Source: an uncultured Lachnospiraceae bacterium (lineage in GTDB: Bacteria > Bacillota > Clostridia > Lachnospirales > Lachnospiraceae). From it: a DNA stretch of 64,000 bases. The position numbers and the translations under genes were made by a program. Shown here in pieces: positions 1 through 64,000 of this stretch (positions within the stretch are counted from its first letter, which is position 1; the number at the start of each line of letters is the position of its first letter). The stretch is taken from contig CADAOY010000003.1 in assembly GCA_902789665.1 (NCBI GenBank), positions 270,482-334,481 on the forward strand, written 5' to 3'. Under the pieces are notes generated by a model. The model worked only from the letters and a program-made list of their open reading frames with translations. It did no database searches and was not told the origin of the DNA.

Positions 1-1262
<1,262 letters not shown>

Positions 1263-1289
1263 CTAACCATCGCAAAATTGCGACGTACT

Positions 1290-1319
1290 ATACTAGTTTA
1301 ACTTGTTAAAGTGTCTCAA
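1290..1319 (-). promoter_or_regulatory. gdhA promoter with overlapping palindrome
   Basis: Read on the minus strand: a -35-like TTGAGA (1314-1319), an 18-nt spacer and a -10-like TAGTAT (1290-1295), about 40 nt upstream of the gdhA start. The spacer is mostly the palindrome TTTAAC-TT-GTTAAA (1297-1310), placed where a repressor would occlude RNA polymerase. A second small inverted repeat (TCGCAA/TTGCGA, 1269-1282) lies in the leader. The promoter is inferred from spacing; regulator unknown. Confidence 0.5.
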
Positions 1320-1413
1320 CAAAAAAAATTATAAAACTAGAAAAAGCAAATTGCAATAAGATGAATAAAAAAAATCCCCGCGCATATAAATTTTTTTTAA
1401 GTGCCCCTTACGC

Positions 1414-1448
1414 AAAAGGAGACACTGCTTACTGCAATGTCTCCTTTT
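1414..1448 (-). terminator. Rho-independent terminator of the 317-aa gene
   Basis: A perfect 11-bp stem (AAAAGGAGACA at 1414-1424, TGTCTCCTTTT at 1438-1448) with a 13-nt loop begins 5 nt past the stop codon at 1453. On the minus strand the stem ends in TTTT but the tract is then broken by GCG. The stem has the same A/T-rich base on both strands. Confidence 0.7.
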
Positions 1449-1452
1449 ATCC

Positions 1453-2406
1453 TTATTTATATATATTAATCGCCTCGGCTTTATCCGCGATATAAGCCGG
1501 ATCCAGAGCCGCTGCATACATGGCACCTTCTTCATCAAGGTATATGTAATCCAGCACTCTGCTTTTTGTAAGAAGCAGGGTATCCAAGCCTGCAATTGGA
1601 AGTATATCTCTTTTTTCCAGATAAATTGCTGCAACTGCCGCAGCATTTTCTGCATTGATAGAATCATCCAGTGTATATCCCAAAGAATCATCATCAAAAA
1701 TAAGCGACTCGTGGGAAGTGGCATAATAAATTTCACCAAGGGGAGGAAGAATGGCCATATCCGCCCCCTTGAAATAATCCAGAACTTCTACTTCATATTT
1801 AAGTTCATCTTCATTAAAGATGTGAGTTCTGTTTAGGAAGAATTTCCAGTTAACCTTAATGCCTACAAGATAGGAATCGTCCTTATTTTCTACAATATTC
1901 TTAAAATCCCTGACGTAAATGTCATCCTTATTTTTATACCCGGTGCCCATTATCTCGTCAATCTTTCTAAGACCCTGTTCATTTAAGGCCATAAGTGTTA
2001 CGTCCAGGACACCGCGCTTAGGATTATCCCTGTCTTCGCAGTCTATGGAAACAGCATATACTGCCTTGCATTCATATTCATCTCTCATTGCAAGGGCAGA
2101 TTTGATTTTGTCTTCTCTTGGAAGATCAATTACGATGACCCTGTCGGCGTCGGCAATTTCAGCATCGCCATGATAATTAATCATTTCAAGGCCCTGCTCT
2201 ACCATATGCTCAATAACCGCAAGAGAAGAAATTTTAAGTCCGTATGTGGCGTCAAGTTCTTCGGCTATTTCTTCGAGGCTGAGTTCTACTTCTTCATCCA
2301 AAAGACCGTAGTACATACAAAGTACATCAGTATAAAGGAAAGGAAGAGTATAAAGTTTCTCTTCAAAACCGGTGGTATCAACATTTTTATGCATTTTCTC
2401 AAACAT
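1453..2406 (-). CDS. Unknown protein with sigma-region-4-like N-terminus
   Basis: This 317-residue protein belongs to no family I can name. Residues about 19-75 read like the helix-turn-helix of sigma factor region 4: LP..YTDVLCMYYGLLDEE followed by LSLEEIAEEL and a further helix, matching the usual pattern (E.EVL.LRYGL...TLEEIA..L). The rest (about 85-317) is acidic, with no membrane segment or signal peptide and no catalytic motif I recognise. The start at 2406 follows GAAAGGAGAAC, a good ribosome site. It is transcribed away from trmB, whose own terminator lies between them, so it is probably a separate unit. A transcription-related role is inference from the N-terminus alone. Confidence 0.8.
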   Translation of the reverse strand: MFEKMHKNVDTTGFEEKLYTLPFLYTDVLCMYYGLLDEEVELSLEEIAEELDATYGLKISSLAVIEHMVEQGLEMINYHGDAEIADADRVIVIDLPREDKIKSALAMRDEYECKAVYAVSIDCEDRDNPKRGVLDVTLMALNEQGLRKIDEIMGTGYKNKDDIYVRDFKNIVENKDDSYLVGIKVNWKFFLNRTHIFNEDELKYEVEVLDYFKGADMAILPPLGEIYYATSHESLIFDDDSLGYTLDDSINAENAAAVAAIYLEKRDILPIAGLDTLLLTKSRVLDYIYLDEEGAMYAAALDPAYIADKAEAINIYK

Positions 2407-2517
2407 ATCAGTTCTCCTTTCTTAAACAGCTTACTTAAAACAAAGTAAGGGCCAAATTTCATCTCAATGATGAAATCGTTGTGAAATATATTTCATTAAA
2501 GTGAAATTATACTATCA

Positions 2518-2553
2518 TAAAAAAAATGGGTTGTAAATAGTTTTTTACAGCCC
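2518..2553 (-). terminator. Rho-independent terminator downstream of trmB
   Basis: On the minus strand GGGCTGTAAA and TTTACAACCC form a 10-bp stem with one wobble pair (2528-2553), followed by A and a run of eight T. It lies about 145 nt past the trmB stop, so the repeat element at 2580-2669 would sit inside the trmB 3' untranslated region. Confidence 0.8.
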
Positions 2554-2579
2554 AAACAATTAATTATTTATAAAGTTAG

Positions 2580-2669
2580 CCACGCTAGGACAAAATGCTC
2601 TCACAAAAGCGATCCTGTGCTGCTTGCAGCAATGAGCTTTTGGGAGAGTAGTTTTGGACGACGCGTGGC
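2580..2669 (+). repeat. Structured intergenic repeat, copy 1
   Basis: One of four copies in this window. Nested pairing, outside to inside: CCACGC/GCGTGG (2580-2585/2663-2668), CAAAA/TTTTG (2591-2595/2652-2656), an internal loop TG opposite TAG, CTCTC/GAGAG (2598-2602/2644-2648), CAAAAGC/GCTTTTG (2604-2610/2636-2642), and an apical hairpin GCTG-CTTG-CAGC (2619-2630). GGAC flanks both sides of the core. It lies in the 3' untranslated region of trmB, antisense to it. Confidence 0.85.
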
Positions 2670-2698
2670 GCGTGGATGCTAATAAGCGTGGCGCGTAG

Positions 2699-3340
2699 TT
2701 ACCTGCTTATTATATACTTACAAATCGGATTCCCTATCGCTGAAAACTTCTCCTCATACTCAGTCATTACATTACCCACCATAAGTCTCTCATCCTTATG
2801 AAGGTCATATGTGCATTCATCCATATGCCACTTTGGGCTTTCCTTCACCTCATCCACTGCAAAATCAAAGAGCATTCTGTTATCTGTCTTAAATTCGATA
2901 ATTCCATCAGGTTTAAGAATCGCATCATATCTTTCCAGAAACTGCCTGGACTCAAGCCTTCTTTTGGCATGTCTGTCCTTCGGCCACGGATCTGAGAAAT
3001 TAAGATATATCCTGTCAACCTCACCCTCGCCGAAGACATCGCAGATTTCCTCTGCATCCATTCTTATGAATTTAAGATTAGGAAGATTAAGCTCTTCCTG
3101 CTTCTGGATGGCACGAAGAAGCACGCTGGAGTATTTTTCAATTCCGACATAATTGATATCAGGATTATTCTGCGCAAGAGTAATAATGAACTGTCCCTTA
3201 CCCATGCCTATTTCAATATAGACCGGATTGTCGTTTCCGAATATTTCATTCCATTTATCTTTATGTGCAGCATAATCATGGATTACATATTCGCTGTCTG
3301 CAATATATTCTTTTGAACCTGTTATATTTCTAAGTCTCAA
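2699..3340 (-). CDS. trmB: tRNA (guanine-N7-)-methyltransferase
   Basis: TrmB methylates G46 in the variable loop of tRNAs using S-adenosylmethionine. The 213 residues match the family length. Seen: the SAM-binding IEIGMGKGQF at about 42-51, and NFSDPWPKDRHAKRR (about 114-128), the TrmB signature that contacts tRNA. The start is a TTG at 3340: no in-frame ATG lies nearby and the sequence MRLRNITGS..YI is the normal family N-terminus. The ribosome site (AGGTAGGG, AAGG) is imperfectly spaced. It begins 11 nt after the stop of the broken carboxypeptidase gene, so the two are probably co-transcribed. Confidence 0.97.
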   Translation of the reverse strand: MRLRNITGSKEYIADSEYVIHDYAAHKDKWNEIFGNDNPVYIEIGMGKGQFIITLAQNNPDINYVGIEKYSSVLLRAIQKQEELNLPNLKFIRMDAEEICDVFGEGEVDRIYLNFSDPWPKDRHAKRRLESRQFLERYDAILKPDGIIEFKTDNRMLFDFAVDEVKESPKWHMDECTYDLHKDERLMVGNVMTEYEEKFSAIGNPICKYIISR

Positions 3341-3351
3341 ACCTTGGTTCC

Positions 3352-4846
3352 CTACCTGAGTTTTTTATCTTTTAACTGATATCCCTTATATTTGGATTTA
3401 TAGCGGCTTCTTTTTCTGCCAAACTTAAATCTTCTTCTCTTGCCCGAAGCTTTTTCAAAATTGAATTCCCTTAAAATACTGCAGGCTATAAATACTCCTG
3501 ACAAAACCACAACTACTACAACAGCACCGATAATTATCCACTTTATATTAAGGAAGACTGCGTTGTCATTGGTAGTAGGACCTCCCTCTATCTCCACAGG
3601 ATTTCCTTCCGTAAAAAGTTTTTCATTTCCTTCTCTTGCACCGCCTGCATCAGCTGAAAGCACCGTCGCAGTTCCAACTTCTGTTCCATTAAAGGTATAT
3701 TTAATGTCCGCAATACCACCTGTGGCATTGGAATTATAAACGATTTCTGACTGAAGTGCACTGAAATCTGCGGTTTTAGGAATAACCACATAATCATCAG
3801 GGTCTATCTGAAGAAATGGCTGATTATCTCCAAAAATATCCTGGCCCTCTGAGAAGAAATCCTTGTCAGATACCATAAATTCTGACTCATTCTCTGCCAC
3901 ATTAACTAACTGGAAATTCTCAAATCCATAGTCAAAAAGCGCCACCGTATCTTCAAACTGGTACGGAGATTCTTCCTTTAATATAACGCAGATTAAAGTC
4001 ATTCCGTCTCTTTCGGCAGCTGAAACCAGGGTCTGCCTTGAAATGGTAGTATAACCTGTCTTGCTTCCAAGAAGTCCCTCATATTCGCAGCGGCGTCCTT
4101 CAAGAAGCTGGTTCTTATTCTGTAGTGAGAAAGAATCCGGCTGAGTTGCTGTAGCTTCGAAAGTACAGGTTCCGGTTCTGGAAATTTTGGCCAGATAATC
4201 ATATGTATAGAATTCTCTTGCAATTAATGCAAGGTCATATGCGGTCATATGCACAGGTATAGTGATTATCATCATGAAGACCGCAGGCATTAACGAAATG
4301 AGTATTAACACAGCCGAGCTCTGCAGCCCTTTGATTCATAAGTTCAGCAAAAGAATCCTTATCTCCCGCAATATGCTCTCCAATTGCCATGGCAACTTCA
4401 TTGGCTGAAAGGATAAGCATGCCGTGAAGGGCATCATTCATGGTAATTGATTCTCCTTCATCCATACCGATGTTGGAAGAACCTCTTTCAATACCGAAAA
4501 CCGCTTCATGAGAGAAGGTTACCATCTCATCCAAATCACAGTTTTCTGCTGCCAGTAAACCTGTCATTACCTTGGTTACTGATGCAGGATATTCTTTTTT
4601 GGTAATTTCCTTGGCATATAATACAGTGCCTGTGCTGGCTTCCATCAGGATTGCCGCTTCCGCGCCAATCTTCGGTCCCTGCGGCCAGTCCTGAATCAGA
4701 TTGGACTGAACTTCATTATATTTACGATTCTCTGCTTCCTGCATATAATCCACATCTGCCTTCACTTTAAGACATGGCATAATTATAGCAAGAACCATTA
4801 CCAGCACAAGTATAATGCTGATATATCTTTTATTATATCTTATCAT
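3352..4846 (-). pseudogene. D-alanyl-D-alanine carboxypeptidase, frameshifted by a 10-bp tandem duplication
   Basis: A penicillin-binding-protein-type carboxypeptidase that trims peptidoglycan stem peptides is split into two reading frames. The first (from ATG 4846) has a signal/anchor segment (residues 7-30), the nucleophile motif SVTK (89-92) and SAN (147-149), then ends at 4235. The second frame continues with TAYDLALIAREF, the SKTGYT motif, a beta-rich domain, a transmembrane helix near the C-terminus and a very basic tail. At 4233-4252 GGTCATATGC occurs twice in tandem. Removing one copy restores a single 494-codon frame reading HYTCAYDLALIAREF. As it stands the product lacks the KTG motif and should be inactive. 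This is a recent mutation, a phase-variable state or an assembly error. Confidence 0.9.
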
Positions 4847-4864
4847 CTAAACCTCTAATCTCAC

Positions 4865-6001
4865 TTATCTTCTTCTGTCGTGAGTCTGATAATATTCTTC
4901 TTTATTTAAATACATGAGTTTGTCTATCTCAGACATATAATCTTCATCCCTGGTTGGATCCACAATAACTCCGCCTGCTGATGCTGCCAGTTTATATGGC
5001 TTACCGGATGTCTCATTATATTCATCTATTCCTTTTGTAATCTTCTCTATGTATTCTTCTACAATTCCTTCCCTGGAAGAGTTGATAATAAGGATAAATT
5101 CATCACCCGCAAATCTGATAACATTACCTTCTCCGGATACAACATTAAAAAGAATCTGTGACATATTCTTAAGGGCTTCATCACCTTCTGTATGTGAATA
5201 GTCATCATTTATGGCCTTGAATCCGTTCATGTCCAGCATGATGGCTGCGAACTTTTTCTTATGTCTTTTATAAAACTGATTAGTCTTCTCCAGTTCGAAT
5301 CTGTTATATGCTCCCGTTAACTTATCCACATATAAAGACTCTTTTTGCAGACATATAATCATGGATGTAAAAGCGATAACGAAACTTACAGGCAGTACAG
5401 ATATTCCGTAAAATAGCGCCTGAACAACCAGTCCAAGCAGAACCGGAAGCAGGAATTCCACTACAGGAAAATACCTTAATGACCCGGTTTTAAAATACGC
5501 CACCACGTATATAAAGATGCCATAACCCAGCATATATAAAGCAAAAATTATATAAAGGAAATATAAAGGTCCTCTTGAATATACATTATTCGCATCAACC
5601 TCAAAAACCACCGGAGAGAACAGATTAACCACCAAAAGAGTTATTTCAATCGTAGCCAGAATTACCACATTCATATACTGATATTTGGTAATGGTACGGT
5701 TAATATGTCTGACAATAAGCGCCATCATACCTGTTCCCACAACCAGGTTATATAAAAATAATTCTGTATTTCCTCCATAAACCAGCACTCTTGCCAGGAG
5801 TCCCGGCTTACCATCCATAAAGAAAACCAGAGGGTCAACCAGACAATTAATTATGGTTGCGATTATGAGGAAATTAAGAATTTTTCCTTCTTCTTTTCTT
5901 CCGGGCAGACTGGTACCCTTTACAAGAAGAAGCACCAGAGATATTAATATTCCAAGTCCGTCAGCCACACAGACTGCCATTAAATTGACCGCTGAAAACA
6001 T
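4865..6001 (-). CDS. Membrane diguanylate cyclase (GGDEF)
   Basis: About 210 N-terminal residues form some six to seven transmembrane helices, followed by a GGDEF domain that would make cyclic di-GMP from two GTP. Seen: the domain entry DKLTGAYNR, the metal-site LDMNGFKAINDDYSH, and the active-site loop RFAGDEF (an accepted AGDEF variant). I see no RxxD inhibitory site five residues before it, so product inhibition may be absent. I chose the ATG at 6001 (378 aa) because GGGAGA sits 7 nt upstream; a TTG at 6016 would overlap that ribosome site. The sensed signal is unknown. Confidence 0.92.
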   Translation of the reverse strand: MFSAVNLMAVCVADGLGILISLVLLLVKGTSLPGRKEEGKILNFLIIATIINCLVDPLVFFMDGKPGLLARVLVYGGNTELFLYNLVVGTGMMALIVRHINRTITKYQYMNVVILATIEITLLVVNLFSPVVFEVDANNVYSRGPLYFLYIIFALYMLGYGIFIYVVAYFKTGSLRYFPVVEFLLPVLLGLVVQALFYGISVLPVSFVIAFTSMIICLQKESLYVDKLTGAYNRFELEKTNQFYKRHKKKFAAIMLDMNGFKAINDDYSHTEGDEALKNMSQILFNVVSGEGNVIRFAGDEFILIINSSREGIVEEYIEKITKGIDEYNETSGKPYKLAASAGGVIVDPTRDEDYMSEIDKLMYLNKEEYYQTHDRRR

Positions 6002-6100
6002 ATCATTTTCTCCCAATATCAGTTACACAAAACCCCTTAAGTAACACTCTAATAATATCAAAATATCCTTATAAGCACAACCTGTTACCACAGGTAAAAC

Positions 6101-6128
6101 AAAAGGCCCGGTATCACTACCGAGCCTT
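6101..6128 (-). terminator. Terminator of tRNA-Ser
   Basis: On the minus strand AAGGCTCGGTA and TACCGGGCCTT pair over 11 bp (one G-T wobble) around a GTGA loop, followed by TTGTTTT, starting 3 nt after the tRNA. Strong intrinsic terminator. Confidence 0.88.
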
Positions 6129-6130
6129 AG

Positions 6131-6218
6131 CGGAGAAAGAGGGATTTGAACCCTCGCGCCGGTTGCCCGACCTACACCCTTAGCAGGGGCGCCTCTTCGG
6201 CCTCTTGAGTATTTCTCC
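6131..6218 (-). tRNA. tRNA-Ser(GCU)
   Basis: An 88-nt class II tRNA with acceptor GGAGAAA/TTTCTCC, a 5-bp anticodon stem CGCCC/GGGTG around loop CTGCTAA (anticodon GCT, reading AGC/AGU), a long variable arm typical of serine tRNAs and a T arm with GGTTCAAATCC. The discriminator base is G. CCA is not encoded. Confidence 0.96.
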
Positions 6219-6263
6219 ATCCGAATTTATCTATATATTTACTTGAACCCAAACGCAATTAGC

Positions 6264-6293
6264 ATTATACAATAGGCTTTTAATCTTTGTCAA
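6264..6293 (-). promoter_or_regulatory. Promoter of tRNA-Ser
   Basis: On the minus strand a perfect TTGACA (6288-6293), an 18-nt spacer and a perfect TATAAT (6264-6269), ending 46 nt upstream of the tRNA. It is a vegetative sigma-A-type promoter, as expected for a stable RNA. Confidence 0.85.
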
Positions 6294-6308
6294 CTGATGG
6301 CGGTGGTT

Positions 6309-6728
6309 TTAGACAAACTTCTTCTTTATGGTCAGAACATTCTGATTATTAACATATTCATATTCCATGGAATCAAGACTCTTTTTAGCCATAAAGATTC
6401 CAAGACCGCCAATATCACGCTCTTCTGCCGAAAGCGTTACATCCGGATCCTCCTTGGCAAGCGGATTATATGGCTGACCGCTGTCTCTGAAAACCATGGT
6501 AACAACGTTATCACTGTCTATATCCATATCAATGTCTGCTTTTCCGGGAGCATCTTCTGGATAGGCATAGTGTGCAATATTAACAAATAATTCCTCGATT
6601 GCAACATGCATCTGCATCATTGATTTAGGAGAGAACTCTCTGTCATCAAGCATTTCTTCAAGTTTCTCAAGAATAATATCAAGACTGTCAATTGTTGCAT
6701 CAACTGTTAATTTAATCATATCTGTCAC
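6309..6728 (-). CDS. RsbW-like anti-sigma factor / serine kinase ATPase domain
   Basis: This 139-residue protein is a stand-alone HATPase_c_2 domain of the RsbW/SpoIIAB type, which in known systems binds a sigma factor and phosphorylates an anti-anti-sigma partner. Seen: the N box HVAIEELFVNIAHYAY (about 41-56), a G1 box FRDSGQPYNP (about 80-89) and the G2 region GGLGIFMAKK (about 106-115). It starts 1 nt after fumB, so it is translationally coupled at the end of the EFR1-fumA-fumB operon. No anti-anti-sigma (STAS) gene or alternative sigma gene is nearby, so its partner and link to fumarase are unknown. Confidence 0.88.
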   Translation of the reverse strand: MTDMIKLTVDATIDSLDIILEKLEEMLDDREFSPKSMMQMHVAIEELFVNIAHYAYPEDAPGKADIDMDIDSDNVVTMVFRDSGQPYNPLAKEDPDVTLSAEERDIGGLGIFMAKKSLDSMEYEYVNNQNVLTIKKKFV

Positions 6729-6729
6729 C

Positions 6730-7263
6730 CTAATTATTCTTTAAATACAAATCATCTCCGGTAGAATCAATTACTACGAATACCGGGAACTCCTCTACTC
6801 TTAATTTTCTGATTGCCTCTGTTCCCAAATCATCATAGGCAACTACTTCTGACTCTTTAATACATTTCGAAAGCAGAGCTCCCGCGCCACCAATAGCTGC
6901 AAAATATACAGAGCCGTTTCTTATTATGGCATCGTGTACCTCGGGGCTTCTTTTGCCCTTTCCTATCATGGCTCCAAGTCCCAAATCCAGGAGCCTTGGA
7001 GTATATTTATCCATTCTGCTGGCAGTTGTAGGACCTGCAGAACCTATTGGCTTTCCCTCTCTCGCAGGGCTTGGTCCCATGTAATAGATTACATTTCCTT
7101 TTAGATCTACCGGAAGTGCTTCGCCCTTATTTAAGGTTTCATCCATTCTCTTATGAGCCGCATCCCTTGCTGTATAAATTGTCCCTGTTATATATACATT
7201 ATCTCCTGTTCTTAATTTAGATAATACATCTTTACTGATAGGAGCTTCAATATGATATTCCAT
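6730..7263 (-). CDS. fumB: Class I fumarate hydratase, beta subunit
   Basis: This 177-residue protein matches the C-terminal (beta) half of iron-sulfur class I fumarases and related L(+)-tartrate dehydratases, which hydrate fumarate to malate. Seen: the substrate-binding stretch YYMGPSPAREGKPIGSAGPT, MIGKG, and the VYFAAIGGAGALLSKCI segment. It follows the alpha subunit with a 9-nt gap, the usual order for two-subunit enzymes. Tartrate dehydratase cannot be excluded by motif reading, but no tartrate genes are near. Confidence 0.93.
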   Translation of the reverse strand: MEYHIEAPISKDVLSKLRTGDNVYITGTIYTARDAAHKRMDETLNKGEALPVDLKGNVIYYMGPSPAREGKPIGSAGPTTASRMDKYTPRLLDLGLGAMIGKGKRSPEVHDAIIRNGSVYFAAIGGAGALLSKCIKESEVVAYDDLGTEAIRKLRVEEFPVFVVIDSTGDDLYLKNN

Positions 7264-7272
7264 TTTACACCT

Positions 7273-8115
7273 CTATATTACTTTCTTAATATGACGGTTA
7301 ACATGACAGCAGATATTTACTGCCACCGGAAGTCCTGCAATATGAGTTGCATATGTCTCAATATTAACTCCCATGGCTGTGGTGCTTCCACCAAGACCTG
7401 CAGGTCCGATATTAAGCTCATTTATCTTTTCAAGAAGTTCCTCTTCGAGTGCCTTAATATGTGGAAGATTTGAATGTGAGCCAACCTCTCTTGTTAATGC
7501 CATCTTACTAAGAAGCGCGGCTTTCTCGAAAGTTCCTCCGATGCCTACACCAAGGACCATAGGCGGGCAGGCATTAGGACCTGCATCCTTAACTGCCTGA
7601 AGTACGGCATTCTTAACGCCTTCAATTCCATCTGCAGGCTTAAGCATGTAAAGCTTACTCATATTTTCTGAACCGAATCCCTTAGGAGCCAGCGTAATCT
7701 CTACCTTGTCACCCGGCACGATAAAATAATGAATTACTGCAGGTGTATTGTCTTTGGTATTATTTCGAATCAGCGGATCGTCAACCACACTCTTACGAAG
7801 GAAGCCTTCGGTATAGCCTTTTCTGACACCTTCATTAATGGCATCTTCTATATTGCCACCTGTAAAATGCACGTCCTGGCCAACTTTCATGATAATTACT
7901 GCCATTCCTGTATCCTGGCAGATTGGAATCATTTCCTCGCCGGCGATTTGTAAATTATCCTTTAACTTTTCAAGAATAACTTTGCCAAGTTCATTTTTCT
8001 CATTATCATAACTTTTTTCAATGGCGCATTTCATATCATCCGATAAAAAATGATTTACTGAAATGCACATTTCGGCCACATTCTCTGTAATAACTGAAAC
8101 ATCTATTTCACGCAT
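7273..8115 (-). CDS. fumA: Class I fumarate hydratase, alpha subunit
   Basis: The 280-residue alpha subunit carries the [4Fe-4S]-binding catalytic domain of class I fumarase. Seen: PICQDTGMAVI (about 63-73, a cluster Cys), the GFGSENMSKLYML stretch, NACPPMVLGVGIGGTFEKA (second Cys) and GPAGLGGSTTAMGV near the C-terminus. AGAGGA lies 7 nt upstream of the ATG at 8115. It is expected to be oxygen-sensitive, which fits an anaerobe. It is co-transcribed with fumB downstream and an EFR1 ferredoxin 12 nt upstream. Confidence 0.94.
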   Translation of the reverse strand: MREIDVSVITENVAEMCISVNHFLSDDMKCAIEKSYDNEKNELGKVILEKLKDNLQIAGEEMIPICQDTGMAVIIMKVGQDVHFTGGNIEDAINEGVRKGYTEGFLRKSVVDDPLIRNNTKDNTPAVIHYFIVPGDKVEITLAPKGFGSENMSKLYMLKPADGIEGVKNAVLQAVKDAGPNACPPMVLGVGIGGTFEKAALLSKMALTREVGSHSNLPHIKALEEELLEKINELNIGPAGLGGSTTAMGVNIETYATHIAGLPVAVNICCHVNRHIKKVI

Positions 8116-8127
8116 ATTTCGGTCCTC

Positions 8128-8886
8128 TTATATTTCTTCGTATGTATACTGACCATTTTTCTTACTTGCAGGTCCGTAGGAAATTGCATTTACCGGGCAG
8201 TTATGTACGCATGAAAGGCATAATGTACATCTTGCATTATTCCATACCGGCTTTCCGCATTCCATGATAATTGTCTTTGTCGGACATTCCCTGGCGCATT
8301 TGCCACAGCTTATACAATCATTCTTTGATACCTTAAGTGGAAAAGTAAATCTTGTGGCATTATACAGAGCATGTGTAACTGGATAAGCAGGCCATAGGCC
8401 TCTTATCTTGTTATAATTCCCTGAAGCCCTGTCTTCAATATTCTTTGCCACATTGACAAGTTCTTCTTCTGCCCTGGCATTGATTTCGCGGTTTTTGCCC
8501 TTATCATTTACATCAAAAACCAGAGTATAATTATCTACCATCTTAAGAGCAAAAGAAGCATTTAAATGTATGTTTTTCTTCTTAAGTAACTTGGATAAAG
8601 CCACATCTGCACCGCCTGTGGTAGCGCCGCAGGTTAATACACTGTAAGTATAATGCTTTCCGTAAGTCTCAATTCTTAAATATTTAACAAAATCCTCCAC
8701 CACCGAAGGCATTCCCCAGTAATATACAGGAAAAACAAAACCTATTCTTTCGCCTTTTTTAAGTTTGAAGGTGTAGATTTTATTATTGTTGCATTCAGCA
8801 ATTGATACTAATTCTTCCCCTGTTTTTTTACTTATATATTCAGCAACATGCCTGCTGTTCCCTGTTCCGCTAAAATAAAAAATCAT
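8128..8886 (-). CDS. EFR1-type flavodoxin-ferredoxin fusion protein
   Basis: This 252-residue protein fuses an N-terminal flavodoxin-like domain (FYFSGTGNSRHVAEYI, residues 3-18, the FMN phosphate loop) to a C-terminal pair of [4Fe-4S] motifs: CISCGKCARECP (about 194-205) and CTLCLSCVHNCP (about 220-231). Such EFR1 proteins are common in Clostridia and are thought to shuttle electrons, but partners are rarely known. It heads the operon with fumarase. A role in maintaining or reducing the fumarase cluster is conceivable but is inference. Confidence 0.9.
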   Translation of the reverse strand: MIFYFSGTGNSRHVAEYISKKTGEELVSIAECNNNKIYTFKLKKGERIGFVFPVYYWGMPSVVEDFVKYLRIETYGKHYTYSVLTCGATTGGADVALSKLLKKKNIHLNASFALKMVDNYTLVFDVNDKGKNREINARAEEELVNVAKNIEDRASGNYNKIRGLWPAYPVTHALYNATRFTFPLKVSKNDCISCGKCARECPTKTIIMECGKPVWNNARCTLCLSCVHNCPVNAISYGPASKKNGQYTYEEI

Positions 8887-8908
8887 TTTATCTCCTAATT
8901 ATAATTTA

Positions 8909-8950
8909 AGACACTTTTCCTTAAGCCACCAGTCTCAGGGAAAAGTGTCT
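8909..8950 (-). terminator. Hairpin terminator downstream of glgB
   Basis: AGACACTTTTCC (8909-8920) and GGAAAAGTGTCT (8939-8950) form a perfect 12-bp stem with an 18-nt loop, starting 14 nt past the glgB stop. The downstream minus-strand tract (TAAATTATAATT) is only weakly T-rich, so termination may be partial. Confidence 0.65.
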
Positions 8951-8963
8951 GTAAATATTTTAA

Positions 8964-11093
8964 TTAAAATTCAAATACTACTGCTCCATATGCAGGTAAG
9001 TTAAATTCAATATGATAATCTCTTCTGTCGCATTCGCCTTCAACAGCTTCAAGAACCTTGTCAATCTGTCCGCCGTTTCCACCGAAACGCTTGTCATCAC
9101 TGTTAAGAAGAAGTTTATATTTACCCATCTTAGGAACACCAATCCAGAGATTCTCTCTGCGCATAGGTGTCATATTGAGAACAACGAGAATATTCTTCTT
9201 ACCATTGGAAGCTTTACGGTAATAACTGTAAATACTTCTGTCAGCATCATCTGCATTAATCCATTCAAAACCATCCCATGAAGCATCAATTTCATGAAGT
9301 GAAGGATACTTATTATATAACTTAAGAAGTTCCTGCATATACTCAAACATACCTCTGTTAAGGTGATTCTCAAGCATATACCAGTCTAATTCTCTTTCCT
9401 CACTCCACTCTCTTTCCTGAGCGAATTCCTGGCCCATGAAAAGCAGCTTCTTGCCTTCATGTGTAAACATGAATGTATATCCGACTCTGAGGTTAGCATA
9501 TTTATCAACCTGATAACCCGGCATCTTATTAACCATTGAACACTTAAGATGAACTACCTCATCATGAGACAATGGAAGGATATAATTCTCACTTGAGTTA
9601 TAACTCATGGCGAAAGTTAATTTATAATGATTATCCCTGTTGCTTCTAAAGTATGGATCAAGTTTCATATATTCGCAGAAATCATGCATCCATCCCATGT
9701 TCCACTTGAATGTAAATCCAAGTCCGCCATCTTCAGGCATTGCTGTAACCTTAGGCCATGCTGTGGATTCCTCAGCAATTGTGCATACTCCAGGATAAGC
9801 ACCTCTTACAACTGAATTAAGATGTCTGAAGAATTCGATGGCATCCAAATTCTCATTTCCGCCGTACTTATTAGGTACCCAGCATCCATCCTGCTTACCG
9901 TAATCAAGATAAAGCATGGAAGCAACTGCATCTACTCTTAAACCATCTATATGAAACTCTCTTATCCAGTATAATGCATTGGCGATAAGGAAGTTACGAA
10001 TCTCATTCTTGCTGTAATTGAAAATCTTTGTACCCCAGTCAGGATGCTCTCCAAGCCTTGGGTCCGGATGCTCGAAAAGACAGGTTCCATCGAACTCTGC
10101 AAGACCATGAGCATCTCTTGGGAAATGAGCAGGTACCCAATCAAGGATAACTCCGATACCATTCTGATGAAGTTTATTAACCAGATATCTGAAGTCGTCA
10201 GGGTTACCGTATCTTGAAGTTGGAGCATAATACCCGGTTACCTGATAGCCCCAGGAACCATCAAAAGGATGCTCTGCAATACCCATAAATTCGATATGGG
10301 TAAATCTCATCTCTTTAAGATAATCAACTATTCTGTCTGCAAATTCCCTGTATGTATAGAAGCCGTCATTATCAGGAACAGGATGTCTCATCCATGAACC
10401 AATGTGACATTCATAAATAGCCATTGGCTGCTTGAATACATTCTTCTTATCTCTCTTTGTAACCCATTCTTCATCTTCCCAGATAAAATGACCTAAATCA
10501 TATACTCTTGAAGCTGTACCCGGACGAAGTTCTGCATAGGTTGCAAATGGGTCTGCCTTATATAACTTATTTCCGTCAGGTGTATGAAGTAAGAATTTAT
10601 ACATGTCTCCTTCCTTAACACCCGGAATAAATGTGGTGAAGATGCCATGATCAACCATCTTCTCCATTGGATTTTTATTTTCATCCCAACCGTTAAAATC
10701 ACCGATTACATAAGCACTGGTTGCATTAGGAGCCCATACTGCGAAGAATACGCCTTCCTTGCCACCAACTTCTGTAACATGAGCACCCAGCTTACGGTAA
10801 ATATCATAATGTGTACCCTGTCCGAAAAGGAAGCAGTCTGCATCACTTATGAATATTTCTTCTTTCTTAAAAGCTTTTAATGGTGCAGAATTTGTTTCAG
10901 TCTTCTTTACGGTTGCTGCTTTTGTTGTTGTTTTTTTGGCTGTTGTTGCCTTTTTTGTAGTTGCAGCCTTCTTTGTTGTTGTCTTTTTAGTTGTAGCAGC
11001 CTTCTTGGCAGTTGTTGCTTTCTTGGCTGTTGTAGTCTTTTTGGCTGTGGCAGCTTTAGTTGCAGCTGCTGTTTTCTTGGTAGTTTCTGCCAT
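8964..11093 (-). CDS. glgB: 1,4-alpha-glucan branching enzyme with Lys/Ala/Thr-rich N-terminal tail
   Basis: GlgB introduces alpha-1,6 branches into glycogen. After the tail come a CBM48-like domain (about 105-200) and a GH13 catalytic domain with all four conserved regions: DWVPAHF (318-324), GLRVDAV (384-390, nucleophile Asp388), AEES (440-443, acid Glu441) and LSHDEV (508-513), then a C-terminal beta domain. The unusual part is residues 1-68: almost only Lys, Ala and Thr in degenerate TAKKATT-like repeats, resembling histone H1 tails. This makes it longer (709 aa) than typical GlgB. No other glycogen genes are adjacent. It follows the 1017-aa gene with a 19-nt gap, so it may be co-transcribed. 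Confidence 0.96.
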   Translation of the reverse strand: MAETTKKTAAATKAATAKKTTTAKKATTAKKAATTKKTTTKKAATTKKATTAKKTTTKAATVKKTETNSAPLKAFKKEEIFISDADCFLFGQGTHYDIYRKLGAHVTEVGGKEGVFFAVWAPNATSAYVIGDFNGWDENKNPMEKMVDHGIFTTFIPGVKEGDMYKFLLHTPDGNKLYKADPFATYAELRPGTASRVYDLGHFIWEDEEWVTKRDKKNVFKQPMAIYECHIGSWMRHPVPDNDGFYTYREFADRIVDYLKEMRFTHIEFMGIAEHPFDGSWGYQVTGYYAPTSRYGNPDDFRYLVNKLHQNGIGVILDWVPAHFPRDAHGLAEFDGTCLFEHPDPRLGEHPDWGTKIFNYSKNEIRNFLIANALYWIREFHIDGLRVDAVASMLYLDYGKQDGCWVPNKYGGNENLDAIEFFRHLNSVVRGAYPGVCTIAEESTAWPKVTAMPEDGGLGFTFKWNMGWMHDFCEYMKLDPYFRSNRDNHYKLTFAMSYNSSENYILPLSHDEVVHLKCSMVNKMPGYQVDKYANLRVGYTFMFTHEGKKLLFMGQEFAQEREWSEERELDWYMLENHLNRGMFEYMQELLKLYNKYPSLHEIDASWDGFEWINADDADRSIYSYYRKASNGKKNILVVLNMTPMRRENLWIGVPKMGKYKLLLNSDDKRFGGNGGQIDKVLEAVEGECDRRDYHIEFNLPAYGAVVFEF

Positions 11094-11112
11094 ATTTCTT
11101 CTCCCTTGAAAC

Positions 11113-14100
11113 TTAGTTAAAGTCTTTCTCTCTTAATATGATATTGCCATTTTCGTCTTTCTTTGAAAACTTGAACAGACCTTTAGTGGCTCTCTTGACT
11201 GCTTCGTCAACAATCTCCTTAACTTCCCCAATTGTTACATTATGATTACCTTTCTTAAGGTCATCAATACGCTTGTTAAATGCAAGTTCTGCCATGGAAT
11301 CAATTACATAGCCCTTGGACTGTGCATACTGAACACCATACTTAACCAGCATCTTGGTAGTCTTGGATATAACATCAACTCTTCCGTCAAAGAACTGTGT
11401 CAGAATAGGAGCTCTGTCGAGTAAGAATCTCATCTCTGTCTTGGTATCAGTAAGTACCGCAATAATACCGGCTTCTTCCTGATTAAGTTCCTTAAGGAAT
11501 GTATTAATTGATGCAGATGTGAGCTTGTTGGCTCTCTCTATGATTAAGGCACCGTTGGTTAATTTACTAAATATGCTCTTAATGTCTTTATTATTGAACT
11601 TCTCTGAATCTATAATAGCAACATTTCCTGTAAAATTACTGTCGCTTTCCTTGGCATATAAAGCAAAGAGTCTTGCAAGATCGGATGCATCCTTGCTCTC
11701 ATCAGCAGTAATAAGAAGATTACCAACATATGCTGCAAGTGTAAGTCTCTCAAGACTGTCGATGATCTGCTTCTTCATAGCCTTGGAATAAAGGAATGGA
11801 GCAAAGAGTTTTCTTTCATCATCAGATAAAGTACCCTGACTTGAAACCTGCTCTTCAGCCTCTTCTGTTTCATCGGCTTCATCACTTTCATCAGACTCTT
11901 CAGTCTCTTCGGTTTCAGCTTCGCTCTCTTCAGCCTTTACTTCCGGCTTTTTCTTGCCTTCAACTTCTTCCCAGATGCTGCCTGACTCTGAAGTGCTTTC
12001 AGCCTTTGTTTCAGGAATCTCCTCAGCTGCTGCCTCTTCTTCGCTTTCTATCTCTTCAGCAGAATCCTCAGCTGCTTCCAAAGCCTCTTCGGATACTTCT
12101 TCTTCTATCTCTTCTTCCGCTTCTATTGCACCCGCAATAATGGAATCAAGTTCATCTTCAAGGGCTGCGGATACCTCTTCAGGAACAGCCTCTGCCGCAT
12201 CTTCAGCTGCCCCGGTCTCTTCTTCAGCCTCTAAGTCAGCTGTCTCTTCAATAATCTCTTCAGCAATTACTTCAGCTGCAGCCTCAGGTATTGCTTCTTC
12301 GAATCCCTCATCAAGAACTTCTTTTTCTTCCTCGCTGATTTCCTCAGTCTCCTTAACTTCATCTTCCAAAGGAGCCTTTTCTTCAGCCTTCTCTTCTTTG
12401 GCCATAATCTCATCAAGTTCTTCCTTGGAAGAAATGATGTCAGGATTAATAACCTTGCGGAATTCTTCTACGGCTTCATCGCTTCCGCTCTTTGTAAGAA
12501 GTCTTTCATCAAGTTCAGTATCCATGATAGGAACTGTCATATCGATGGTGCTCATTAATGAGCCTGTCTCTTCAAGCATACGGGCTTTGAAACGTTCCTG
12601 ACGCTCAGTCTCTTTCTCATCTTTGGCATTATTCCAGTTATCAAGGAATTCCTTGATATTCATCTGGCCGGTAATCTGTTTTTCAACAATTTCCTCAGCT
12701 GTAATATGAGATAAGCTAAGCTGTCCGTCTTCATTCTGATATATGTAATTACCTACTTCGCCGTAGGCATTTCTGTAACTCTCAGGAGCAGGAACACTCT
12801 CGGCAGGCTCTTCCACTGCCATGGAGCTTACGAGACTCTGAGTCTCTTCCAAATCCTTAATTTTAGCCAGTTTTTGTGACTTGGCAATTTCTTCTGCGCT
12901 AGGGAATTTATCCAAATCAAATTCAGCATCCAGGTCATCATCCAGCGCCTCGCCCTTTAAGCCGGCACTTTTCTTAAATTCCTTCTTAAAGTCATTTAAT
13001 CTGCTGTCATCTTCATCTTCTCTTAAACTCATAATGAGTTCAGATGTTTTACCCTTTGTGCTTTCATCTTCCATGATTACTTCGGAAGCATCAAAAGGAA
13101 TTGTGCCATGATATACTTCTTCTCTTGGCTCTAACTGCTGTCTTCTTGGAGGATTAACCCTGCTGCCTACAGCCGGGAATACTCTGGTTGAACCTAAATT
13201 CTCTGCATTGCCAAAACTGTCGGTATCAAAACCTCCGGTTCTTCCAATCATCACATTATTCTCATACTCTTCATTCATTCTTTCAATTTCTGAAGTATCT
13301 TTATGAAGAATATTCTTATATAAGTCACCGGTTCTTCCTATGGCAGAAGTATCATCATTCATATCATCATCGCCATAGAGTTCACTAAGGTTCTTCTTTA
13401 TCATGTCCTGAAGATCGCCGGTCTGGCCAAGTTCACTGACCTGAATTTCATCAAAATCATCGACTTTGTTTTTCTCTTCCTTAGGAGCCATCTGCTCCAT
13501 ATTGGCCTTTGCGCCCTGAACCAGGTCTTCCTCATCATTAATGATGAAGCGCATATCATACTGATACTGCTGAGTCTTGGACAATGGCTCAAATTCCATC
13601 TTAAGTTCCAAAGCCTTGGTTACATATTTACCCTTATGGAACCATGCGAAAATCTCATCGCATTCGGAAATACATTTTTCAACATATCCTGCCTTTTTAT
13701 ACAGTCTTGCAAGGGCATATTCCCACTGCTCAATATGTCTTATTTCCTTTAACCTCTCCAGGTTTTCTATCATTTCTTCATCAGAAACAGCGCCAATTGC
13801 CACATAATACTTATGTCTCGCGATACAAATCTCCGCCTCGTCTGTCTCTAATCTTCTGAATAAATCGAAATATCTTAATGCATTGATTGGGTCTTTTCTT
13901 TTAACATTAAAATCAAAAGCCGCCAGCACAACATTCTTGCTGTTTGGTGCCTTTGAATATGCCAAATCATACAATTCGGAGCTAATCTCATCATGGTCAG
14001 GCACTTCCTTAACCTTATGATACAGCTCCGCCAGCATAAGTATTTGATCTACATTTTTGATTTTTCTAGGTTCTTTGATTTTAGATGCAATTGTAACGGC

Positions 14101-14166
14101 ACTTTCATAATCGCCCTTACTCATGCAAGATTCTATATTTTTAAGTCTTATATCTAATTCGCCCAA
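11113..14166 (-). CDS. Large acidic protein: TPR-like N-terminus, Glu-rich linker, degenerate AAA+-like C-terminus
   Basis: This 1017-residue protein has no name I can give. Residues 1 to about 210 are helical, with TPR-like spacing (ALRYFDLFRRLE, YALARLYKKAGYVEKCISE). About 210-780 is low-complexity and strongly acidic, with repeated IGRTGDL/IGRTGGF-type motifs between 270 and 320 and long Glu/Ala runs. About 790-1017 resembles the CbxX/SpoVK type of AAA+ domain, but the Walker A position reads LLITADESKDAS and the Walker B position ALIIERANKL, so the ATPase is probably dead. There is no signal peptide or membrane helix. Its antisense strand shows long Ser-rich open frames that are composition artefacts. 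Confidence 0.85.
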   Translation of the reverse strand: MGELDIRLKNIESCMSKGDYESAVTIASKIKEPRKIKNVDQILMLAELYHKVKEVPDHDEISSELYDLAYSKAPNSKNVVLAAFDFNVKRKDPINALRYFDLFRRLETDEAEICIARHKYYVAIGAVSDEEMIENLERLKEIRHIEQWEYALARLYKKAGYVEKCISECDEIFAWFHKGKYVTKALELKMEFEPLSKTQQYQYDMRFIINDEEDLVQGAKANMEQMAPKEEKNKVDDFDEIQVSELGQTGDLQDMIKKNLSELYGDDDMNDDTSAIGRTGDLYKNILHKDTSEIERMNEEYENNVMIGRTGGFDTDSFGNAENLGSTRVFPAVGSRVNPPRRQQLEPREEVYHGTIPFDASEVIMEDESTKGKTSELIMSLREDEDDSRLNDFKKEFKKSAGLKGEALDDDLDAEFDLDKFPSAEEIAKSQKLAKIKDLEETQSLVSSMAVEEPAESVPAPESYRNAYGEVGNYIYQNEDGQLSLSHITAEEIVEKQITGQMNIKEFLDNWNNAKDEKETERQERFKARMLEETGSLMSTIDMTVPIMDTELDERLLTKSGSDEAVEEFRKVINPDIISSKEELDEIMAKEEKAEEKAPLEDEVKETEEISEEEKEVLDEGFEEAIPEAAAEVIAEEIIEETADLEAEEETGAAEDAAEAVPEEVSAALEDELDSIIAGAIEAEEEIEEEVSEEALEAAEDSAEEIESEEEAAAEEIPETKAESTSESGSIWEEVEGKKKPEVKAEESEAETEETEESDESDEADETEEAEEQVSSQGTLSDDERKLFAPFLYSKAMKKQIIDSLERLTLAAYVGNLLITADESKDASDLARLFALYAKESDSNFTGNVAIIDSEKFNNKDIKSIFSKLTNGALIIERANKLTSASINTFLKELNQEEAGIIAVLTDTKTEMRFLLDRAPILTQFFDGRVDVISKTTKMLVKYGVQYAQSKGYVIDSMAELAFNKRIDDLKKGNHNVTIGEVKEIVDEAVKRATKGLFKFSKKDENGNIILREKDFN

Positions 14167-14243
14167 TTTCTTATCCTCTAAATAAAGAAAATATTACACT
14201 TTTAGCCATTGTTAGTTTATCACACACCCCTACCAATGTCAAA

Positions 14244-14261
14244 GCGATATGGCTTTATCGC
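14244..14261 (-). terminator. Weak terminator after aldo/keto reductase
   Basis: GCGATA and TATCGC pair around a 6-nt loop, followed on the minus strand by TTTGAC. It lies about 25 nt past the stop at 14285. The stem is short and the T tract poor. Confidence 0.35.
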
Positions 14262-14284
14262 AGGCCCCATATTATACATTTTAA

Positions 14285-15226
14285 CTATTCCCAAATACCC
14301 TTACATTTAACGCCCGAATTTCTTGCCAGTTCTTCCAAAGAATCTATCTCTGCCTGAGCCAGTTCAAGCTTAATTCCTTTGCTGAGCGGCTCAGCATGAC
14401 GAGCCTTATTCATACCGACAATCGGAATGATTCCCTTATTTATTGCCCATGCTATAGGTATCTGAGAAGGGTCTACATCGTACTTTTCTGCTAATTTACG
14501 CATATACTGAAGGAGATTATCAATCTTCTTAAACTTACCCTTGCCGAAGGTTAAGCCTCTCATTGAGAATAATTCAAAATGATGCTTGTAATCATAATGT
14601 CCCGACAAAGCGCCCTGCTCCAAGAGCATGTAACCAAAGAACAAAATCCCCTTCTCCATGCAGTATTTACGCACTTCTTCTTCCCTGTCCATGGCAAGAA
14701 GACTGTAGTGATTCTGAATTGCTGCAAGTTTTATATCATATTTGGCAAGTGTCTCCTCGGCAATCTTAATCTGCTCTACACTTCCGTTTGATAAACCAAT
14801 ACTCTTAATAAGTCCGTCTTTCTGGCACTGTGCCAGTTCTTCCATATTCTTTGCCACATTCTTAGGAGAATGAAGCCAGTATAAATCTATGGAAGATATG
14901 CCGATTCTTGCAAGGCTTCCTTCGATGGCTCTTCTGTTCTCTCCTTCTGAATAACGTCCACCCGGCATATGTTTGGTGGAAATAATTACATTATCCTTAT
15001 CCTTGATACACTCTCCAAGAATCTGCTCAGATGTGCCCATTCCGTATACTTCTGCAGTATCCCAGAAATTAAAGCCAAGATTATAGGCAGTATCAAAAGT
15101 TTCCTTGAGTTGCTCTTTGGTAAAAGACTGGCCAAAAACCATCTTCGAACCATTACTTCCTGAACCCCAGGACCATGTACCAATCATACAGGTACTTAAT
15201 TCTTTTCCATTTAAACTATATTCCAT
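14285..15226 (-). CDS. Aldo/keto reductase
   Basis: This 313-residue NADPH-dependent oxidoreductase has the AKR barrel with catalytic residues in place: Asp and Tyr in WDTAEVYG (about 55-62), Lys in ISTKHMPG (about 82-89) and His in YWLHSP (about 117-122). The C-terminal WAINKGIIPIVGMNKARH segment is the NADP phosphate site. It looks like the AKR11/AKR13-type bacterial subfamily. Substrate cannot be predicted. GGAGAATTAA precedes the ATG at 15226. It diverges from the 854-aa gene across a 217-bp AT-rich gap that must hold both promoters. Confidence 0.93.
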   Translation of the reverse strand: MEYSLNGKELSTCMIGTWSWGSGSNGSKMVFGQSFTKEQLKETFDTAYNLGFNFWDTAEVYGMGTSEQILGECIKDKDNVIISTKHMPGGRYSEGENRRAIEGSLARIGISSIDLYWLHSPKNVAKNMEELAQCQKDGLIKSIGLSNGSVEQIKIAEETLAKYDIKLAAIQNHYSLLAMDREEEVRKYCMEKGILFFGYMLLEQGALSGHYDYKHHFELFSMRGLTFGKGKFKKIDNLLQYMRKLAEKYDVDPSQIPIAWAINKGIIPIVGMNKARHAEPLSKGIKLELAQAEIDSLEELARNSGVKCKGIWE

Positions 15227-15443
15227 TTAATTCTCCTTTTACTAAACACAAACCTACTATAAGTTTAACATATATAGAACTATTTAGCACTATTTTTCGG
15301 TTATTGTTTATTTTATTTTTTTTTCGTATTACAATAAAAAAAGTGTGCATTTATGTAAAAGTTGCACTTTTGTTGCACTAATAGTTTTTTAATATAAGAT
15401 GAAGTTACCATAGAGATGTTGTCCAAGGAAAGGAAAAAACATT

Positions 15444-18008
15444 ATGGATACAATAAATAATATCAATGAATTCGATGATTACAACCCATACAGCTTCAAG
15501 AGGGAAAAAGGAGAATTTGCATCCAAAGTTACTTTGGAAGCCTTTAAGGCAAAGGCTGCAAAGAACGGCTGGATAACAACGGAAGAACAAAAAGCCGTTG
15601 AAAAGCTCTATACTTTATCTGAAAATATCAGTTTTTTAAATCTTGATGATGCACTTACTACCATATATGAGAGCAATTTTGCCCTTAATTCCCGTGAAAA
15701 GATGCACTATGTGGAAAGCATATTAAATCCTCTTTTATTCAACATAATGCTTAAGGAGCAAAAATCAATAACAGAAGAAGAGGCACATGATATCCTTTAT
15801 GGAATTTCCTACATGGAGCAAAAGAACTTTGATGAGGAATATAAGAATATCTTCAAGGAAGAAAGACCAAGAACCTTAAAAGAGCAGGAAAAAGACGCCG
15901 AAAAAGCTAAATATTACTCCGGAATGATCTGGGCGGATGATTTGACCAAAGATGAATTCCATGAAATGGCTGCCAAAAACGGCTGGGCTGATTTTAAGGA
16001 CTATGCCTTCCTCGATGCCTTGTTTGATTACAGGTCTCATAATAAGTGGAATGATAACAGAAACATTGACAAGATTCTTAATACTGTAATAATTAATGAC
16101 GTCTGGAGTGTTCTTGACAGGGAAGAAATCCTTAATGATATCCAAAATGAGCTTAATGAAGCAAAGAGTTCTGGCTTATTCCCTAAAGAATATATGGACA
16201 ATTTAACCTCTCTTCATAATGAACAAAGAAAGGTTAGCCAGAAAGATTTAGATAATACCTATCAGGAAATGTTTGAAAAAGAGCGTCCAAAAACCGCAAA
16301 GGATTTGGAATTTGAAGCAGTTAAAGCTGCAGAACTTAAAGCTTTGGAAGAGGCCAGGTTAGCTGAAGAGCGAAGAATTCAGGAAGAAGCCGAAAAAGCC
16401 AGGGTAGAGGCCGAAAAAAAACGTGCAGAAGAAGAAAGAGCCAGGGCGGAAGCCGAAAAAGCTCAGGCTCATAAGAATTTTACCCAAATGAAAAAAGATG
16501 TTATCTCAGGGCTTGAGGAAGCCAATAAGTCGAAGAAAAGAAATGCCTTTGATACCAACTCCAGAAGAGGACTTAAAGATGACGACATAGATAAAAAATT
16601 TCAAAAAGTTATGGCTAATAGCACTCTTGAAAGCCGTATTATCAAGGAAGAAATGGATGCTCTCAGCAACAGTTACAGCAAAGCCTATGACTTAAATGAG
16701 TTCTTTGATTACTGGAGAAATTCTGAATATCAGGAATGGGCCACCCGTCATGATATTATTCAAACATACGCCAATGTGGCAAAAGACGAGGACTACGCCA
16801 AGTCTTACTTAAACGCTTATGAGGATCTGACAAAAACTTTATATATTAAAGATATCTCCCAGCACGAACTCCTTGGGGCTGTTACCAGACTTTATAATGA
16901 AGCGAATGAGATTATTAAAAAGACAGACAATAGTCTCGGTACTTTTCCTTCAGCTTTAAGAGAAGATGCCATTAGGGTAACAAGTGATGTACAGTATCTT
17001 TTCATGGATTTCTCATCTATAAAGCAGTGGATAAAAGATACCGGAATAAAAGCAGAAGGTAAATCTGACATTTACAATGAATCCTATTCCGGAATGAAAA
17101 AGACACTGGAGAATATTAATAAGGAAAATAAAATCGAGAAAAAAGAAATAATAACGGATTTTGATGAATTTAAGAAAAACTTAACCCGAAATACCAACGG
17201 TTTGATTTTGTTACATAAAGAATTAAGGGAGAAATTTGGTGTTGATTATAACCTTACCAATGCAGAAGGGGCAAAAAATTATTATAAATTAGGACCTAAG
17301 CCTACCGTAGAGGAAGCCGCAAAGCATTATGAAATAACCAAACATCTTGAATGGGCTTCAAGCTTTGACAGCGCAGTAAAAAACAGCGGAAGCAGGAATT
17401 TTGAAGCACTTGAAAACGGTGTCATAGATGATTATATCAATGACCAGGTTAAAAATCCTGTATTTAAGGCAGTATTCAAGGCTAATCCTACTACTTATTA
17501 TGAGAAAATGCTGGATATCGAAAAAACTGCTCTTGAGATGAAGCATGAATACCAAAATGAATTGGATAAATTAGACGGTAAATATTTTCAATACATTGTT
17601 TATGGGTCGGCATTTTACAACGACAATACTATTAAAACAGAGGCTGATTCGGAAATTGATTTCGACATGAAGACTCAGAGGTTATCTCAGGTTGTTCTTT
17701 CCAAGATTCTTACGGACCCGAAGAATGAATACCTGCTTCAGGGCATTGCTGCAGGGCAGTATGATGTCTTTGAAATGAAGGAGAAAATTTTCGACTATAT
17801 TCAGACAAAGAATGATTTCGGTTTAAAGGGCGGGGACGCAACTCAGTTTATTCTTCTTGCAAATCCGGGTAATGATATTGAAAAAACAATTATGAAAGAT
17901 GTCATTAAGAAGATTAAACCGGCAAAGCTTCAGAAAGAAGAGCCTGCTGCAAACAAAGAACCGGTTAAAAAAGCAGCCAACCATAAGCCAGCTGCAATTA
18001 GAAAATAA
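15444..18008 (+). CDS. Unknown 854-aa coiled-coil protein with internal duplication, head-on to replication
   Basis: I recognise no family. The N-terminal third contains a divergent tandem duplication of about 140 residues: AFKAKAAKNGW (33-43) ... EEYKNIFKEERPRTLKEQE (131-149), then EFHEMAAKNGW (171-181) ... NTYQEMFEKERPKTAKDLE (271-289). Residues about 290-345 form a charged Glu/Ala/Arg/Lys coiled coil; the rest is helical, soluble and charged. There is no signal peptide or membrane helix. The ATG at 15444 follows AAGGAAAGGAAAAAAC. A possible promoter is TTGTTG-17-TATAAG (15370-15398). It is the only protein gene left of the origin that faces it, which suggests a later insertion, though base composition resembles its neighbours. 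Confidence 0.85.
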   Translation: MDTINNINEFDDYNPYSFKREKGEFASKVTLEAFKAKAAKNGWITTEEQKAVEKLYTLSENISFLNLDDALTTIYESNFALNSREKMHYVESILNPLLFNIMLKEQKSITEEEAHDILYGISYMEQKNFDEEYKNIFKEERPRTLKEQEKDAEKAKYYSGMIWADDLTKDEFHEMAAKNGWADFKDYAFLDALFDYRSHNKWNDNRNIDKILNTVIINDVWSVLDREEILNDIQNELNEAKSSGLFPKEYMDNLTSLHNEQRKVSQKDLDNTYQEMFEKERPKTAKDLEFEAVKAAELKALEEARLAEERRIQEEAEKARVEAEKKRAEEERARAEAEKAQAHKNFTQMKKDVISGLEEANKSKKRNAFDTNSRRGLKDDDIDKKFQKVMANSTLESRIIKEEMDALSNSYSKAYDLNEFFDYWRNSEYQEWATRHDIIQTYANVAKDEDYAKSYLNAYEDLTKTLYIKDISQHELLGAVTRLYNEANEIIKKTDNSLGTFPSALREDAIRVTSDVQYLFMDFSSIKQWIKDTGIKAEGKSDIYNESYSGMKKTLENINKENKIEKKEIITDFDEFKKNLTRNTNGLILLHKELREKFGVDYNLTNAEGAKNYYKLGPKPTVEEAAKHYEITKHLEWASSFDSAVKNSGSRNFEALENGVIDDYINDQVKNPVFKAVFKANPTTYYEKMLDIEKTALEMKHEYQNELDKLDGKYFQYIVYGSAFYNDNTIKTEADSEIDFDMKTQRLSQVVLSKILTDPKNEYLLQGIAAGQYDVFEMKEKIFDYIQTKNDFGLKGGDATQFILLANPGNDIEKTIMKDVIKKIKPAKLQKEEPAANKEPVKKAANHKPAAIRK

Positions 18009-18044
18009 TTTAAAATTATATTTAAATACAGGACTTCGCCTGAT

Positions 18045-18905
18045 TTACTTTTTTAATATTAAATTGGTAAAGAGGGCGAAGTCTTCTACTGTAAAGCTCT
18101 CACCTCTAACATCGGCCCTTCGGCCCATTTCTTCCAGAGTTTCAAGAATCTGTTCTTTTGAAAAATTAAGAAATCCTGCATTTGTCAGGCTGTTTACCAT
18201 GGTTTTACGCCTCTGCATAAATGTGGCCTTAACTATTTTAAACATCATGGCCTCATCATCCACTTTTACAGGGGACTCTTCATATACTTTAAGATGAATG
18301 ACTGCGCTGTCTACATTTGGCTTTGGAACAAAGCAGTTAGGAGATACGGTAAATGCAAGACGTGCATCACATCTGTAGGTTACTGCAACTGACAATGCGC
18401 CATAATCCTTGGTTCCCGGACCTTCCTGCATTCTTTCGGCAACTTCCTTTTGTACCATAATTGTAATGCTTGATATAGGTGCATCACTTTCAAGCAGAGT
18501 CATTACTATCTGGGTTGTAATGTAATACGGCAGATTGGCAACTACCTTGACTCTCTTACCTTCTGCCTCATCTTTAAGAAACTTTGGCAAATCCACCTTA
18601 AGAATATCCTGATTAATTACTTTTACGTTGTCATAACCACCAAGTGTTTCATCAAGGATCGGAATTAAATTCTTATCAATCTCCACAGCCAGCACCTTAT
18701 AAGCATTCTGGCACAGTTTCTGTGTAAGGGCTCCCATTCCCGGACCAATTTCCAGAACCACATCATCTTTTCCGATTTCTGCGGTGGCGATTATTTTGTC
18801 CAATACATTATTGTCGATAAGGAAGTTCTGTCCAAACTTCTTTTGTATATTAAACTTATGGCGCTCCAAAATATCCAGAGTGCTTCCAATATTTCCTACT
18901 TCCAT
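18045..18905 (-). CDS. rsmA: 16S rRNA (adenine1518-N6/adenine1519-N6)-dimethyltransferase
   Basis: RsmA (KsgA) dimethylates two adjacent adenines near the 3' end of 16S rRNA during small-subunit maturation. Seen: KKFGQNFLID (about 21-30), the SAM motif LEIGPGMGALTQ (about 51-62) and the catalytic NLPYYITT (about 127-134). I place the start at ATG 18905 (286 aa), 6 nt after a GGAG that lies inside the end of tatD. An upstream ATG at 18914 and a longer frame to 18944 would run into tatD. Only 1 nt separates it from the tatD stop, so translation is coupled. Confidence 0.97.
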   Translation of the reverse strand: MEVGNIGSTLDILERHKFNIQKKFGQNFLIDNNVLDKIIATAEIGKDDVVLEIGPGMGALTQKLCQNAYKVLAVEIDKNLIPILDETLGGYDNVKVINQDILKVDLPKFLKDEAEGKRVKVVANLPYYITTQIVMTLLESDAPISSITIMVQKEVAERMQEGPGTKDYGALSVAVTYRCDARLAFTVSPNCFVPKPNVDSAVIHLKVYEESPVKVDDEAMMFKIVKATFMQRRKTMVNSLTNAGFLNFSKEQILETLEEMGRRADVRGESFTVEDFALFTNLILKK

Positions 18906-18906
18906 T

Positions 18907-19686
18907 TTATTCTCCATCAGATAAGCCATAGAATTCCATGGCATTATTATAAGTTATTTCTTCAACTTCTTTGGGTGATATTCCCCTGATTTCGCTGATT
19001 TTTTCAATAACAAGCGGCAGATATAAAGAGGAATTTCTCTTACCCCTGTGAGGCGTTGGTGCAAGATACGGACAGTCCGTCTCAATTAAAAGTCTCTCAA
19101 GGGGCATACACTTAACCACATCCACCATCTTCCTTGCATTTTTAAAGGTAACCACGCCGCCAATTCCAATATAAAGTCCCATATCAAGAATCTCTTTTGC
19201 AACTTCCTCGGAATAGGAAAAGCAGTGCATAACAGTTTTGGACTCACCGGTATAGTTTTCTTTTAATATATCAAGTGTATCTTTGGCTGCGTCCCTTGAA
19301 TGAATAATAATGCTTTTCTTAAGTTTCTGGGCGATATAAAGCTGCTTAATGAAATATTCCCTTTGAAGGGCGTGATCCGTATCATCCTCAAAATGATAAT
19401 CAAGGCCTATCTCTCCAATGGCTACTACTTTTGGGTCAGAACAAAAGCCAAATAACTGCTCTAAATCCTTATCCATATTTAAGTATACATCAGATGGATG
19501 AACCCCGATTGCTGCATAAATATGGTCATACTTATGACATAAATCAAGGCACCAGTATGAAGACATTATGCTGGCACCCACATTTACTACCTTTGTTACA
19601 TTATTAAGTGGCAGAGATTCTATTAACTCTTCCCTGTCTCCGTCAAAATCCCTGTCATCATAATGTGCATGAGTATCAAATATCAT
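18907..19686 (-). CDS. TatD-family metal-dependent hydrolase/deoxyribonuclease
   Basis: This 259-residue TIM-barrel hydrolase shows the TatD metal ligands: THAHYDD (about 4-10), IGEIGLDYHF (about 91-100), IIHSRDAAKDT (about 126-136), HCFSYS (about 154-159) and IETDCPYLAP (about 202-211). Members are 3'-5' exonucleases or DNA-repair phosphohydrolases. The gene pair tatD-rsmA is common in Firmicutes. AGAAATAGAAACGG precedes ATG 19686, a weak ribosome site. Confidence 0.93.
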   Translation of the reverse strand: MIFDTHAHYDDRDFDGDREELIESLPLNNVTKVVNVGASIMSSYWCLDLCHKYDHIYAAIGVHPSDVYLNMDKDLEQLFGFCSDPKVVAIGEIGLDYHFEDDTDHALQREYFIKQLYIAQKLKKSIIIHSRDAAKDTLDILKENYTGESKTVMHCFSYSEEVAKEILDMGLYIGIGGVVTFKNARKMVDVVKCMPLERLLIETDCPYLAPTPHRGKRNSSLYLPLVIEKISEIRGISPKEVEEITYNNAMEFYGLSDGE

Positions 19687-19701
19687 TTTACTTATCCGTT
19701 T

Positions 19702-20256
19702 CTATTTCTTATATGTTCTTTTATCCTGGCTGATACCTGCTGCCATTGCCCTGCCTATTTCTTCAAATATGGCAATATCATAAGGTGATGGCATATTATC
19801 TGAGGTAATTCTGTATGTGGTACTTCCCTTTTTAAATTTAACAACATACATCCTTCCGCATAATCCTGCGCCCTCATTCTCATCCCAGGATATAATATTT
19901 TTATCATCAATAAGTTTTAGTATTTTATCTGCAAAGTCCTTACTGCTTTCATAAGACCTGTGAATCTCAGGTGCACCGCCGTAGTTGTAATAATAATGAA
20001 GCTCATACTCATCTGTTTCTTCATTATGATATAAAACATATTCAGTATAGCCGTCTCCGCCCATGGTAGCCACTGTTTTATCGCAGTAATCTGCAAGCAT
20101 TGTAAGATTTGAATCATCCCTGGCTTCCGGTTCAGACATTATATCTATGCCGGTTACACTTGATGCTGCCATAGCCATTATAACAGGATGCATGCCTCCG
20201 GCACCTCCCATCATTCCTACTGCTCCAATATTAAGTCCATTATTATTTTTGTCCAA
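19702..20256 (-). CDS. Unknown small soluble protein (184 aa)
   Basis: No family recognised. The N-terminus is rich in Gly, Met and Ala (GAVGMMGGAGGMHPVIMAMAAS); the rest alternates charged and aromatic residues in a beta-rich pattern (EYELHYYYNYGGAPEIHRSYES), suggesting a small globular domain. The open frame extends to 20403 but that end touches tRNA-Lys and overlaps the promoter at 20352-20380. I prefer a TTG start at 20256, where GGGGGG lies 7 nt upstream. The next ATG (20217) has a weaker site. It ends 15 nt before tatD and may lead that operon. Confidence 0.7.
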   Translation of the reverse strand: MDKNNNGLNIGAVGMMGGAGGMHPVIMAMAASSVTGIDIMSEPEARDDSNLTMLADYCDKTVATMGGDGYTEYVLYHNEETDEYELHYYYNYGGAPEIHRSYESSKDFADKILKLIDDKNIISWDENEGAGLCGRMYVVKFKKGSTTYRITSDNMPSPYDIAIFEEIGRAMAAGISQDKRTYKK

Positions 20257-20351
20257 TTTTACGCCCCCCGTAATGATATATAACCAAAAACAATAACCAA
20301 TTATAAAAAAATATGAAAAAAGTGTTAAAAAACTATTGCAAATATATTTCA

Positions 20352-20380
20352 AGTATAATAAAATAGACTTTGCGTTGCAA
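20352..20380 (-). promoter_or_regulatory. Promoter for the 184-aa gene, tatD and rsmA
   Basis: On the minus strand TTGCAA (20375-20380), a 17-nt spacer and TATACT (20352-20357), about 95 nt before the TTG start. The -35 lies inside an inverted repeat GTTGCAA-7-TTGCAAC (20374-20394) just upstream of tRNA-Lys on the other strand. No good opposing tRNA promoter is visible, apart from a plus-strand TATAAT at 20354-20359. Confidence 0.55.
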
Positions 20381-20403
20381 GAATATATTGCAACATCTGC
20401 CAT

Positions 20404-20476
20404 GCGCGATTAGCTCAGTTGGTAGAGCACCTGACTCTTAATCAGGGTGTCCAGGGTTCGAGCCCCTGATCGCGCA
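20404..20476 (+). tRNA. tRNA-Lys(CUU)
   Basis: A 73-nt tRNA: acceptor GCGCGAT/ATCGCGC, D arm TAGCTCAGTTGGTAGAGCA, anticodon stem CCTGA/TCAGG around CTCTTAA (anticodon CTT, reading AAG) and T arm GGGTTCGAGCCCC. Discriminator A; CCA not encoded. One of few plus-strand genes left of the origin. Confidence 0.97.
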
Positions 20477-20478
20477 CT

Positions 20479-20529
20479 AAGCACTGGTTTTGTGGACATA
20501 TGAGCCATGGGGTTGGTGCTTATTTTTTT
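20479..20529 (+). terminator. Terminator of tRNA-Lys
   Basis: AAGCAC (20479-20484) and GTGCTT (20516-20521) close a hairpin with further G-U-rich inner pairing, followed by ATTTTTTT. It starts 3 nt after the tRNA. Confidence 0.8.
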
Positions 20530-20564
20530 GCCTAAATAATGCCCCGGATTTCCCGGGGCTGATT

Positions 20565-21023
20565 TTAAAATGGATGAACATCGAATATTATGGCATCTTT
20601 ACCATTGAAACGAAGATCCCAAATCTGAAGAAGCGTTGAATACTCAGAAGCAAAATCATTGGAATAATACCAGTCAGATCCACTAATGGGCTTTGTATCA
20701 ACTTCATTCATCTTAGGAAGTCCTGTCTGATCCAAACTCCAGTCATCATAATCTTCAAGAAGTTCCTGTGCTTTCTCTTCACTTATATATATGATGCCTC
20801 TGTAACCCACATCCTTACCTGACATTTCAAAGAAGAGGATTTTTTCAGACAGCCAGTATTCTTCATAATCCACGGAAGTTATCCCATCAAGGTCCTTCAT
20901 ATACTTATTGGTAAAGATTCGCCCCGTCATATGCTGCGAATTTTCCACAGTCTTTGAACAGCCTGTAAATGTTAATGTTAACAAGGCTAAAAGAATAATT
21001 GTCAGTATTTTTTTATTCTTCAC
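20565..21023 (-). CDS. Small lipoprotein of unknown function
   Basis: A 152-residue exported protein with a lipoprotein signal: basic MKNKK, a hydrophobic stretch and the lipobox LTFTGC (about 17-22). The mature part shows no family I recognise. It starts at GTG 21023 with GGGGG 6 nt upstream and overlaps the end of the preceding lipoprotein gene by 11 nt, so the two are translationally coupled and likely act together at the membrane surface. Confidence 0.82.
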   Translation of the reverse strand: MKNKKILTIILLALLTLTFTGCSKTVENSQHMTGRIFTNKYMKDLDGITSVDYEEYWLSEKILFFEMSGKDVGYRGIIYISEEKAQELLEDYDDWSLDQTGLPKMNEVDTKPISGSDWYYSNDFASEYSTLLQIWDLRFNGKDAIIFDVHPF

Positions 21024-22131
21024 TATTTACCCCCAGTGAAACAAATTTCTTAACATACTCGTTGAAATTATTTCCTGCATTGGTATATCCTACTAAAACA
21101 CAGGAGGCATCTTCATTATATACAAAATAGCAGCTTTGCTCTAATTCTCCTTCTGGAACAATAATTACATATTGATCGCCTTCAACATTTGTTCTGAAAT
21201 CTTTCACGGACTCTGCTTTGGCAATATACATGAAACCATCGATTGGATGATCATCTCTGTTTATCATATTTAATTCATCCGGATTAAGTTCTCCATAAGT
21301 TAATGACCAGTTTTCGTCCATCTCATTATTAAGCACACTAAGATAAGCATTTACAAATGTTTCGAATTGTACATCACTGATACTTTTTGCATCCCGTAAT
21401 TCTGTTGGGACATAATCTGAAATATCTTCCTTGGCAACGTTTGAATAATATATACTCATCATTCCGTCTATTCCATAATATTCACGTAACATTTTATCCA
21501 TGGCTACGAAATTCTGATCTGCCCACATTTTCTCAATGTCTTCTCTCGGATAATCATTTTCCGTTAAGCCGGTTTCTGAATAAATAAACTCAGGAATATC
21601 TGAGATTACATCTGTAGGATAAGGCATAACATCCTCACCACACATTTCATTTATTTTATCTATTACACCATTTAATTCAGCAGGAAAAGTATCATATCCC
21701 CATGCTTTTTCATATAACATTTCATCATTTTCATCAAAATAACATACTGTTAAAGAATAGGTAAATAAAGAATCATCCTCTCTGTCAGTGAGGTCATTAT
21801 GATCATATATATAATCAAGTAAGTATTGCAAATCCTCATCTTTAACATAATTCCTTGCTGTATATTCTCTCTCAAATTTTACTCTTTCGTTATGCTGTCC
21901 GAAAACATAATAACAGCTTGGATAATCAACACAGTAAATATGATCCTCATTAGGTGATGCAACAACTAATACAATATCATATATACGAGTCATACCTTCC
22001 GGCGTCTGATTCTCATTGTCTGATACAGCGTCTTTGCCATTAAAATTTAAGGCATTCGCACATCCCGCAAAGCATGTTGTTATAAGAACTGATAAAATAC
22101 ATAATAAAAATACAATATATCTTTTTTTCAT
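21013..22131 (-). CDS. Lipoprotein of unknown function
   Basis: A 372-residue exported protein with a lipoprotein signal (MKKRY, hydrophobic core, lipobox TCFAGC with Cys at about 24). The mature part is acidic with no recognised domain. I choose ATG 22131, 8 nt after GGAG, over an upstream ATG at 22152. It leads the two-lipoprotein unit and lies 77 nt downstream of the DUF6056-like gene. Confidence 0.82.
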   Translation of the reverse strand: MKKRYIVFLLCILSVLITTCFAGCANALNFNGKDAVSDNENQTPEGMTRIYDIVLVVASPNEDHIYCVDYPSCYYVFGQHNERVKFEREYTARNYVKDEDLQYLLDYIYDHNDLTDREDDSLFTYSLTVCYFDENDEMLYEKAWGYDTFPAELNGVIDKINEMCGEDVMPYPTDVISDIPEFIYSETGLTENDYPREDIEKMWADQNFVAMDKMLREYYGIDGMMSIYYSNVAKEDISDYVPTELRDAKSISDVQFETFVNAYLSVLNNEMDENWSLTYGELNPDELNMINRDDHPIDGFMYIAKAESVKDFRTNVEGDQYVIIVPEGELEQSCYFVYNEDASCVLVGYTNAGNNFNEYVKKFVSLGVNSEE

Positions 22132-22208
22132 ATTAAAATCTCCGTCTTCCATAAACTGTATTACATATACGAATCAGGATAAAATATTTATGGATATGGT
22201 TTATGTTT

Positions 22209-23630
22209 TTATATCATCGGCTTAAGTACTGTAACAAGGCCAAGTATAATTGCAATAATATTAATTATTCTCTTTTGTTTTTTATTCTTTTCATCTTCAT
22301 CCGCATTGTAAAAACAAAGCAGATATCCGTTTAAAAGCGCAATTAAAATACATTCAATTATTGCTGTTCTGTGGAATGATACATATACTGTCGGGCTGAA
22401 ACCTGTAAGCATACGTGAGCAAAAAGCCGCACAAAGAAGTAAAATGGCAATGATTCTCTGAGTGTATAGTGGGCAGGTATTTTGCGTGGTTATAACCACA
22501 TTTTCTTCTTTACCTTTACTGAATACTCCCACTATTCCAACTATGGTGCAGGTAATATAGAAAAGATAAATGAGCACTTCTATAATTACATGAATCATTG
22601 GTACGTCGGACATTGATGGCAAATCCACGTTACTCATAAAGTAGGTTACGCCAAAACTTATATTAATATGGGCCATTGACAGTATCTTCTCGATGAGTGA
22701 GAGAGTCGGCAGCACCATTGGAAACAGGGATGCAATGATATATATATATTTCTTTTTCTTCGTTATATTAATATAAAGAATACTTAATGTCGTAAAGAAA
22801 AACAGGAAGTTGGTTTCTGTGCTCAGCATTGGAAATGTTACTGCCTGCAAAAAGCCCATTCCAAATTTTTCTATTAATGTTACATTCTCCCAGCCCGGAA
22901 AATTAAGACCTGCTTCTATCGCGGTTCTGTTAGCATTGCCGGGACAGGTAACAACCAGAAGAATTCCAAGTAAACTTAATATGAAGAATATATACCAGTG
23001 AACAGAAAGCGATGGTTTTTTCTTTTCTCTAATGCTTTTAATAACATCTACTAAGATAAATAATCCTGTAGCCACAAAATATATAACTGTTATCTGCTCA
23101 TTAAAAAGTGCAAAGATTAAGGAAAGATAAATAAATATATACTCATATGCTTTAACCTTTATTCCTCTTATATTTCTAAAGAGAAAGGAAGCTGCATATA
23201 TGCCTAAAGCTGCAGGCCAGAGATAATTAATGGTAGTTGCCATTTCGCCTGCAGAGCGCATCACCTCGGTGGGAATCATCATAACCACGGGAATGGCAAG
23301 AAGGGATATGAACTTATTATCCGAATTATTAATGATAATTCCGGTACTTACGCTAAGGAGAATAATCATGAGAATATCCGTAATGCGCCATACCATAATG
23401 GGAAGTCTTGCAATAATAACAAGCAATGCTTCAATTCCCTGTCTGGAGGTCCAGTTAAGATATCTGTAGGAAAGAAAAGAAAAAATATTCTCATCATCCA
23501 AAGCTTTGGAAAAGAAAACATCATCTCCGCTTAAAGTGCGAATACACATATGTATGATAAAATAGAGAATTATCATTAGCCCATAGCCCAGGGCATATTG
23601 AAGGATTATCTGTTTTTTGTTGTTTTTCAT
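22209..23630 (-). CDS. Polytopic membrane protein, DUF6056-like
   Basis: A 473-residue protein with about 11-12 transmembrane helices. The extracellular loop after helix 1 holds SGDDVFF and LNWTSRQG, the pattern of DUF6056 proteins, which resemble lipid-linked-sugar glycosyltransferases by topology; enzymatic activity is unproven. A cytoplasmic loop (EENVVITTQNT) is encoded by one copy of the GTGGTTATAACCAC palindrome (22486-22499). AAGGAAGAAAT precedes ATG 23630. Confidence 0.85.
   Translation of the reverse strand: MKNNKKQIILQYALGYGLMIILYFIIHMCIRTLSGDDVFFSKALDDENIFSFLSYRYLNWTSRQGIEALLVIIARLPIMVWRITDILMIILLSVSTGIIINNSDNKFISLLAIPVVMMIPTEVMRSAGEMATTINYLWPAALGIYAASFLFRNIRGIKVKAYEYIFIYLSLIFALFNEQITVIYFVATGLFILVDVIKSIREKKKPSLSVHWYIFFILSLLGILLVVTCPGNANRTAIEAGLNFPGWENVTLIEKFGMGFLQAVTFPMLSTETNFLFFFTTLSILYINITKKKKYIYIIASLFPMVLPTLSLIEKILSMAHINISFGVTYFMSNVDLPSMSDVPMIHVIIEVLIYLFYITCTIVGIVGVFSKGKEENVVITTQNTCPLYTQRIIAILLLCAAFCSRMLTGFSPTVYVSFHRTAIIECILIALLNGYLLCFYNADEDEKNKKQKRIINIIAIILGLVTVLKPMI
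22486..22499. repeat. GTGGTTATAACCAC palindrome inside a coding region
   Basis: A perfect 14-bp palindrome, one of five in the window, with the same flanks (ATG before, CG after on the minus strand). It is in frame and encodes part of a loop between membrane helices of the DUF6056-like protein. Confidence 0.8.
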
Positions 23631-23668
23631 ATTTCTTCCTTATCTTTTAATGTGTCCACCTTTTGAAC

Positions 23669-23757
23669 TCGCGCGACCTCCAAAACTACTCTCCCAAAAG
23701 CTCATTGAAGCAAGCTTCAGGGGTTCGCTTTTGGGAGAGCATTTTGTCCTGGCGCTC
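23669..23757 (-). repeat. Structured intergenic repeat, copy 2
   Basis: On the minus strand: GGAC, CAAAA/TTTTG (plus coordinates 23742-23746/23681-23685), internal loop TG/TAG, CTCTC/GAGAG (23735-23739/23689-23693), CCCAAAAGC/GCTTTTGGG extending the stem, and an apical GAAG-CTTG-CTTC hairpin (23707-23718). It lies between the esterase stop and the DUF6056 start, in the same sense as both. The outer GCGC flank pairs only partly. Confidence 0.85.
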
Positions 23758-23784
23758 GTGAGAAGTTTGAGTCTTTGCGCAGGT

Positions 23785-24624
23785 TTATAAGCTCTCAACA
23801 TAAGTCATAAACTTGTCTACTGTCTTGCTTTCGCTTCGGCTGTAAAGGAAACAGCCGGCTGTATACCAAGAGTGGGTATTCTTCTTATCTTCTACTTCAT
23901 ATAGTTCGCATTTAACCCCCAGCTTCGCTGCCATCTCGGCCATATCCTCAGCGCACTTAAATTCAAGAAGACCATCATGTCTGCTCTGGATTAAAAGCAT
24001 TGGAATATTACTTTCACACATAAGTGATACAGGCTCTGCTTCTTTTCTGTCATATCCCTTTTTAAATAACATATTAATAAGAAGCTTTATGGTAAGGCCT
24101 GCATCATCCCTGAAAGAATAAGGTCCACCGATACCTATATATCCGATAACATTGGAAATATCCACATTGTACTTTTCCTGGTCTTTTTTGCTATAACACA
24201 TAATAGATGACAGATGGGCGCCTGCTGACGGGCCTGAAACAATGACTTTCGATGTATCCACATTCTTTTCTTTAAGATATTTCATGGCCTCATTGTAGCA
24301 CTTACATACATCTTCTATCTGAGCCGGATATTTATATTTATTAGACAATCTGTAACCTACCGAGATAAAATGATATCCCATTCCTGCCACGCTCTGTCCC
24401 ATAAAATCAAAGAACTTCGGATCACCTGCATTCCATCCGCCACCATGAATCCAGACAATAACCTTATCGCTGACAGCTTCCTTAGGTCTGTAATAATAGA
24501 AATACTGATTCTTATCATCTCCAAAAGTAACCTTATCCGGAGTAATTGTCTTCTTCACCTTAAAAAGCATCCTGTAATACATCGGATAGTAACTTAAGTT
24601 TTCTCTAATATAATCAATCATCAT
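23785..24624 (-). CDS. Alpha/beta hydrolase, esterase/lipase type
   Basis: This 279-residue hydrolase has the oxyanion-hole motif HGGGW (about 60-64) and nucleophile elbow GPSAGAH (about 132-138) of hormone-sensitive-lipase-like carboxylesterases. A C-terminal THSWY supplies the likely catalytic His, and SRHDG the Asp. No signal peptide, so cytoplasmic. Substrate is probably a short-chain acyl or acetyl ester. It is followed by repeat copy 2. Confidence 0.9.
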   Translation of the reverse strand: MMIDYIRENLSYYPMYYRMLFKVKKTITPDKVTFGDDKNQYFYYYRPKEAVSDKVIVWIHGGGWNAGDPKFFDFMGQSVAGMGYHFISVGYRLSNKYKYPAQIEDVCKCYNEAMKYLKEKNVDTSKVIVSGPSAGAHLSSIMCYSKKDQEKYNVDISNVIGYIGIGGPYSFRDDAGLTIKLLINMLFKKGYDRKEAEPVSLMCESNIPMLLIQSRHDGLLEFKCAEDMAEMAAKLGVKCELYEVEDKKNTHSWYTAGCFLYSRSESKTVDKFMTYVESL

Positions 24625-24691
24625 TTCTACACTTCACCTCCCATCATCATAATCACTGATTTAGCCAGTTCCTTAAAACTTCATCATAACT

Positions 24692-26413
24692 TTAGGTGAA
24701 CTGGGAATTATAAAGCTGTGTATAGAATCCATTCTTTGCCATAAGTTCATCATGGCTGCCCTGTTCAATGACATTGCCATCCTTCATTACAAGGATGATG
24801 TCGGAGTTCTTTATGGTGAAAAGTCTGTGGGCAACGATGAAGGATGTGCGGTTCTTCATTAATTCCCCAAAGCCCTTCTGAACCTTGATTTCTGTTCTTG
24901 TATCGATATTGGATGTAGCCTCATCAAGTATAAGAATTGATGGATCAATAAGCATTACCCTTGCTATACAGATAAGCTGCTTCTGGCCTGTGGAGAGGTT
25001 GCCGCCATCTTCTGAAAGCATGGTATCATATCCCTTAGGTAGTCTTTTGATGAAGCTGTGAGCGTGCGCCCTTTTGGCCGCATCAATAATCTCATCTATG
25101 GAAGCCTCAGGCTTTCCTATTTTGATATTATCTGCAACCGTCCCTTTTCTTATGTAAGTTTCCTGAAGCACCATGCCAAAATTATCTCTTAAATCCTTAT
25201 ATGAAAGCTCCGTGGTGTCCTTACCATCTAAATATATGTGACCTGATAGCGGATCATAAAAACGCATTAAAAGATTAATAAGTGTGGTCTTGCCGCAGCC
25301 GGTAGGTCCTACAATGGCAACTTTTAATCCCGGCTTAACATCAAGATTAAGATTGGAAATCAAAACCTTATCCTTTGAATAACCAAATGAAACATCCTTA
25401 AGAGTAATGGCTCCCTTCGATGGCTCTAAATCCTTACTATCAGGCATAACCATCTCTTCCTCAGTAAGGAACACCCTGATTCTCTCAGCGCAGGCAAGCG
25501 CATTCTGAAGCTCAGTAATAACTCCAGTTATTTCATTAAATGGCTTGGCATACTGATTGGCATAGGATAGGGAAACTGTCAGAAGACCTACTGTAAAAGC
25601 ATCTTCCTTCATGCATATCATGGAGCCAACCACCGCAACCAGGGCATAACAGATTGCATTAACAAATCTGGTTGAAGGATTAACCAGCGATGAGAAAAAA
25701 ACCGCCTTCGTGGATGCATCCACAAGCCTTCCATTAATCTCACCAAACTTATCTGTATTCTCATCCTCATGTCCGAAGGCTCTTACGGTTTTAACATTGG
25801 TAACCATCTCATTAATGAAGCCGGTCTGCTCACCTCTGATACGGGACTGATTATCAAAAAGCACATATGTCTTTTTTGAAATATATGCTGATATAAACAG
25901 TGATAATGGCGTAATAAGAAGTACCAGAAGCGCGATTCTATAGTCTATCATAACAAGCAGACAAAGGGTTCCAAAAATTGTGGTTATACCAACAAAAAAC
26001 TGATTAAATCCCATCAAAAGTCCATCAGACATGGCATCCGTATCCGCAATAATCAGACTTAAAAGCTCACCCTTTCCCTTTGAATCCAGGAAACTTATAG
26101 GCAGTTTTTGAATCTTATCAATCGCATCTTTTCTTATTCTCTCAACAACCTTTATGCTGACACGATTATTGCATAAACTCATAATATACTGACAAATAGC
26201 AGTCAGCGGAATGATGATAAGAAGAAGGATCAGACTCTTAAGCATAATTCTGTCTCCGCCTTCCATGAAAAGAGCATCCACTCCCTTACCAATAACATAA
26301 GGAATATAAAGAGCTCCTGCCACATAAGCCGCACTGAGAATAATGCTTAATATCGCAAAGAATAATGAGCCTTTTATGTACTTGAAAATAAAGCCTAAAG
26401 TCTTACTCTTCAT
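24692..26413 (-). CDS. ABC exporter half-transporter, catalytic partner
   Basis: A 573-residue protein with six transmembrane helices (about 15-300) and a C-terminal ATPase domain. Walker A GPTGCGKTT, Walker B ILILDEATSN with the catalytic Glu, and H-loop His (IVAHR) are intact, but the signature reads LSTGQ rather than LSGGQ. It overlaps the preceding ABC gene by 11 nt, so the two form a heterodimer, probably exporting a drug, lipid or peptide. Substrate unknown. Confidence 0.93.
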   Translation of the reverse strand: MKSKTLGFIFKYIKGSLFFAILSIILSAAYVAGALYIPYVIGKGVDALFMEGGDRIMLKSLILLLIIIPLTAICQYIMSLCNNRVSIKVVERIRKDAIDKIQKLPISFLDSKGKGELLSLIIADTDAMSDGLLMGFNQFFVGITTIFGTLCLLVMIDYRIALLVLLITPLSLFISAYISKKTYVLFDNQSRIRGEQTGFINEMVTNVKTVRAFGHEDENTDKFGEINGRLVDASTKAVFFSSLVNPSTRFVNAICYALVAVVGSMICMKEDAFTVGLLTVSLSYANQYAKPFNEITGVITELQNALACAERIRVFLTEEEMVMPDSKDLEPSKGAITLKDVSFGYSKDKVLISNLNLDVKPGLKVAIVGPTGCGKTTLINLLMRFYDPLSGHIYLDGKDTTELSYKDLRDNFGMVLQETYIRKGTVADNIKIGKPEASIDEIIDAAKRAHAHSFIKRLPKGYDTMLSEDGGNLSTGQKQLICIARVMLIDPSILILDEATSNIDTRTEIKVQKGFGELMKNRTSFIVAHRLFTIKNSDIILVMKDGNVIEQGSHDELMAKNGFYTQLYNSQFT

Positions 26414-28112
26414 TACTAAACTGTGTCCTGTATATTTCCTTATAAACCTCAGAACTTCTCATAAGTTCCTCATGTGTACCCATACTTTCCATATGTCCGT
26501 CTTCAAGGACAATAATTGTATCCATATCCATAATCTGTGACGCTCTCTGGGAAATAACCACCAGTATTTTATCTTCTCCAAGGGCCTTCAGATTTTTATT
26601 AACTTCCTTCAAAGTAATATTATCAAGAGCCGATGTGGAATCATCGAGCACATATAAATCGCTGTTTTTGATAAGGCATCTTGCAATAGAGAGTCTCTGC
26701 TTCTGGCCTCCTGAGAAATTAGAGCCTCCCTCTTTAACCAAAGCCTCAAGCTCTCCTTCCTTATCTTTGACAAATCCGGAAGCCGCAGCCATATCCAGAG
26801 CCTTCCACATCTCATCTACAGAAGCATCTTCCTTACCCCACTTAAGGTTTTCTGCAACCGTTCCCTTAAAAAGCACGCTGAACTGTGGAGATATGCTGAT
26901 TCTGTTATTTATACTCTCCTTGGAATATTCCTTAATGTCCCTGCCATTAATTAATACCTGACCCTGGGATGCGTGGTAGAAACCACAAAGGAGTGAGGCG
27001 GCGGTGCTTTTGCCAGAGCCGGTTCCACCGATGATACCGATGCGGCTGCCTTTCTTCAAAGCAAAATTAATATCAGAAAGTGCATTCTCTCCCTCACCTT
27101 CGTAGGCAAAGCACACATTCTTAAACTCAATGGAATCAATGCGCTCCAAAATCTCATCCCCATCTTCCGCACCTTCGTCAGTTAACATGGCCGCTATACG
27201 ATCGCCACAGGCAACTGACTTGGTTACGGTGATTACGAGATTGGCGAACTTGACAAGCTCAACCAGAATCTGGGACATGTAATTAACCAGTGCCATGATT
27301 TCACCTTGGGTAATGGCGCCCTCATCAACCAGGAATGAGCCATTAACCAAAATAATATATGTGGCCAGATTAATAACCACGAATGTAATTGGATTTAATA
27401 AAGAACTGATTCTTCCAACGAAAAGTGAAATGGCAGAAAGAGAGTCGATTTCCTTGTCAGTTTTCTCCGTCTCCTCTTCCTCCATGGTGAAGGCCCTGAT
27501 AACCCTGACGCCAAGAAGATTCTCGCGAAACAGAGTCAGCACATCCTCTAATTTACTCTGAACTTTCTTGTAAAGAGGGATGCTGCCAAGAAGAATCATA
27601 AATACGATAATAAAAAGAAGTGGAATTGCCACAACAAATATGAGGGCCTCTTTCACATTAACCGTAAAGGCCATAATTACTGCGCCGAAAACCACAAAAG
27701 GTGAGCGAAGAAGAAGCCTTAAAAACAGATTCACGCCGGTCTGCACCTGATTAACGTCGCTGGTGATGCGGGTAATCATGGTGGTAACGCCGACCCTGTC
27801 TATCTCCTTATAGCTCTTATGCTCAATATCTTCAAAAATCCTCGCCCTCAGTATTCCCGCATACCCACTGGCTGCCCTGGCAGAGAAATACTGCGCGGTA
27901 ATACTCATGGCAAGACCAATGGCTGCAAGCGAAACTAAAACAAGACCCATATATACAATATGAGTCTTATTATTAACTGCTATTCCATTATCCACCATTG
28001 ATATGATTACAAGTGGCACAAAAAGTTCAAAAGACGCCTCAAGCAGCTTAAAAAGCGGCGCCAGCACACACTGCAATGCATATGGTTTGATGTACTTAAG
28101 TATTTTAAACAC
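26403..28112 (-). CDS. ABC exporter half-transporter, degenerate-site partner
   Basis: A 569-residue half-transporter with six membrane helices and an ATPase domain. Walker A GGTGSGKST and signature FSGGQ are canonical, but the catalytic Glu is Asp (YVLDDSTSA) and the H-loop His is Gln (VISQRA). Combined with the partner's LSTGQ, this gives one consensus and one degenerate ATP site, as in TM287/288 and BmrCD-type heterodimers. It starts 10 nt after the sortase gene and is probably co-transcribed with it. Confidence 0.93.
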   Translation of the reverse strand: MFKILKYIKPYALQCVLAPLFKLLEASFELFVPLVIISMVDNGIAVNNKTHIVYMGLVLVSLAAIGLAMSITAQYFSARAASGYAGILRARIFEDIEHKSYKEIDRVGVTTMITRITSDVNQVQTGVNLFLRLLLRSPFVVFGAVIMAFTVNVKEALIFVVAIPLLFIIVFMILLGSIPLYKKVQSKLEDVLTLFRENLLGVRVIRAFTMEEEETEKTDKEIDSLSAISLFVGRISSLLNPITFVVINLATYIILVNGSFLVDEGAITQGEIMALVNYMSQILVELVKFANLVITVTKSVACGDRIAAMLTDEGAEDGDEILERIDSIEFKNVCFAYEGEGENALSDINFALKKGSRIGIIGGTGSGKSTAASLLCGFYHASQGQVLINGRDIKEYSKESINNRISISPQFSVLFKGTVAENLKWGKEDASVDEMWKALDMAAASGFVKDKEGELEALVKEGGSNFSGGQKQRLSIARCLIKNSDLYVLDDSTSALDNITLKEVNKNLKALGEDKILVVISQRASQIMDMDTIIVLEDGHMESMGTHEELMRSSEVYKEIYRTQFSNEE

Positions 28113-28122
28113 TTATACTTCC

Positions 28123-29301
28123 TTATTCGGTTTCTTCATCCTTAATCTTTCTTGCGCATACAACGAAACGTCCTTCGTTGGTATGATATGCACAGGTTAC
28201 AAGCATTATTATATCATCTCCATATTCAGGCACAATCCCTGTGTCATACAAAGATTTGCTGCAGAGGTTCTCAATGTTATAATCGAAATCCTCTTTTGTT
28301 TCTGAATCAATAAAATAATAGAATTTGTAATTTGTATCTGTTGAATTATAGATTCTGTCCCTGAATGCTGAGAATACTTCATATTCTCCCTTCTCATAAA
28401 GGGTATCGAATTCTATAATCTTATGCTCCTCATAAAATTCCTTCTTCTCATAATTCATGATGGCCTTGAACATTGTGCCGTTACGCATATGATGGCCATA
28501 GAGAATCAGGTTGTCAGAACGCGGATCCATGGTGCATCTGAAGTCGATGAAAATCGCGCCCGATGTGGACTCCTCACCATTGAAATCCCTGTGAATATAT
28601 TTCTGACCGATTATTCCATCCTCATCCACATAATCAGGTGTATGCATTACCGGATAATCAATAACCGTACCATCAAGGCGAATCCAGCCCACCATATCAT
28701 TATTCTGCTCATAGAAAGGAAGGTACTCAGGAAGAATATCTTTCTCCTCTTCCTCCTCCTCTTTTTCCTGAGCTGCAAGAGCCATATTATCCACCATGGC
28801 ATCAAGACCTATGGAATCTGCATCGATTACCACAATCTTGCTGTCCACCAGCTCCTGCCAGGCTTTTCTCTCTTTGGCAATTCTCACCTGATAACTAATC
28901 AGATATCCCGCAGATATGGCAAAAATCACCGCCGCCACCACAAAGACAAAATACATAATCTTAAGCTTCTTATCAAGAGTCTTAAAATTCTTAATGTCAT
29001 TTATGACAAGGGCAAAGAAGTTCTTCTTTTTCTTATCATCTTTATCTTCTTCTGCCTTTACCGGCTTTTTTTCCTTGGGAATATCTTCCTCGATATTGAT
29101 ATCCTCATCAGGGATGGTTTCTTCTTCAGCCTCTTCAGGCGCTTCAGCTTCTACGGTTGCCTCTGCCACTTCGGCTTCTACGATTGCCTCGGCCTCCGGC
29201 GCTGGCGCTTCCTGCTCTGCAACTTCCGCCTCTGCCTTCGGAGTTTCATCCACCTCATCCCAAATGCTTGATTCACTTGTATTCTTTATTTCATCACTCA
29301 T
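28123..29301 (-). CDS. Class B-type sortase with long acidic cytoplasmic tail
   Basis: Sortases cleave a sorting motif and attach surface proteins to peptidoglycan or to pilin lysines. The C-terminal 200 residues have the catalytic His in LYGHHMRNG, Cys in MLVTCAY and Arg in RFVVCARK, with class B-like length. A single membrane helix at about 113-137 is preceded by a Glu/Ala/Pro-rich segment (about 15-95) of low complexity, much longer than usual. No LPxTG- or NPxTG-bearing substrate gene is in the window. Next to an ABC exporter by operon structure. Confidence 0.92.
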   Translation of the reverse strand: MSDEIKNTSESSIWDEVDETPKAEAEVAEQEAPAPEAEAIVEAEVAEATVEAEAPEEAEEETIPDEDINIEEDIPKEKKPVKAEEDKDDKKKKNFFALVINDIKNFKTLDKKLKIMYFVFVVAAVIFAISAGYLISYQVRIAKERKAWQELVDSKIVVIDADSIGLDAMVDNMALAAQEKEEEEEEKDILPEYLPFYEQNNDMVGWIRLDGTVIDYPVMHTPDYVDEDGIIGQKYIHRDFNGEESTSGAIFIDFRCTMDPRSDNLILYGHHMRNGTMFKAIMNYEKKEFYEEHKIIEFDTLYEKGEYEVFSAFRDRIYNSTDTNYKFYYFIDSETKEDFDYNIENLCSKSLYDTGIVPEYGDDIIMLVTCAYHTNEGRFVVCARKIKDEETE

Positions 29302-29364
29302 TCTTAACCTTCTTTAACACATGTTATAAAGATTATACCATTATTACTATTATGTGACAATGTT

Positions 29365-29455
29365 GCGCAGCGCAAGGACAAAATGCTCTCCCCAAAGCCA
29401 TCTAAGTGCAGCTTGCTGCAATGAGCTTTGGGGAGAGTAGTTTTGGACGATGCGC
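29365..29455 (+). repeat. Structured intergenic repeat, copy 3
   Basis: GCGCA/TGCGC closing pairs (29365-29369/29451-29455), GGAC flanks, CAAAA/TTTTG (29379-29383/29441-29445), loop TG/TAG, CTCTC/GAGAG (29386-29390/29433-29437), CCCAAAGC/GCTTTGGG (29391-29398/29425-29432) and an apical GCAG-CTTG-CTGC hairpin (29408-29419). It lies between the LysR stop and the sortase start, antisense to both. Helix sequence differs from copies 1 and 2 but pairing is kept. Confidence 0.88.
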
Positions 29456-29462
29456 GTCCTAC

Positions 29463-30365
29463 TTAGAACGGCTTATACTTCTTAAGTTCCTCAATAAAGC
29501 TAAGTGCCATAGGACTTAAAATATGATCATCTCTTATAATATATCCGATGGTCATTTTATCCTCAGCATCAAGTGGAACCGCTGTATATCCCACACCATT
29601 TAATTCCTTACAGATAACACCGCTGCAAAGGGTAAAACCATTAAGAAGTGTCATCATATTAAGAGCAGTCGCCCTGTCATTTACACGAATAATCTTTCTG
29701 TACGGATAAGTGCTGAGCACCTCTTCCGCAAAATAAAATGAATTCTTCTCACCCTGATTAAAGGAAAGACAAGGATACTCATCAAGGTCCTTTAATGACA
29801 CCTTTTTCTTCTTTGCAAGCGGATGGTTCGTTGAAAGATATGCATAGGTATCGCAGGTAAAAAGCTCATTAAAGTTAAGATTATTTTCTGCCAGTTCCTT
29901 ATATAAAACCTTATTGTTAAAGTCATTGATGTAAAGTATTCCAAGCTCGCTTCTCATATTTTTTACATCAGTAATAACCTCGCCTGTTCTGGTTTCATAT
30001 ATGGCAAAATCATACTCTTCCATGGAATTATTTAATACCACGTTTGAAAAAGCCTCCACCGCAAAAGTATAATGCTGGGCAGACACATGGAAAACCTTCT
30101 TGGCAGAAGATGTGCCCAGGTATCTTTGTTCCATAAACTTATACTGCTCCAAAGTCTGCCTTGCATAACCAATGAACTCACTGCCTTCGGTAGTAAGCTC
30201 TATACCCTTGTTGCTCCTGTTAAAAATCTTAATTCCGATTTCTTTTTCAAGTTCTTTAATGGTTCCGGACAAACTTGGCTGCGATATATAAAGAGCCTTT
30301 GCGGCCTCATTCATTGATCCCCTGTCCGCAACACATATAACATATTTCATCTGTTGTAATGTCAT
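29463..30365 (-). CDS. LysR-family transcriptional regulator
   Basis: A 300-residue LTTR: an N-terminal winged helix-turn-helix (MTLQQMKYVICVADRGSMNEAAKAL ... SQPSLSGTIKELEKEIG in family order) and a periplasmic-binding-protein-like effector domain (about 90-295). It closes the antiporter-symporter-DUF2142 operon with a 14-nt gap from the gene upstream, so it may regulate that operon, unlike the usual divergent arrangement. Effector unknown. Confidence 0.93.
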   Translation of the reverse strand: MTLQQMKYVICVADRGSMNEAAKALYISQPSLSGTIKELEKEIGIKIFNRSNKGIELTTEGSEFIGYARQTLEQYKFMEQRYLGTSSAKKVFHVSAQHYTFAVEAFSNVVLNNSMEEYDFAIYETRTGEVITDVKNMRSELGILYINDFNNKVLYKELAENNLNFNELFTCDTYAYLSTNHPLAKKKKVSLKDLDEYPCLSFNQGEKNSFYFAEEVLSTYPYRKIIRVNDRATALNMMTLLNGFTLCSGVICKELNGVGYTAVPLDAEDKMTIGYIIRDDHILSPMALSFIEELKKYKPF

Positions 30366-30379
30366 ATAAAAATCTCCTT

Positions 30380-31783
30380 TTACAAATTAAAAACTGGAAA
30401 TACATATACAAAATCCTGCATTGATCCCCATACCGAAGGTAAATATACTTTTTTAAAGATATATAAGCTTACAATCATCATTCCAATGGCTACCGCTATA
30501 ACCACTGAATTAAGAAGCTTTTCAGATATCTTTACCTTTTCCTTTAAAAGTTTATATAAAGCCTCATATCCAAGACCAAACATAACTGCTACTGCAGGAA
30601 ATGCCGGATATATATATCTTCCCTGAGGCTGATAATCTGTATAATACGAATAGTGAATTGATAATAAAACAGGTATAAGCGCTGCAAATATTATCATATA
30701 TCTAAAGAATATTCCCTTTATATTCTCCTTCAGATTTTCTCTCTTAGTTACCGTATTTATTAAGAAAAACAGATAACCTAATACGTCAATTATTGCATAA
30801 AGAATATAAAACTTCATTGAACATTTAAACATCATATAGCCAAAAAACCCGACTGAAGACTTAAATGTATCAACTATCCATGGTCTCATAAATACCATAT
30901 GAGCTATGCTCTCTCCCATATTATGTGGTGTCTGCCTGAGTGATGGCTTAAGAGTATCAGCCGCATACATTTCGCTGGACTGCTCGAGTGTCTTAAGACC
31001 AAATACATCACCATCATACATAATGGTATTTCTTACCAGGAAGAAGCCGCATAATCCCAATACAATTACCGTTACTATAAGACCACAAATCCACAGATTA
31101 TTTTTCTCTTTATTCTCAGCATTTTTGGTATTCCAAACCAGAGTTATAAATAAAACCATACTAAGTAATATCCAGCCATATGCATTGTAATATGACAATG
31201 TTACTATGGAGATTCCAAAGCCAAGAAGTACGGATATTCTAATATTTAATTCCTCTTTTAATATATAAACCCAGGCATAACAGATCATGGAAGAACCAAG
31301 CAAAGCCAGAGCATCATTATTTATATAGCTTGCAAGAAATGCAAACTGTGGCGTTGTTGATACACAAATAAATACAAACCACTTAACTCTCTCATTGGTT
31401 AATAATTTATCCAGTGATTTAAATAAAAATAAGGCTGTAAATACAGAAGCAACCACATTTGGAAAACGTGCTGCAACCAGAATAGCCTTGGCACTCATGG
31501 TAAATAAAGATACAATCTTCATACATAAAGCACTAAGCAGGGATGGTAACCATGTAATATAGAATGCGTAGGAGAAGCCCCACCACTGATTACGAATTTC
31601 GGAAAGCCACCCTGAAGGCAGCTTTCCGTTTTCAAACACATAATATATCATTGGGAATCTGGCATATTCATCCGGAGCATAATCATAAGGCTTTACTGCA
31701 CTCCATATAAAATAATATATAAAGAGTGCAAAACAAAAACCCGTTACAAATATCCACTTATGCTTACGATAAAATTCCTTCAT
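30380..31783 (-). CDS. Polytopic membrane protein, DUF2142-like
   Basis: A 467-residue protein with about 11-12 transmembrane helices. The first extracellular loop has YDYAPDEYARFPMIYY, resembling the Asp/Glu-bearing loop of DUF2142 proteins, a group related in topology to dolichyl-phosphate-sugar (GT-C) transferases. It probably acts in cell-envelope glycan assembly. The ATG shares one base with the stop of the symporter gene, so translation is coupled. Confidence 0.82.
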   Translation of the reverse strand: MKEFYRKHKWIFVTGFCFALFIYYFIWSAVKPYDYAPDEYARFPMIYYVFENGKLPSGWLSEIRNQWWGFSYAFYITWLPSLLSALCMKIVSLFTMSAKAILVAARFPNVVASVFTALFLFKSLDKLLTNERVKWFVFICVSTTPQFAFLASYINNDALALLGSSMICYAWVYILKEELNIRISVLLGFGISIVTLSYYNAYGWILLSMVLFITLVWNTKNAENKEKNNLWICGLIVTVIVLGLCGFFLVRNTIMYDGDVFGLKTLEQSSEMYAADTLKPSLRQTPHNMGESIAHMVFMRPWIVDTFKSSVGFFGYMMFKCSMKFYILYAIIDVLGYLFFLINTVTKRENLKENIKGIFFRYMIIFAALIPVLLSIHYSYYTDYQPQGRYIYPAFPAVAVMFGLGYEALYKLLKEKVKISEKLLNSVVIAVAIGMMIVSLYIFKKVYLPSVWGSMQDFVYVFPVFNL

Positions 31784-33342
31784 TAATCTGCCATCTTCTC
31801 GTCTTCTTCCAAACCTTTTTCGGTAAGGAACATTTTCTGCTCAACTGTTACAACCTTGTCATAACACTTGAAAATCTCATCAACTTTCTTTGAGTCCATC
31901 TTAGGAGTAATTAAACTTACAAGTGGAACTACTATAAGTCCTGCAATCATAGCAAGAGCACCGGCTACGATTGGTGATGAAAGGTAACCAAAAATCATAT
32001 TTGATACTGTAATGCCTACGCCTGTAACGAAGCTTGCCCAGACGGAAATTTTGGTAACCTTTTTAAAGTAAAGACCATACATGAAAGGAGCTAAGAAAGC
32101 ACCTGCCAGAGCACCCCATGAAATACCCATGAGCTGTGCAATGAATGTGGTCTTATTCCATGCGATAAATACTGATAAAGCTACGAAGAAAAGGATAAAA
32201 CATCTAAGTACTATAAGCTGTGCCTTATCGCTCATCTTCTTAACAATGTTACCCTTTACGATATCAAGAGTAACTGTAGATGCTGAGGTAAGTACCAGTG
32301 ATGATAATGTGGACATTGATGCTGAAAGTACAAGCACTACCACGATTCCGATTAAGATATCAGGAAGACCTGATAACATTGCAGGAATGATATTATCATA
32401 AATTACCTTGCCATCTTCTGCATAGATGTCAGCGAAGCTGAATAATCTTGAGAAACCACCAAGGAAGTAGCATCCGCCGGCAACGATAACTGCAAAGAAT
32501 GTAGAAACGATGGCGCCGGTTTTGACAGATCTTTCATCCTTGATTGCATAGAATTTATGAACCATCTGAGGAAGACCCCAGGTACCAAGTGATGTAAGAA
32601 TAATTACGCTAAGTAAGTCTAACGGGTTGGCACCAAAGAAGGATGCATATACACCAGGGGCTGCCACGGCGATTCCTTCATCTGCAGGAATACTTGCAAG
32701 ACCTACAAGTGACTGATAGAATCCGCCCTGTCCGTTGATAACTGCAACAACTACTGCGCAGATACCAAATAACATGATGATACCCTGAATAAAGTCGTTG
32801 ATTGTAGTTGCCATGTAACCGCCAAGGATTACATATACACCGGTAAGCACTGCCATAACCAGAATACATACTTCATAAGGAACATGGAATGCCATTTCAA
32901 ATAATCTTGAAAGACCGTTATATACAGATGCTGTATATGGAATTAAGAATATGAAGGCAATAACTGATGCGCCAATTCTAAGAGCTTTGGAGTCATATCT
33001 TTTACCAAAGAAGTTAGGCATGGTTGCCGCATTTAAATGGTTGGACATGATTCTTGTTCTTCTTCCTAAGATAATCCAGGCAAGTAAGCTTCCGATAAAA
33101 GCATTGCCAAGACCAATCCATGTTGAGGCGAGACCGAATTTCCAGCCGAACTGTCCTGCATAACCTACGAAAATAACCGCACTAAAATATGAGGTTCCAT
33201 AGGAAAAAGCAGTAAACCAAGGTCCTGCCGTATGTCCGCCGAGGACGAAATTGTCTACACTTGTTGCTTTCTTTCTTGCATAAATTCCCACGCCAATCAT
33301 CATGGCGAAGAAAATCAGCATCATGGTAATTTTTGCTGCCAT
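31783..33342 (-). CDS. Sodium:solute symporter (SSS family)
   Basis: A 519-residue protein with about 13 transmembrane helices. The family hallmarks are visible: an early GGHTAGPWFTAFSYGTSYFSA core helix, the MYGLGNAFIGS-like helix 3 region, TTINDFIQG, and SASMSTLSSLVLTSAS in helix 8 (sodium site Ser residues). It resembles the PutP/PanF group; the solute (proline, pantothenate or other) cannot be fixed. AGGGGGAAAACCTAA precedes ATG 33342. It follows an antiporter gene by 27 nt. Confidence 0.92.
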   Translation of the reverse strand: MAAKITMMLIFFAMMIGVGIYARKKATSVDNFVLGGHTAGPWFTAFSYGTSYFSAVIFVGYAGQFGWKFGLASTWIGLGNAFIGSLLAWIILGRRTRIMSNHLNAATMPNFFGKRYDSKALRIGASVIAFIFLIPYTASVYNGLSRLFEMAFHVPYEVCILVMAVLTGVYVILGGYMATTINDFIQGIIMLFGICAVVVAVINGQGGFYQSLVGLASIPADEGIAVAAPGVYASFFGANPLDLLSVIILTSLGTWGLPQMVHKFYAIKDERSVKTGAIVSTFFAVIVAGGCYFLGGFSRLFSFADIYAEDGKVIYDNIIPAMLSGLPDILIGIVVVLVLSASMSTLSSLVLTSASTVTLDIVKGNIVKKMSDKAQLIVLRCFILFFVALSVFIAWNKTTFIAQLMGISWGALAGAFLAPFMYGLYFKKVTKISVWASFVTGVGITVSNMIFGYLSSPIVAGALAMIAGLIVVPLVSLITPKMDSKKVDEIFKCYDKVVTVEQKMFLTEKGLEEDEKMAD

Positions 33343-33369
33343 TTAGGTTTTCCCCCTGTAAAAAAATAT

Positions 33370-34554
33370 TTATTCTTTAGCCTCCTCAGGCCATTTTGTA
33401 TATAGTAATTTAAGCAGTATCGGTGTGGTAATGGATGAAATAATTATTAAAAGAATAACTGCCGTGAAATACACAGGGTCCATCATTCCAACTGCCAGTC
33501 CCTTCTGGGACACAATCAGCGCAACCTCTCCTCTTGTCATCATACCGACGCCCACTTTAAGCGCATGCTTAGGCTTGATACGGCATATCATTGCCATAAG
33601 TCCGCAGCCGATGATTTTGGTAATCATTCCGACAAGTACGAAGCAGATTGCGAAGAAGAATATGCTCATATTTAAGTCTGATATATCTGTCTTAAGACCG
33701 ATACTTGCAAAGAAAATTGGTCCAAATAAAACATAGGAATTTATATCAAGTCTTCTTGCGATATATTCTGAATCCCTGATATTGCAAAGAATAATACCTG
33801 CAACATATGCGCCGGTGATATCAGCAATACCGAAGAATTCTTCTGCAATAAATGCAAGGGCTAAGCAAAGCGCAAGTCCTGCAATTGTAATTCTTCTGCT
33901 GTGAGGATATCTGTTATCCACAATCTTGAAGATTTTATAGCAGATAAAGCCTACACATACAGCCAGCACGAAGAATAATAATGTATTTCTCACAACCGTA
34001 TATGGCTTGGCGCTTGGATCATTAAGTCCAACCACGAAGGTCAGCACCACCATACCGATTACATCATCAATAATTGCCGCATTTAAGATGGTTGTTCCAA
34101 TCTCGCCATTTAGAACCCCCATCTCCTTAAGGGATTCCACAGTGATACTTACTGATGTGGCGGTCAGAATTGTTCCCATAAATATGGCTTTATAGAACTC
34201 AGGAGTTCCTACGCTGTGAAAGCCATAGAAGCAGCTGTATAAAAGTGTTCCACCAACCAGTGGGACGAAAACGCCTGCACACGCTATGGCGAAAGCCTTA
34301 GGTCCAGTCTTAACCAGACTCTTTAAATTGGTTTCAAGGCCGGCGCAGAACATAAGAAGAACTACACCAATCTGAGCCATCTGCAGGATAAAATCACTGG
34401 TATTAACCCATCCTAAAACCGATGGTCCGATAATAAGTCCCGCTACAATTTCTCCCGCAACCTGTGGAGCTTTAAGCTTTCTTGCCACAAGTCCGAAGAA
34501 CTTGGCAAAAAGAATAATAATCGCTATATCTTTGAATATTTCCAAACTATCCAT
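33370..34554 (-). CDS. Cation:proton antiporter, CPA2 (Kef/NapA-like)
   Basis: A 394-residue protein with about 12-13 membrane helices, lacking the C-terminal TrkA-N domain of true KefB/C. Seen: the paired-Asp-type motif AAIIDDVIGMVVL in helix 5/6 (double Asp, electrogenic type), EIVAGLIIGPSVLG near the N-terminus and MMTRGEVALIVSQKG near the C-terminus. Probably a Na+/H+ antiporter; with the sodium symporter next to it this suggests a sodium-cycling unit. Specificity is inference. Confidence 0.92.
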   Translation of the reverse strand: MDSLEIFKDIAIIILFAKFFGLVARKLKAPQVAGEIVAGLIIGPSVLGWVNTSDFILQMAQIGVVLLMFCAGLETNLKSLVKTGPKAFAIACAGVFVPLVGGTLLYSCFYGFHSVGTPEFYKAIFMGTILTATSVSITVESLKEMGVLNGEIGTTILNAAIIDDVIGMVVLTFVVGLNDPSAKPYTVVRNTLLFFVLAVCVGFICYKIFKIVDNRYPHSRRITIAGLALCLALAFIAEEFFGIADITGAYVAGIILCNIRDSEYIARRLDINSYVLFGPIFFASIGLKTDISDLNMSIFFFAICFVLVGMITKIIGCGLMAMICRIKPKHALKVGVGMMTRGEVALIVSQKGLAVGMMDPVYFTAVILLIIISSITTPILLKLLYTKWPEEAKE

Positions 34555-34592
34555 TTTATTAACCTCTGTTCTCCCCCGCTTTTACACATAAA

Positions 34593-35378
34593 TCACATTG
34601 CACTTAAACAATAATATATCCCCGAAACCGCAATGTAAAGTATAACTTGATGTAACATATAAATTAATAGAGAATGCCTGCCAATAAATGAGAAAACAGG
34701 TATGTCTTTGGATAATATTTTTTTGATCTTTTCCTTATCCTTAATTAGGAGGCATAAATAAAAACCTGCCAAAAATAAGAATAACCATGGAATTATTGGA
34801 AAATAATCGCCGGAATAAAATCCCTTAAATGGAAATCCAAGAAAAGTTGTAAAATAATCCTTATAAAGAAAATCCGGAAGCTTACATATAACCAGTCTTT
34901 CAAATCCAAAGCTGTGAATATAAACATTTCTAGTTATTACAAACAAAAGAATCGATATGATTAAGCCTGCCATATCAGGAATCTTTCTAAGCCACTTATC
35001 AAGTGCCAGGGTTATCAGCATTGCAGCACCAAGCATTGTAAGCACACCAAAAATAATTCTCTCTTCCGGCAAAAAAATCATTGTTACAAGTGTTATTATG
35101 ATTCCACACAAAGAAACAATGATACCTCTTTTAGGATTTCTTGAACCCAGTGCCCGGCACATTCCGGATATTATAATAAAAGACCAGCATATCAACTGCT
35201 GATATACATATCCCCATCTGCTGCTGTAAAAAGGAATATGTGCTCCGCATATGGAAACCACATCATATAATCCGTGATAGATTATCATATTGATTATGGT
35301 TATTCCCCTGATTACATCCAGAAGATGAAATCTTTCTTTTTTAATTCCGTCTATTACTTTTAATTTACTGTCTTTCAT
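34593..35378 (-). CDS. Membrane acyltransferase-like protein, DUF1624/HGSNAT domain
   Basis: A 261-residue protein with about seven membrane helices. The first helix region FHLLDVIRGITIINMIIYH (about 17-35) with Asp and a conserved His matches the heparan-alpha-glucosaminide N-acetyltransferase catalytic domain family, which moves acetyl groups across membranes onto sugars. HSLLIYMLHQ at the C-terminus is also typical. It precedes the antiporter operon by 38 nt and starts at ATG 35378. Confidence 0.85.
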   Translation of the reverse strand: MKDSKLKVIDGIKKERFHLLDVIRGITIINMIIYHGLYDVVSICGAHIPFYSSRWGYVYQQLICWSFIIISGMCRALGSRNPKRGIIVSLCGIIITLVTMIFLPEERIIFGVLTMLGAAMLITLALDKWLRKIPDMAGLIISILLFVITRNVYIHSFGFERLVICKLPDFLYKDYFTTFLGFPFKGFYSGDYFPIIPWLFLFLAGFYLCLLIKDKEKIKKILSKDIPVFSFIGRHSLLIYMLHQVILYIAVSGIYYCLSAM

Positions 35379-35432
35379 ATTGTGCTTATTTAATACTTTA
35401 ACGCTTTAAATCAATACTGTCAATAAAGTTTT

Positions 35433-35466
35433 TAAATGGCAGGGGCCATAACGCCCCTGCCTGATT
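35433..35466 (-). terminator. Terminator after gyrA
   Basis: GGCAGGGGC (35438-35446) and GCCCCTGCC (35453-35461) form a perfect 9-bp stem around a 6-nt loop, extended by AAAT/ATTT pairs, 28 nt past the gyrA stop. Minus-strand tail is TTTAAAAAC. Confidence 0.82.
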
Positions 35467-35488
35467 TAAATTTAAATTTTAGTTGTAA

Positions 35489-38101
35489 TTATTCTTCAGA
35501 AGAATCCGTATTATCGTCAGTATCCTCAATATCATTTTCTTCCAAAGCCTTATTTACAAGTGCCTCAATATCAGCAGGTGTGCTTCCTTCTTCTGAAGGT
35601 ATTTCTTCTACAGGAAGTTCCTCTACCTCTTCCATGGTAAGTTCATTATCTCCATCTGAAATCTTCTCTCTTACCTTGGCAATCTTGGCAAGTTTAACCT
35701 TGGAATCAAGATTGATTAATTTAACACCTGTTGTATTTCTTCCAATTAATGATACGTCTCCCATTGGAATCTGAATGATTGTTCCAAGAGATGTAATCAT
35801 CATAATCTCATGCTCATCTGTAACAGCCTTAACACCGATTACATATCCTGATTTCTCAGTAATCTTATAGCACTTAACACCCTTACCGCCTCTTCTTTGA
35901 ACATTGAATTCATCTAAGGATGTTCTCTTACCAAGACCTTTTTCTGAAACAATAAGAAGTGAATCACCCTGGTGATCAAGCTGCATACCTACGATTTCAT
36001 CACCATCAGATAAGTTCATACCGATAACACCCATGGTATCACGGCCTGTACATCTTACATCTGTTTCCTTAAATCTTATACACATACCATACTTGGTTAC
36101 AAGGAATGCTTCTGTCTTGGCATCTGTACTCTTAACTTCTATAAGTTCATCGTCATCACGAAGATTGATTGCGATAAGACCATTCTTACGGATATTTGAG
36201 AATTCCTTAAGTGCAGTCTTCTTAATAATACCCTTTCTTGTTACCATGAAGAGATTTCTGTCTTCATCATAATCCTTAATAGGAATAACTGCGGAAATCT
36301 TCTCACCCGGATTAAGCTGTAAGAGGTTAATAATTGCAACACCTCTTGCAATTCTTGATGCTTCCGGAATCTGGTAAGCCTTCAGTCTGTATACACGGCC
36401 AAGATTGGTGAAGAACATAATGTAATGATGATTTGAAGTCATAAGTAAGTCTTCAATATAGTCATCATCAATTGTGGACATTCCCTTAATTCCCTTGCCA
36501 CCTCTGTGCTGTGACTTAAAGTTATCAACAGTCATTCTCTTAACATATCCTAAGGATGTCATGGCAATAACTGTATTCTCATTAGGAATTAAATCTTCAT
36601 CAGTAATGTCATCGTCATCGATGCCGATTCTTGTTCTTCTTTCATCACCGTATTTCTGGGCAATAAGAAGCATCTCATCTTTGATTACGCCTAATAAAAT
36701 CTTCTCATCAGCAAGGATTGATTTAAGATAAGCAATTCTTTCAAGTAATTCCTTATGCTCATTCTCAAGTTTTTCTCTTTCCAAACCTGTAAGAGTCTTA
36801 AGACGCATATCCACAATAGCCTGAGCCTGGACATCAGTTAATGCAAATCTTTCCATTAATGCTGTCTTGGCAGCCTGTGTATTCTCACTTGATCTGATAA
36901 TATTAATTACTTCATCAATATTATCAAGAGCAATCAGTAAGCCCTGGAGTATATGATCTCTTTCTTCAGCTTTCTTTAAATCAAATTTGGTTCTTCTTGT
37001 TACTACATCTTCCTGATGCTTTAAGTAATACTGAAGCATCTGTAAGATATTTAATACCTTAGGCTCATTATTAACCAGAGCAAGCATAATAACACCGAAG
37101 GAATCCTGAAGCTGTGTATGCTTATAAAGATGTTTTAATACAAGATTTGGATTAACGTCTCTTCTAAGTTCAATTACAATACGCATACCTTCACGGTTTG
37201 TCTCATCACGAAGGTCTGTGATTCCGTCGATTTTCTTATCTTTTACAAGTTCGGCAATCTTCTCAATTAATCTTGCCTTATTAACAAGATAAGGAAGCTC
37301 TGTAACAATAATTCTGTTCTTACCATTCTGAAGTGACTCAATATTGGTAATGGCTCTTACCTTAACCTTGCCTCTACCTGTTCTGTATGCTTCTTCAATT
37401 CCTGATCTTCCAAGGATTTCAGCACCTGTTGGGAAGTCAGGTCCCTTGATGATATCAAGGATTTCTTCTATTTCTGTTTCTCTGCCTTCATTAACCCTGT
37501 TATCAATTAACTTAACAACTGCATTAATTGTTTCTCCAAGATTATGAGGTGGTATGTTGGTTGCCATACCAACGGCGATACCTGTAGTACCATTAACCAA
37601 AAGGTTAGGATAACGGCTTGGAAGAACTGTTGGTTCTTTCTCTGTCTCATCAAAGTTAGGTACAAAATCAACAGTATCTTTATCGATATCTGCAAGAAGC
37701 TGCATTGAAATCTTTGATAATCTTGCCTCTGTATAACGCATGGCAGCTGCGCCATCGCCGTCCACAGAACCAAAGTTACCATGACCATCTACAAGTGGTG
37801 CTCTCATTGACCACTCCTGAGCCATATTAACTAATGCACCATAAATAGAACTGTCACCATGTGGGTGATATTTACCCATTGTATCACCGACGATACGCGC
37901 TGACTTACGATGTGGCTTATCCGGTGTATTATTCAGTTCTGACATTGAGAATAAAACTCTTCTTTGTACCGGCTTAAGACCATCTCTTACATCAGGAAGA
38001 GCACGAGCGGCAATAACGCTCATGGCATAGTCGATATAACAGTTTTCCATTGTTTTTTTAAGGCCTACATGTTCAACCTTATCAAAAATATTTTCATCCA
38101 T
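35489..38101 (-). CDS. gyrA: DNA gyrase subunit A
   Basis: GyrA breaks and rejoins DNA in the A2B2 gyrase that adds negative supercoils. The 870 residues contain the catalytic Tyr in [14 protein letters not shown] (about 122), a six-bladed C-terminal wrapping domain and the canonical GyrA box QRRGGKG at about 742-748 (a related QHRGGKG lies earlier). The quinolone region reads [15 protein letters not shown], with Gly at the position of E. coli Asp87. The C-terminus ends in an acidic tail (about 825-870). Last gene of the dnaA-gyrA block, 29 nt after gyrB. Confidence 0.98.
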
Positions 38102-38130
38102 TATCTATTACTCCGTTTTCCAGAAATCAA

Positions 38131-41159
<3,029 letters not shown>

Positions 41160-41174
41160 TTAAACCTCTTAAAA

Positions 41175-41381
41175 TCAATTAATACTAACCTTTTGATTAT
41201 TATATTCAATAACATCACCTGAATATAATTTTTTACCTCTTTGAAGACATACTTCACCATTAACTTTAACCTGGCCTTCAGTTATAACCATTTTGGCATC
41301 AACTCCTGAAGATACCATACTGGCTAACTTCATGGCCTGTCCAAGTTTAATAAATTCATCTTTTATAGTAATAGAATCCAC
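41175..41381 (-). CDS. S4-domain RNA-binding protein (YaaA/RlbA-like)
   Basis: A 68-residue stand-alone S4 domain: FIKLGQAMKLASMVSSGVDAK, VKVNGEVCLQRGKKLYSGDVIEY follows the S4 pattern. Its position between dnaN and recF is conserved in Firmicutes (yaaA in B. subtilis), where it is linked to ribosome assembly. It starts 13 nt after dnaN. Confidence 0.93.
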   Translation of the reverse strand: MDSITIKDEFIKLGQAMKLASMVSSGVDAKMVITEGQVKVNGEVCLQRGKKLYSGDVIEYNNQKVSIN

Positions 41382-41394
41382 TTTGTCTCCTGAT

Positions 41395-42501
41395 TTATAA
41401 ATTAATATTTACCGGCATTACAATGTAAATATAAGAATCATTATCATCTCTTATGAAGCAAGGATTCTTCTGACTCATGAAGAAAAGACTAACTTCATCA
41501 TCATCAATTGCCTTAAGAGCATCCAGTAAGAATTTAGGATTTAAAGCAATTTTAATATTAATTCCTTCAGTATTTATAAATAACTTATCATAGTAAGAAC
41601 CATAATTTGTTACCAGTTTAACTTCAAATACATCTTTATTAATATCAATAATTACAGGCTTCTTATCTTCTTTAATAAGTGGAAGTGTTCTCTCCAGGCT
41701 GTTAACAAGTTCACTTCTGTTAAAAGTAGCCTTTGTTTCATAATCTTTAATAAAGAAATTATCAATATTAATGAATTTACCATCAATTAATCTTACAACA
41801 ATTAATGTTTCATCATATTCAAATGCCAAATGACTTGGCATAAAATATAATGTTATGCTCTTTTCCGGATCTGAACCAATTAATTTAATAATTTCCTTTA
41901 AGCTCTTTCCAGGAATAACAATTTCTTTATCAAGTGAAGCATCATCAACTTTCTGGTTACGTACTGATACTCTGTTTCCATCAATACCTTTAATACATAA
42001 ATTACCATTTCTTATAATAAATGATTCACCACTTAAAACCTTATTGGCATTTGATTCACTAATAGAGAAAATTGTTTTTGTTATCATGTTCTTTAAAATA
42101 AGTTCATTAATAACAAGTTTTTCTTCTCTCTTAATTGGAGCCAGATCATTAAAGCTGTCTCCATCTTTACCATTAATGTTATATTCAATTGAACCACTCT
42201 TAATGGTTACAACTAAATTATCATCTGTATAAATATTTATTTCACCATCAGGAATATTTCTGATAGTATCCTGTAAGAAATGAGCAGCAATTGCTATCTT
42301 ACCATTTTTAATAATCTTTCCTTCAACTACTGTTTCAATACCAATCTCTTCATTATTGGCTACAAATCTTATTTTATTGGATGAAGCATCTATTAAAAGA
42401 CATTCATATAATGAATTAACATATCTGTTGGAATTATCTACAGCTTTAATAACTGTATTAATACCATCCAATAAATCGTTTTTGGAAATACTGATCTGCA
42501 T
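41395..42501 (-). CDS. dnaN: DNA polymerase III sliding clamp, beta subunit
   Basis: DnaN forms the ring-shaped processivity clamp. The 368 residues fit three similar clamp domains, and the C-terminus YIYIVMPVNI matches the conserved PMR/PVN-type end. GACAGGAGGCACTT precedes ATG 42501, an ideal ribosome site. It is separated from dnaA by 210 bp that holds DnaA-box-like sites. Confidence 0.97.
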   Translation of the reverse strand: MQISISKNDLLDGINTVIKAVDNSNRYVNSLYECLLIDASSNKIRFVANNEEIGIETVVEGKIIKNGKIAIAAHFLQDTIRNIPDGEINIYTDDNLVVTIKSGSIEYNINGKDGDSFNDLAPIKREEKLVINELILKNMITKTIFSISESNANKVLSGESFIIRNGNLCIKGIDGNRVSVRNQKVDDASLDKEIVIPGKSLKEIIKLIGSDPEKSITLYFMPSHLAFEYDETLIVVRLIDGKFINIDNFFIKDYETKATFNRSELVNSLERTLPLIKEDKKPVIIDINKDVFEVKLVTNYGSYYDKLFINTEGINIKIALNPKFLLDALKAIDDDEVSLFFMSQKNPCFIRDDNDSYIYIVMPVNINL

Positions 42502-42711
42502 AAGTGCCTCCTGTCTTAAATTAATTAACTAATTAATTAAAAATAAATAATATAGTAAGTTAAATAATAGTAATAATAATAAGGTGTGTTTATATGTTGA
42601 TAAATGCCTTAAAGCCTTGTAAAATAAGGATTTCTTTAATTTATAAGATGTTTTTAATTATTTATAAATGTAAGATTTGTCAGCATTAATCCACAAAAAA
42701 TATTTATTACA
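42502..42711. other. dnaA-dnaN intergenic region with DnaA-box-like sites (oriC part)
   Basis: A 210-bp very AT-rich gap with TGTTGATAA (42595-42603, the complement of TTATCAACA) and TAATCCACA (42687-42695), each one mismatch from the DnaA box TTATCCACA. In Firmicutes, origins often have two DnaA-box clusters flanking dnaA; this would be the minor one. It must also hold any dnaN-specific promoter, which I cannot place with confidence. Confidence 0.55.
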
Positions 42712-44094
42712 TTAATATATAGAAGAAATTTTATTCTTAATAACTTCTATTTCATTTCTAAAATTCTCGTCTTTTTCAACTTTTTCCTTAATCTTATTGG
42801 ATCCGGAAATAACAGTTGAATGATCTTTTCTGTCTAATAGTTTTGCTATATTCTGCTGTGTTTCTCCAGTCATGGTTGAACAGAGATAGTAAATAATCTG
42901 TCTTGGAAATACTACTTCTGATCTTCTGCTGGATGATAAAAGCTCTGAAATATCAATATTATAATGTTCAGCTACTGCATTCATAATCTTCTGAGGAGTT
43001 ATAGGTCTCTTCTTATTAAAAGATATATATTCTTTAATAGCTTCATTAACATGTTCTATTGTAATATCCTTAATTCCATATATTCTTGCATACTGAATAA
43101 CATTCTTATATGCACCTTCAAGTGATCTGATATCAGTATCTACATTAGTAGATATATAGGAAAGAACTTCATCATTAAAGATATTATTATGCTGACCATT
43201 TAATTTTTGTAAAATGGCATATCTTGTTTCATATGAAGGTGGCTGAATATCAGCAATTAAGCCCATGGAGAATCTTGAAATATATCTTTCATCAAAATCC
43301 TCGAATTCCTTTGGTGGCTTATCAGATGAAATAACAATGGCTTTATTGTTATTACATAAGTATTCAAATGTATAGAAGAATTCTTCCATTGAAGATTTCT
43401 TATCTTTAATAAACTGGATATCATCAAATAGCAAAATATCCACCGAGAGATATTTCTTCCTGAAAGCATCTATAATATTCTGCTTACCACCACTAATGGC
43501 AGGAATAAGTTCATTAAGGAAAGATTTACAATTCACATAAAGAACATTCTTGGTATTATCTTTCTCTAATATATAATGACCAATTGAATGAAGCAGATGT
43601 GTCTTACCAAGTCCTGAATTACCATATATAAATAAAGGATTAAATTCAATTCCCGGAGCATTGGCTACAGCAACTGATGCCTCAAGGGCAAAAGAGTTAT
43701 TATCTCCTCTTACAAAATTATCAAATGTAAATTTAGGATTAAGATTAGATTTCTCAATAAGATTAAAATCAAGTTTTGTAGTATTAGTCTTCTGAGTTAC
43801 ATCTTCTTCTTCAGATTTAAATATTACATTATAGGAAATACCATCATTAATGAATTCCGTTACTGTAACTGTGAAAAAGTCTGTATAACTCTTGGTAATG
43901 AAACTAATAATACTCTTCTTATTAGGAATAATAATGTAAACTGTATTTTCACTGATGGAATCCAGTTTCATATTATCTATGAAAGTATCATATGCTACAT
44001 TGGAAATATCGTATGTATCTTTTACTGTTTTCTTAATTTTATCCCAGTTATCATTAAGAAGATAAAATTTCTCAATTTCAGTCATCAATTTCAA
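42712..44094 (-). CDS. dnaA: Chromosomal replication initiator DnaA
   Basis: DnaA binds DnaA boxes and melts the origin. The 460-residue protein has domain I (1 to about 95), AAA+ domain III with Walker A GNSGLGKTH (about 156-164) and Walker B ILLFDDIQFI (about 217-226), and domain IV with the DnaA signature RKDHSTVISGSNKI (about 425-438). The frame opens at TTG 44094, 4 nt after AGGAG; ATG 44085 is the alternative but is 13 nt from it. Divergent from rpmH across the main origin region. Confidence 0.98.
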   Translation of the reverse strand: MKLMTEIEKFYLLNDNWDKIKKTVKDTYDISNVAYDTFIDNMKLDSISENTVYIIIPNKKSIISFITKSYTDFFTVTVTEFINDGISYNVIFKSEEEDVTQKTNTTKLDFNLIEKSNLNPKFTFDNFVRGDNNSFALEASVAVANAPGIEFNPLFIYGNSGLGKTHLLHSIGHYILEKDNTKNVLYVNCKSFLNELIPAISGGKQNIIDAFRKKYLSVDILLFDDIQFIKDKKSSMEEFFYTFEYLCNNNKAIVISSDKPPKEFEDFDERYISRFSMGLIADIQPPSYETRYAILQKLNGQHNNIFNDEVLSYISTNVDTDIRSLEGAYKNVIQYARIYGIKDITIEHVNEAIKEYISFNKKRPITPQKIMNAVAEHYNIDISELLSSSRRSEVVFPRQIIYYLCSTMTGETQQNIAKLLDRKDHSTVISGSNKIKEKVEKDENFRNEIEVIKNKISSIY

Positions 44095-44131
44095 ATTGCT
44101 CCTAATTTTAACAACAATTAACTCCTTATAT

Positions 44132-44160
44132 ATAATACCTTAAAATGTTAAAAATTTCAA
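44132..44160 (-). promoter_or_regulatory. dnaA promoter
   Basis: On the minus strand TTGAAA (44155-44160), 17-nt spacer, TATTAT (44132-44137), ending about 38 nt before the dnaA start. Nearby DnaA boxes (44253-44338) would allow autoregulation. Confidence 0.65.
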
Positions 44161-44433
44161 ACTTTAACTTTAATAATTATGTAAACTAAAATGGTAAAAA
44201 TAAAATATTTATAAACAATTTTAACCCAGTTATATAAACCTTTATTTAAAAGTTATACACAAAAAAAGATGGTAAAATAGGGATTTTTATTAATTATAAC
44301 CATTATTTATCAACAAGTTATTCACATTTTGGGGATAACATTATGTAAAACTATTATGAGAAACCTGGTATTATAAAAAAATTATAAATCCTTTATTTTA
44401 GGCATTTTTATTGATAATATTATTAATTTTTAG
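44161..44433. other. Main oriC region: DnaA boxes and AT-rich unwinding stretch
   Basis: Between dnaA and rpmH. DnaA-box-like sites: TTATACACA (44253-44261), TTATCAACA (44307-44315), TTATTCACA (44318-44326) and TGGGGATAA (44330-44338, complement TTATCCCCA), each one mismatch from TTATCCACA. The last three are packed within 32 bp. The adjoining 44340-44433 is almost pure A/T with runs of T and A, a plausible DNA-unwinding element. Assignment rests on gene context, box clustering and strand switch of genes. Confidence 0.85.
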
Positions 44434-44462
44434 TTGACGTAAAAAAATATTTCATTTATAAT
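44434..44462 (+). promoter_or_regulatory. rpmH promoter
   Basis: TTGACG (44434-44439), a 17-nt spacer and a perfect TATAAT (44457-44462), 39 nt before the rpmH start. It would drive rpmH-rnpA-yidD-yidC-jag. Confidence 0.85.
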
Positions 44463-44501
44463 CGATTTGTGTTTCCACACGAGAAAAGGAGGTGCCTATC
44501 T

Positions 44502-44636
44502 ATGAAAATGACATTTCAGCCTAAGAAAAGACAGAGAGCAAAAGTTCATGGTTTCAGATCAAGAATGAGCAGTGCCGGCGGAAGAAAAGTTCTTGCAGCA
44601 AGAAGAGCTAAAGGAAGAAAGAAATTATCAGCATAG
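44502..44636 (+). CDS. rpmH: 50S ribosomal protein L34
   Basis: A 44-residue, very basic protein beginning [18 protein letters not shown] and containing [11 protein letters not shown] and [13 protein letters not shown], the universal L34 pattern. AAAAGGAGGTGCCTATCT precedes the ATG. Its position next to rnpA and facing away from dnaA is conserved across bacteria. Confidence 0.99.
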
Positions 44637-44660
44637 GCCGCATTTATTGTGGTCTTTTTT
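44636..44660 (+). terminator. Attenuating terminator between rpmH and rnpA
   Basis: GGCCGCA (44636-44642) and TGTGGTC (44648-44654) pair over 7 bp with two wobbles, followed immediately by TTTTTT. It lies right after the L34 stop and would lower rnpA expression relative to rpmH. Confidence 0.7.
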
Positions 44661-44677
44661 CTTCTTATAAGAAAAAT

Positions 44678-45040
44678 ATGTTAAAAACAGTTTCATTAAA
44701 GAATAATACTGATTTTAAAAGAGTTTATAATTCAGGCAAGTCACAGGGAAATAAATATTTAGTAATGTACGTTGTGGAAAACGGACTTGGAATTAACAGA
44801 CTTGGAATATCAGTAAGCAAAAAAGTAGGTAACAGTGTAATCAGACACAGAGTTAAACGTCTGGTTAAAGAAACTTACAGACTACATGAAGATTTGTTTA
44901 ATAGTGGTTTAGACATAGTAGTTATAGGCAGAATGTCTGCAGCAACTGCAGATTACGGGCATATTGAGAATGCTCTTATCCGTCTATCTAATCTTCATCA
45001 TATTATTAATAATGAAAAAAATATTAATAGGATCGATTAA
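44678..45040 (+). CDS. rnpA: Ribonuclease P protein component
   Basis: RnpA assists the RNase P ribozyme in cutting tRNA 5' leaders. The 120-residue protein has the family signature [21 protein letters not shown] in order (about 47-67). A weak ribosome site precedes ATG 44678 (AAGAAAAAT). The end overlaps yidD by 29 nt. Confidence 0.97.
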
Positions 45041-45221
45041 AACATATCAAAAATATATATCTCCATATAAGTCGACCAAATGTCCTTATTTTCCATCATG
45101 TTCATGTTATGGATTGCAGGCTGTTGAAAAGCACGGGGCAATAAAAGGGTCGGCTTTAACTGCGTGGAGAATACTTCGTTGTAATCCTTTTTCTAAAGGC
45201 GGATATGATCCGGTTCCCTAA
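45012..45221 (+). CDS. yidD: Membrane protein insertion efficiency factor YidD
   Basis: A 69-residue protein with [20 protein letters not shown] and [16 protein letters not shown], the YidD (Haemolytic) family signature with three conserved Cys. I start it at ATG 45012 because [18 protein letters not shown] is the family N-terminus; the frame extends upstream to 44964 inside rnpA. It overlaps rnpA by 29 nt and aids YidC-dependent membrane insertion. Confidence 0.95.
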
Positions 45222-45251
45222 CGATTCTGTTTTTATTTAGGAGGAAAGTTA

Positions 45252-46715
45252 GTGTTTTATTGTTTATTAACTCAGAATTCTTCCTTTATTATTGGACCGG
45301 TTTCCAAATTGCTTGGTCTTATAATGCAGGGAATCTTCTGGGTACAGAATTTTGTAATAAATCTATTTGGTAAAGAAGGTGTATGGTATCCAAATATAGG
45401 TTTATCAATAATTATTTTTACAATTATTATTTACCTTTTATTATTACCTCTTACCATTAAACAGCAGAAATTCTCCAAGTTTTCTGCAATTATGAATCCT
45501 GAAATCAAGAAAATTCAGGATAAATACAAAGGCAAAACTGATAATGAATCAATGACAAAGATGCAGCAGGAAACATCAGCTGTATATGCCAAGTATGGAG
45601 TATCTCCTACAGGCAGCTGTCTTCAGCTTCTTATTCAGATGCCAATTCTTTTAGCACTTTACAGAGTAATTTATGCCATACCGGCCTATGTTAAGGAAGT
45701 TAAAACTGCTTTCTTTCCATTAGTAAATAATCTTATTGTTCAAAGTGACAGTAATACTTTTATTAAGGAATTACAGGCTGCGGCTTATTTTAAAAAACAG
45801 TTTAAGGGCGAGGTTTTTGAAGCTGAGGCTTTTGCCAAAGTTCAGGATACTGTATCTGCAGCACTTGCTACTTCAGCTAATCCAACATTTACAGATACTG
45901 ATGTAATTACAGTTCAGAATGCATTTATTGATGTACTTAACAGATGTAGTACAAAGGAATGGGCTTCAATTGCTGACAAGTTTTCTGCTTTAGGACCGGA
46001 TATTGCAAGTACAATTGAAAGACTTGATAAATATAATGTATTTTTAGGTCTTAACATGGGTTATTCACCAAGTAACCTCATTCTTAATGAACTTGGTGTT
46101 GATCATATCTTTAAGCAGTTTGGTTCAATTAACTGGTCCGGTGCTAACTGGTGGATTATTATTGGTGCAGTAATGATTCCTGTGCTGGCGGCTTTTACCC
46201 AGTGGCTTAATGTTAAATTAAGTCCTCAGGCTAATACCAATACAGAGCCTGGTCAGGAAGAAAATCCAATGATGCAGTCCATGAAGATGATGAATGTTAC
46301 AATGCCGCTTATGTCTGCAGTATTTTGTTTGACACTTCCATCAGGTATGGGTGTTTACTGGATTGCCGGTGCTGTTGTAAGAACAATTCAGCAGATCATT
46401 ATAAATAAGTATATTGATAAAATGGATATTGATGCAGTAATTGCCAAGAATGTTGAAAAATATAATAAAAAGCTTGAAAAGGGCGGAACTTTAACTCAGA
46501 ATATTGCCAAGCTTGCCAATACAAATACTGCAAATATCAATAATAGCAGTAATACAAAGCCAAGCTCAAATTTAAGCAAAGAAGAAAGAGAAGCTCAGAT
46601 TAAAAAAGCAACAGAGTACCTTAATAAGTCTAATAATAAAAAGTCAGGTACGGGGGGAAGTTTAGCTTCCAAGGCTAACTTAGTTAAAGACTATAATGAG
46701 AGGAATAATAAATAA
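45252..46715 (+). CDS. yidC: Membrane protein insertase YidC/OxaA
   Basis: YidC inserts and folds membrane proteins with or without SecYEG. The 487-residue Gram-positive-type protein has five membrane helices, with the cytoplasmic charged hairpin QQKFSKFSAIMNPEIKKIQ after helix 1. Notable features: a GTG start (45252; AGGAGGAAAGTTA upstream), no lipobox at the N-terminus, and an extended external segment of about 120 residues (about 160-280) between helices. The tail is Asn/Lys-rich. The stop shares a base with jag's ATG. Confidence 0.96.
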   Translation: MFYCLLTQNSSFIIGPVSKLLGLIMQGIFWVQNFVINLFGKEGVWYPNIGLSIIIFTIIIYLLLLPLTIKQQKFSKFSAIMNPEIKKIQDKYKGKTDNESMTKMQQETSAVYAKYGVSPTGSCLQLLIQMPILLALYRVIYAIPAYVKEVKTAFFPLVNNLIVQSDSNTFIKELQAAAYFKKQFKGEVFEAEAFAKVQDTVSAALATSANPTFTDTDVITVQNAFIDVLNRCSTKEWASIADKFSALGPDIASTIERLDKYNVFLGLNMGYSPSNLILNELGVDHIFKQFGSINWSGANWWIIIGAVMIPVLAAFTQWLNVKLSPQANTNTEPGQEENPMMQSMKMMNVTMPLMSAVFCLTLPSGMGVYWIAGAVVRTIQQIIINKYIDKMDIDAVIAKNVEKYNKKLEKGGTLTQNIAKLANTNTANINNSSNTKPSSNLSKEEREAQIKKATEYLNKSNNKKSGTGGSLASKANLVKDYNERNNK

Positions 46716-47500
46716 TGGATGCAAATTTAGAATATAAAGAGTTTACCGGAAAAACTAAAGATGATGCAATTACCAATGCTTGCCAGAGTTTTCTTGTAGC
46801 CAGTGATTGCCTTGATTATGTAGTTATTGATGAAGGTTCATCAGGATTTCTTGGTTTTAATTCCAAGCCGGTAGTTATTAAAGCAAGAGTTAAGTCTGAT
46901 GAAGAAATTGCCAGGGCTAAAGAAGAAGCTGCAAAGAAGGCTGCTGAAGAAGAGGCGGTTAAAGATGCAGCAAAAAAAGCTAAAGAGCAGGCAAGCAAAA
47001 TCGTTGAAAATGTTACCGGCGCTGCATCAGAGAAGAAAGCTTCAGATGTTGATATTGAAGAAGTTGCAGTTAAGTTTCTTAAAGAAGTACTTAAGGCAAT
47101 GGATGTTGAAGCTGAAATTAAGACTGAATTAAATGATGAAGAATTAAATGTTGAATTAAGTGGTAATGATACTTCTTATATTATTGGTAAGAGAGGTCAG
47201 ACACTTGATTCCCTTCAGTATCTTATTTCTCTTGTAATTAACAAATATACAGATAAGTATGTAAGAGTTAAAGTTGATACAGAGAATTACAGAGAAAGAA
47301 GAAAACAGACTCTTGAAAATCTTGCAAGAAATATTGCAAAGAATGTTAAGAGAACAAGAAGAGCTACTACTTTAGAGCCTATGAATCCATATGAAAGAAG
47401 AATTATTCATTCAGCACTTCAGGGTGATAAGTATGTAGAGACACATTCTGAGGGTGAAGAGCCATATAGAAAAGTTGTTATTTCTCCAAAGAGAGGATAA
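46715..47500 (+). CDS. jag: RNA-binding protein Jag/KhpB
   Basis: A 261-residue protein with a Jag-N domain (1-55, EFTGKTKDDAITNAC ... GFLGFNSKP), an Ala/Lys/Glu-rich helical linker (about 65-110), a KH domain (about 120-180, GKRGQTLDSLQYL) and a C-terminal R3H domain (about 200-261, EPMNPYERRIIHSAL, RRKV-like end). KhpB with KhpA is a global RNA chaperone in Gram-positives. Co-translated with yidC through a 1-nt stop/start overlap. Confidence 0.96.
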   Translation: MDANLEYKEFTGKTKDDAITNACQSFLVASDCLDYVVIDEGSSGFLGFNSKPVVIKARVKSDEEIARAKEEAAKKAAEEEAVKDAAKKAKEQASKIVENVTGAASEKKASDVDIEEVAVKFLKEVLKAMDVEAEIKTELNDEELNVELSGNDTSYIIGKRGQTLDSLQYLISLVINKYTDKYVRVKVDTENYRERRKQTLENLARNIAKNVKRTRRATTLEPMNPYERRIIHSALQGDKYVETHSEGEEPYRKVVISPKRG

Positions 47501-47540
47501 ATTAAAGTGGCAACCTCCTAAGGTTTGTATATGATATAAT

Positions 47541-47568
47541 AAAGCTGTCTTTATAGGCAGCTTTTATT
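47541..47568 (+). terminator. Terminator of the rpmH-jag transcript
   Basis: AAAGCTGTC (47541-47549) and GGCAGCTTT (47556-47564) pair over 9 bp (one wobble) with a 6-nt loop, then TATT. It ends 20 nt before mnmE, so mnmE either depends on readthrough or has a promoter I cannot place. Confidence 0.7.
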
Positions 47569-47587
47569 AAAATATTTGGGAATTAAT

Positions 47588-48982
47588 ATGGATACTTACA
47601 GATTAGATGACTGCATATGTGCAATTAGTTCGGGACTTGCTCCATCCGGTATAGGTATAGTAAGGATGTCAGGCGAAGGATGTATTGATATTGCAGACAA
47701 AATAATTAAATTGAAAAATGGTAAACTGGCTGATAAGGAAAGTCATACCATTCACTATGGCCATATATATGATGGTGAAAAAATGGTGGATGAGATTATG
47801 GTTATTCTTATGAGAGCACCACATACCTATACCAAAGAAGATGTTGTTGAGATTAACTGTCATGGTGGTCCTTATATCATGAATAAAATCTTATATCTTC
47901 TTGCAGGTAATGGTGCAAGAATAGCTGACAGAGGCGAATTTACCAAAAGAGCTTTCTTAAATGGAAGAATAGATTTAAGTAAAGCTGAAGCAGTTATGGA
48001 TTTAATTGCATCTGAAAGTGAATATGCTGCTTCTAATTCAATATCGCAGATTGAAGGAAGTTTATATAAGGAAATTGTAAGTATTCGTGAAGACCTGCTT
48101 TATAATATTGCATATATTGAAGCAGGACTTGATGATCCGGAACATATTGATTTGGATGAATATCAGGAAACCCTGGTTTCAAAAATAAAAGAAATTATTT
48201 CCAGAGTTGATAAATTAATATCTTCTTATGATAATGGTAAAATAATTAAAGAAGGAATTACCACAGGTATCATAGGTAAGCCTAATGTTGGTAAGTCTTC
48301 ACTTCTTAATTATCTGGTGGGACATGAAAGAGCAATTGTTACTGATGTTGCAGGTACTACAAGAGATACAGTTGAAGAAACAGTTAATCTGGATGGAATT
48401 TTGCTTAAGCTTATTGATACAGCCGGAATCAGGGAATCATCAGATGTTGTTGAGGCAATTGGTATAAATAAAGCTAAAGAGATATATGAAAACGCGGACC
48501 TGATTTTGCTCCTTCTGGATAATTCTGTTGGAATTACTGAAGATGATAAGAAACTTCTTGGATTAATCAATAATAAGAAGGCCGTTATACTTATCAACAA
48601 AACTGATGTGGATAACAAAATAGAAGAGTCTGAAATAAAGAGTTTTCTTGAAGATGACAATAATGTTCATATTGTGGAAATCTCTGTTAAGAATAATATT
48701 GGTGTAGATAAAATCAGTAATATTATAAAAGAGATGTATTACAATGATGAAATAAAGTATAATGATGAAGTATGCATAAGTAATGTAAGACATAAGACTT
48801 TACTTGATGAAGCGAAGGCTCATCTTGAAGATGTTGTAAATGCAGTTTTGACTGATGTTCCTGAAGATATTTATTCAGTGGACATGTATATTTCTTATGC
48901 TAAACTTGGTGAGATAATTGGAATGGATACAGGAGAAGATGTGGTTAATGAGATTTTCTCCAAATTCTGTATGGGTAAGTAG
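47588..48982 (+). CDS. mnmE: tRNA uridine-5-carboxymethylaminomethyl modification GTPase
   Basis: MnmE with MnmG modifies U34 of tRNAs reading NNA/NNG codons. The 464 residues show an N-terminal folate domain, an inserted G domain with GKPNVGKSS (G1, about 226-234), DTAG (G3), NKTD (G4), and the C-terminal CMGK (usual C[IVL]GK) with catalytic Cys. I choose ATG 47588 over TTG 47576; MDTYRLDDCICAISS fits the family. Followed directly by mnmG with no gap. Confidence 0.97.
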   Translation: MDTYRLDDCICAISSGLAPSGIGIVRMSGEGCIDIADKIIKLKNGKLADKESHTIHYGHIYDGEKMVDEIMVILMRAPHTYTKEDVVEINCHGGPYIMNKILYLLAGNGARIADRGEFTKRAFLNGRIDLSKAEAVMDLIASESEYAASNSISQIEGSLYKEIVSIREDLLYNIAYIEAGLDDPEHIDLDEYQETLVSKIKEIISRVDKLISSYDNGKIIKEGITTGIIGKPNVGKSSLLNYLVGHERAIVTDVAGTTRDTVEETVNLDGILLKLIDTAGIRESSDVVEAIGINKAKEIYENADLILLLLDNSVGITEDDKKLLGLINNKKAVILINKTDVDNKIEESEIKSFLEDDNNVHIVEISVKNNIGVDKISNIIKEMYYNDEIKYNDEVCISNVRHKTLLDEAKAHLEDVVNAVLTDVPEDIYSVDMYISYAKLGEIIGMDTGEDVVNEIFSKFCMGK

Positions 48983-50869
48983 ATGAATAACAGTATTATT
49001 GAAACAGATATATGTGTAATAGGTGCAGGTCATGCCGGATGTGAAGCGGCACTTGCTGCAGCAAGACTTGGGTTTAAGGTTACTATTTTTACAGTGAGTG
49101 TTGAGAGTATTGCGATGATGCCTTGTAATCCTAATATTGGAGGAACTTCCAAGGGACATCTGGTTCGAGAACTTGATGCACTTGGTGGTGAGATGGGTGT
49201 CAATATTGATAAATCTTTTATTCAGTCAAAGATGCTCAATGCTTCCAAAGGTCCTGCAGTTCATTCTTTAAGAGCTCAGGCTGATAAGTCTGTTTATACT
49301 CTTAATATGAGAAAAGTTTTGGAGAATACTGAAGGCATTACCATTAAGCAGGGTGAAGTCTGTGAAATATTAACTGAAGAAGTTAATGGTATTAATACTG
49401 TTTGCGGTGTAAAAATTTATACTGGAACAATATATAAATGTAAGGCTGCAATTATCTGCAGCGGAACTTATCTTAATTCAAGATGTTTATGTGGAGAGAG
49501 TATTACATATACCGGACCAAACGGACTTCAGAGTGCAACACATCTTGGCGAGTCCCTTACCAAATTAGGTATTGGACTTAGAAGATTCAAAACAGGAACT
49601 CCTGCAAGAATGGATAAAAGAAGCCTTGATTTTTCAAAAATGGAAATCCAGTATGGTGATGAGAGAGTAGTTCCATTTTCTTTTACAACAGATCCTGAAT
49701 CAGTTCAGATAGATCAGGTTCCTGTTTATATGACTTATACCAATGAGGAAACTCATAAGATAATTAGAGCAAACCTTGACCGTTCACCTATCTATGCAGG
49801 TATCATTGAAGGAACCGGTCCAAGATACTGTCCTTCAATTGAAGACAAGGTTGTTAAGTTTGCAGATAAGGAAAGACATCAGGTATTTATTGAACCTGAA
49901 GGATTATATACTAATGAAATGTATGTTGGCGGTATGTCATCTTCCATGCCTGAAGATGTTCAGATTGCAATGTATCATACAGTACCGGGACTTGAGAATG
50001 CAGTCATAGTTCGTAATGCATATGCAATTGAGTATGATTGTTTATGTCCTGGAGAATTAACTTTGTCACTTGAACTTAAAAAGGTTAGCGGATTATTCTC
50101 TGCCGGACAGTTTAATGGAAGTTCAGGTTATGAAGAAGCTGCAGCCCAGGGCTTGATAGCCGGAATTAATGCAGCAAGAAAATTATCAGATTTGGAACCT
50201 GTTATTCTTACAAGGTCAGATGCATATATTGGTGTTTTAATTGATGACCTTGTTACTCTTGAAAATAATGAGCCATACAGAATGATGACATCAAGAGCAG
50301 AATACAGACTTATGCTTCGTCAGGACAATGCCGATCTTCGCCTTACCAAAATAGGTCATGACATTGGTCTTATCTCTGATGAAAGATATGAAAAGTTTGA
50401 ACTTAAGAAACAGATGATAGAAGATGAGATAGACAGACTTAAAAATACTTTTGTTGGTGCCAATGCAAAAGTTCAGGAATTTCTTAAGTCAATGAACTCA
50501 TCTCCACTTAAGACTGCTTTTTCTTTAGCAGACCTTATGTGTCGTCAGGAACTTGATTATGAATTAATAGCTCCAATTGATCCGGATAGAAAACCACTTC
50601 CTTCGGATGTTAAGGAACAGGTTTATATTCAGATTAAGTATGAAGGATATATTGATAAACAGCTTCAGCAGATTAATCATTTTAAAAAATTAGAAAATAA
50701 GAAATTATCTTCTGATATTGATTATAATGAAATCTCATCATTAAGACTTGAAGCAAGACAGAAATTAAATAAATTTAAACCTGAGAATATCGGACAGGCA
50801 TCACGTATCAGTGGAGTTACTCCTGCAGATATTTCTGTCTTACTTGTTTATCTGACACAGAAAAAGTAA
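48983..50869 (+). CDS. mnmG: tRNA uridine-5-carboxymethylaminomethyl modification enzyme, FAD subunit
   Basis: MnmG (GidA) is the FAD partner of MnmE. The 628-residue protein has the dinucleotide site [19 protein letters not shown] (about 11-29), the signature [16 protein letters not shown] (about 49-64), and [21 protein letters not shown] (about 369-389). ATG follows the mnmE stop codon directly, so expression is coupled. Confidence 0.98.
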
Positions 50870-50881
50870 AAATATAATTTC

Positions 50882-50931
50882 GTGGTTTTAACCACATTTT
50901 ATAAGTATATGAATTTCGTGGTTATAACCAC
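50882..50931. repeat. Tandem pair of GTGGTTWTAACCAC palindromes upstream of rsmG
   Basis: GTGGTTTTAACCAC (50882-50895) and GTGGTTATAACCAC (50918-50931), 36 bp apart, same orientation, with shared flanks (TTTC before, ATWW after). They fill most of the 74-bp mnmG-rsmG gap, 13 bp before the rsmG ATG. A regulatory or mobile role is inference. Confidence 0.8.
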
Positions 50932-50943
50932 ATAATTTAAACT

Positions 50944-51681
50944 ATGGATAAATCATTTATTAAAACAAGTATGTCACAATTAAATATTACATTAAGTGAT
51001 GAACAGATTGATATGTTTAATACATATTATGAATTACTGGTAGACTGGAATAGCCGAATGAATCTTACAGCTATTACAGAATATGAAGATGTAATTATCA
51101 AACATTTCGTTGACAGTTTATCTATAGTTAAATATCTTGATTTAATTAATGTATCATCTGATAAATATGATACTTACTCTCCAACTATAATTGATATTGG
51201 AACCGGTGCAGGATTCCCTGGTATACCAATCAAAATTTTATTACCTTCTTCCAAGGTAGTATTAGTTGACTCCCTAAATAAGAGAATAAATTTTCTTAAT
51301 GAAGTAATTAAGGTTTTAGATCTTAAAGATATAACTGCGATACATTCAAGAGCCGAGGATTTTGGACATGGTGTTTATCGTGAAAAAGGCGACTATGTTG
51401 TTTCACGTGCAGTTGCAAATATATCTACCTTATCAGAGTACTGTCTTCCATTAGTTAAAACTGGTGGAGTATTCATGTCATATAAATCAGAAAAATTAGA
51501 TGAAGAATTATCCATGTATCCTAATGCCATAAATACATTAGGTGGAAAAATTAAAAATAATATATCATTTACTATTGGTGAAGATATTAGCAGAAATTTA
51601 CTTGTTGTTGAAAAGGTTAATTCTACCAAAGGAAAATATCCGCGCAAAAGTGGATTGCCTTCCAAGGAACCTTTACATTAA
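50944..51681 (+). CDS. rsmG: 16S rRNA (guanine527-N7)-methyltransferase
   Basis: RsmG (GidB) methylates G527 of 16S rRNA. The 245 residues contain LVDWNSRMNLTAITEYEDVI (about 31-50) and the SAM site IDIGTGAGFPGIPIKI (about 83-98), then LVDSLNKRINFL. The mnmE-mnmG-rsmG order is conserved near origins. A ribosome site is poor (TTTAAACT before ATG), and the tandem palindromes lie just upstream. Confidence 0.97.
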   Translation: MDKSFIKTSMSQLNITLSDEQIDMFNTYYELLVDWNSRMNLTAITEYEDVIIKHFVDSLSIVKYLDLINVSSDKYDTYSPTIIDIGTGAGFPGIPIKILLPSSKVVLVDSLNKRINFLNEVIKVLDLKDITAIHSRAEDFGHGVYREKGDYVVSRAVANISTLSEYCLPLVKTGGVFMSYKSEKLDEELSMYPNAINTLGGKIKNNISFTIGEDISRNLLVVEKVNSTKGKYPRKSGLPSKEPLH

Positions 51682-51692
51682 GGGGGTATAAT

Positions 51693-52352
51693 ATGTTACT
51701 TGATGAGAAGTTAAAATTAACTGACCTTTCCATGACTCTTCATTCTTATCTTGATGATTGCAGGCAGAAAAGAAATGAGTATGCCAATGAACTTGCAGAG
51801 AATGAAGAATTACTTAAACAAAAGAAGGAAACTTACTCCTCAGATAAAGAGAAGAAATCACGTGCAGTATTCTCTCCAAGAGATCAGCAGTCATTTGATC
51901 TTCAGGGAGAAGAAGAAAGTATTAAATTACTTACTGTTAAATGTGATAATCTTAAAGATGTTATTAAGAAGATTGACAGAAGAATATTCTCTTTTGAAAA
52001 TGGAGTGAATGCCCTTGATGATTTACTTCTCCAGGATACTGAAGCAAAAAAAGCAGAAGAGAGAAAATCTGATTCCCGTCCGAAGGATGCACTTGATTTA
52101 TTCCTTGAAGGTTCTATCTCCAGAGAAGAAGCTGAAGGTAAAACTGTAGATTCTACATCAGATGATAATAAAGAAGAATCTTCTCTCAATGTTTCTGTAC
52201 CATCTGATCTTAGTATTGAAGATAAGAAAAAGATTGCTCATATATCTAATGGACTTAAGCAGACAATTGACTATATAACTTTTGATCCACTGAGAGCTAA
52301 AACTGAAATCACTAAATATAGTGATGATCTTGATACTATTTCTAAACACTAA
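51693..52352 (+). CDS. Unknown coiled-coil protein between rsmG and the parS region
   Basis: A 219-residue, soluble, highly charged protein. Residues about 15-110 are predicted by eye to form long helices of Glu/Lys/Asp/Leu heptads; about 115-190 is Asp/Ser/Glu-rich and probably disordered; the end is helical. No catalytic motif or signal peptide. Some likeness to the coiled-coil sensing region of DegS-type kinases is too weak to rely on. AGGGGGTATAAT precedes ATG 51693, 11 nt after rsmG, so it is co-transcribed with it. Confidence 0.85.
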   Translation: MLLDEKLKLTDLSMTLHSYLDDCRQKRNEYANELAENEELLKQKKETYSSDKEKKSRAVFSPRDQQSFDLQGEEESIKLLTVKCDNLKDVIKKIDRRIFSFENGVNALDDLLLQDTEAKKAEERKSDSRPKDALDLFLEGSISREEAEGKTVDSTSDDNKEESSLNVSVPSDLSIEDKKKIAHISNGLKQTIDYITFDPLRAKTEITKYSDDLDTISKH

Positions 52353-52372
52353 ATATAGTTTACTTTTCAAAA

Positions 52373-52470
52373 TGTTTCACATGAAACATATGTCAGGTTG
52401 AAATTCGACCACAAGATATATGTTCCACGTGAAACATTTTTGTCTAGATTTTGATTTTCCACGTGAAACA
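52373..52470. promoter_or_regulatory. parS cluster
   Basis: TGTTCCACGTGAAACA (52421-52436) is an exact match to the B. subtilis-type centromere site TGTTNCACGTGAAACA bound by ParB/Spo0J. Flanking copies: TGTTTCACATGAAACA (52373-52388) and TTTTCCACGTGAAACA (52455-52470), each with one mismatch. Three sites within 98 bp directly upstream of parA-parB form a complete ParABS locus. Confidence 0.95.
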
Positions 52471-52588
52471 CTTTTCCGATTTTTAACTTCAACTCGCTAA
52501 AAGTTCCACAATTTGAACAAGATATTGTGGTGGATTGGGGATGGGGTAAATTATTATATTTTACTAGATGTAGTATTTGGTAAAATGA

Positions 52589-52869
52589 CGCTCCCGGTCG
52601 GTGCTATTATTCTTTTTTGGACACGCTCTCGCTCGTTGCTCCCCGCAGCGGTACTAAGCTCGCTGAAAGACGCTCGCAAGTACCGGCGTTCCACACGGTC
52701 CGAAAACGAACAACAGCACCTCCCTCGCGCTTACTCTTTGACAAGTACAGGCCAAGGACTGAAAATGCTCTGCCGGCAATCCTTTCCGATTAGGGCGCTA
52801 GCCCAATCGAGGTTGACGGGAGAGTAGTTTTCAGGACGCGGCCGTCCTGGATAGCACCGACCGGGAGCG
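52589..52869 (+). ncRNA. 281-nt GC-rich structured element with repeat copy 4
   Basis: A perfect 19-bp inverted repeat, CGCTCCCGGTCGGTGCTAT (52589-52607) and its complement (52851-52869), closes the element. Inside: GGAC/GTCC (52619-52622/52698-52701) with T/A extensions, CGGTACT/AGTACCG (52649-52655/52679-52685), and the fourth copy of the repeat core (52756-52837): CTGAAAA/TTTTCAG, loop TG/TAG, CTCT/AGAG, capped by GATT-A-GGGC-GCTA-GCCC-AATC. It is GC-rich against flanks of about 25% GC. An RNA gene and a short terminal-inverted-repeat mobile element are both possible; no target duplication is visible. The rest of the 713-bp gap (52353-53065) holds parS sites and AT-rich DNA; I see no protein gene in it. 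Confidence 0.6.
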
Positions 52870-53022
52870 ACCTTTTTACAAAAAAACAATTTCGTCTTTG
52901 TAACGAAATAACAAAAATAAAAAAATAAAAGTTTGTTAGGTTTTTACAAAAATAATTTATCTTGGATTTTGTTATAGAATATATTATTAAATAATGTTAT
53001 AATTTCAAATGCACGCGAAAAA

Positions 53023-53038
53023 TTTTTCACGTGAAAAG
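53023..53038. promoter_or_regulatory. parS-like palindrome in the parA leader
   Basis: TTTTTCACGTGAAAAG, a near-palindrome with the CACGTG core and 13 of 16 parS positions, 27 bp before the parA start. A -10-like TATAAT lies just upstream (52998-53003). ParB or ParA binding here could autoregulate the operon; this is inference. Confidence 0.5.
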
Positions 53039-53065
53039 AGTTTTTGTAGAACGGAGAATTTATAA

Positions 53066-53830
53066 ATGACTAAGATTATTGCTGTTGCAAATCAAAAGGG
53101 TGGAGTAGGTAAGACTACTACTGCCATTAATCTTTCTGCTGCATTAGCAGAGAAAGGAAAGAAAGTTCTTGTAGTCGATATTGATCCTCAGGGTAATACT
53201 ACCAGTGGATTCGGTATTGAAAAGAATGAACTTGAGAATACAGTATATGAACTTATGCTGGGAGAATGTTCAGTTAAGGATTGTATGATTGAAGATGTTA
53301 TTCCTAATCTTTCAATTATTCCATCCAATGTTAATCTTGCTGCTGCAGAGATTGAACTTATCGAAGCAGATAAGAAAGAATATATTCTCAAGAATGAACT
53401 GGACTGGGTGAAGGATAAGTTTGATTTTGTAATTATTGACTGCCCACCATCACTTAGTATGTTAACAGTTAATTCCATGACAGCATCAGACAGTGTACTT
53501 GTTCCTATTCAGTGTGAGTACTATGCAATGGAAGGTCTTAGTCAGTTAATCCATACAATTAATCTTGTTAAGAAGAAACTTAATCCATACCTTGAGATGG
53601 AAGGTGTAGTCTTCACCATGTATGACAGCAGAACCAATCTTTCACAGGAAGTTGTTGAAAGTGTTAAGGAAGCATTAGAGGAAAGAGTATTTGAGACTAA
53701 CATTCCTAGAAATGTAAGACTTGCTGAGGCACCAAGTTATGGAATGCCAATTTGTAAATATGATGCAAACAGTGCAGGAGCTTTAGCATATGCATCTTTA
53801 GCTGATGAGATTATTAAGGTTAATAAATAG
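53066..53830 (+). CDS. parA: Chromosome-partitioning ATPase ParA/Soj
   Basis: A 254-residue deviant-Walker ATPase with KGGVGKTTTAINL (about 11-23, signature Lys present), VVDIDPQGN and IIDCPPSLS. It binds DNA nonspecifically as an ATP dimer and is stimulated by ParB; Soj also influences DnaA. AACGGAGAATTTATAA precedes the ATG. Followed by parB after 11 nt. Confidence 0.97.
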   Translation: MTKIIAVANQKGGVGKTTTAINLSAALAEKGKKVLVVDIDPQGNTTSGFGIEKNELENTVYELMLGECSVKDCMIEDVIPNLSIIPSNVNLAAAEIELIEADKKEYILKNELDWVKDKFDFVIIDCPPSLSMLTVNSMTASDSVLVPIQCEYYAMEGLSQLIHTINLVKKKLNPYLEMEGVVFTMYDSRTNLSQEVVESVKEALEERVFETNIPRNVRLAEAPSYGMPICKYDANSAGALAYASLADEIIKVNK

Positions 53831-53841
53831 GGGGAAGAAAT

Positions 53842-54708
53842 ATGGCAACCAAAAGAGGACTTAACAAGGGAAAAGGTTTATCCGCACTTATCGATACAAA
53901 TGATTCAGGAAAAAAGGATGAAACTAAAGACGGAACAGTCATGATGAACATGTCCAAGTTATCGCCTAATAAGAGTCAGCCGAGAAAAAATTTTGATGAG
54001 GATGCTCTTAATGAACTGGCAGACAGTATTAAACAGTTCGGCGTACTTGAACCACTTGTTGTCAGAAAGAAAGATAATTATTATGAGATAGTTGCCGGTG
54101 AAAGAAGATGGAGAGCATCTACTATCGCAGGTATCAAAGAAATTCCTGTTGTAATTAAGGATCTGACTGATCTTGAAGCTTTGGAAATTGGTCTTATTGA
54201 AAATACTCAGAGAGAGGATTTGAATCCAATTGAAGAAGCAACTACATATAAGAGACTTATGGATGAATTTAATCTCACCCATGATGAAGTAGCTGAGAAA
54301 GTATCAAAGAGCAGAACTACAATTACAAACTCCATCAGATTACTGAAGTTAACAAAGAATACTCAGGATATGTTAATTGATGGACAGATTTCCATGGGTC
54401 ATGCAAGAGCACTTCTTGGAGTAGAAGATCCGGAAACACAATACAGTCTTGCCCAGAGAGTTTTTGATGAGAAACTTTCAGTACGTGATATTGAGAAAAT
54501 TGTTAAGAATCTTGGCAAGGAAAAGAAAGAGAAAAAGAAAGTCAGCGAACAGCTTTCTACCATATATAATGACATAGCCGATAATCTTAAAAATAAACTT
54601 GGAACCAAGGTAGCAGTTTCAGGTAAAGATGATGGCAAGGGTAAGATAGAAATTGAATTTTATTCTCACGAAGATTTGGACAGAATTGTTGAACTTATTG
54701 GCAAATAA
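53842..54708 (+). CDS. parB: Chromosome-partitioning protein ParB/Spo0J
   Basis: A 288-residue CTP-dependent clamp that loads at parS. Seen: NKSQPRKNFDE (about 41-51), the CTPase motif GERRWRAS (about 89-96), ENTQREDLNPIEEA (about 122-135) and the helix-turn-helix VSKSRTTITNSIRLLKL (about 155-171). The N-terminal MATKRGLNKGKGLSALI is the ParA-stimulating segment. AGGGGGAAGAAAT precedes ATG. Confidence 0.97.
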   Translation: MATKRGLNKGKGLSALIDTNDSGKKDETKDGTVMMNMSKLSPNKSQPRKNFDEDALNELADSIKQFGVLEPLVVRKKDNYYEIVAGERRWRASTIAGIKEIPVVIKDLTDLEALEIGLIENTQREDLNPIEEATTYKRLMDEFNLTHDEVAEKVSKSRTTITNSIRLLKLTKNTQDMLIDGQISMGHARALLGVEDPETQYSLAQRVFDEKLSVRDIEKIVKNLGKEKKEKKKVSEQLSTIYNDIADNLKNKLGTKVAVSGKDDGKGKIEIEFYSHEDLDRIVELIGK

Positions 54709-54764
54709 GGGTACAATGATAAGTGGTGAGAAAATAAATTTTGTTTACATAACTTGGAGTATAT

Positions 54765-55310
54765 ATGAATAGTCCTTTACTAAATAGTATAGGTCTTGGT
54801 TCCTTGGATATTGCATATGTTTTAATAGCTTTAATAGTATGTATAATTATTTTGCTGGTTCTTCTTATTGTGGAATTCAATAAAATCAATTTACTTACTA
54901 AAAGATATAATAAGTTTATGGCAGGAGCCAATGGACGAAGCCTGGAGAAAAAACTTGGAGAGTTACTTGATAATCAGGCAATGATTAATTCTCTCCTTGA
55001 AAAAAATAATAAAGAAATCAGAGAATTATTTAAAAGGAATAAAAATAATTTTCAGAAAATCGGATTAGTTAAATATGATGCCTTCAATGCCATGGGTGGA
55101 AATATGAGTTTTGCTCTGGCTTTGCTGGATGAGAATAATAATGGTTTTGTAATTAATTCAGTTCACAGCACAACAGGATGTTTTGTTTATAACAAAAGAA
55201 TCATGGGTGGACAGTGCAAGGCCAGCTTAGGACCTGAAGAGCAGAGAGCAATTAATAAGGCCATGGGAATAAAGGCTAAAAAAGAATCGGAGGATGAAGG
55301 TAATGATTGA
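54765..55310 (+). CDS. DUF4446 membrane-anchored protein
   Basis: A 181-residue protein with one N-terminal membrane helix (about 17-42) and a soluble part whose C-terminal half (KYDAFNAMGGNMSFALALLDENNNGFVINSVHS) is the DUF4446 hallmark. These genes commonly follow parB in Clostridia; function unknown. TTGGAGTATAT precedes ATG. The end overlaps serS by 8 nt. Confidence 0.92.
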   Translation: MNSPLLNSIGLGSLDIAYVLIALIVCIIILLVLLIVEFNKINLLTKRYNKFMAGANGRSLEKKLGELLDNQAMINSLLEKNNKEIRELFKRNKNNFQKIGLVKYDAFNAMGGNMSFALALLDENNNGFVINSVHSTTGCFVYNKRIMGGQCKASLGPEEQRAINKAMGIKAKKESEDEGND

Positions 55311-56580
55311 CATTAAATTCTTAAGAGAAAATCCGGATGCGGTTAAGGAAAACATCAAGAAGAAATTTCAGGATGACAAGCTTCCATTAGTAGATCAGGT
55401 TATTGAACTTGATACTAAGAGGCGTGCTGTTCAGGCTGAGGGCGATGACCTTAAAGCTAATCGTAACAAACTTTCAAAACAGATTGGCGCATTAATGGCT
55501 CAGGGTAAAAAGGAAGAAGCTGAGGAAGTTAAGGCTCAGGTTGCAGCTGATGGAGAAAAGTTAGCACAGCTTGATAATGAACAGAAGGAATTGGAAGAGC
55601 AGATTCTTAAGATTATGATGACAATTCCTAATATTATTGATCCATCTGTACCTATTGGTAAGAATGATACAGAGAATGTTGAAGTAACCAAGTATGGTGA
55701 TCCGGTAGTTCCTGATTTTGAGATTCCATATCATACAGAAATCATGGAAAGATTTAACGGTATCGATTTAGACAGCGCAAGAAAAGTTGCAGGTAATGGT
55801 TTCTATTATTTACAGGGTGATATCGCAAGACTTCACAGTGCAGTAATTTCTTATGCCAGAGATTTTATGATTAACAGAGGATTCACATACTGCGTTCCTC
55901 CTTTCATGATTAGAAGTAATGTAGTTACCGGCGTTATGAGCTTCGCAGAAATGGATGCCATGATGTACAAGATTGAAGGTGAAGATTTATACTTAATCGG
56001 TACTTCAGAACATTCAATGATTGGTAAGTTTATTGATACAATTATTCCTGAAGAAGAATTACCTAAGACTTTAACATCTTACTCACCTTGCTTCCGTAAG
56101 GAAAAAGGTGCTCACGGTATTGAGGAAAGAGGCGTATACAGAATTCATCAGTTTGAGAAGCAGGAGATGATTGTTGTATGTAAGCCTGAAGACAGTGCAA
56201 TGTGGTTTGACAAGTTATGGCAGAATACAGTAGACCTCTTCCGTTCAATGGATATTCCTGTAAGAACATTAGAGTGCTGCTCAGGAGACCTGGCTGACCT
56301 TAAGGTTAAGTCATTTGATGTTGAGGCATGGTCACCAAGACAGAAGAAGTATTTCGAAGTTGGTTCATGTTCTAACTTAGGTGATGCCCAGGCAAGAAGA
56401 CTTAAGATCAGAGTTAATGGAAAAGACGGCAAGTATTTTGCACATACTCTTAATAATACAGTTGTTGCACCACCACGTATGCTTATCGCATTTTTGGAAA
56501 ACAACTTAAGAGCAGATGGCTCTGTTGCAATTCCTGAAGTATTAAGACCTTACATGGGTGGAATGACAGAAATTAAATAA
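55303..56580 (+). CDS. serS: Seryl-tRNA synthetase
   Basis: Class II synthetase charging tRNA-Ser. The 425 residues have an N-terminal long coiled-coil arm (about 30-105) and a catalytic domain with motif 2 SPCFRKEKGAHGIEERGVYRIHQFEK in order (about 263-288) and motif 3 at the end (PPRMLIAFLENN). I use ATG 55303, 9 nt after GGAGG, rather than ATG 55294, which would touch the ribosome site. No T-box leader is visible. A hairpin at about 56591-56622 lacks a T tract, so tRNA-Arg may be co-transcribed. Confidence 0.97.
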   Translation: MIDIKFLRENPDAVKENIKKKFQDDKLPLVDQVIELDTKRRAVQAEGDDLKANRNKLSKQIGALMAQGKKEEAEEVKAQVAADGEKLAQLDNEQKELEEQILKIMMTIPNIIDPSVPIGKNDTENVEVTKYGDPVVPDFEIPYHTEIMERFNGIDLDSARKVAGNGFYYLQGDIARLHSAVISYARDFMINRGFTYCVPPFMIRSNVVTGVMSFAEMDAMMYKIEGEDLYLIGTSEHSMIGKFIDTIIPEEELPKTLTSYSPCFRKEKGAHGIEERGVYRIHQFEKQEMIVVCKPEDSAMWFDKLWQNTVDLFRSMDIPVRTLECCSGDLADLKVKSFDVEAWSPRQKKYFEVGSCSNLGDAQARRLKIRVNGKDGKYFAHTLNNTVVAPPRMLIAFLENNLRADGSVAIPEVLRPYMGGMTEIK

Positions 56581-56629
56581 TTTATAAAGGCGGGGCTTCG
56601 GACTAAAGGTTAGAAGCACCGCTTAACAT

Positions 56630-56701
56630 GTTCCCTTAGTTAAATGGATATAACAAGCGCCTCCTAAGCACTAGTTGTGGGTTCGATTCCCGCAGGGAAC
56701 G
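56630..56701 (+). tRNA. tRNA-Arg(CCU)
   Basis: A 72-nt tRNA: acceptor GTTCCCT/AGGGAAC, anticodon loop CTCCTAA (anticodon CCT, reading AGG) and T arm TGGGTTCGATTCCCG. Discriminator G; CCA not encoded. The anticodon stem AGCGC/GCACT has one C-A mismatch and the D arm is short, so it is slightly unusual. A run of six T follows directly. Confidence 0.9.
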
Positions 56702-56731
56702 TTTTTTATTATGTGTAAAGAGGATAAGATT

Positions 56732-57280
56732 ATGGAAGAATTTTATTCTGAAAGATTAATAATACGTCCATCGGATGTTTCAATGGCGGATGCACTGGCT
56801 GATTATTATACGAGAAACAGGGCATTCTTTGTTCAGTATGAGCCAACTTTTCTGGATATATTCTATACAGCTGATTATCAGCGCAAGTCTTTGGAAAATG
56901 AAATGAAGAATATGGAGAACTCGGCTTCTTTATATTATTATTTCTATCTTAAGGAAGACCCAGATACAATAATTGGAACCATCAGTTTTTCAAGACTTCG
57001 TAAGGAACCTTACAGAAGTACGATTTTCGGATATAATTTAGATGAGAAGATGCAGGGACATGGTTACTGTACTGAAGCATGCAAAGCCTGCATTGATCAT
57101 GTGCTTGCCAATTATAATGTTCATCGAATTGATGCAAGAGCCATGGTTACCAATGAAAAGTCCCAGAAAGTTTTGGAGAGACTTGGATTTGTGAAAGAAG
57201 GAACCGAAAGGCAGAGCATCCGAATTGGCGGAAAGTTCAGAGACCATTATACTTATGGTTTCATTAATGAGGATTATTGA
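56732..57280 (+). CDS. GNAT N-acetyltransferase, RimJ/RimL-like
   Basis: A 182-residue acetyltransferase with the RimJ/RimL pattern: YSERLIIRPSDVSMADALADYY at the N-terminus, acetyl-CoA loop EKMQGHGYCTEACKACI and NEKSQKVLERLGFVKEGTE. I choose ATG 56732 with AGAGGA 8 nt upstream; longer frames run into tRNA-Arg. Target unknown (ribosomal protein, antibiotic or small amine). It precedes dtd by 3 nt. Confidence 0.9.
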   Translation: MEEFYSERLIIRPSDVSMADALADYYTRNRAFFVQYEPTFLDIFYTADYQRKSLENEMKNMENSASLYYYFYLKEDPDTIIGTISFSRLRKEPYRSTIFGYNLDEKMQGHGYCTEACKACIDHVLANYNVHRIDARAMVTNEKSQKVLERLGFVKEGTERQSIRIGGKFRDHYTYGFINEDY

Positions 57281-57283
57281 TAA

Positions 57284-57730
57284 ATGAGATTTGTAATTCA
57301 AAGAGTACAAAATGCATCTGTTACTGTGGACGATAAAGTGACAGGCAGTATAGATAAAGGATTTTTGGTGCTTATTGGTGTTTGCGAAGAAGATAATGAA
57401 GAAATCGCAGAGAAGATGATTCATAAACTTCTGGGTCTGAGGATTTTTGCAGACAGTGAGGGTAAGACCAATCTGGCATTAAAAGATGTAGGCGGAAAAT
57501 TATTACTGGTTTCCCAGTTTACTTTATATGCGGATATGAAGAGAGGTTTCCGTCCTTCATTTATTCGCGCTGCCAGGGCTGAGCAGGCCAATAATCTTTA
57601 TGAATATATCTGTTCAAGATGTGCGGCCGAAGGATATGAAGTTCAGAAGGGGATTTTTGGAGCGGATATGAAGGTGAGTCTCCTTAACGACGGTCCTTTT
57701 ACAATTATTTTGGATTCTGAAGAATTATAG
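57284..57730 (+). CDS. dtd: D-aminoacyl-tRNA deacylase
   Basis: Dtd hydrolyses D-amino acids mischarged on tRNA. The 148-residue protein has MRFVIQRVQNASVTVDDKVTG (first strands), the catalytic SQFTLYAD (about 78-85) and the dimer motif NDGPFTIILDS (about 137-147). Expected length for the family. Co-transcribed with the upstream acetyltransferase and downstream YcxB-like gene. Confidence 0.97.
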   Translation: MRFVIQRVQNASVTVDDKVTGSIDKGFLVLIGVCEEDNEEIAEKMIHKLLGLRIFADSEGKTNLALKDVGGKLLLVSQFTLYADMKRGFRPSFIRAARAEQANNLYEYICSRCAAEGYEVQKGIFGADMKVSLLNDGPFTIILDSEEL

Positions 57731-57738
57731 GATAAAGC

Positions 57739-58380
57739 ATGGGAAAAACAATCAAGCAAAACAATCCTTCTCTTAAGAGAAAGGGACAAGTTTATATGAC
57801 GGGTGGTCCCAGACCAAAAAATAAAGAGTCCGGCCCACACAAGGTGGATTATACTGTTCTTCTTACCTGTGAGTTTGTCCTTACTTATAAAATGTTTAAA
57901 AAATACGCCAGGGCATCTTTTTATTCGATGCATAACGGATTTACAACGAAGGTACTGATTCTGGCAGTTATTACAGCGTTTGCAGGAATCGGCGTATTGT
58001 TTATTCCCTTTGCGATTCGCTTTGGCGGTTTTGTTCTTTTGATGTTTGCGGCGTATTTTGTATTTATGGCTTTTTTCGGATATCTTCCGTCTGCGCAGAG
58101 TCAGTATATGAATTTGCGGGAATTTTACGGCGGAGTGGTAAATATGAAAGTCGAATTTTACCATGAGTTTTTCAGAGTAATAACAGAAAAAGGAACTAAT
58201 GATTTCCCATATGCTTCGGTTAAACAGAGAATCGAGCTTGATGATATGGGAGTGCTTATCGCAGCAAACGAAGGAATGATTGAGCACGGTCAGATAATAG
58301 ATAAGAGTGTTTTCACTCCTGAACAGCTGGCTAAGTATTATGATATACTTGAAGAAGCCGGTTTAAATGATTATAACTAA
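57739..58380 (+). CDS. YcxB-like membrane protein
   Basis: A 213-residue protein with a basic N-terminus, two membrane helices (about 74-115) and a C-terminal domain (VKVEFYHEFFRVITEKGTNDFPYASVKQRIELDDMGVLI in order) that resembles the YcxB-like C-terminal fold. Function unknown. ATG 57739 is 8 nt after dtd's stop; the ribosome site GGATAAAGC is moderate. Confidence 0.82.
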   Translation: MGKTIKQNNPSLKRKGQVYMTGGPRPKNKESGPHKVDYTVLLTCEFVLTYKMFKKYARASFYSMHNGFTTKVLILAVITAFAGIGVLFIPFAIRFGGFVLLMFAAYFVFMAFFGYLPSAQSQYMNLREFYGGVVNMKVEFYHEFFRVITEKGTNDFPYASVKQRIELDDMGVLIAANEGMIEHGQIIDKSVFTPEQLAKYYDILEEAGLNDYN

Positions 58381-58383
58381 AAT

Positions 58384-58397
58384 GTGGTTATAACCAC
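58384..58397. repeat. GTGGTTATAACCAC palindrome upstream of the MBOAT gene
   Basis: A perfect 14-bp palindrome with flanks AAAAT and GAAAT, 26 bp before the MBOAT start and immediately after the YcxB-like stop. Candidate operator or mobile motif, matching copies at 50882, 50918, 59932 and 22486. Confidence 0.8.
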
Positions 58398-58423
58398 GAA
58401 ATGTATTTTGGGTTGGGGACGTA

Positions 58424-59926
58424 ATGTTATTTAATTCCATACAGTTTTTACTGTTCTTTCCAATAGTAATATTAATATATTTTGTAATTCCGAAGAAGCT
58501 GAAGATGTACTGGCTTTTAATGGCGAGCTACTATTTCTACATGTGCTGGAATTATAAATATGCGGTGCTGATTTTTGCAGCGACACTTGTAACTTACCTT
58601 TCCGGAATCTGGATTAAGAAGGTGAGGGATAAGGGCAAGGATAACAGCACTAAGACTTTAAAGTGGCTCGTGGCCATGTCTTTTATAGTTACGCTGGGAA
58701 TTTTGTTTGTATTTAAATATTTGGATCTGGCAATTGACAGCGTAAATACTTTCTTAAATATTTTCCATATCAGTTTAATATCAAATCCATTTTCACTGCT
58801 GCTGCCTGTAGGTATATCTTTCTATACCTTCCAGACTCTTGGTTATGTAATTGATGTATACAGGGGTGACGTGGATGCTGAGAAGAATTTCTTCAGATAT
58901 GCCTTGTTTGTAAGTTTCTTCCCTCAGCTGGTGGCAGGCCCTATTGAGAGGTCGAAAAATCTGCTAGGTCAGATTAGAGATCTGGACAAAAAAAGAATGT
59001 GGAATTACGAAGGCTTCGTAAGTGGTTTTGGACTAATGCTTTATGGCCTTTTTATGAAAATGGTCATCGCCGACAGGGTTTCACTTTTTGTAGATGGTGT
59101 CTATAATGACCTTTATCTTGCAGGTACAGTGGAAACGGTGCTTGCAGCTGTTGGTTTTTCAATTCAGATTTATACAGACTTCGCCGGATATTCAGCAATT
59201 GCAATTGGCGCTGCAAGAATGATGGGATTTAATCTTATGGAGAACTTCAATACTCCATATCTTGCTACAAGCATTGCGGATTTCTGGCACAGATGGCATA
59301 TATCCTTAAGTACCTGGTTCAGGGATTATCTTTATATTCCACTTGGTGGAAACAGAAAAGGAAAGTGGCGCAAATATCTTAATCTTATGATTACCTTCTG
59401 GGTTAGCGGTTTGTGGCATGGAGCTGCATGGCACTATGTTGTATGGGGCGGCATCCATGGTTTCTATCAGGTAGTTGGGGACTTACTTAAGCCTGCAAGG
59501 GAAAAATGCAGAAAGCTTCTTAATATTAGTGAAGAGCCAGTCAGCTACAAAATCGGCCAGATATTCATTACCTACTGCCTTACAACTTTTGCCTGGATAT
59601 TTTTCAGATCATCATCCATGCTTGAGGCAGCAAAATTCATAAAGCATATGATCACAAGATTTAATCCATGGGTTTTATTTGATGAAAGTCTTTATGAATA
59701 CGGACTTGATAGCAGGGAAGTATTAATATTATTATTCGCTTTATGTATTCTGATAATTGGAAGTTTGATCAGATATAAAAAGGGCGAGGATGTTGGTAAG
59801 TTTTTATATAAACAGAATCTGATGTTCAGATGGATAGTATTTTTATTCTTCATCATAACTATTATTGTATTTGGTGAATATGGTGTGGATTTCAGTTCTG
59901 CACAGTTTATATATTTTGCATTTTAA
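58424..59926 (+). CDS. MBOAT-family membrane O-acyltransferase (AlgI/DltB-like)
   Basis: A 500-residue protein with about 11-12 membrane helices. The family signature is clear: FNTPYLATSIADFWHRWHISLS and LWHGAAWHYVVWGG, the latter holding the catalytic His (about 333). Such proteins pass acetyl groups across the membrane to surface polysaccharide or teichoic acid. GGGGACGTA precedes ATG. The SGNH-type gene that follows is the expected partner for acyl transfer to the polymer. Confidence 0.95.
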   Translation: MLFNSIQFLLFFPIVILIYFVIPKKLKMYWLLMASYYFYMCWNYKYAVLIFAATLVTYLSGIWIKKVRDKGKDNSTKTLKWLVAMSFIVTLGILFVFKYLDLAIDSVNTFLNIFHISLISNPFSLLLPVGISFYTFQTLGYVIDVYRGDVDAEKNFFRYALFVSFFPQLVAGPIERSKNLLGQIRDLDKKRMWNYEGFVSGFGLMLYGLFMKMVIADRVSLFVDGVYNDLYLAGTVETVLAAVGFSIQIYTDFAGYSAIAIGAARMMGFNLMENFNTPYLATSIADFWHRWHISLSTWFRDYLYIPLGGNRKGKWRKYLNLMITFWVSGLWHGAAWHYVVWGGIHGFYQVVGDLLKPAREKCRKLLNISEEPVSYKIGQIFITYCLTTFAWIFFRSSSMLEAAKFIKHMITRFNPWVLFDESLYEYGLDSREVLILLFALCILIIGSLIRYKKGEDVGKFLYKQNLMFRWIVFLFFIITIIVFGEYGVDFSSAQFIYFAF

Positions 59927-59931
59927 AAAAT

Positions 59932-59945
59932 GTGGTTTTAACCAC
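59932..59945. repeat. GTGGTTTTAACCAC palindrome between MBOAT and SGNH genes
   Basis: A 14-bp inverted repeat with a TT centre, flanks AAAAAT and GAATG, in the 31-bp gap between the two acylation genes. One of five copies. Confidence 0.8.
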
Positions 59946-59957
59946 GAATGAGGATTT

Positions 59958-61394
59958 ATGAGTAAAAAAGTCAAATTCGCCAGAATTATTATTTTCATAA
60001 TTCTTGCGGGAATATGTATTGCAATTACATATAAGGTTTTGTCGTGGAAAGATACCATTACCACATATCAGTCTTCCATGGAGATGCTTTATAATACTCC
60101 GGATGATACGATGGACGTGGTCTTTGTTGGCAATTCTCATGTTAATATTGGAATAGATCCTGAGATTCTATGGAGAGATTATGGTTATTCTGCTTTTGAC
60201 TTAACCATCTCAGGTACGGATATTTCGGGTAATTATCATATTATTAAAGAGATGCTTAAGACGCAGTCTCCTAAACTGGTAGTTGTGGATTTGCATGCGG
60301 CTTCTTTTGACAATATAACTGTATTAGCAAATGTCTACAGGAAATTTCTTGGAATGAGAACATCTGCCAACAGTATAGGAATGGTAATGGAAGACGTTAA
60401 TATTCTTAACTGGCCTGATTATATTTTCCGTTTTCCTATTATTCATACCAGATATAAGGAACTCGGACGCTATGATTTTTACGAAAATCCGGTTAATACT
60501 TATGTAAGGGGTAATATTTTATCATTCCATCAGGGCGAATCATATGACATGAGTTCCATAGCAGCTAATGGAGATATATTAGACCTTAAGGATTCAAATA
60601 AGGAGTGGGTTGATAAATTAATTACGCTTTCTGAAGAAAATGATTTTGATCTTCTTTTTATTGTGACACCTTGTGTTCTTACTACAGAGGGGCAGGGCAG
60701 AATAGATACTGTTAAAAAGTATGGTGAGGAAAATGGTATTCCTACTATTGATGGAAATTTACTCGGACAGGAATTAGGTCTTGATTACAGCACTGATTTT
60801 TCTGATGACACTCACCTTAATACTTATGGAGCTGAAAAATTCACTACATATTTAGGTAAGTATATTAACGAGAATTATGCCTTAGAGAATCATAAATCTG
60901 AAAGCGGAGTTGCCAATCCGGGCTACGAGCAGTGGGATAAGGCTCTTGTAAGATATAATAATTTCGTTAAAGAAGATGAACTACTTAAGAGCGAAGATTT
61001 AAATGCATATGTGGATAACCTGCTTGAATTAGAGAATGTTAAGTGCATAATTTCTTTAGAGGGCAAATATGAGGACAGCATTATGGATTATTCTCCGGCA
61101 CTTGAGAAATTAGGACTTAATCTCAATGATTTCTTAAATGGTGGCAAGTGGTTATATGATAATGGAACTGTAGAAAGAATATATTATAATAATCCTGACG
61201 CAGAACCATATATGTTTGAACTTTCTCCAAAATACGCAGTTAAAGTTCAGTTTACAGATGATGAATATGGCGGATTATTGCAAAAAGACAACATTTTAAT
61301 CAATAGAGAAAACTATTCTAACGATGGTGCTTATCTTAGATTTATAATTTATGATTCATTCCTTGATGAAATAATTGATTATCGTGGATTCTAG
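59958..61394 (+). CDS. Membrane-anchored SGNH-like acyltransferase/esterase
   Basis: A 478-residue protein with one N-terminal membrane helix (about 8-26) and an extracellular domain with SGNH-type blocks: VFVGNSHVNIGI (block I, Ser is followed by His) and DDTHLNTYGAEKFTTYL (block V with Asp/His). Such DltD/AlgX-like proteins accept the acyl group from an MBOAT and move it onto polymer. The C-terminal 130 residues form an extra domain I do not recognise. GAGGATTTATG start is well placed, 31 nt after MBOAT. Confidence 0.88.
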   Translation: MSKKVKFARIIIFIILAGICIAITYKVLSWKDTITTYQSSMEMLYNTPDDTMDVVFVGNSHVNIGIDPEILWRDYGYSAFDLTISGTDISGNYHIIKEMLKTQSPKLVVVDLHAASFDNITVLANVYRKFLGMRTSANSIGMVMEDVNILNWPDYIFRFPIIHTRYKELGRYDFYENPVNTYVRGNILSFHQGESYDMSSIAANGDILDLKDSNKEWVDKLITLSEENDFDLLFIVTPCVLTTEGQGRIDTVKKYGEENGIPTIDGNLLGQELGLDYSTDFSDDTHLNTYGAEKFTTYLGKYINENYALENHKSESGVANPGYEQWDKALVRYNNFVKEDELLKSEDLNAYVDNLLELENVKCIISLEGKYEDSIMDYSPALEKLGLNLNDFLNGGKWLYDNGTVERIYYNNPDAEPYMFELSPKYAVKVQFTDDEYGGLLQKDNILINRENYSNDGAYLRFIIYDSFLDEIIDYRGF

Positions 61395-61403
61395 GAAACA
61401 TTT

Positions 61404-61430
61404 AAAAATGCCCTGAAATTGGGCATTTTT
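61404..61430 (+). terminator. Terminator of the MBOAT-SGNH operon
   Basis: AAAAATGCCC (61404-61413) and GGGCATTTTT (61421-61430) form a perfect 10-bp stem with a 7-nt loop, 10 nt past the stop. Strong intrinsic terminator. Confidence 0.9.
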
Positions 61431-61436
61431 GAGTAT

Positions 61437-61488
61437 TCAACCATTGGTTGAGTTAAAAAAAATAATAGATTTTTTGCAACTCAACTAA
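61437..61488 (+). promoter_or_regulatory. Alternative hairpins upstream of the XRE regulator
   Basis: A perfect 7-1-7 palindrome TCAACCA-T-TGGTTGA (61437-61451) shares its right half with a longer hairpin: TTGGTTGAGTTAAAAAA (61444-61460) pairing with TTTTTT (61470-61475) and AACTCAACTAA (61478-61488). The two foldings exclude each other. It could be the operator of the XRE protein or an attenuator-like leader. The downstream ribosome site AGGAGG is itself in a GAGG-GCT-CCTC mini-hairpin (61537-61550 area). Confidence 0.5.
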
Positions 61489-61549
61489 CAGTTCGTGGTA
61501 TTTAATATTGCAAAATGCTAGTGTGGACTTACAGAAAGGAGGGCTCCTC

Positions 61550-62179
61550 ATGGATCAGGAAAAAATTGGAAAGTTTATACAACAAAGCAGAAAAGAACAG
61601 GGGCTTACACAGGCTGCGCTCGCAGAAAAATTAGGTATTACGGACAGGGCGGTTTCAAAATGGGAAACCGGACACAGTCTTCCGGACGCAGCTATTATGC
61701 AGGACTTGTGCGAAATTCTGCACATTGAAATCAGTGAGCTTTTCGCTGGGGAGCATATAGTTATGGAAAATTATAAAGAATATGCAGAGACACTTATTCT
61801 GGAAATGAAGCAGAAAGAAGAAGAATCAGCAAAAAGACTTTTATTTATTGAAAAATGTCTGATTTACATTATTCTTCCGGTTTATGTTGTGATGATTCTC
61901 TCCGGAGCTTATGTATGTAATGAAGGAATGATTCCTATCGGATGTCTTTTGATTGCGGTTGCAGTCATAAGTGTTGTTGCCACAGGTATAATTGGACTTC
62001 ATATTGAGCATAAGGCAGGATATTATGAATGCCCAAACTGTGGTGAAAGATATGTTCCGACTTACAATGCGGTTCTTTGGGCGCCTCACATCGGAACAGC
62101 AAGAAAAATGAGATGTCCACATTGTAATCAAAGGGGTTATCATAAGAAAGTGATTTCTAAAGAAAGAGGAGAAAACTAA
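61550..62179 (+). CDS. XRE-family regulator with membrane helices and zinc ribbon
   Basis: A 209-residue protein. Residues 5-60 are a helix-turn-helix (IGKFIQQSRKEQGLTQAALAEKL ... SKWETGHSLPD in order), followed by a short linker, two membrane helices (about 102-145), and a C-terminal zinc ribbon with CPNCGERY and CPHCNQRG. I use ATG 61550 (AGGAGG 7 nt upstream) rather than ATG 61508. It shares a base with the YhfC gene, so the pair is one unit, perhaps a membrane-linked sensor and its membrane partner. Confidence 0.88.
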   Translation: MDQEKIGKFIQQSRKEQGLTQAALAEKLGITDRAVSKWETGHSLPDAAIMQDLCEILHIEISELFAGEHIVMENYKEYAETLILEMKQKEEESAKRLLFIEKCLIYIILPVYVVMILSGAYVCNEGMIPIGCLLIAVAVISVVATGIIGLHIEHKAGYYECPNCGERYVPTYNAVLWAPHIGTARKMRCPHCNQRGYHKKVISKERGEN

Positions 62180-63054
62180 TGGAATTTCAGCAAATCGGAA
62201 CTTTACAGTTTGTATATATGATAATCGGATTAATTCTGTTTCTGACAGTTCCGCTGGCTATTGCGTTGGTATGGAAATTCAGGAAAAAAGAGCGCTTCAC
62301 CACTATTTTAGTGGGCGCGGGTACTTTTCTTTTATTTGTACTGATTCTGGAAAAGCCTATACAGAACGTGCTGCTTTTTCCAACGGCAATGGGACTTCCG
62401 GATCATCCGATAGCTCAGTTTATTAATGCAAGGCCTTTATTGTTGGCATTTTTGGTAGGGCTTTTTCCGGGATTATTTGAAGAAACAGGAAGACTGGTAG
62501 CCTATCTTACAGTACTTAAAAAAAGACGCAACAAAGAAACGTCTATTTCATATGGCATAGGTCATGGCGGATTCGAAGTTATACTGATATTAGGACTAAC
62601 CTTTTTTGAATATATAATGTATGCCGTAATGATTAACAGCGGGGCTTTTGCCCAGATGGTGCAGCAGGTTGCGGAAGTGGCACCGGATCAGGTAAGTGCC
62701 ATGACGGACCTGGCGGACACTCTGGCCAAATTCTCGCTTGGAGATCTGAGCATAAATGTTGTGGAAAGAATTTTTGCAGTATTATTCCATGTAGGTGCTT
62801 CGATTATGGTATTCTATGCAGTTAAGGATAAGAAGAAATTCTGGTTATATCCACTTGCAATAGCAGTTCATACCATAATGGACGCCATTGTCGGCATGCT
62901 TATGTATGGCGTCATCGACATTCCGATGTGGGGAATGGAAATAATTATTGCAGTTATAGGTATTGCAGTATTTGGCGGCGCTTTCTTCTTATTATATAAG
63001 AAAGATTCTGATACCATTGAAGCCTCAAAGACTGAGCCGGTAAAAGAAGCCTAA
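62179..63054 (+). CDS. YhfC-family intramembrane protease-like protein
   Basis: A 291-residue protein with about eight membrane helices. The motifs FPGLFEETGRLVAY (EExxR type) and YGIGHGGFEVI (His-Gly-Gly-Phe-Glu) match the YhfC family, related to CPBP-type abortive-infection/CAAX proteases. Substrate unknown. It follows the XRE regulator with a 1-nt overlap. The tail (about 275-291) is charged. Confidence 0.9.
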   Translation: MEFQQIGTLQFVYMIIGLILFLTVPLAIALVWKFRKKERFTTILVGAGTFLLFVLILEKPIQNVLLFPTAMGLPDHPIAQFINARPLLLAFLVGLFPGLFEETGRLVAYLTVLKKRRNKETSISYGIGHGGFEVILILGLTFFEYIMYAVMINSGAFAQMVQQVAEVAPDQVSAMTDLADTLAKFSLGDLSINVVERIFAVLFHVGASIMVFYAVKDKKKFWLYPLAIAVHTIMDAIVGMLMYGVIDIPMWGMEIIIAVIGIAVFGGAFFLLYKKDSDTIEASKTEPVKEA

Positions 63055-63089
63055 AATCCCCGCCTCCCATACAGACAAAAAATAAAGAA

Positions 63090-63119
63090 TTGAAATAAAT
63101 AAAGAAATATGTTTATAAT
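63090..63119 (+). promoter_or_regulatory. gtrA promoter
   Basis: TTGAAA (63090-63095), 18-nt spacer, perfect TATAAT (63114-63119), 25 bp before the GtrA start. Ribosome site GAAGGAGAGTCTGC follows. Confidence 0.75.
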
Positions 63120-63144
63120 ATGTAGAACTTGAAGGAGAGTCTGC

Positions 63145-63657
63145 ATGGAAACAATTAAAAAACTGTATAAGAAATATGAAGAGATTATTGTCTATTTAAT
63201 AGTGGGAGTTCTGACCACGATTTTCTCATGGGGAGCCTGCTGGGTTGCCAAGGTTTGTGGTCTTGATTCAGATAATGAATTTCAAAACTTCATTATTAAT
63301 ACAATAGGCTGGGTTGCGGGCGTGCTTTTTGCCTACCCGTTAAACCGTATATGGGTATTCCATAGTAAAAACAAGCATATCATTAAAGAGTTCTTCGGCT
63401 TCGCCGGCTCCAGACTTGGTACATGGATTCTTGATATTGTGATTATGTTTGTATTTATTAATGTATGGAAAATCTTTCTTCCTATATGTGTATGGAGCCA
63501 GAAAGTCTTTGGTTTCCTCGCATCCTGGAATATAGATGATCTCCATTACTGGTTTGTAAAGATCTTCATTTCAGCCGTACTTGTTACAATACTAAATTAT
63601 GTATTCAGTAAATTATTAATATTTAATAAGAAGTCTTCAGATAAGAATGAAGAATAG
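63145..63657 (+). CDS. GtrA-family membrane protein
   Basis: A 170-residue protein with four membrane helices and the GtrA pattern: KYEEIIVYLIVGVLTTIFSW (about 11-30), NTIGWVAGVLFAYPLNRIWVF (about 51-71). GtrA-like proteins are thought to flip polyprenyl-linked sugars for surface glycans. Preceded by GAAGGAGAG. Last protein gene in the window; a promoter and hairpin follow. Confidence 0.93.
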   Translation: METIKKLYKKYEEIIVYLIVGVLTTIFSWGACWVAKVCGLDSDNEFQNFIINTIGWVAGVLFAYPLNRIWVFHSKNKHIIKEFFGFAGSRLGTWILDIVIMFVFINVWKIFLPICVWSQKVFGFLASWNIDDLHYWFVKIFISAVLVTILNYVFSKLLIFNKKSSDKNEE

Positions 63658-63756
63658 TTTCTTCCTATATATAAGGAAAAAGTTGTGCTAAAGTTTGTAC
63701 CAAAATACTAGATATTGCGGTGCAAAAATTTCTTTAAAAAAACATATTTAAAATCA

Positions 63757-63785
63757 TTGACTTAGAGTATTTATGATGTTATTAT
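63757..63785 (+). promoter_or_regulatory. Promoter P1 ahead of the probable rRNA operon
   Basis: TTGACT (63757-63762), 17-nt spacer, TATTAT (63780-63785). Its start site would fall at about 63792, inside the left arm of the hairpin at 63790-63817. Confidence 0.6.
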
Positions 63786-63789
63786 AAAG

Positions 63790-63817
63790 TTCCACTGCGA
63801 GAAATACAGCAGTGGAA
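63790..63817 (+). terminator. Hairpin terminator between P1 and P2
   Basis: TTCCACTGC (63790-63798) and GCAGTGGAA (63809-63817) form a perfect 9-bp stem with a 10-nt loop, then TTTTCTT. It would end GtrA transcripts and shield P2 from readthrough. Confidence 0.8.
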
Positions 63818-63845
63818 TTTTCTTGTAAAAAACTTAAAAAAGTTG

Positions 63846-63874
63846 TTGACAAGCGAACAGAATAATGATACTAT
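63846..63874 (+). promoter_or_regulatory. Strong promoter P2, probable rRNA operon promoter
   Basis: Perfect TTGACA (63846-63851), 17-nt spacer, extended -10 TGATACTAT (TACTAT at 63869-63874). A promoter this strong with a long leader and no open frame fits a 16S rRNA operon beginning past the right edge. Confidence 0.8.
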
Positions 63875-64000
63875 AGTTCTGTTGCGGTTTGAGAGCAACA
63901 AGTACCTTGACAAATAAACAGTAATGCAACCCTGAAACAATTCTAAATATTGAAGAAATTCAATGAGAGTTAATTTCAGAGAAAGACAAACCTTTAAAAT
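63875..64000 (+). other. Probable rRNA operon leader
   Basis: 126 nt with no open frame. It contains GTTTGAGAGCAAC, AGTACCTTGACAAATAA, and near its end AATGAGAGTT and AAAGACAAACC, resembling the antitermination (boxA-like) leaders before 16S genes in Lachnospiraceae. The 16S start itself is not in the window. The 188 nt between GtrA and this leader hold only the promoters and hairpin listed. Confidence 0.55.

Follow-up and report, generated by a model that had tools for sequence, protein, structure and literature searches.

We describe a family of small structured hairpins in two sister species of Lachnospiraceae which, with a probability of roughly 0.6, are non-autonomous mobile elements with REP/MITE-like behaviour. 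The family was approached through a 64,000-nucleotide stretch of an uncultured Lachnospiraceae genome (the window), in which an initial annotation had placed four copies of an intergenic element; all four were found at those positions (Table 1). Copies 1-3 are near-identical hairpins, and copy 4 has only the basal core in common with them. The fold is proposed to act in single-stranded form, DNA exposed during replication or repair being the likeliest candidate. A trans-acting enzyme would recognise the basal core (the AGGA/GACG loop, the C-AAAA stem, the bulged G and CTCT/AGAG) and carry the hairpin, and flanking DNA that varies, to sites where insertion is tolerated. If only the basal core is recognised, pairing is all that is required of the outer and upper stems, which would be free to drift or to be replaced as blocks.

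Table 1. Hairpin copies, their parts and neighbours in the window, and loci compared with the sister species G300.
Feature	Position in window, or locus	Strand	Remarks
Copy 1, A-type hairpin	2576..2671	+	Core: 0/76 substitutions relative to the orthologous G300 site
Copy 1, outer stem	2579-2585/2663-2669		
Copy 1, GGAC	2588-2591 and 2656-2659		
Copy 1, AAAATGCTCT	2592-2601		
Copy 1, AGAGTAGTTTT	2645-2655		Bulged G at 2651
Copy 2, A-type hairpin	23666..23765	-	Upstream of gene 22209-23630 (-); within a 1,005-bp stretch missing from G300
Copy 3, A-type hairpin	29360..29456	+	G300 without copy 3, junction unclean; neighbours are a LysR-type gene (29463-30365, -), by its 3' end, and, on the other side, a promoter-like site serving 28123-29301 (-)
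Copy 4, basal core with different upper part	52740..52844	+	25 bits to model R1; G300 orthologue L078
Large structure with copy 4 as one arm	52576..52882	+	92.7% identity to G300
Inverted repeat (32 nt) closing the large structure	52576-52607/52851-52882		88% complementary
Clean sites empty in this genome	L081, L087, L092, L091, L086, L094		
Clean sites empty in G300	L108:10138, L103, L104 pair		

Distribution of the hairpin family

A covariance model search, of the kind the initial annotation had proposed for finding further copies, recovered copy 4 and 22 strong copies from this genome of 2.25 Mb, and 18 copies plus a copy-4 orthologue from the sister species G300 (Lachnospiraceae bacterium UBA4338). 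The same search returned no copies in 29 other genomes of the genus, a distribution that favours mobility. A count of four is correct for the window, and the genome holds 23. Within the window, the pattern TGCTCT-N20-50-AGAGTAG occurs four times against an expected mean of 0.07, a number reached in none of 100 shuffles. The 625-kb contig C4, picked post hoc, carries none of the 22 strong copies (Poisson 0.002). G300 does carry copies in the orthologues of that region.

The hairpins fall into subtypes that include the A-type (copies 1-3), B-type and C-type. Copies lie nested inside or adjoining one another, and at 3 of the 11 positions common to both species the two genomes carry different subtypes; such nesting and swapping is further support for mobile elements. 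An exact search for the lone 3' motif AGAGTAGTTTT, which would miss diverged half-elements, matched at 23 places, of which 21 belong to full elements and two to apparent coding sequence. An additional 5' half-element is present at locus L092.

The earlier view that no named family matches agrees with Rfam release 15. At gathering score the elements in the window had no match there (only two tRNAs were reported), nor had four loci with B- and C-type copies; permissive scans gave only sub-threshold matches for copy 1 and none for copy 4. The literature searched, mostly outside subscription journals, likewise held no description of the family.

Copy 4 forms one arm of a 307-nt structure (fold -132 kcal/mol, z -6.9), positioned between parS-like sites and parA. 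We rejected the idea of an old, genus-wide parA structure: among 25 parA-matching genomes of the genus it is present only in this genome and G300, the other 23 parA loci, three with short flanks, having been scored without it.

Compensatory stems around a fixed core

The initial annotation had proposed a selected fold with covariation around an invariant core, and the enlarged family bears this out. In an alignment of 39 copies (A6; 22 from this genome and 17 from G300, the second L084 copy and copy 4 being left out), 97.2% of cells are paired and 13 of 28 pairs have changed on both sides. Covariation exceeded all 500 shuffles in four of five measures, the fifth being reached by 2 of the 500. 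Two outcomes that the initial annotation had named as refuting, a lack of further copies in the genome or relatives and a lack of covariation, were thus not observed. The outer stem (helix 1), described earlier as variable yet pairing, is paired in 90.8% of cells with sequence differing among copies, and the stem arms change as blocks (apical TGCTG/CAGCA, TGAAG/CTTCA or TACAG/CTGTA).

The details of the core required some revision. The loop first described as TG opposite TAG is indeed invariant, but is better described as a T-A pair plus a G-T/G-U wobble, with a single G bulged out; all 38 of 38 distinct rows keep the wobble, and 38 of 39 copies have G as the bulged base. The CTTG tetraloop, taken to be constant, caps 35 of the 39. 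A GGAC frame with two intervening nucleotides applies to copy 4 alone, where the additional TG...CA pair with each other; in copies 1-3, GGAC directly adjoins AAAA, and copy 2 ends in GGAG. In our reading of the sequence, tandem G-A mismatches in GGAC/GGAC can be enclosed by two G-C pairs. The different cap ascribed to copy 4 is accurate, in that its upper part differs and only the basal core is retained. Covariation around a fixed core, together with a copy that keeps only that core, argues for mobile elements.

The blockwise change of the arms would also be expected of a duplex MITE, in which a DDE-type transposase binds double-stranded ends and the palindrome is kept by template switching between arms (quasi-palindrome correction) and not by selection on the fold. 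We regard this as improbable: such correction would be expected to remove the wobble, the loops and the bulged G, all of which remain fixed, and the insert ends share no terminal repeat, although some of the sites may carry small AT-rich duplications (overlaps of 6, 7 and 12 nt).

Both nucleic acids fold stably in the case of copy 1, with -45.6 kcal/mol (z -6.0) as RNA and -25.2 kcal/mol (z -5.0) as DNA, each relative to its own shuffles. Strand folding, gene context and replication strand were assessed in a 40-copy set comprising the 22 copies of this genome, 17 of the 18 from G300 (omitting the L080 copy) and copy 4. In 38 of the 40, the model strand makes a better RNA fold than its complement. 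This preference and the fixed G-U/G-T wobble weigh against DNA-level mobility as the whole account, since they also suit RNA. The model strand might be transcribed, its hairpin (CUUG loop, G-U pair, tandem GA) binding a protein or protecting RNA ends, such that the family spread as DNA and is kept for RNA. The covariation, the invariant loops and the CTTG cap would all fit this explanation, which we nevertheless consider unlikely: copies 1-3 have no promoter inside, no Rfam family matches at gathering score, the copies occur in either orientation with respect to genes, and A-C cells are as frequent as G-T. Among the helix cells left unpaired on the model strand, 14 are A-C and 8 G-T, part of the A-C cells stemming from rows that fit the common alignment poorly. 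A terminator reading was rejected, as copies 1-3 are without a terminator-like site.

Insertion polymorphism and gene context

At nine sites one species carries an insert where the other has an empty site, in line with the mobilised REP-like unit that the initial annotation listed among its options. This count excludes L083, where other repeats take the place of the element, copy 2, which sits inside a larger indel, and copy 3, whose junction is unclean. The hairpin copies are thus probably insertions, as judged by a comparison of the two species. The inserts measure 111-208 bp and mostly adjoin stop codons. By inspection, no terminal repeat or common motif marks the first or last bases of the nine inserts. 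BLAST-defined junction overlaps of 1, 7, 12, 1, 1 and 6 nt, with gaps at the remaining three sites, yield no constant target duplication, although short duplications could be blurred because the species are ~5% diverged. The want of conserved ends and of a constant duplication, unlike most transposons, counts against mobile elements. Variable insert ends, an RNA-like fold and insertion adjoining terminators and stop codons would be compatible with a transcript that is reverse transcribed and then inserted, but a conserved 3' end or tail is missing, and we rate this route as very improbable.

A gene 3' end flanks at least one side of 39 of the 40 copies, and an ORF overlaps the element in six (genes called by simply taking the longest ORFs, with a 70-aa minimum). 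Between co-directional genes, 13 copies are antisense and 8 sense (P = 0.38; orthologous pairs collapsed by hand). The occurrence in both orientations, with A-C cells at least as frequent as G-T, speaks against a cis-acting reading of the RNA motif originally suggested; nearby gene 3' ends and both orientations are in keeping with mobile elements. The C-rich strand holds 28 of the 40 copies, or 20 of 31 independent copies after the same manual collapsing (P = 0.15); the lagging-strand bias expected of elements moving as single-stranded DNA does not reach significance, which may count against the mobile-element interpretation.

In eight shared same-type copies, the core has 13 substitutions in 611 positions and the flanks 239 in 4008 (P = 2e-5), with two of the eight (L098 and L108:8703) running opposite, their cores not more conserved. 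Resident cores may accordingly have a function beyond mobility, an observation that favours structured RNA and counts against elements that are only moved. One species pair combines covariation with insertion polymorphism (~40 copies, nine filled/empty sites, a fixed core), so that being kept for being moved becomes testable against acting as RNA.

Known repeats, the mobiliser and possible relatives

GTAG REPs are dispersed hairpins downstream of genes, found as dimers and clusters and patchy between close species (PMC3733652, PMC6006769, PMC2817692). The hairpin family resembles these REPs, which are associated with RAYT (TnpA-REP), in dispersal, dimers and clusters, and patchiness. They are described there as 20-40 bp units that have a cognate RAYT and, at the hairpin foot, an unpaired GT[AG]G on the 5' side. 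Our units, in contrast, span ~90-200 bp; they lack an unpaired GT[AG]G at the hairpin's 5' foot, GTAG being confined to the stem, within its 3' arm, and different repeats accompany the Y1 gene. The suggested link to RAYT ends was tested and not found: flanks and distribution speak against a RAYT partner, the single Y1 gene is flanked by other repeats, and its locus (L028) holds no element by model R1. That no mobiliser was found, the sole Y1 gene detected being associated with other repeats, weighs against mobile elements.

On the complementary strand the hairpin is preceded, within the modelled loop, by CGTC in 28 of 39 copies and by CCTC in 3. PMC3733652 describes CGTC-type REPs as lacking a dedicated transposase, with TGTC/CCTC as tag variants. 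The likeness is a four-letter match only and may be coincidence; CGTC-tagged REPs, as described there, are 20-40 bp long, with a stem of 8-9 bp that opens with A-T pairs, a loop of 4-5 bases and a CCA tail, features that our hairpins lack. A recently mobile family with a CGTC-like tag could help to find a transposase for CGTC-type REPs. Bacterial MITE-like palindromes such as ERIC, YPAL, EFAR and other stem-loop repeats, some of them 100-200 bp, are comparable in size, intergenic position and structure (PMC2267715, PMC3733652). The hairpin family differs in that its insert ends lack terminal inverted repeats, a constant target duplication is missing, and compensatory stems surround an invariant asymmetric core.

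Searches of 50,697 phage and 72,556 plasmid records for an origin gave no matches, and 35 of 35 viral pattern stretches were without a model match. An exact-pattern scan of named genomes yielded at least 106 stretches, 97 of those listed lying outside UBA4338. All 97 were scored; 73 had no match of any kind, and among the other 24 only L213 (Adlercreutzia) matched, its two AT-rich hits being weak (19 and 17 bits) and taken by us as chance. Among 299 sampled Lachnospiraceae genomes, three genomes besides the element's own gave weak matches (27-36 bits), in a large-set search that scores few candidates per genome and may miss weak members.

A more speculative proposal, which we hold to be doubtful, is that the fold and not the sequence is the recognition unit of the mobile element: a fixed core (the GGAC/GGAC tandem-GA loop and a bulged G beside a wobble) with any complementary stems, no terminal repeats or constant duplication, and a putative enzyme. 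Such units may belong to a wider Lachnospiraceae class of folded units, with weak relatives in two other genera (G124, G245) that form CTTG-capped, deeply nested hairpins. G124 (L059) has a GCGATC...ATGAGC module with a CTTG loop in common, G245 (L060, L062) appears to carry an analogous, cloverleaf-like element, and the match in G019 (L061) seems to be a different kind of hairpin, long and perfect.

The hairpin and its family

The pattern TGCTCT-N20-50-AGAGTAG matches four times in the window against 0.07 expected, and the hairpin copies reported there by the initial annotation are real. The outermost part of the hairpin is an outer stem of variable sequence, followed inward by an internal loop (NAGGA / GACG(A/C)N) whose GGAC and GGAC stretches can form G-C pairs flanking tandem G-A mismatches. 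Beyond this loop the stem reads C-AAAA-TG-CTCT / AGAG-TA-TTTT-G with one bulged G. Above it come an upper stem that is again variable, a second loop whose two sides read GA and TGA, and the apical stem, which carries a CTTG cap in 35 of 39 copies.

Table. Hairpin copies and origin-region genes in the window
Feature	Position	Strand	Description
Copy 1	2576-2671	+	~90-nt hairpin, almost the same as copies 2 and 3
Copy 2	23666-23765	-	~90-nt hairpin, almost the same as copies 1 and 3
Copy 3	29360-29456	+	~90-nt hairpin, almost the same as copies 1 and 2
Copy 4	52740-52844	+	basal part of hairpin only; inside 307-nt structure closed by 32-nt inverted repeat
dnaA	42712-44094	-	Pfam
parA	53066-53830	+	Pfam
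parB	53842-54708	+	Pfam

A covariance model built from 21 copies and run on the whole genome of the window gave 40 matches: 22 scored above 70 bits, one was copy 4 at 25 bits, and the other 17 were antisense shadows of these copies. A pattern search of this genome gave 23, of which 21 were strong copies, one was copy 4 and one was a chance match that lacks the fold. Among the 31 genomes of the genus, two were positive: our own and that of the sister species, Lachnospiraceae bacterium UBA4338 (G300), with 18 strong copies plus an orthologue of copy 4. The phage and plasmid collections searched returned no match. Two genomes of other Lachnospiraceae genera hold related-looking sequences. In G124 (L059:1500-1730), a GCGATC...ATGAGC module and CTTG loop common to the family occur twice in one intergenic region, with stems otherwise different, and in G245 intergenic elements at L060:1485-1625 and L062:1480-1620, alike in fold and unlike in sequence, combine a GTGGTC/GACCAC outer stem, side hairpins and a long CTTG-capped hairpin.

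Besides the A-type of copies 1-3, we distinguished a B-type (GCTTAAAA/TTTTAAGC base, GCTGCC/GGCAGC outer stem) and a C-type (CAAAAA/TTTTTG base, CCCC/GGGG outer stem). By inspection, B-type hairpins enclose C-type copies at L103 and L107, and a C-type encloses an A-like copy at L097; L101:17683 looks, from its sequence, like an A/C chimera.

Conservation of the fold

Compensatory changes are plain in the sequences: CAAAA/TTTTG is replaced, for example, by GAAAA/TTTTC, CAAAG/CTTTG, CAAAT/ATTTG or CTTAAAA/TTTTAAG. In an alignment of 39 strong copies (38 distinct rows), which was fitted to the model and thus favours the structure, and in which kinship among copies inflates such scores, 97.2% of cells were paired (87.7% shuffled), 13 of 28 pairs changed on both sides (shuffled mean 8.0) and the covariation score was 0.232 (0.077 shuffled). 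None of 500 shuffles reached any of these three values, and two did so for the number of further pair types; shifting partners by 1-3 columns collapsed every measure. The proposal of selection on structure is upheld. Within the core, the G-T pair is invariant (38/38) and the bulged G nearly so (38/39). At eight shared same-type positions, the core carried 13/611 substitutions and the 250-nt flanks 239/4008 (P=2e-5), a comparison in which the flanks include coding DNA and are partly common to two adjacent copies, and in which two of the eight positions trend the opposite way.

Probable insertion sites and relation to known repeats

We compared stretches around copies with orthologous places in both species, taking junctions from BLAST. 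Nine sites are occupied in only one of the two species and empty in its sister; six of them are occupied in G300 and three in our genome, one of the latter holding a pair of opposite copies. Inserts measure 111-208 bp. Because the element is absent from the other genus genomes, we infer insertion rather than precise loss. G300 likewise lacks copy 3, though the junction there is less clean. Copy 2 lies within a 1,005-bp stretch (window 23664-24668) that also contains an alpha/beta-hydrolase gene (279 aa); the whole stretch is missing from G300, whose sequence aligns to either side of it. At the place of the G300 element L083, our genome has other repeats, an array of TTGGGTGGGGTCCCGGGGC-like units (L251:9915-10146, contig C2). 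Eleven copies, copy 4 included, occupy shared positions, and no orthologous stretch was found for six copies of our genome and one of G300. Subtype or arrangement differs at three of the eleven (L096/L095, L108:11287/L090:11348 and L097/L093; core differences 23-32%), which could reflect a second insertion at one place, replacement, or loss from a composite.

Inspection found no common motif at the ends of the nine inserts, and junctions overlapped by 1, 7, 12, 1, 1 and 6 nt or left gaps (three sites), so that there is no sign of terminal repeats or of a fixed target duplication. A stop codon lies 0-2 nt from the junction at six of the nine sites (L092, L094, L103, L104, L087, L081); the L081 insert also splits a T-run behind a hairpin, and the L108 insert reaches into the final codons of a gene. 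Selection may explain these positions, since the only harmless places in tight operons are near stop codons.

A gene 3' end adjoins 39 of 40 copies on at least one side. Neither orientation between co-directional genes (13 antisense, 8 sense) nor location on the C-rich strand (20 of 31 independent copies) is significantly biased. In 38 of 40 copies the model strand has a better fold than the complementary strand, but its unpaired cells are A-C (14) and G-T (8). The interpretation should shift from an RNA motif, one of the options of the initial annotation, to a mobile hairpin element.

Our genome has a single match to Y1 (HUH) transposases, at G000:C3:75935; this 246-aa gene is flanked by its own GTGCCACTAGGGACGGGGGAATGTGCATC-kind repeats and not by the element (L028:1-3336 = G000:C3:74435-77770). 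Of the 31 genus genomes, 17 have Y1 genes, and 15 of these 17 are without the element. A full palindrome of the GTGCCACTAGGGACGGGGGAATGTGCATC kind also adjoins an element copy in L100.

By behaviour the element is REP/MITE-like, being intergenic, near gene 3' ends, paired and nested, and patchy between close species. The class descriptions used (PMC3733652, PMC6006769, PMC2817692, PMC2267715) set it apart from GTAG REPs, since it lacks their 5' GT[AG]G foot and the Y1 gene here has other repeats; from CGTC REPs, most of whose features it fails despite CGTC or CCTC on its complementary strand in 31 of 39 copies; and from classical MITEs, which have terminal repeats. We place it in the broad kind of small non-autonomous palindromic mobile elements.

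Copy 4 and the origin region

The window spans the origin region (42712-54708), where copy 4 lies between parA and two parS-like sites (52421-52436 and 52455-52470), which we take to be such from the consensus. The large structure around it recurs in G300 at 92.7% identity; the other 23 parA loci scored in the genus lack it. The structure may have arisen as a composite insertion, one arm of which carries the family core, and it may have its own function. In several genus members (L305, L309, L316, L323), a separate open frame between the parS-like sites and parA takes the place that this structure has in our genome.
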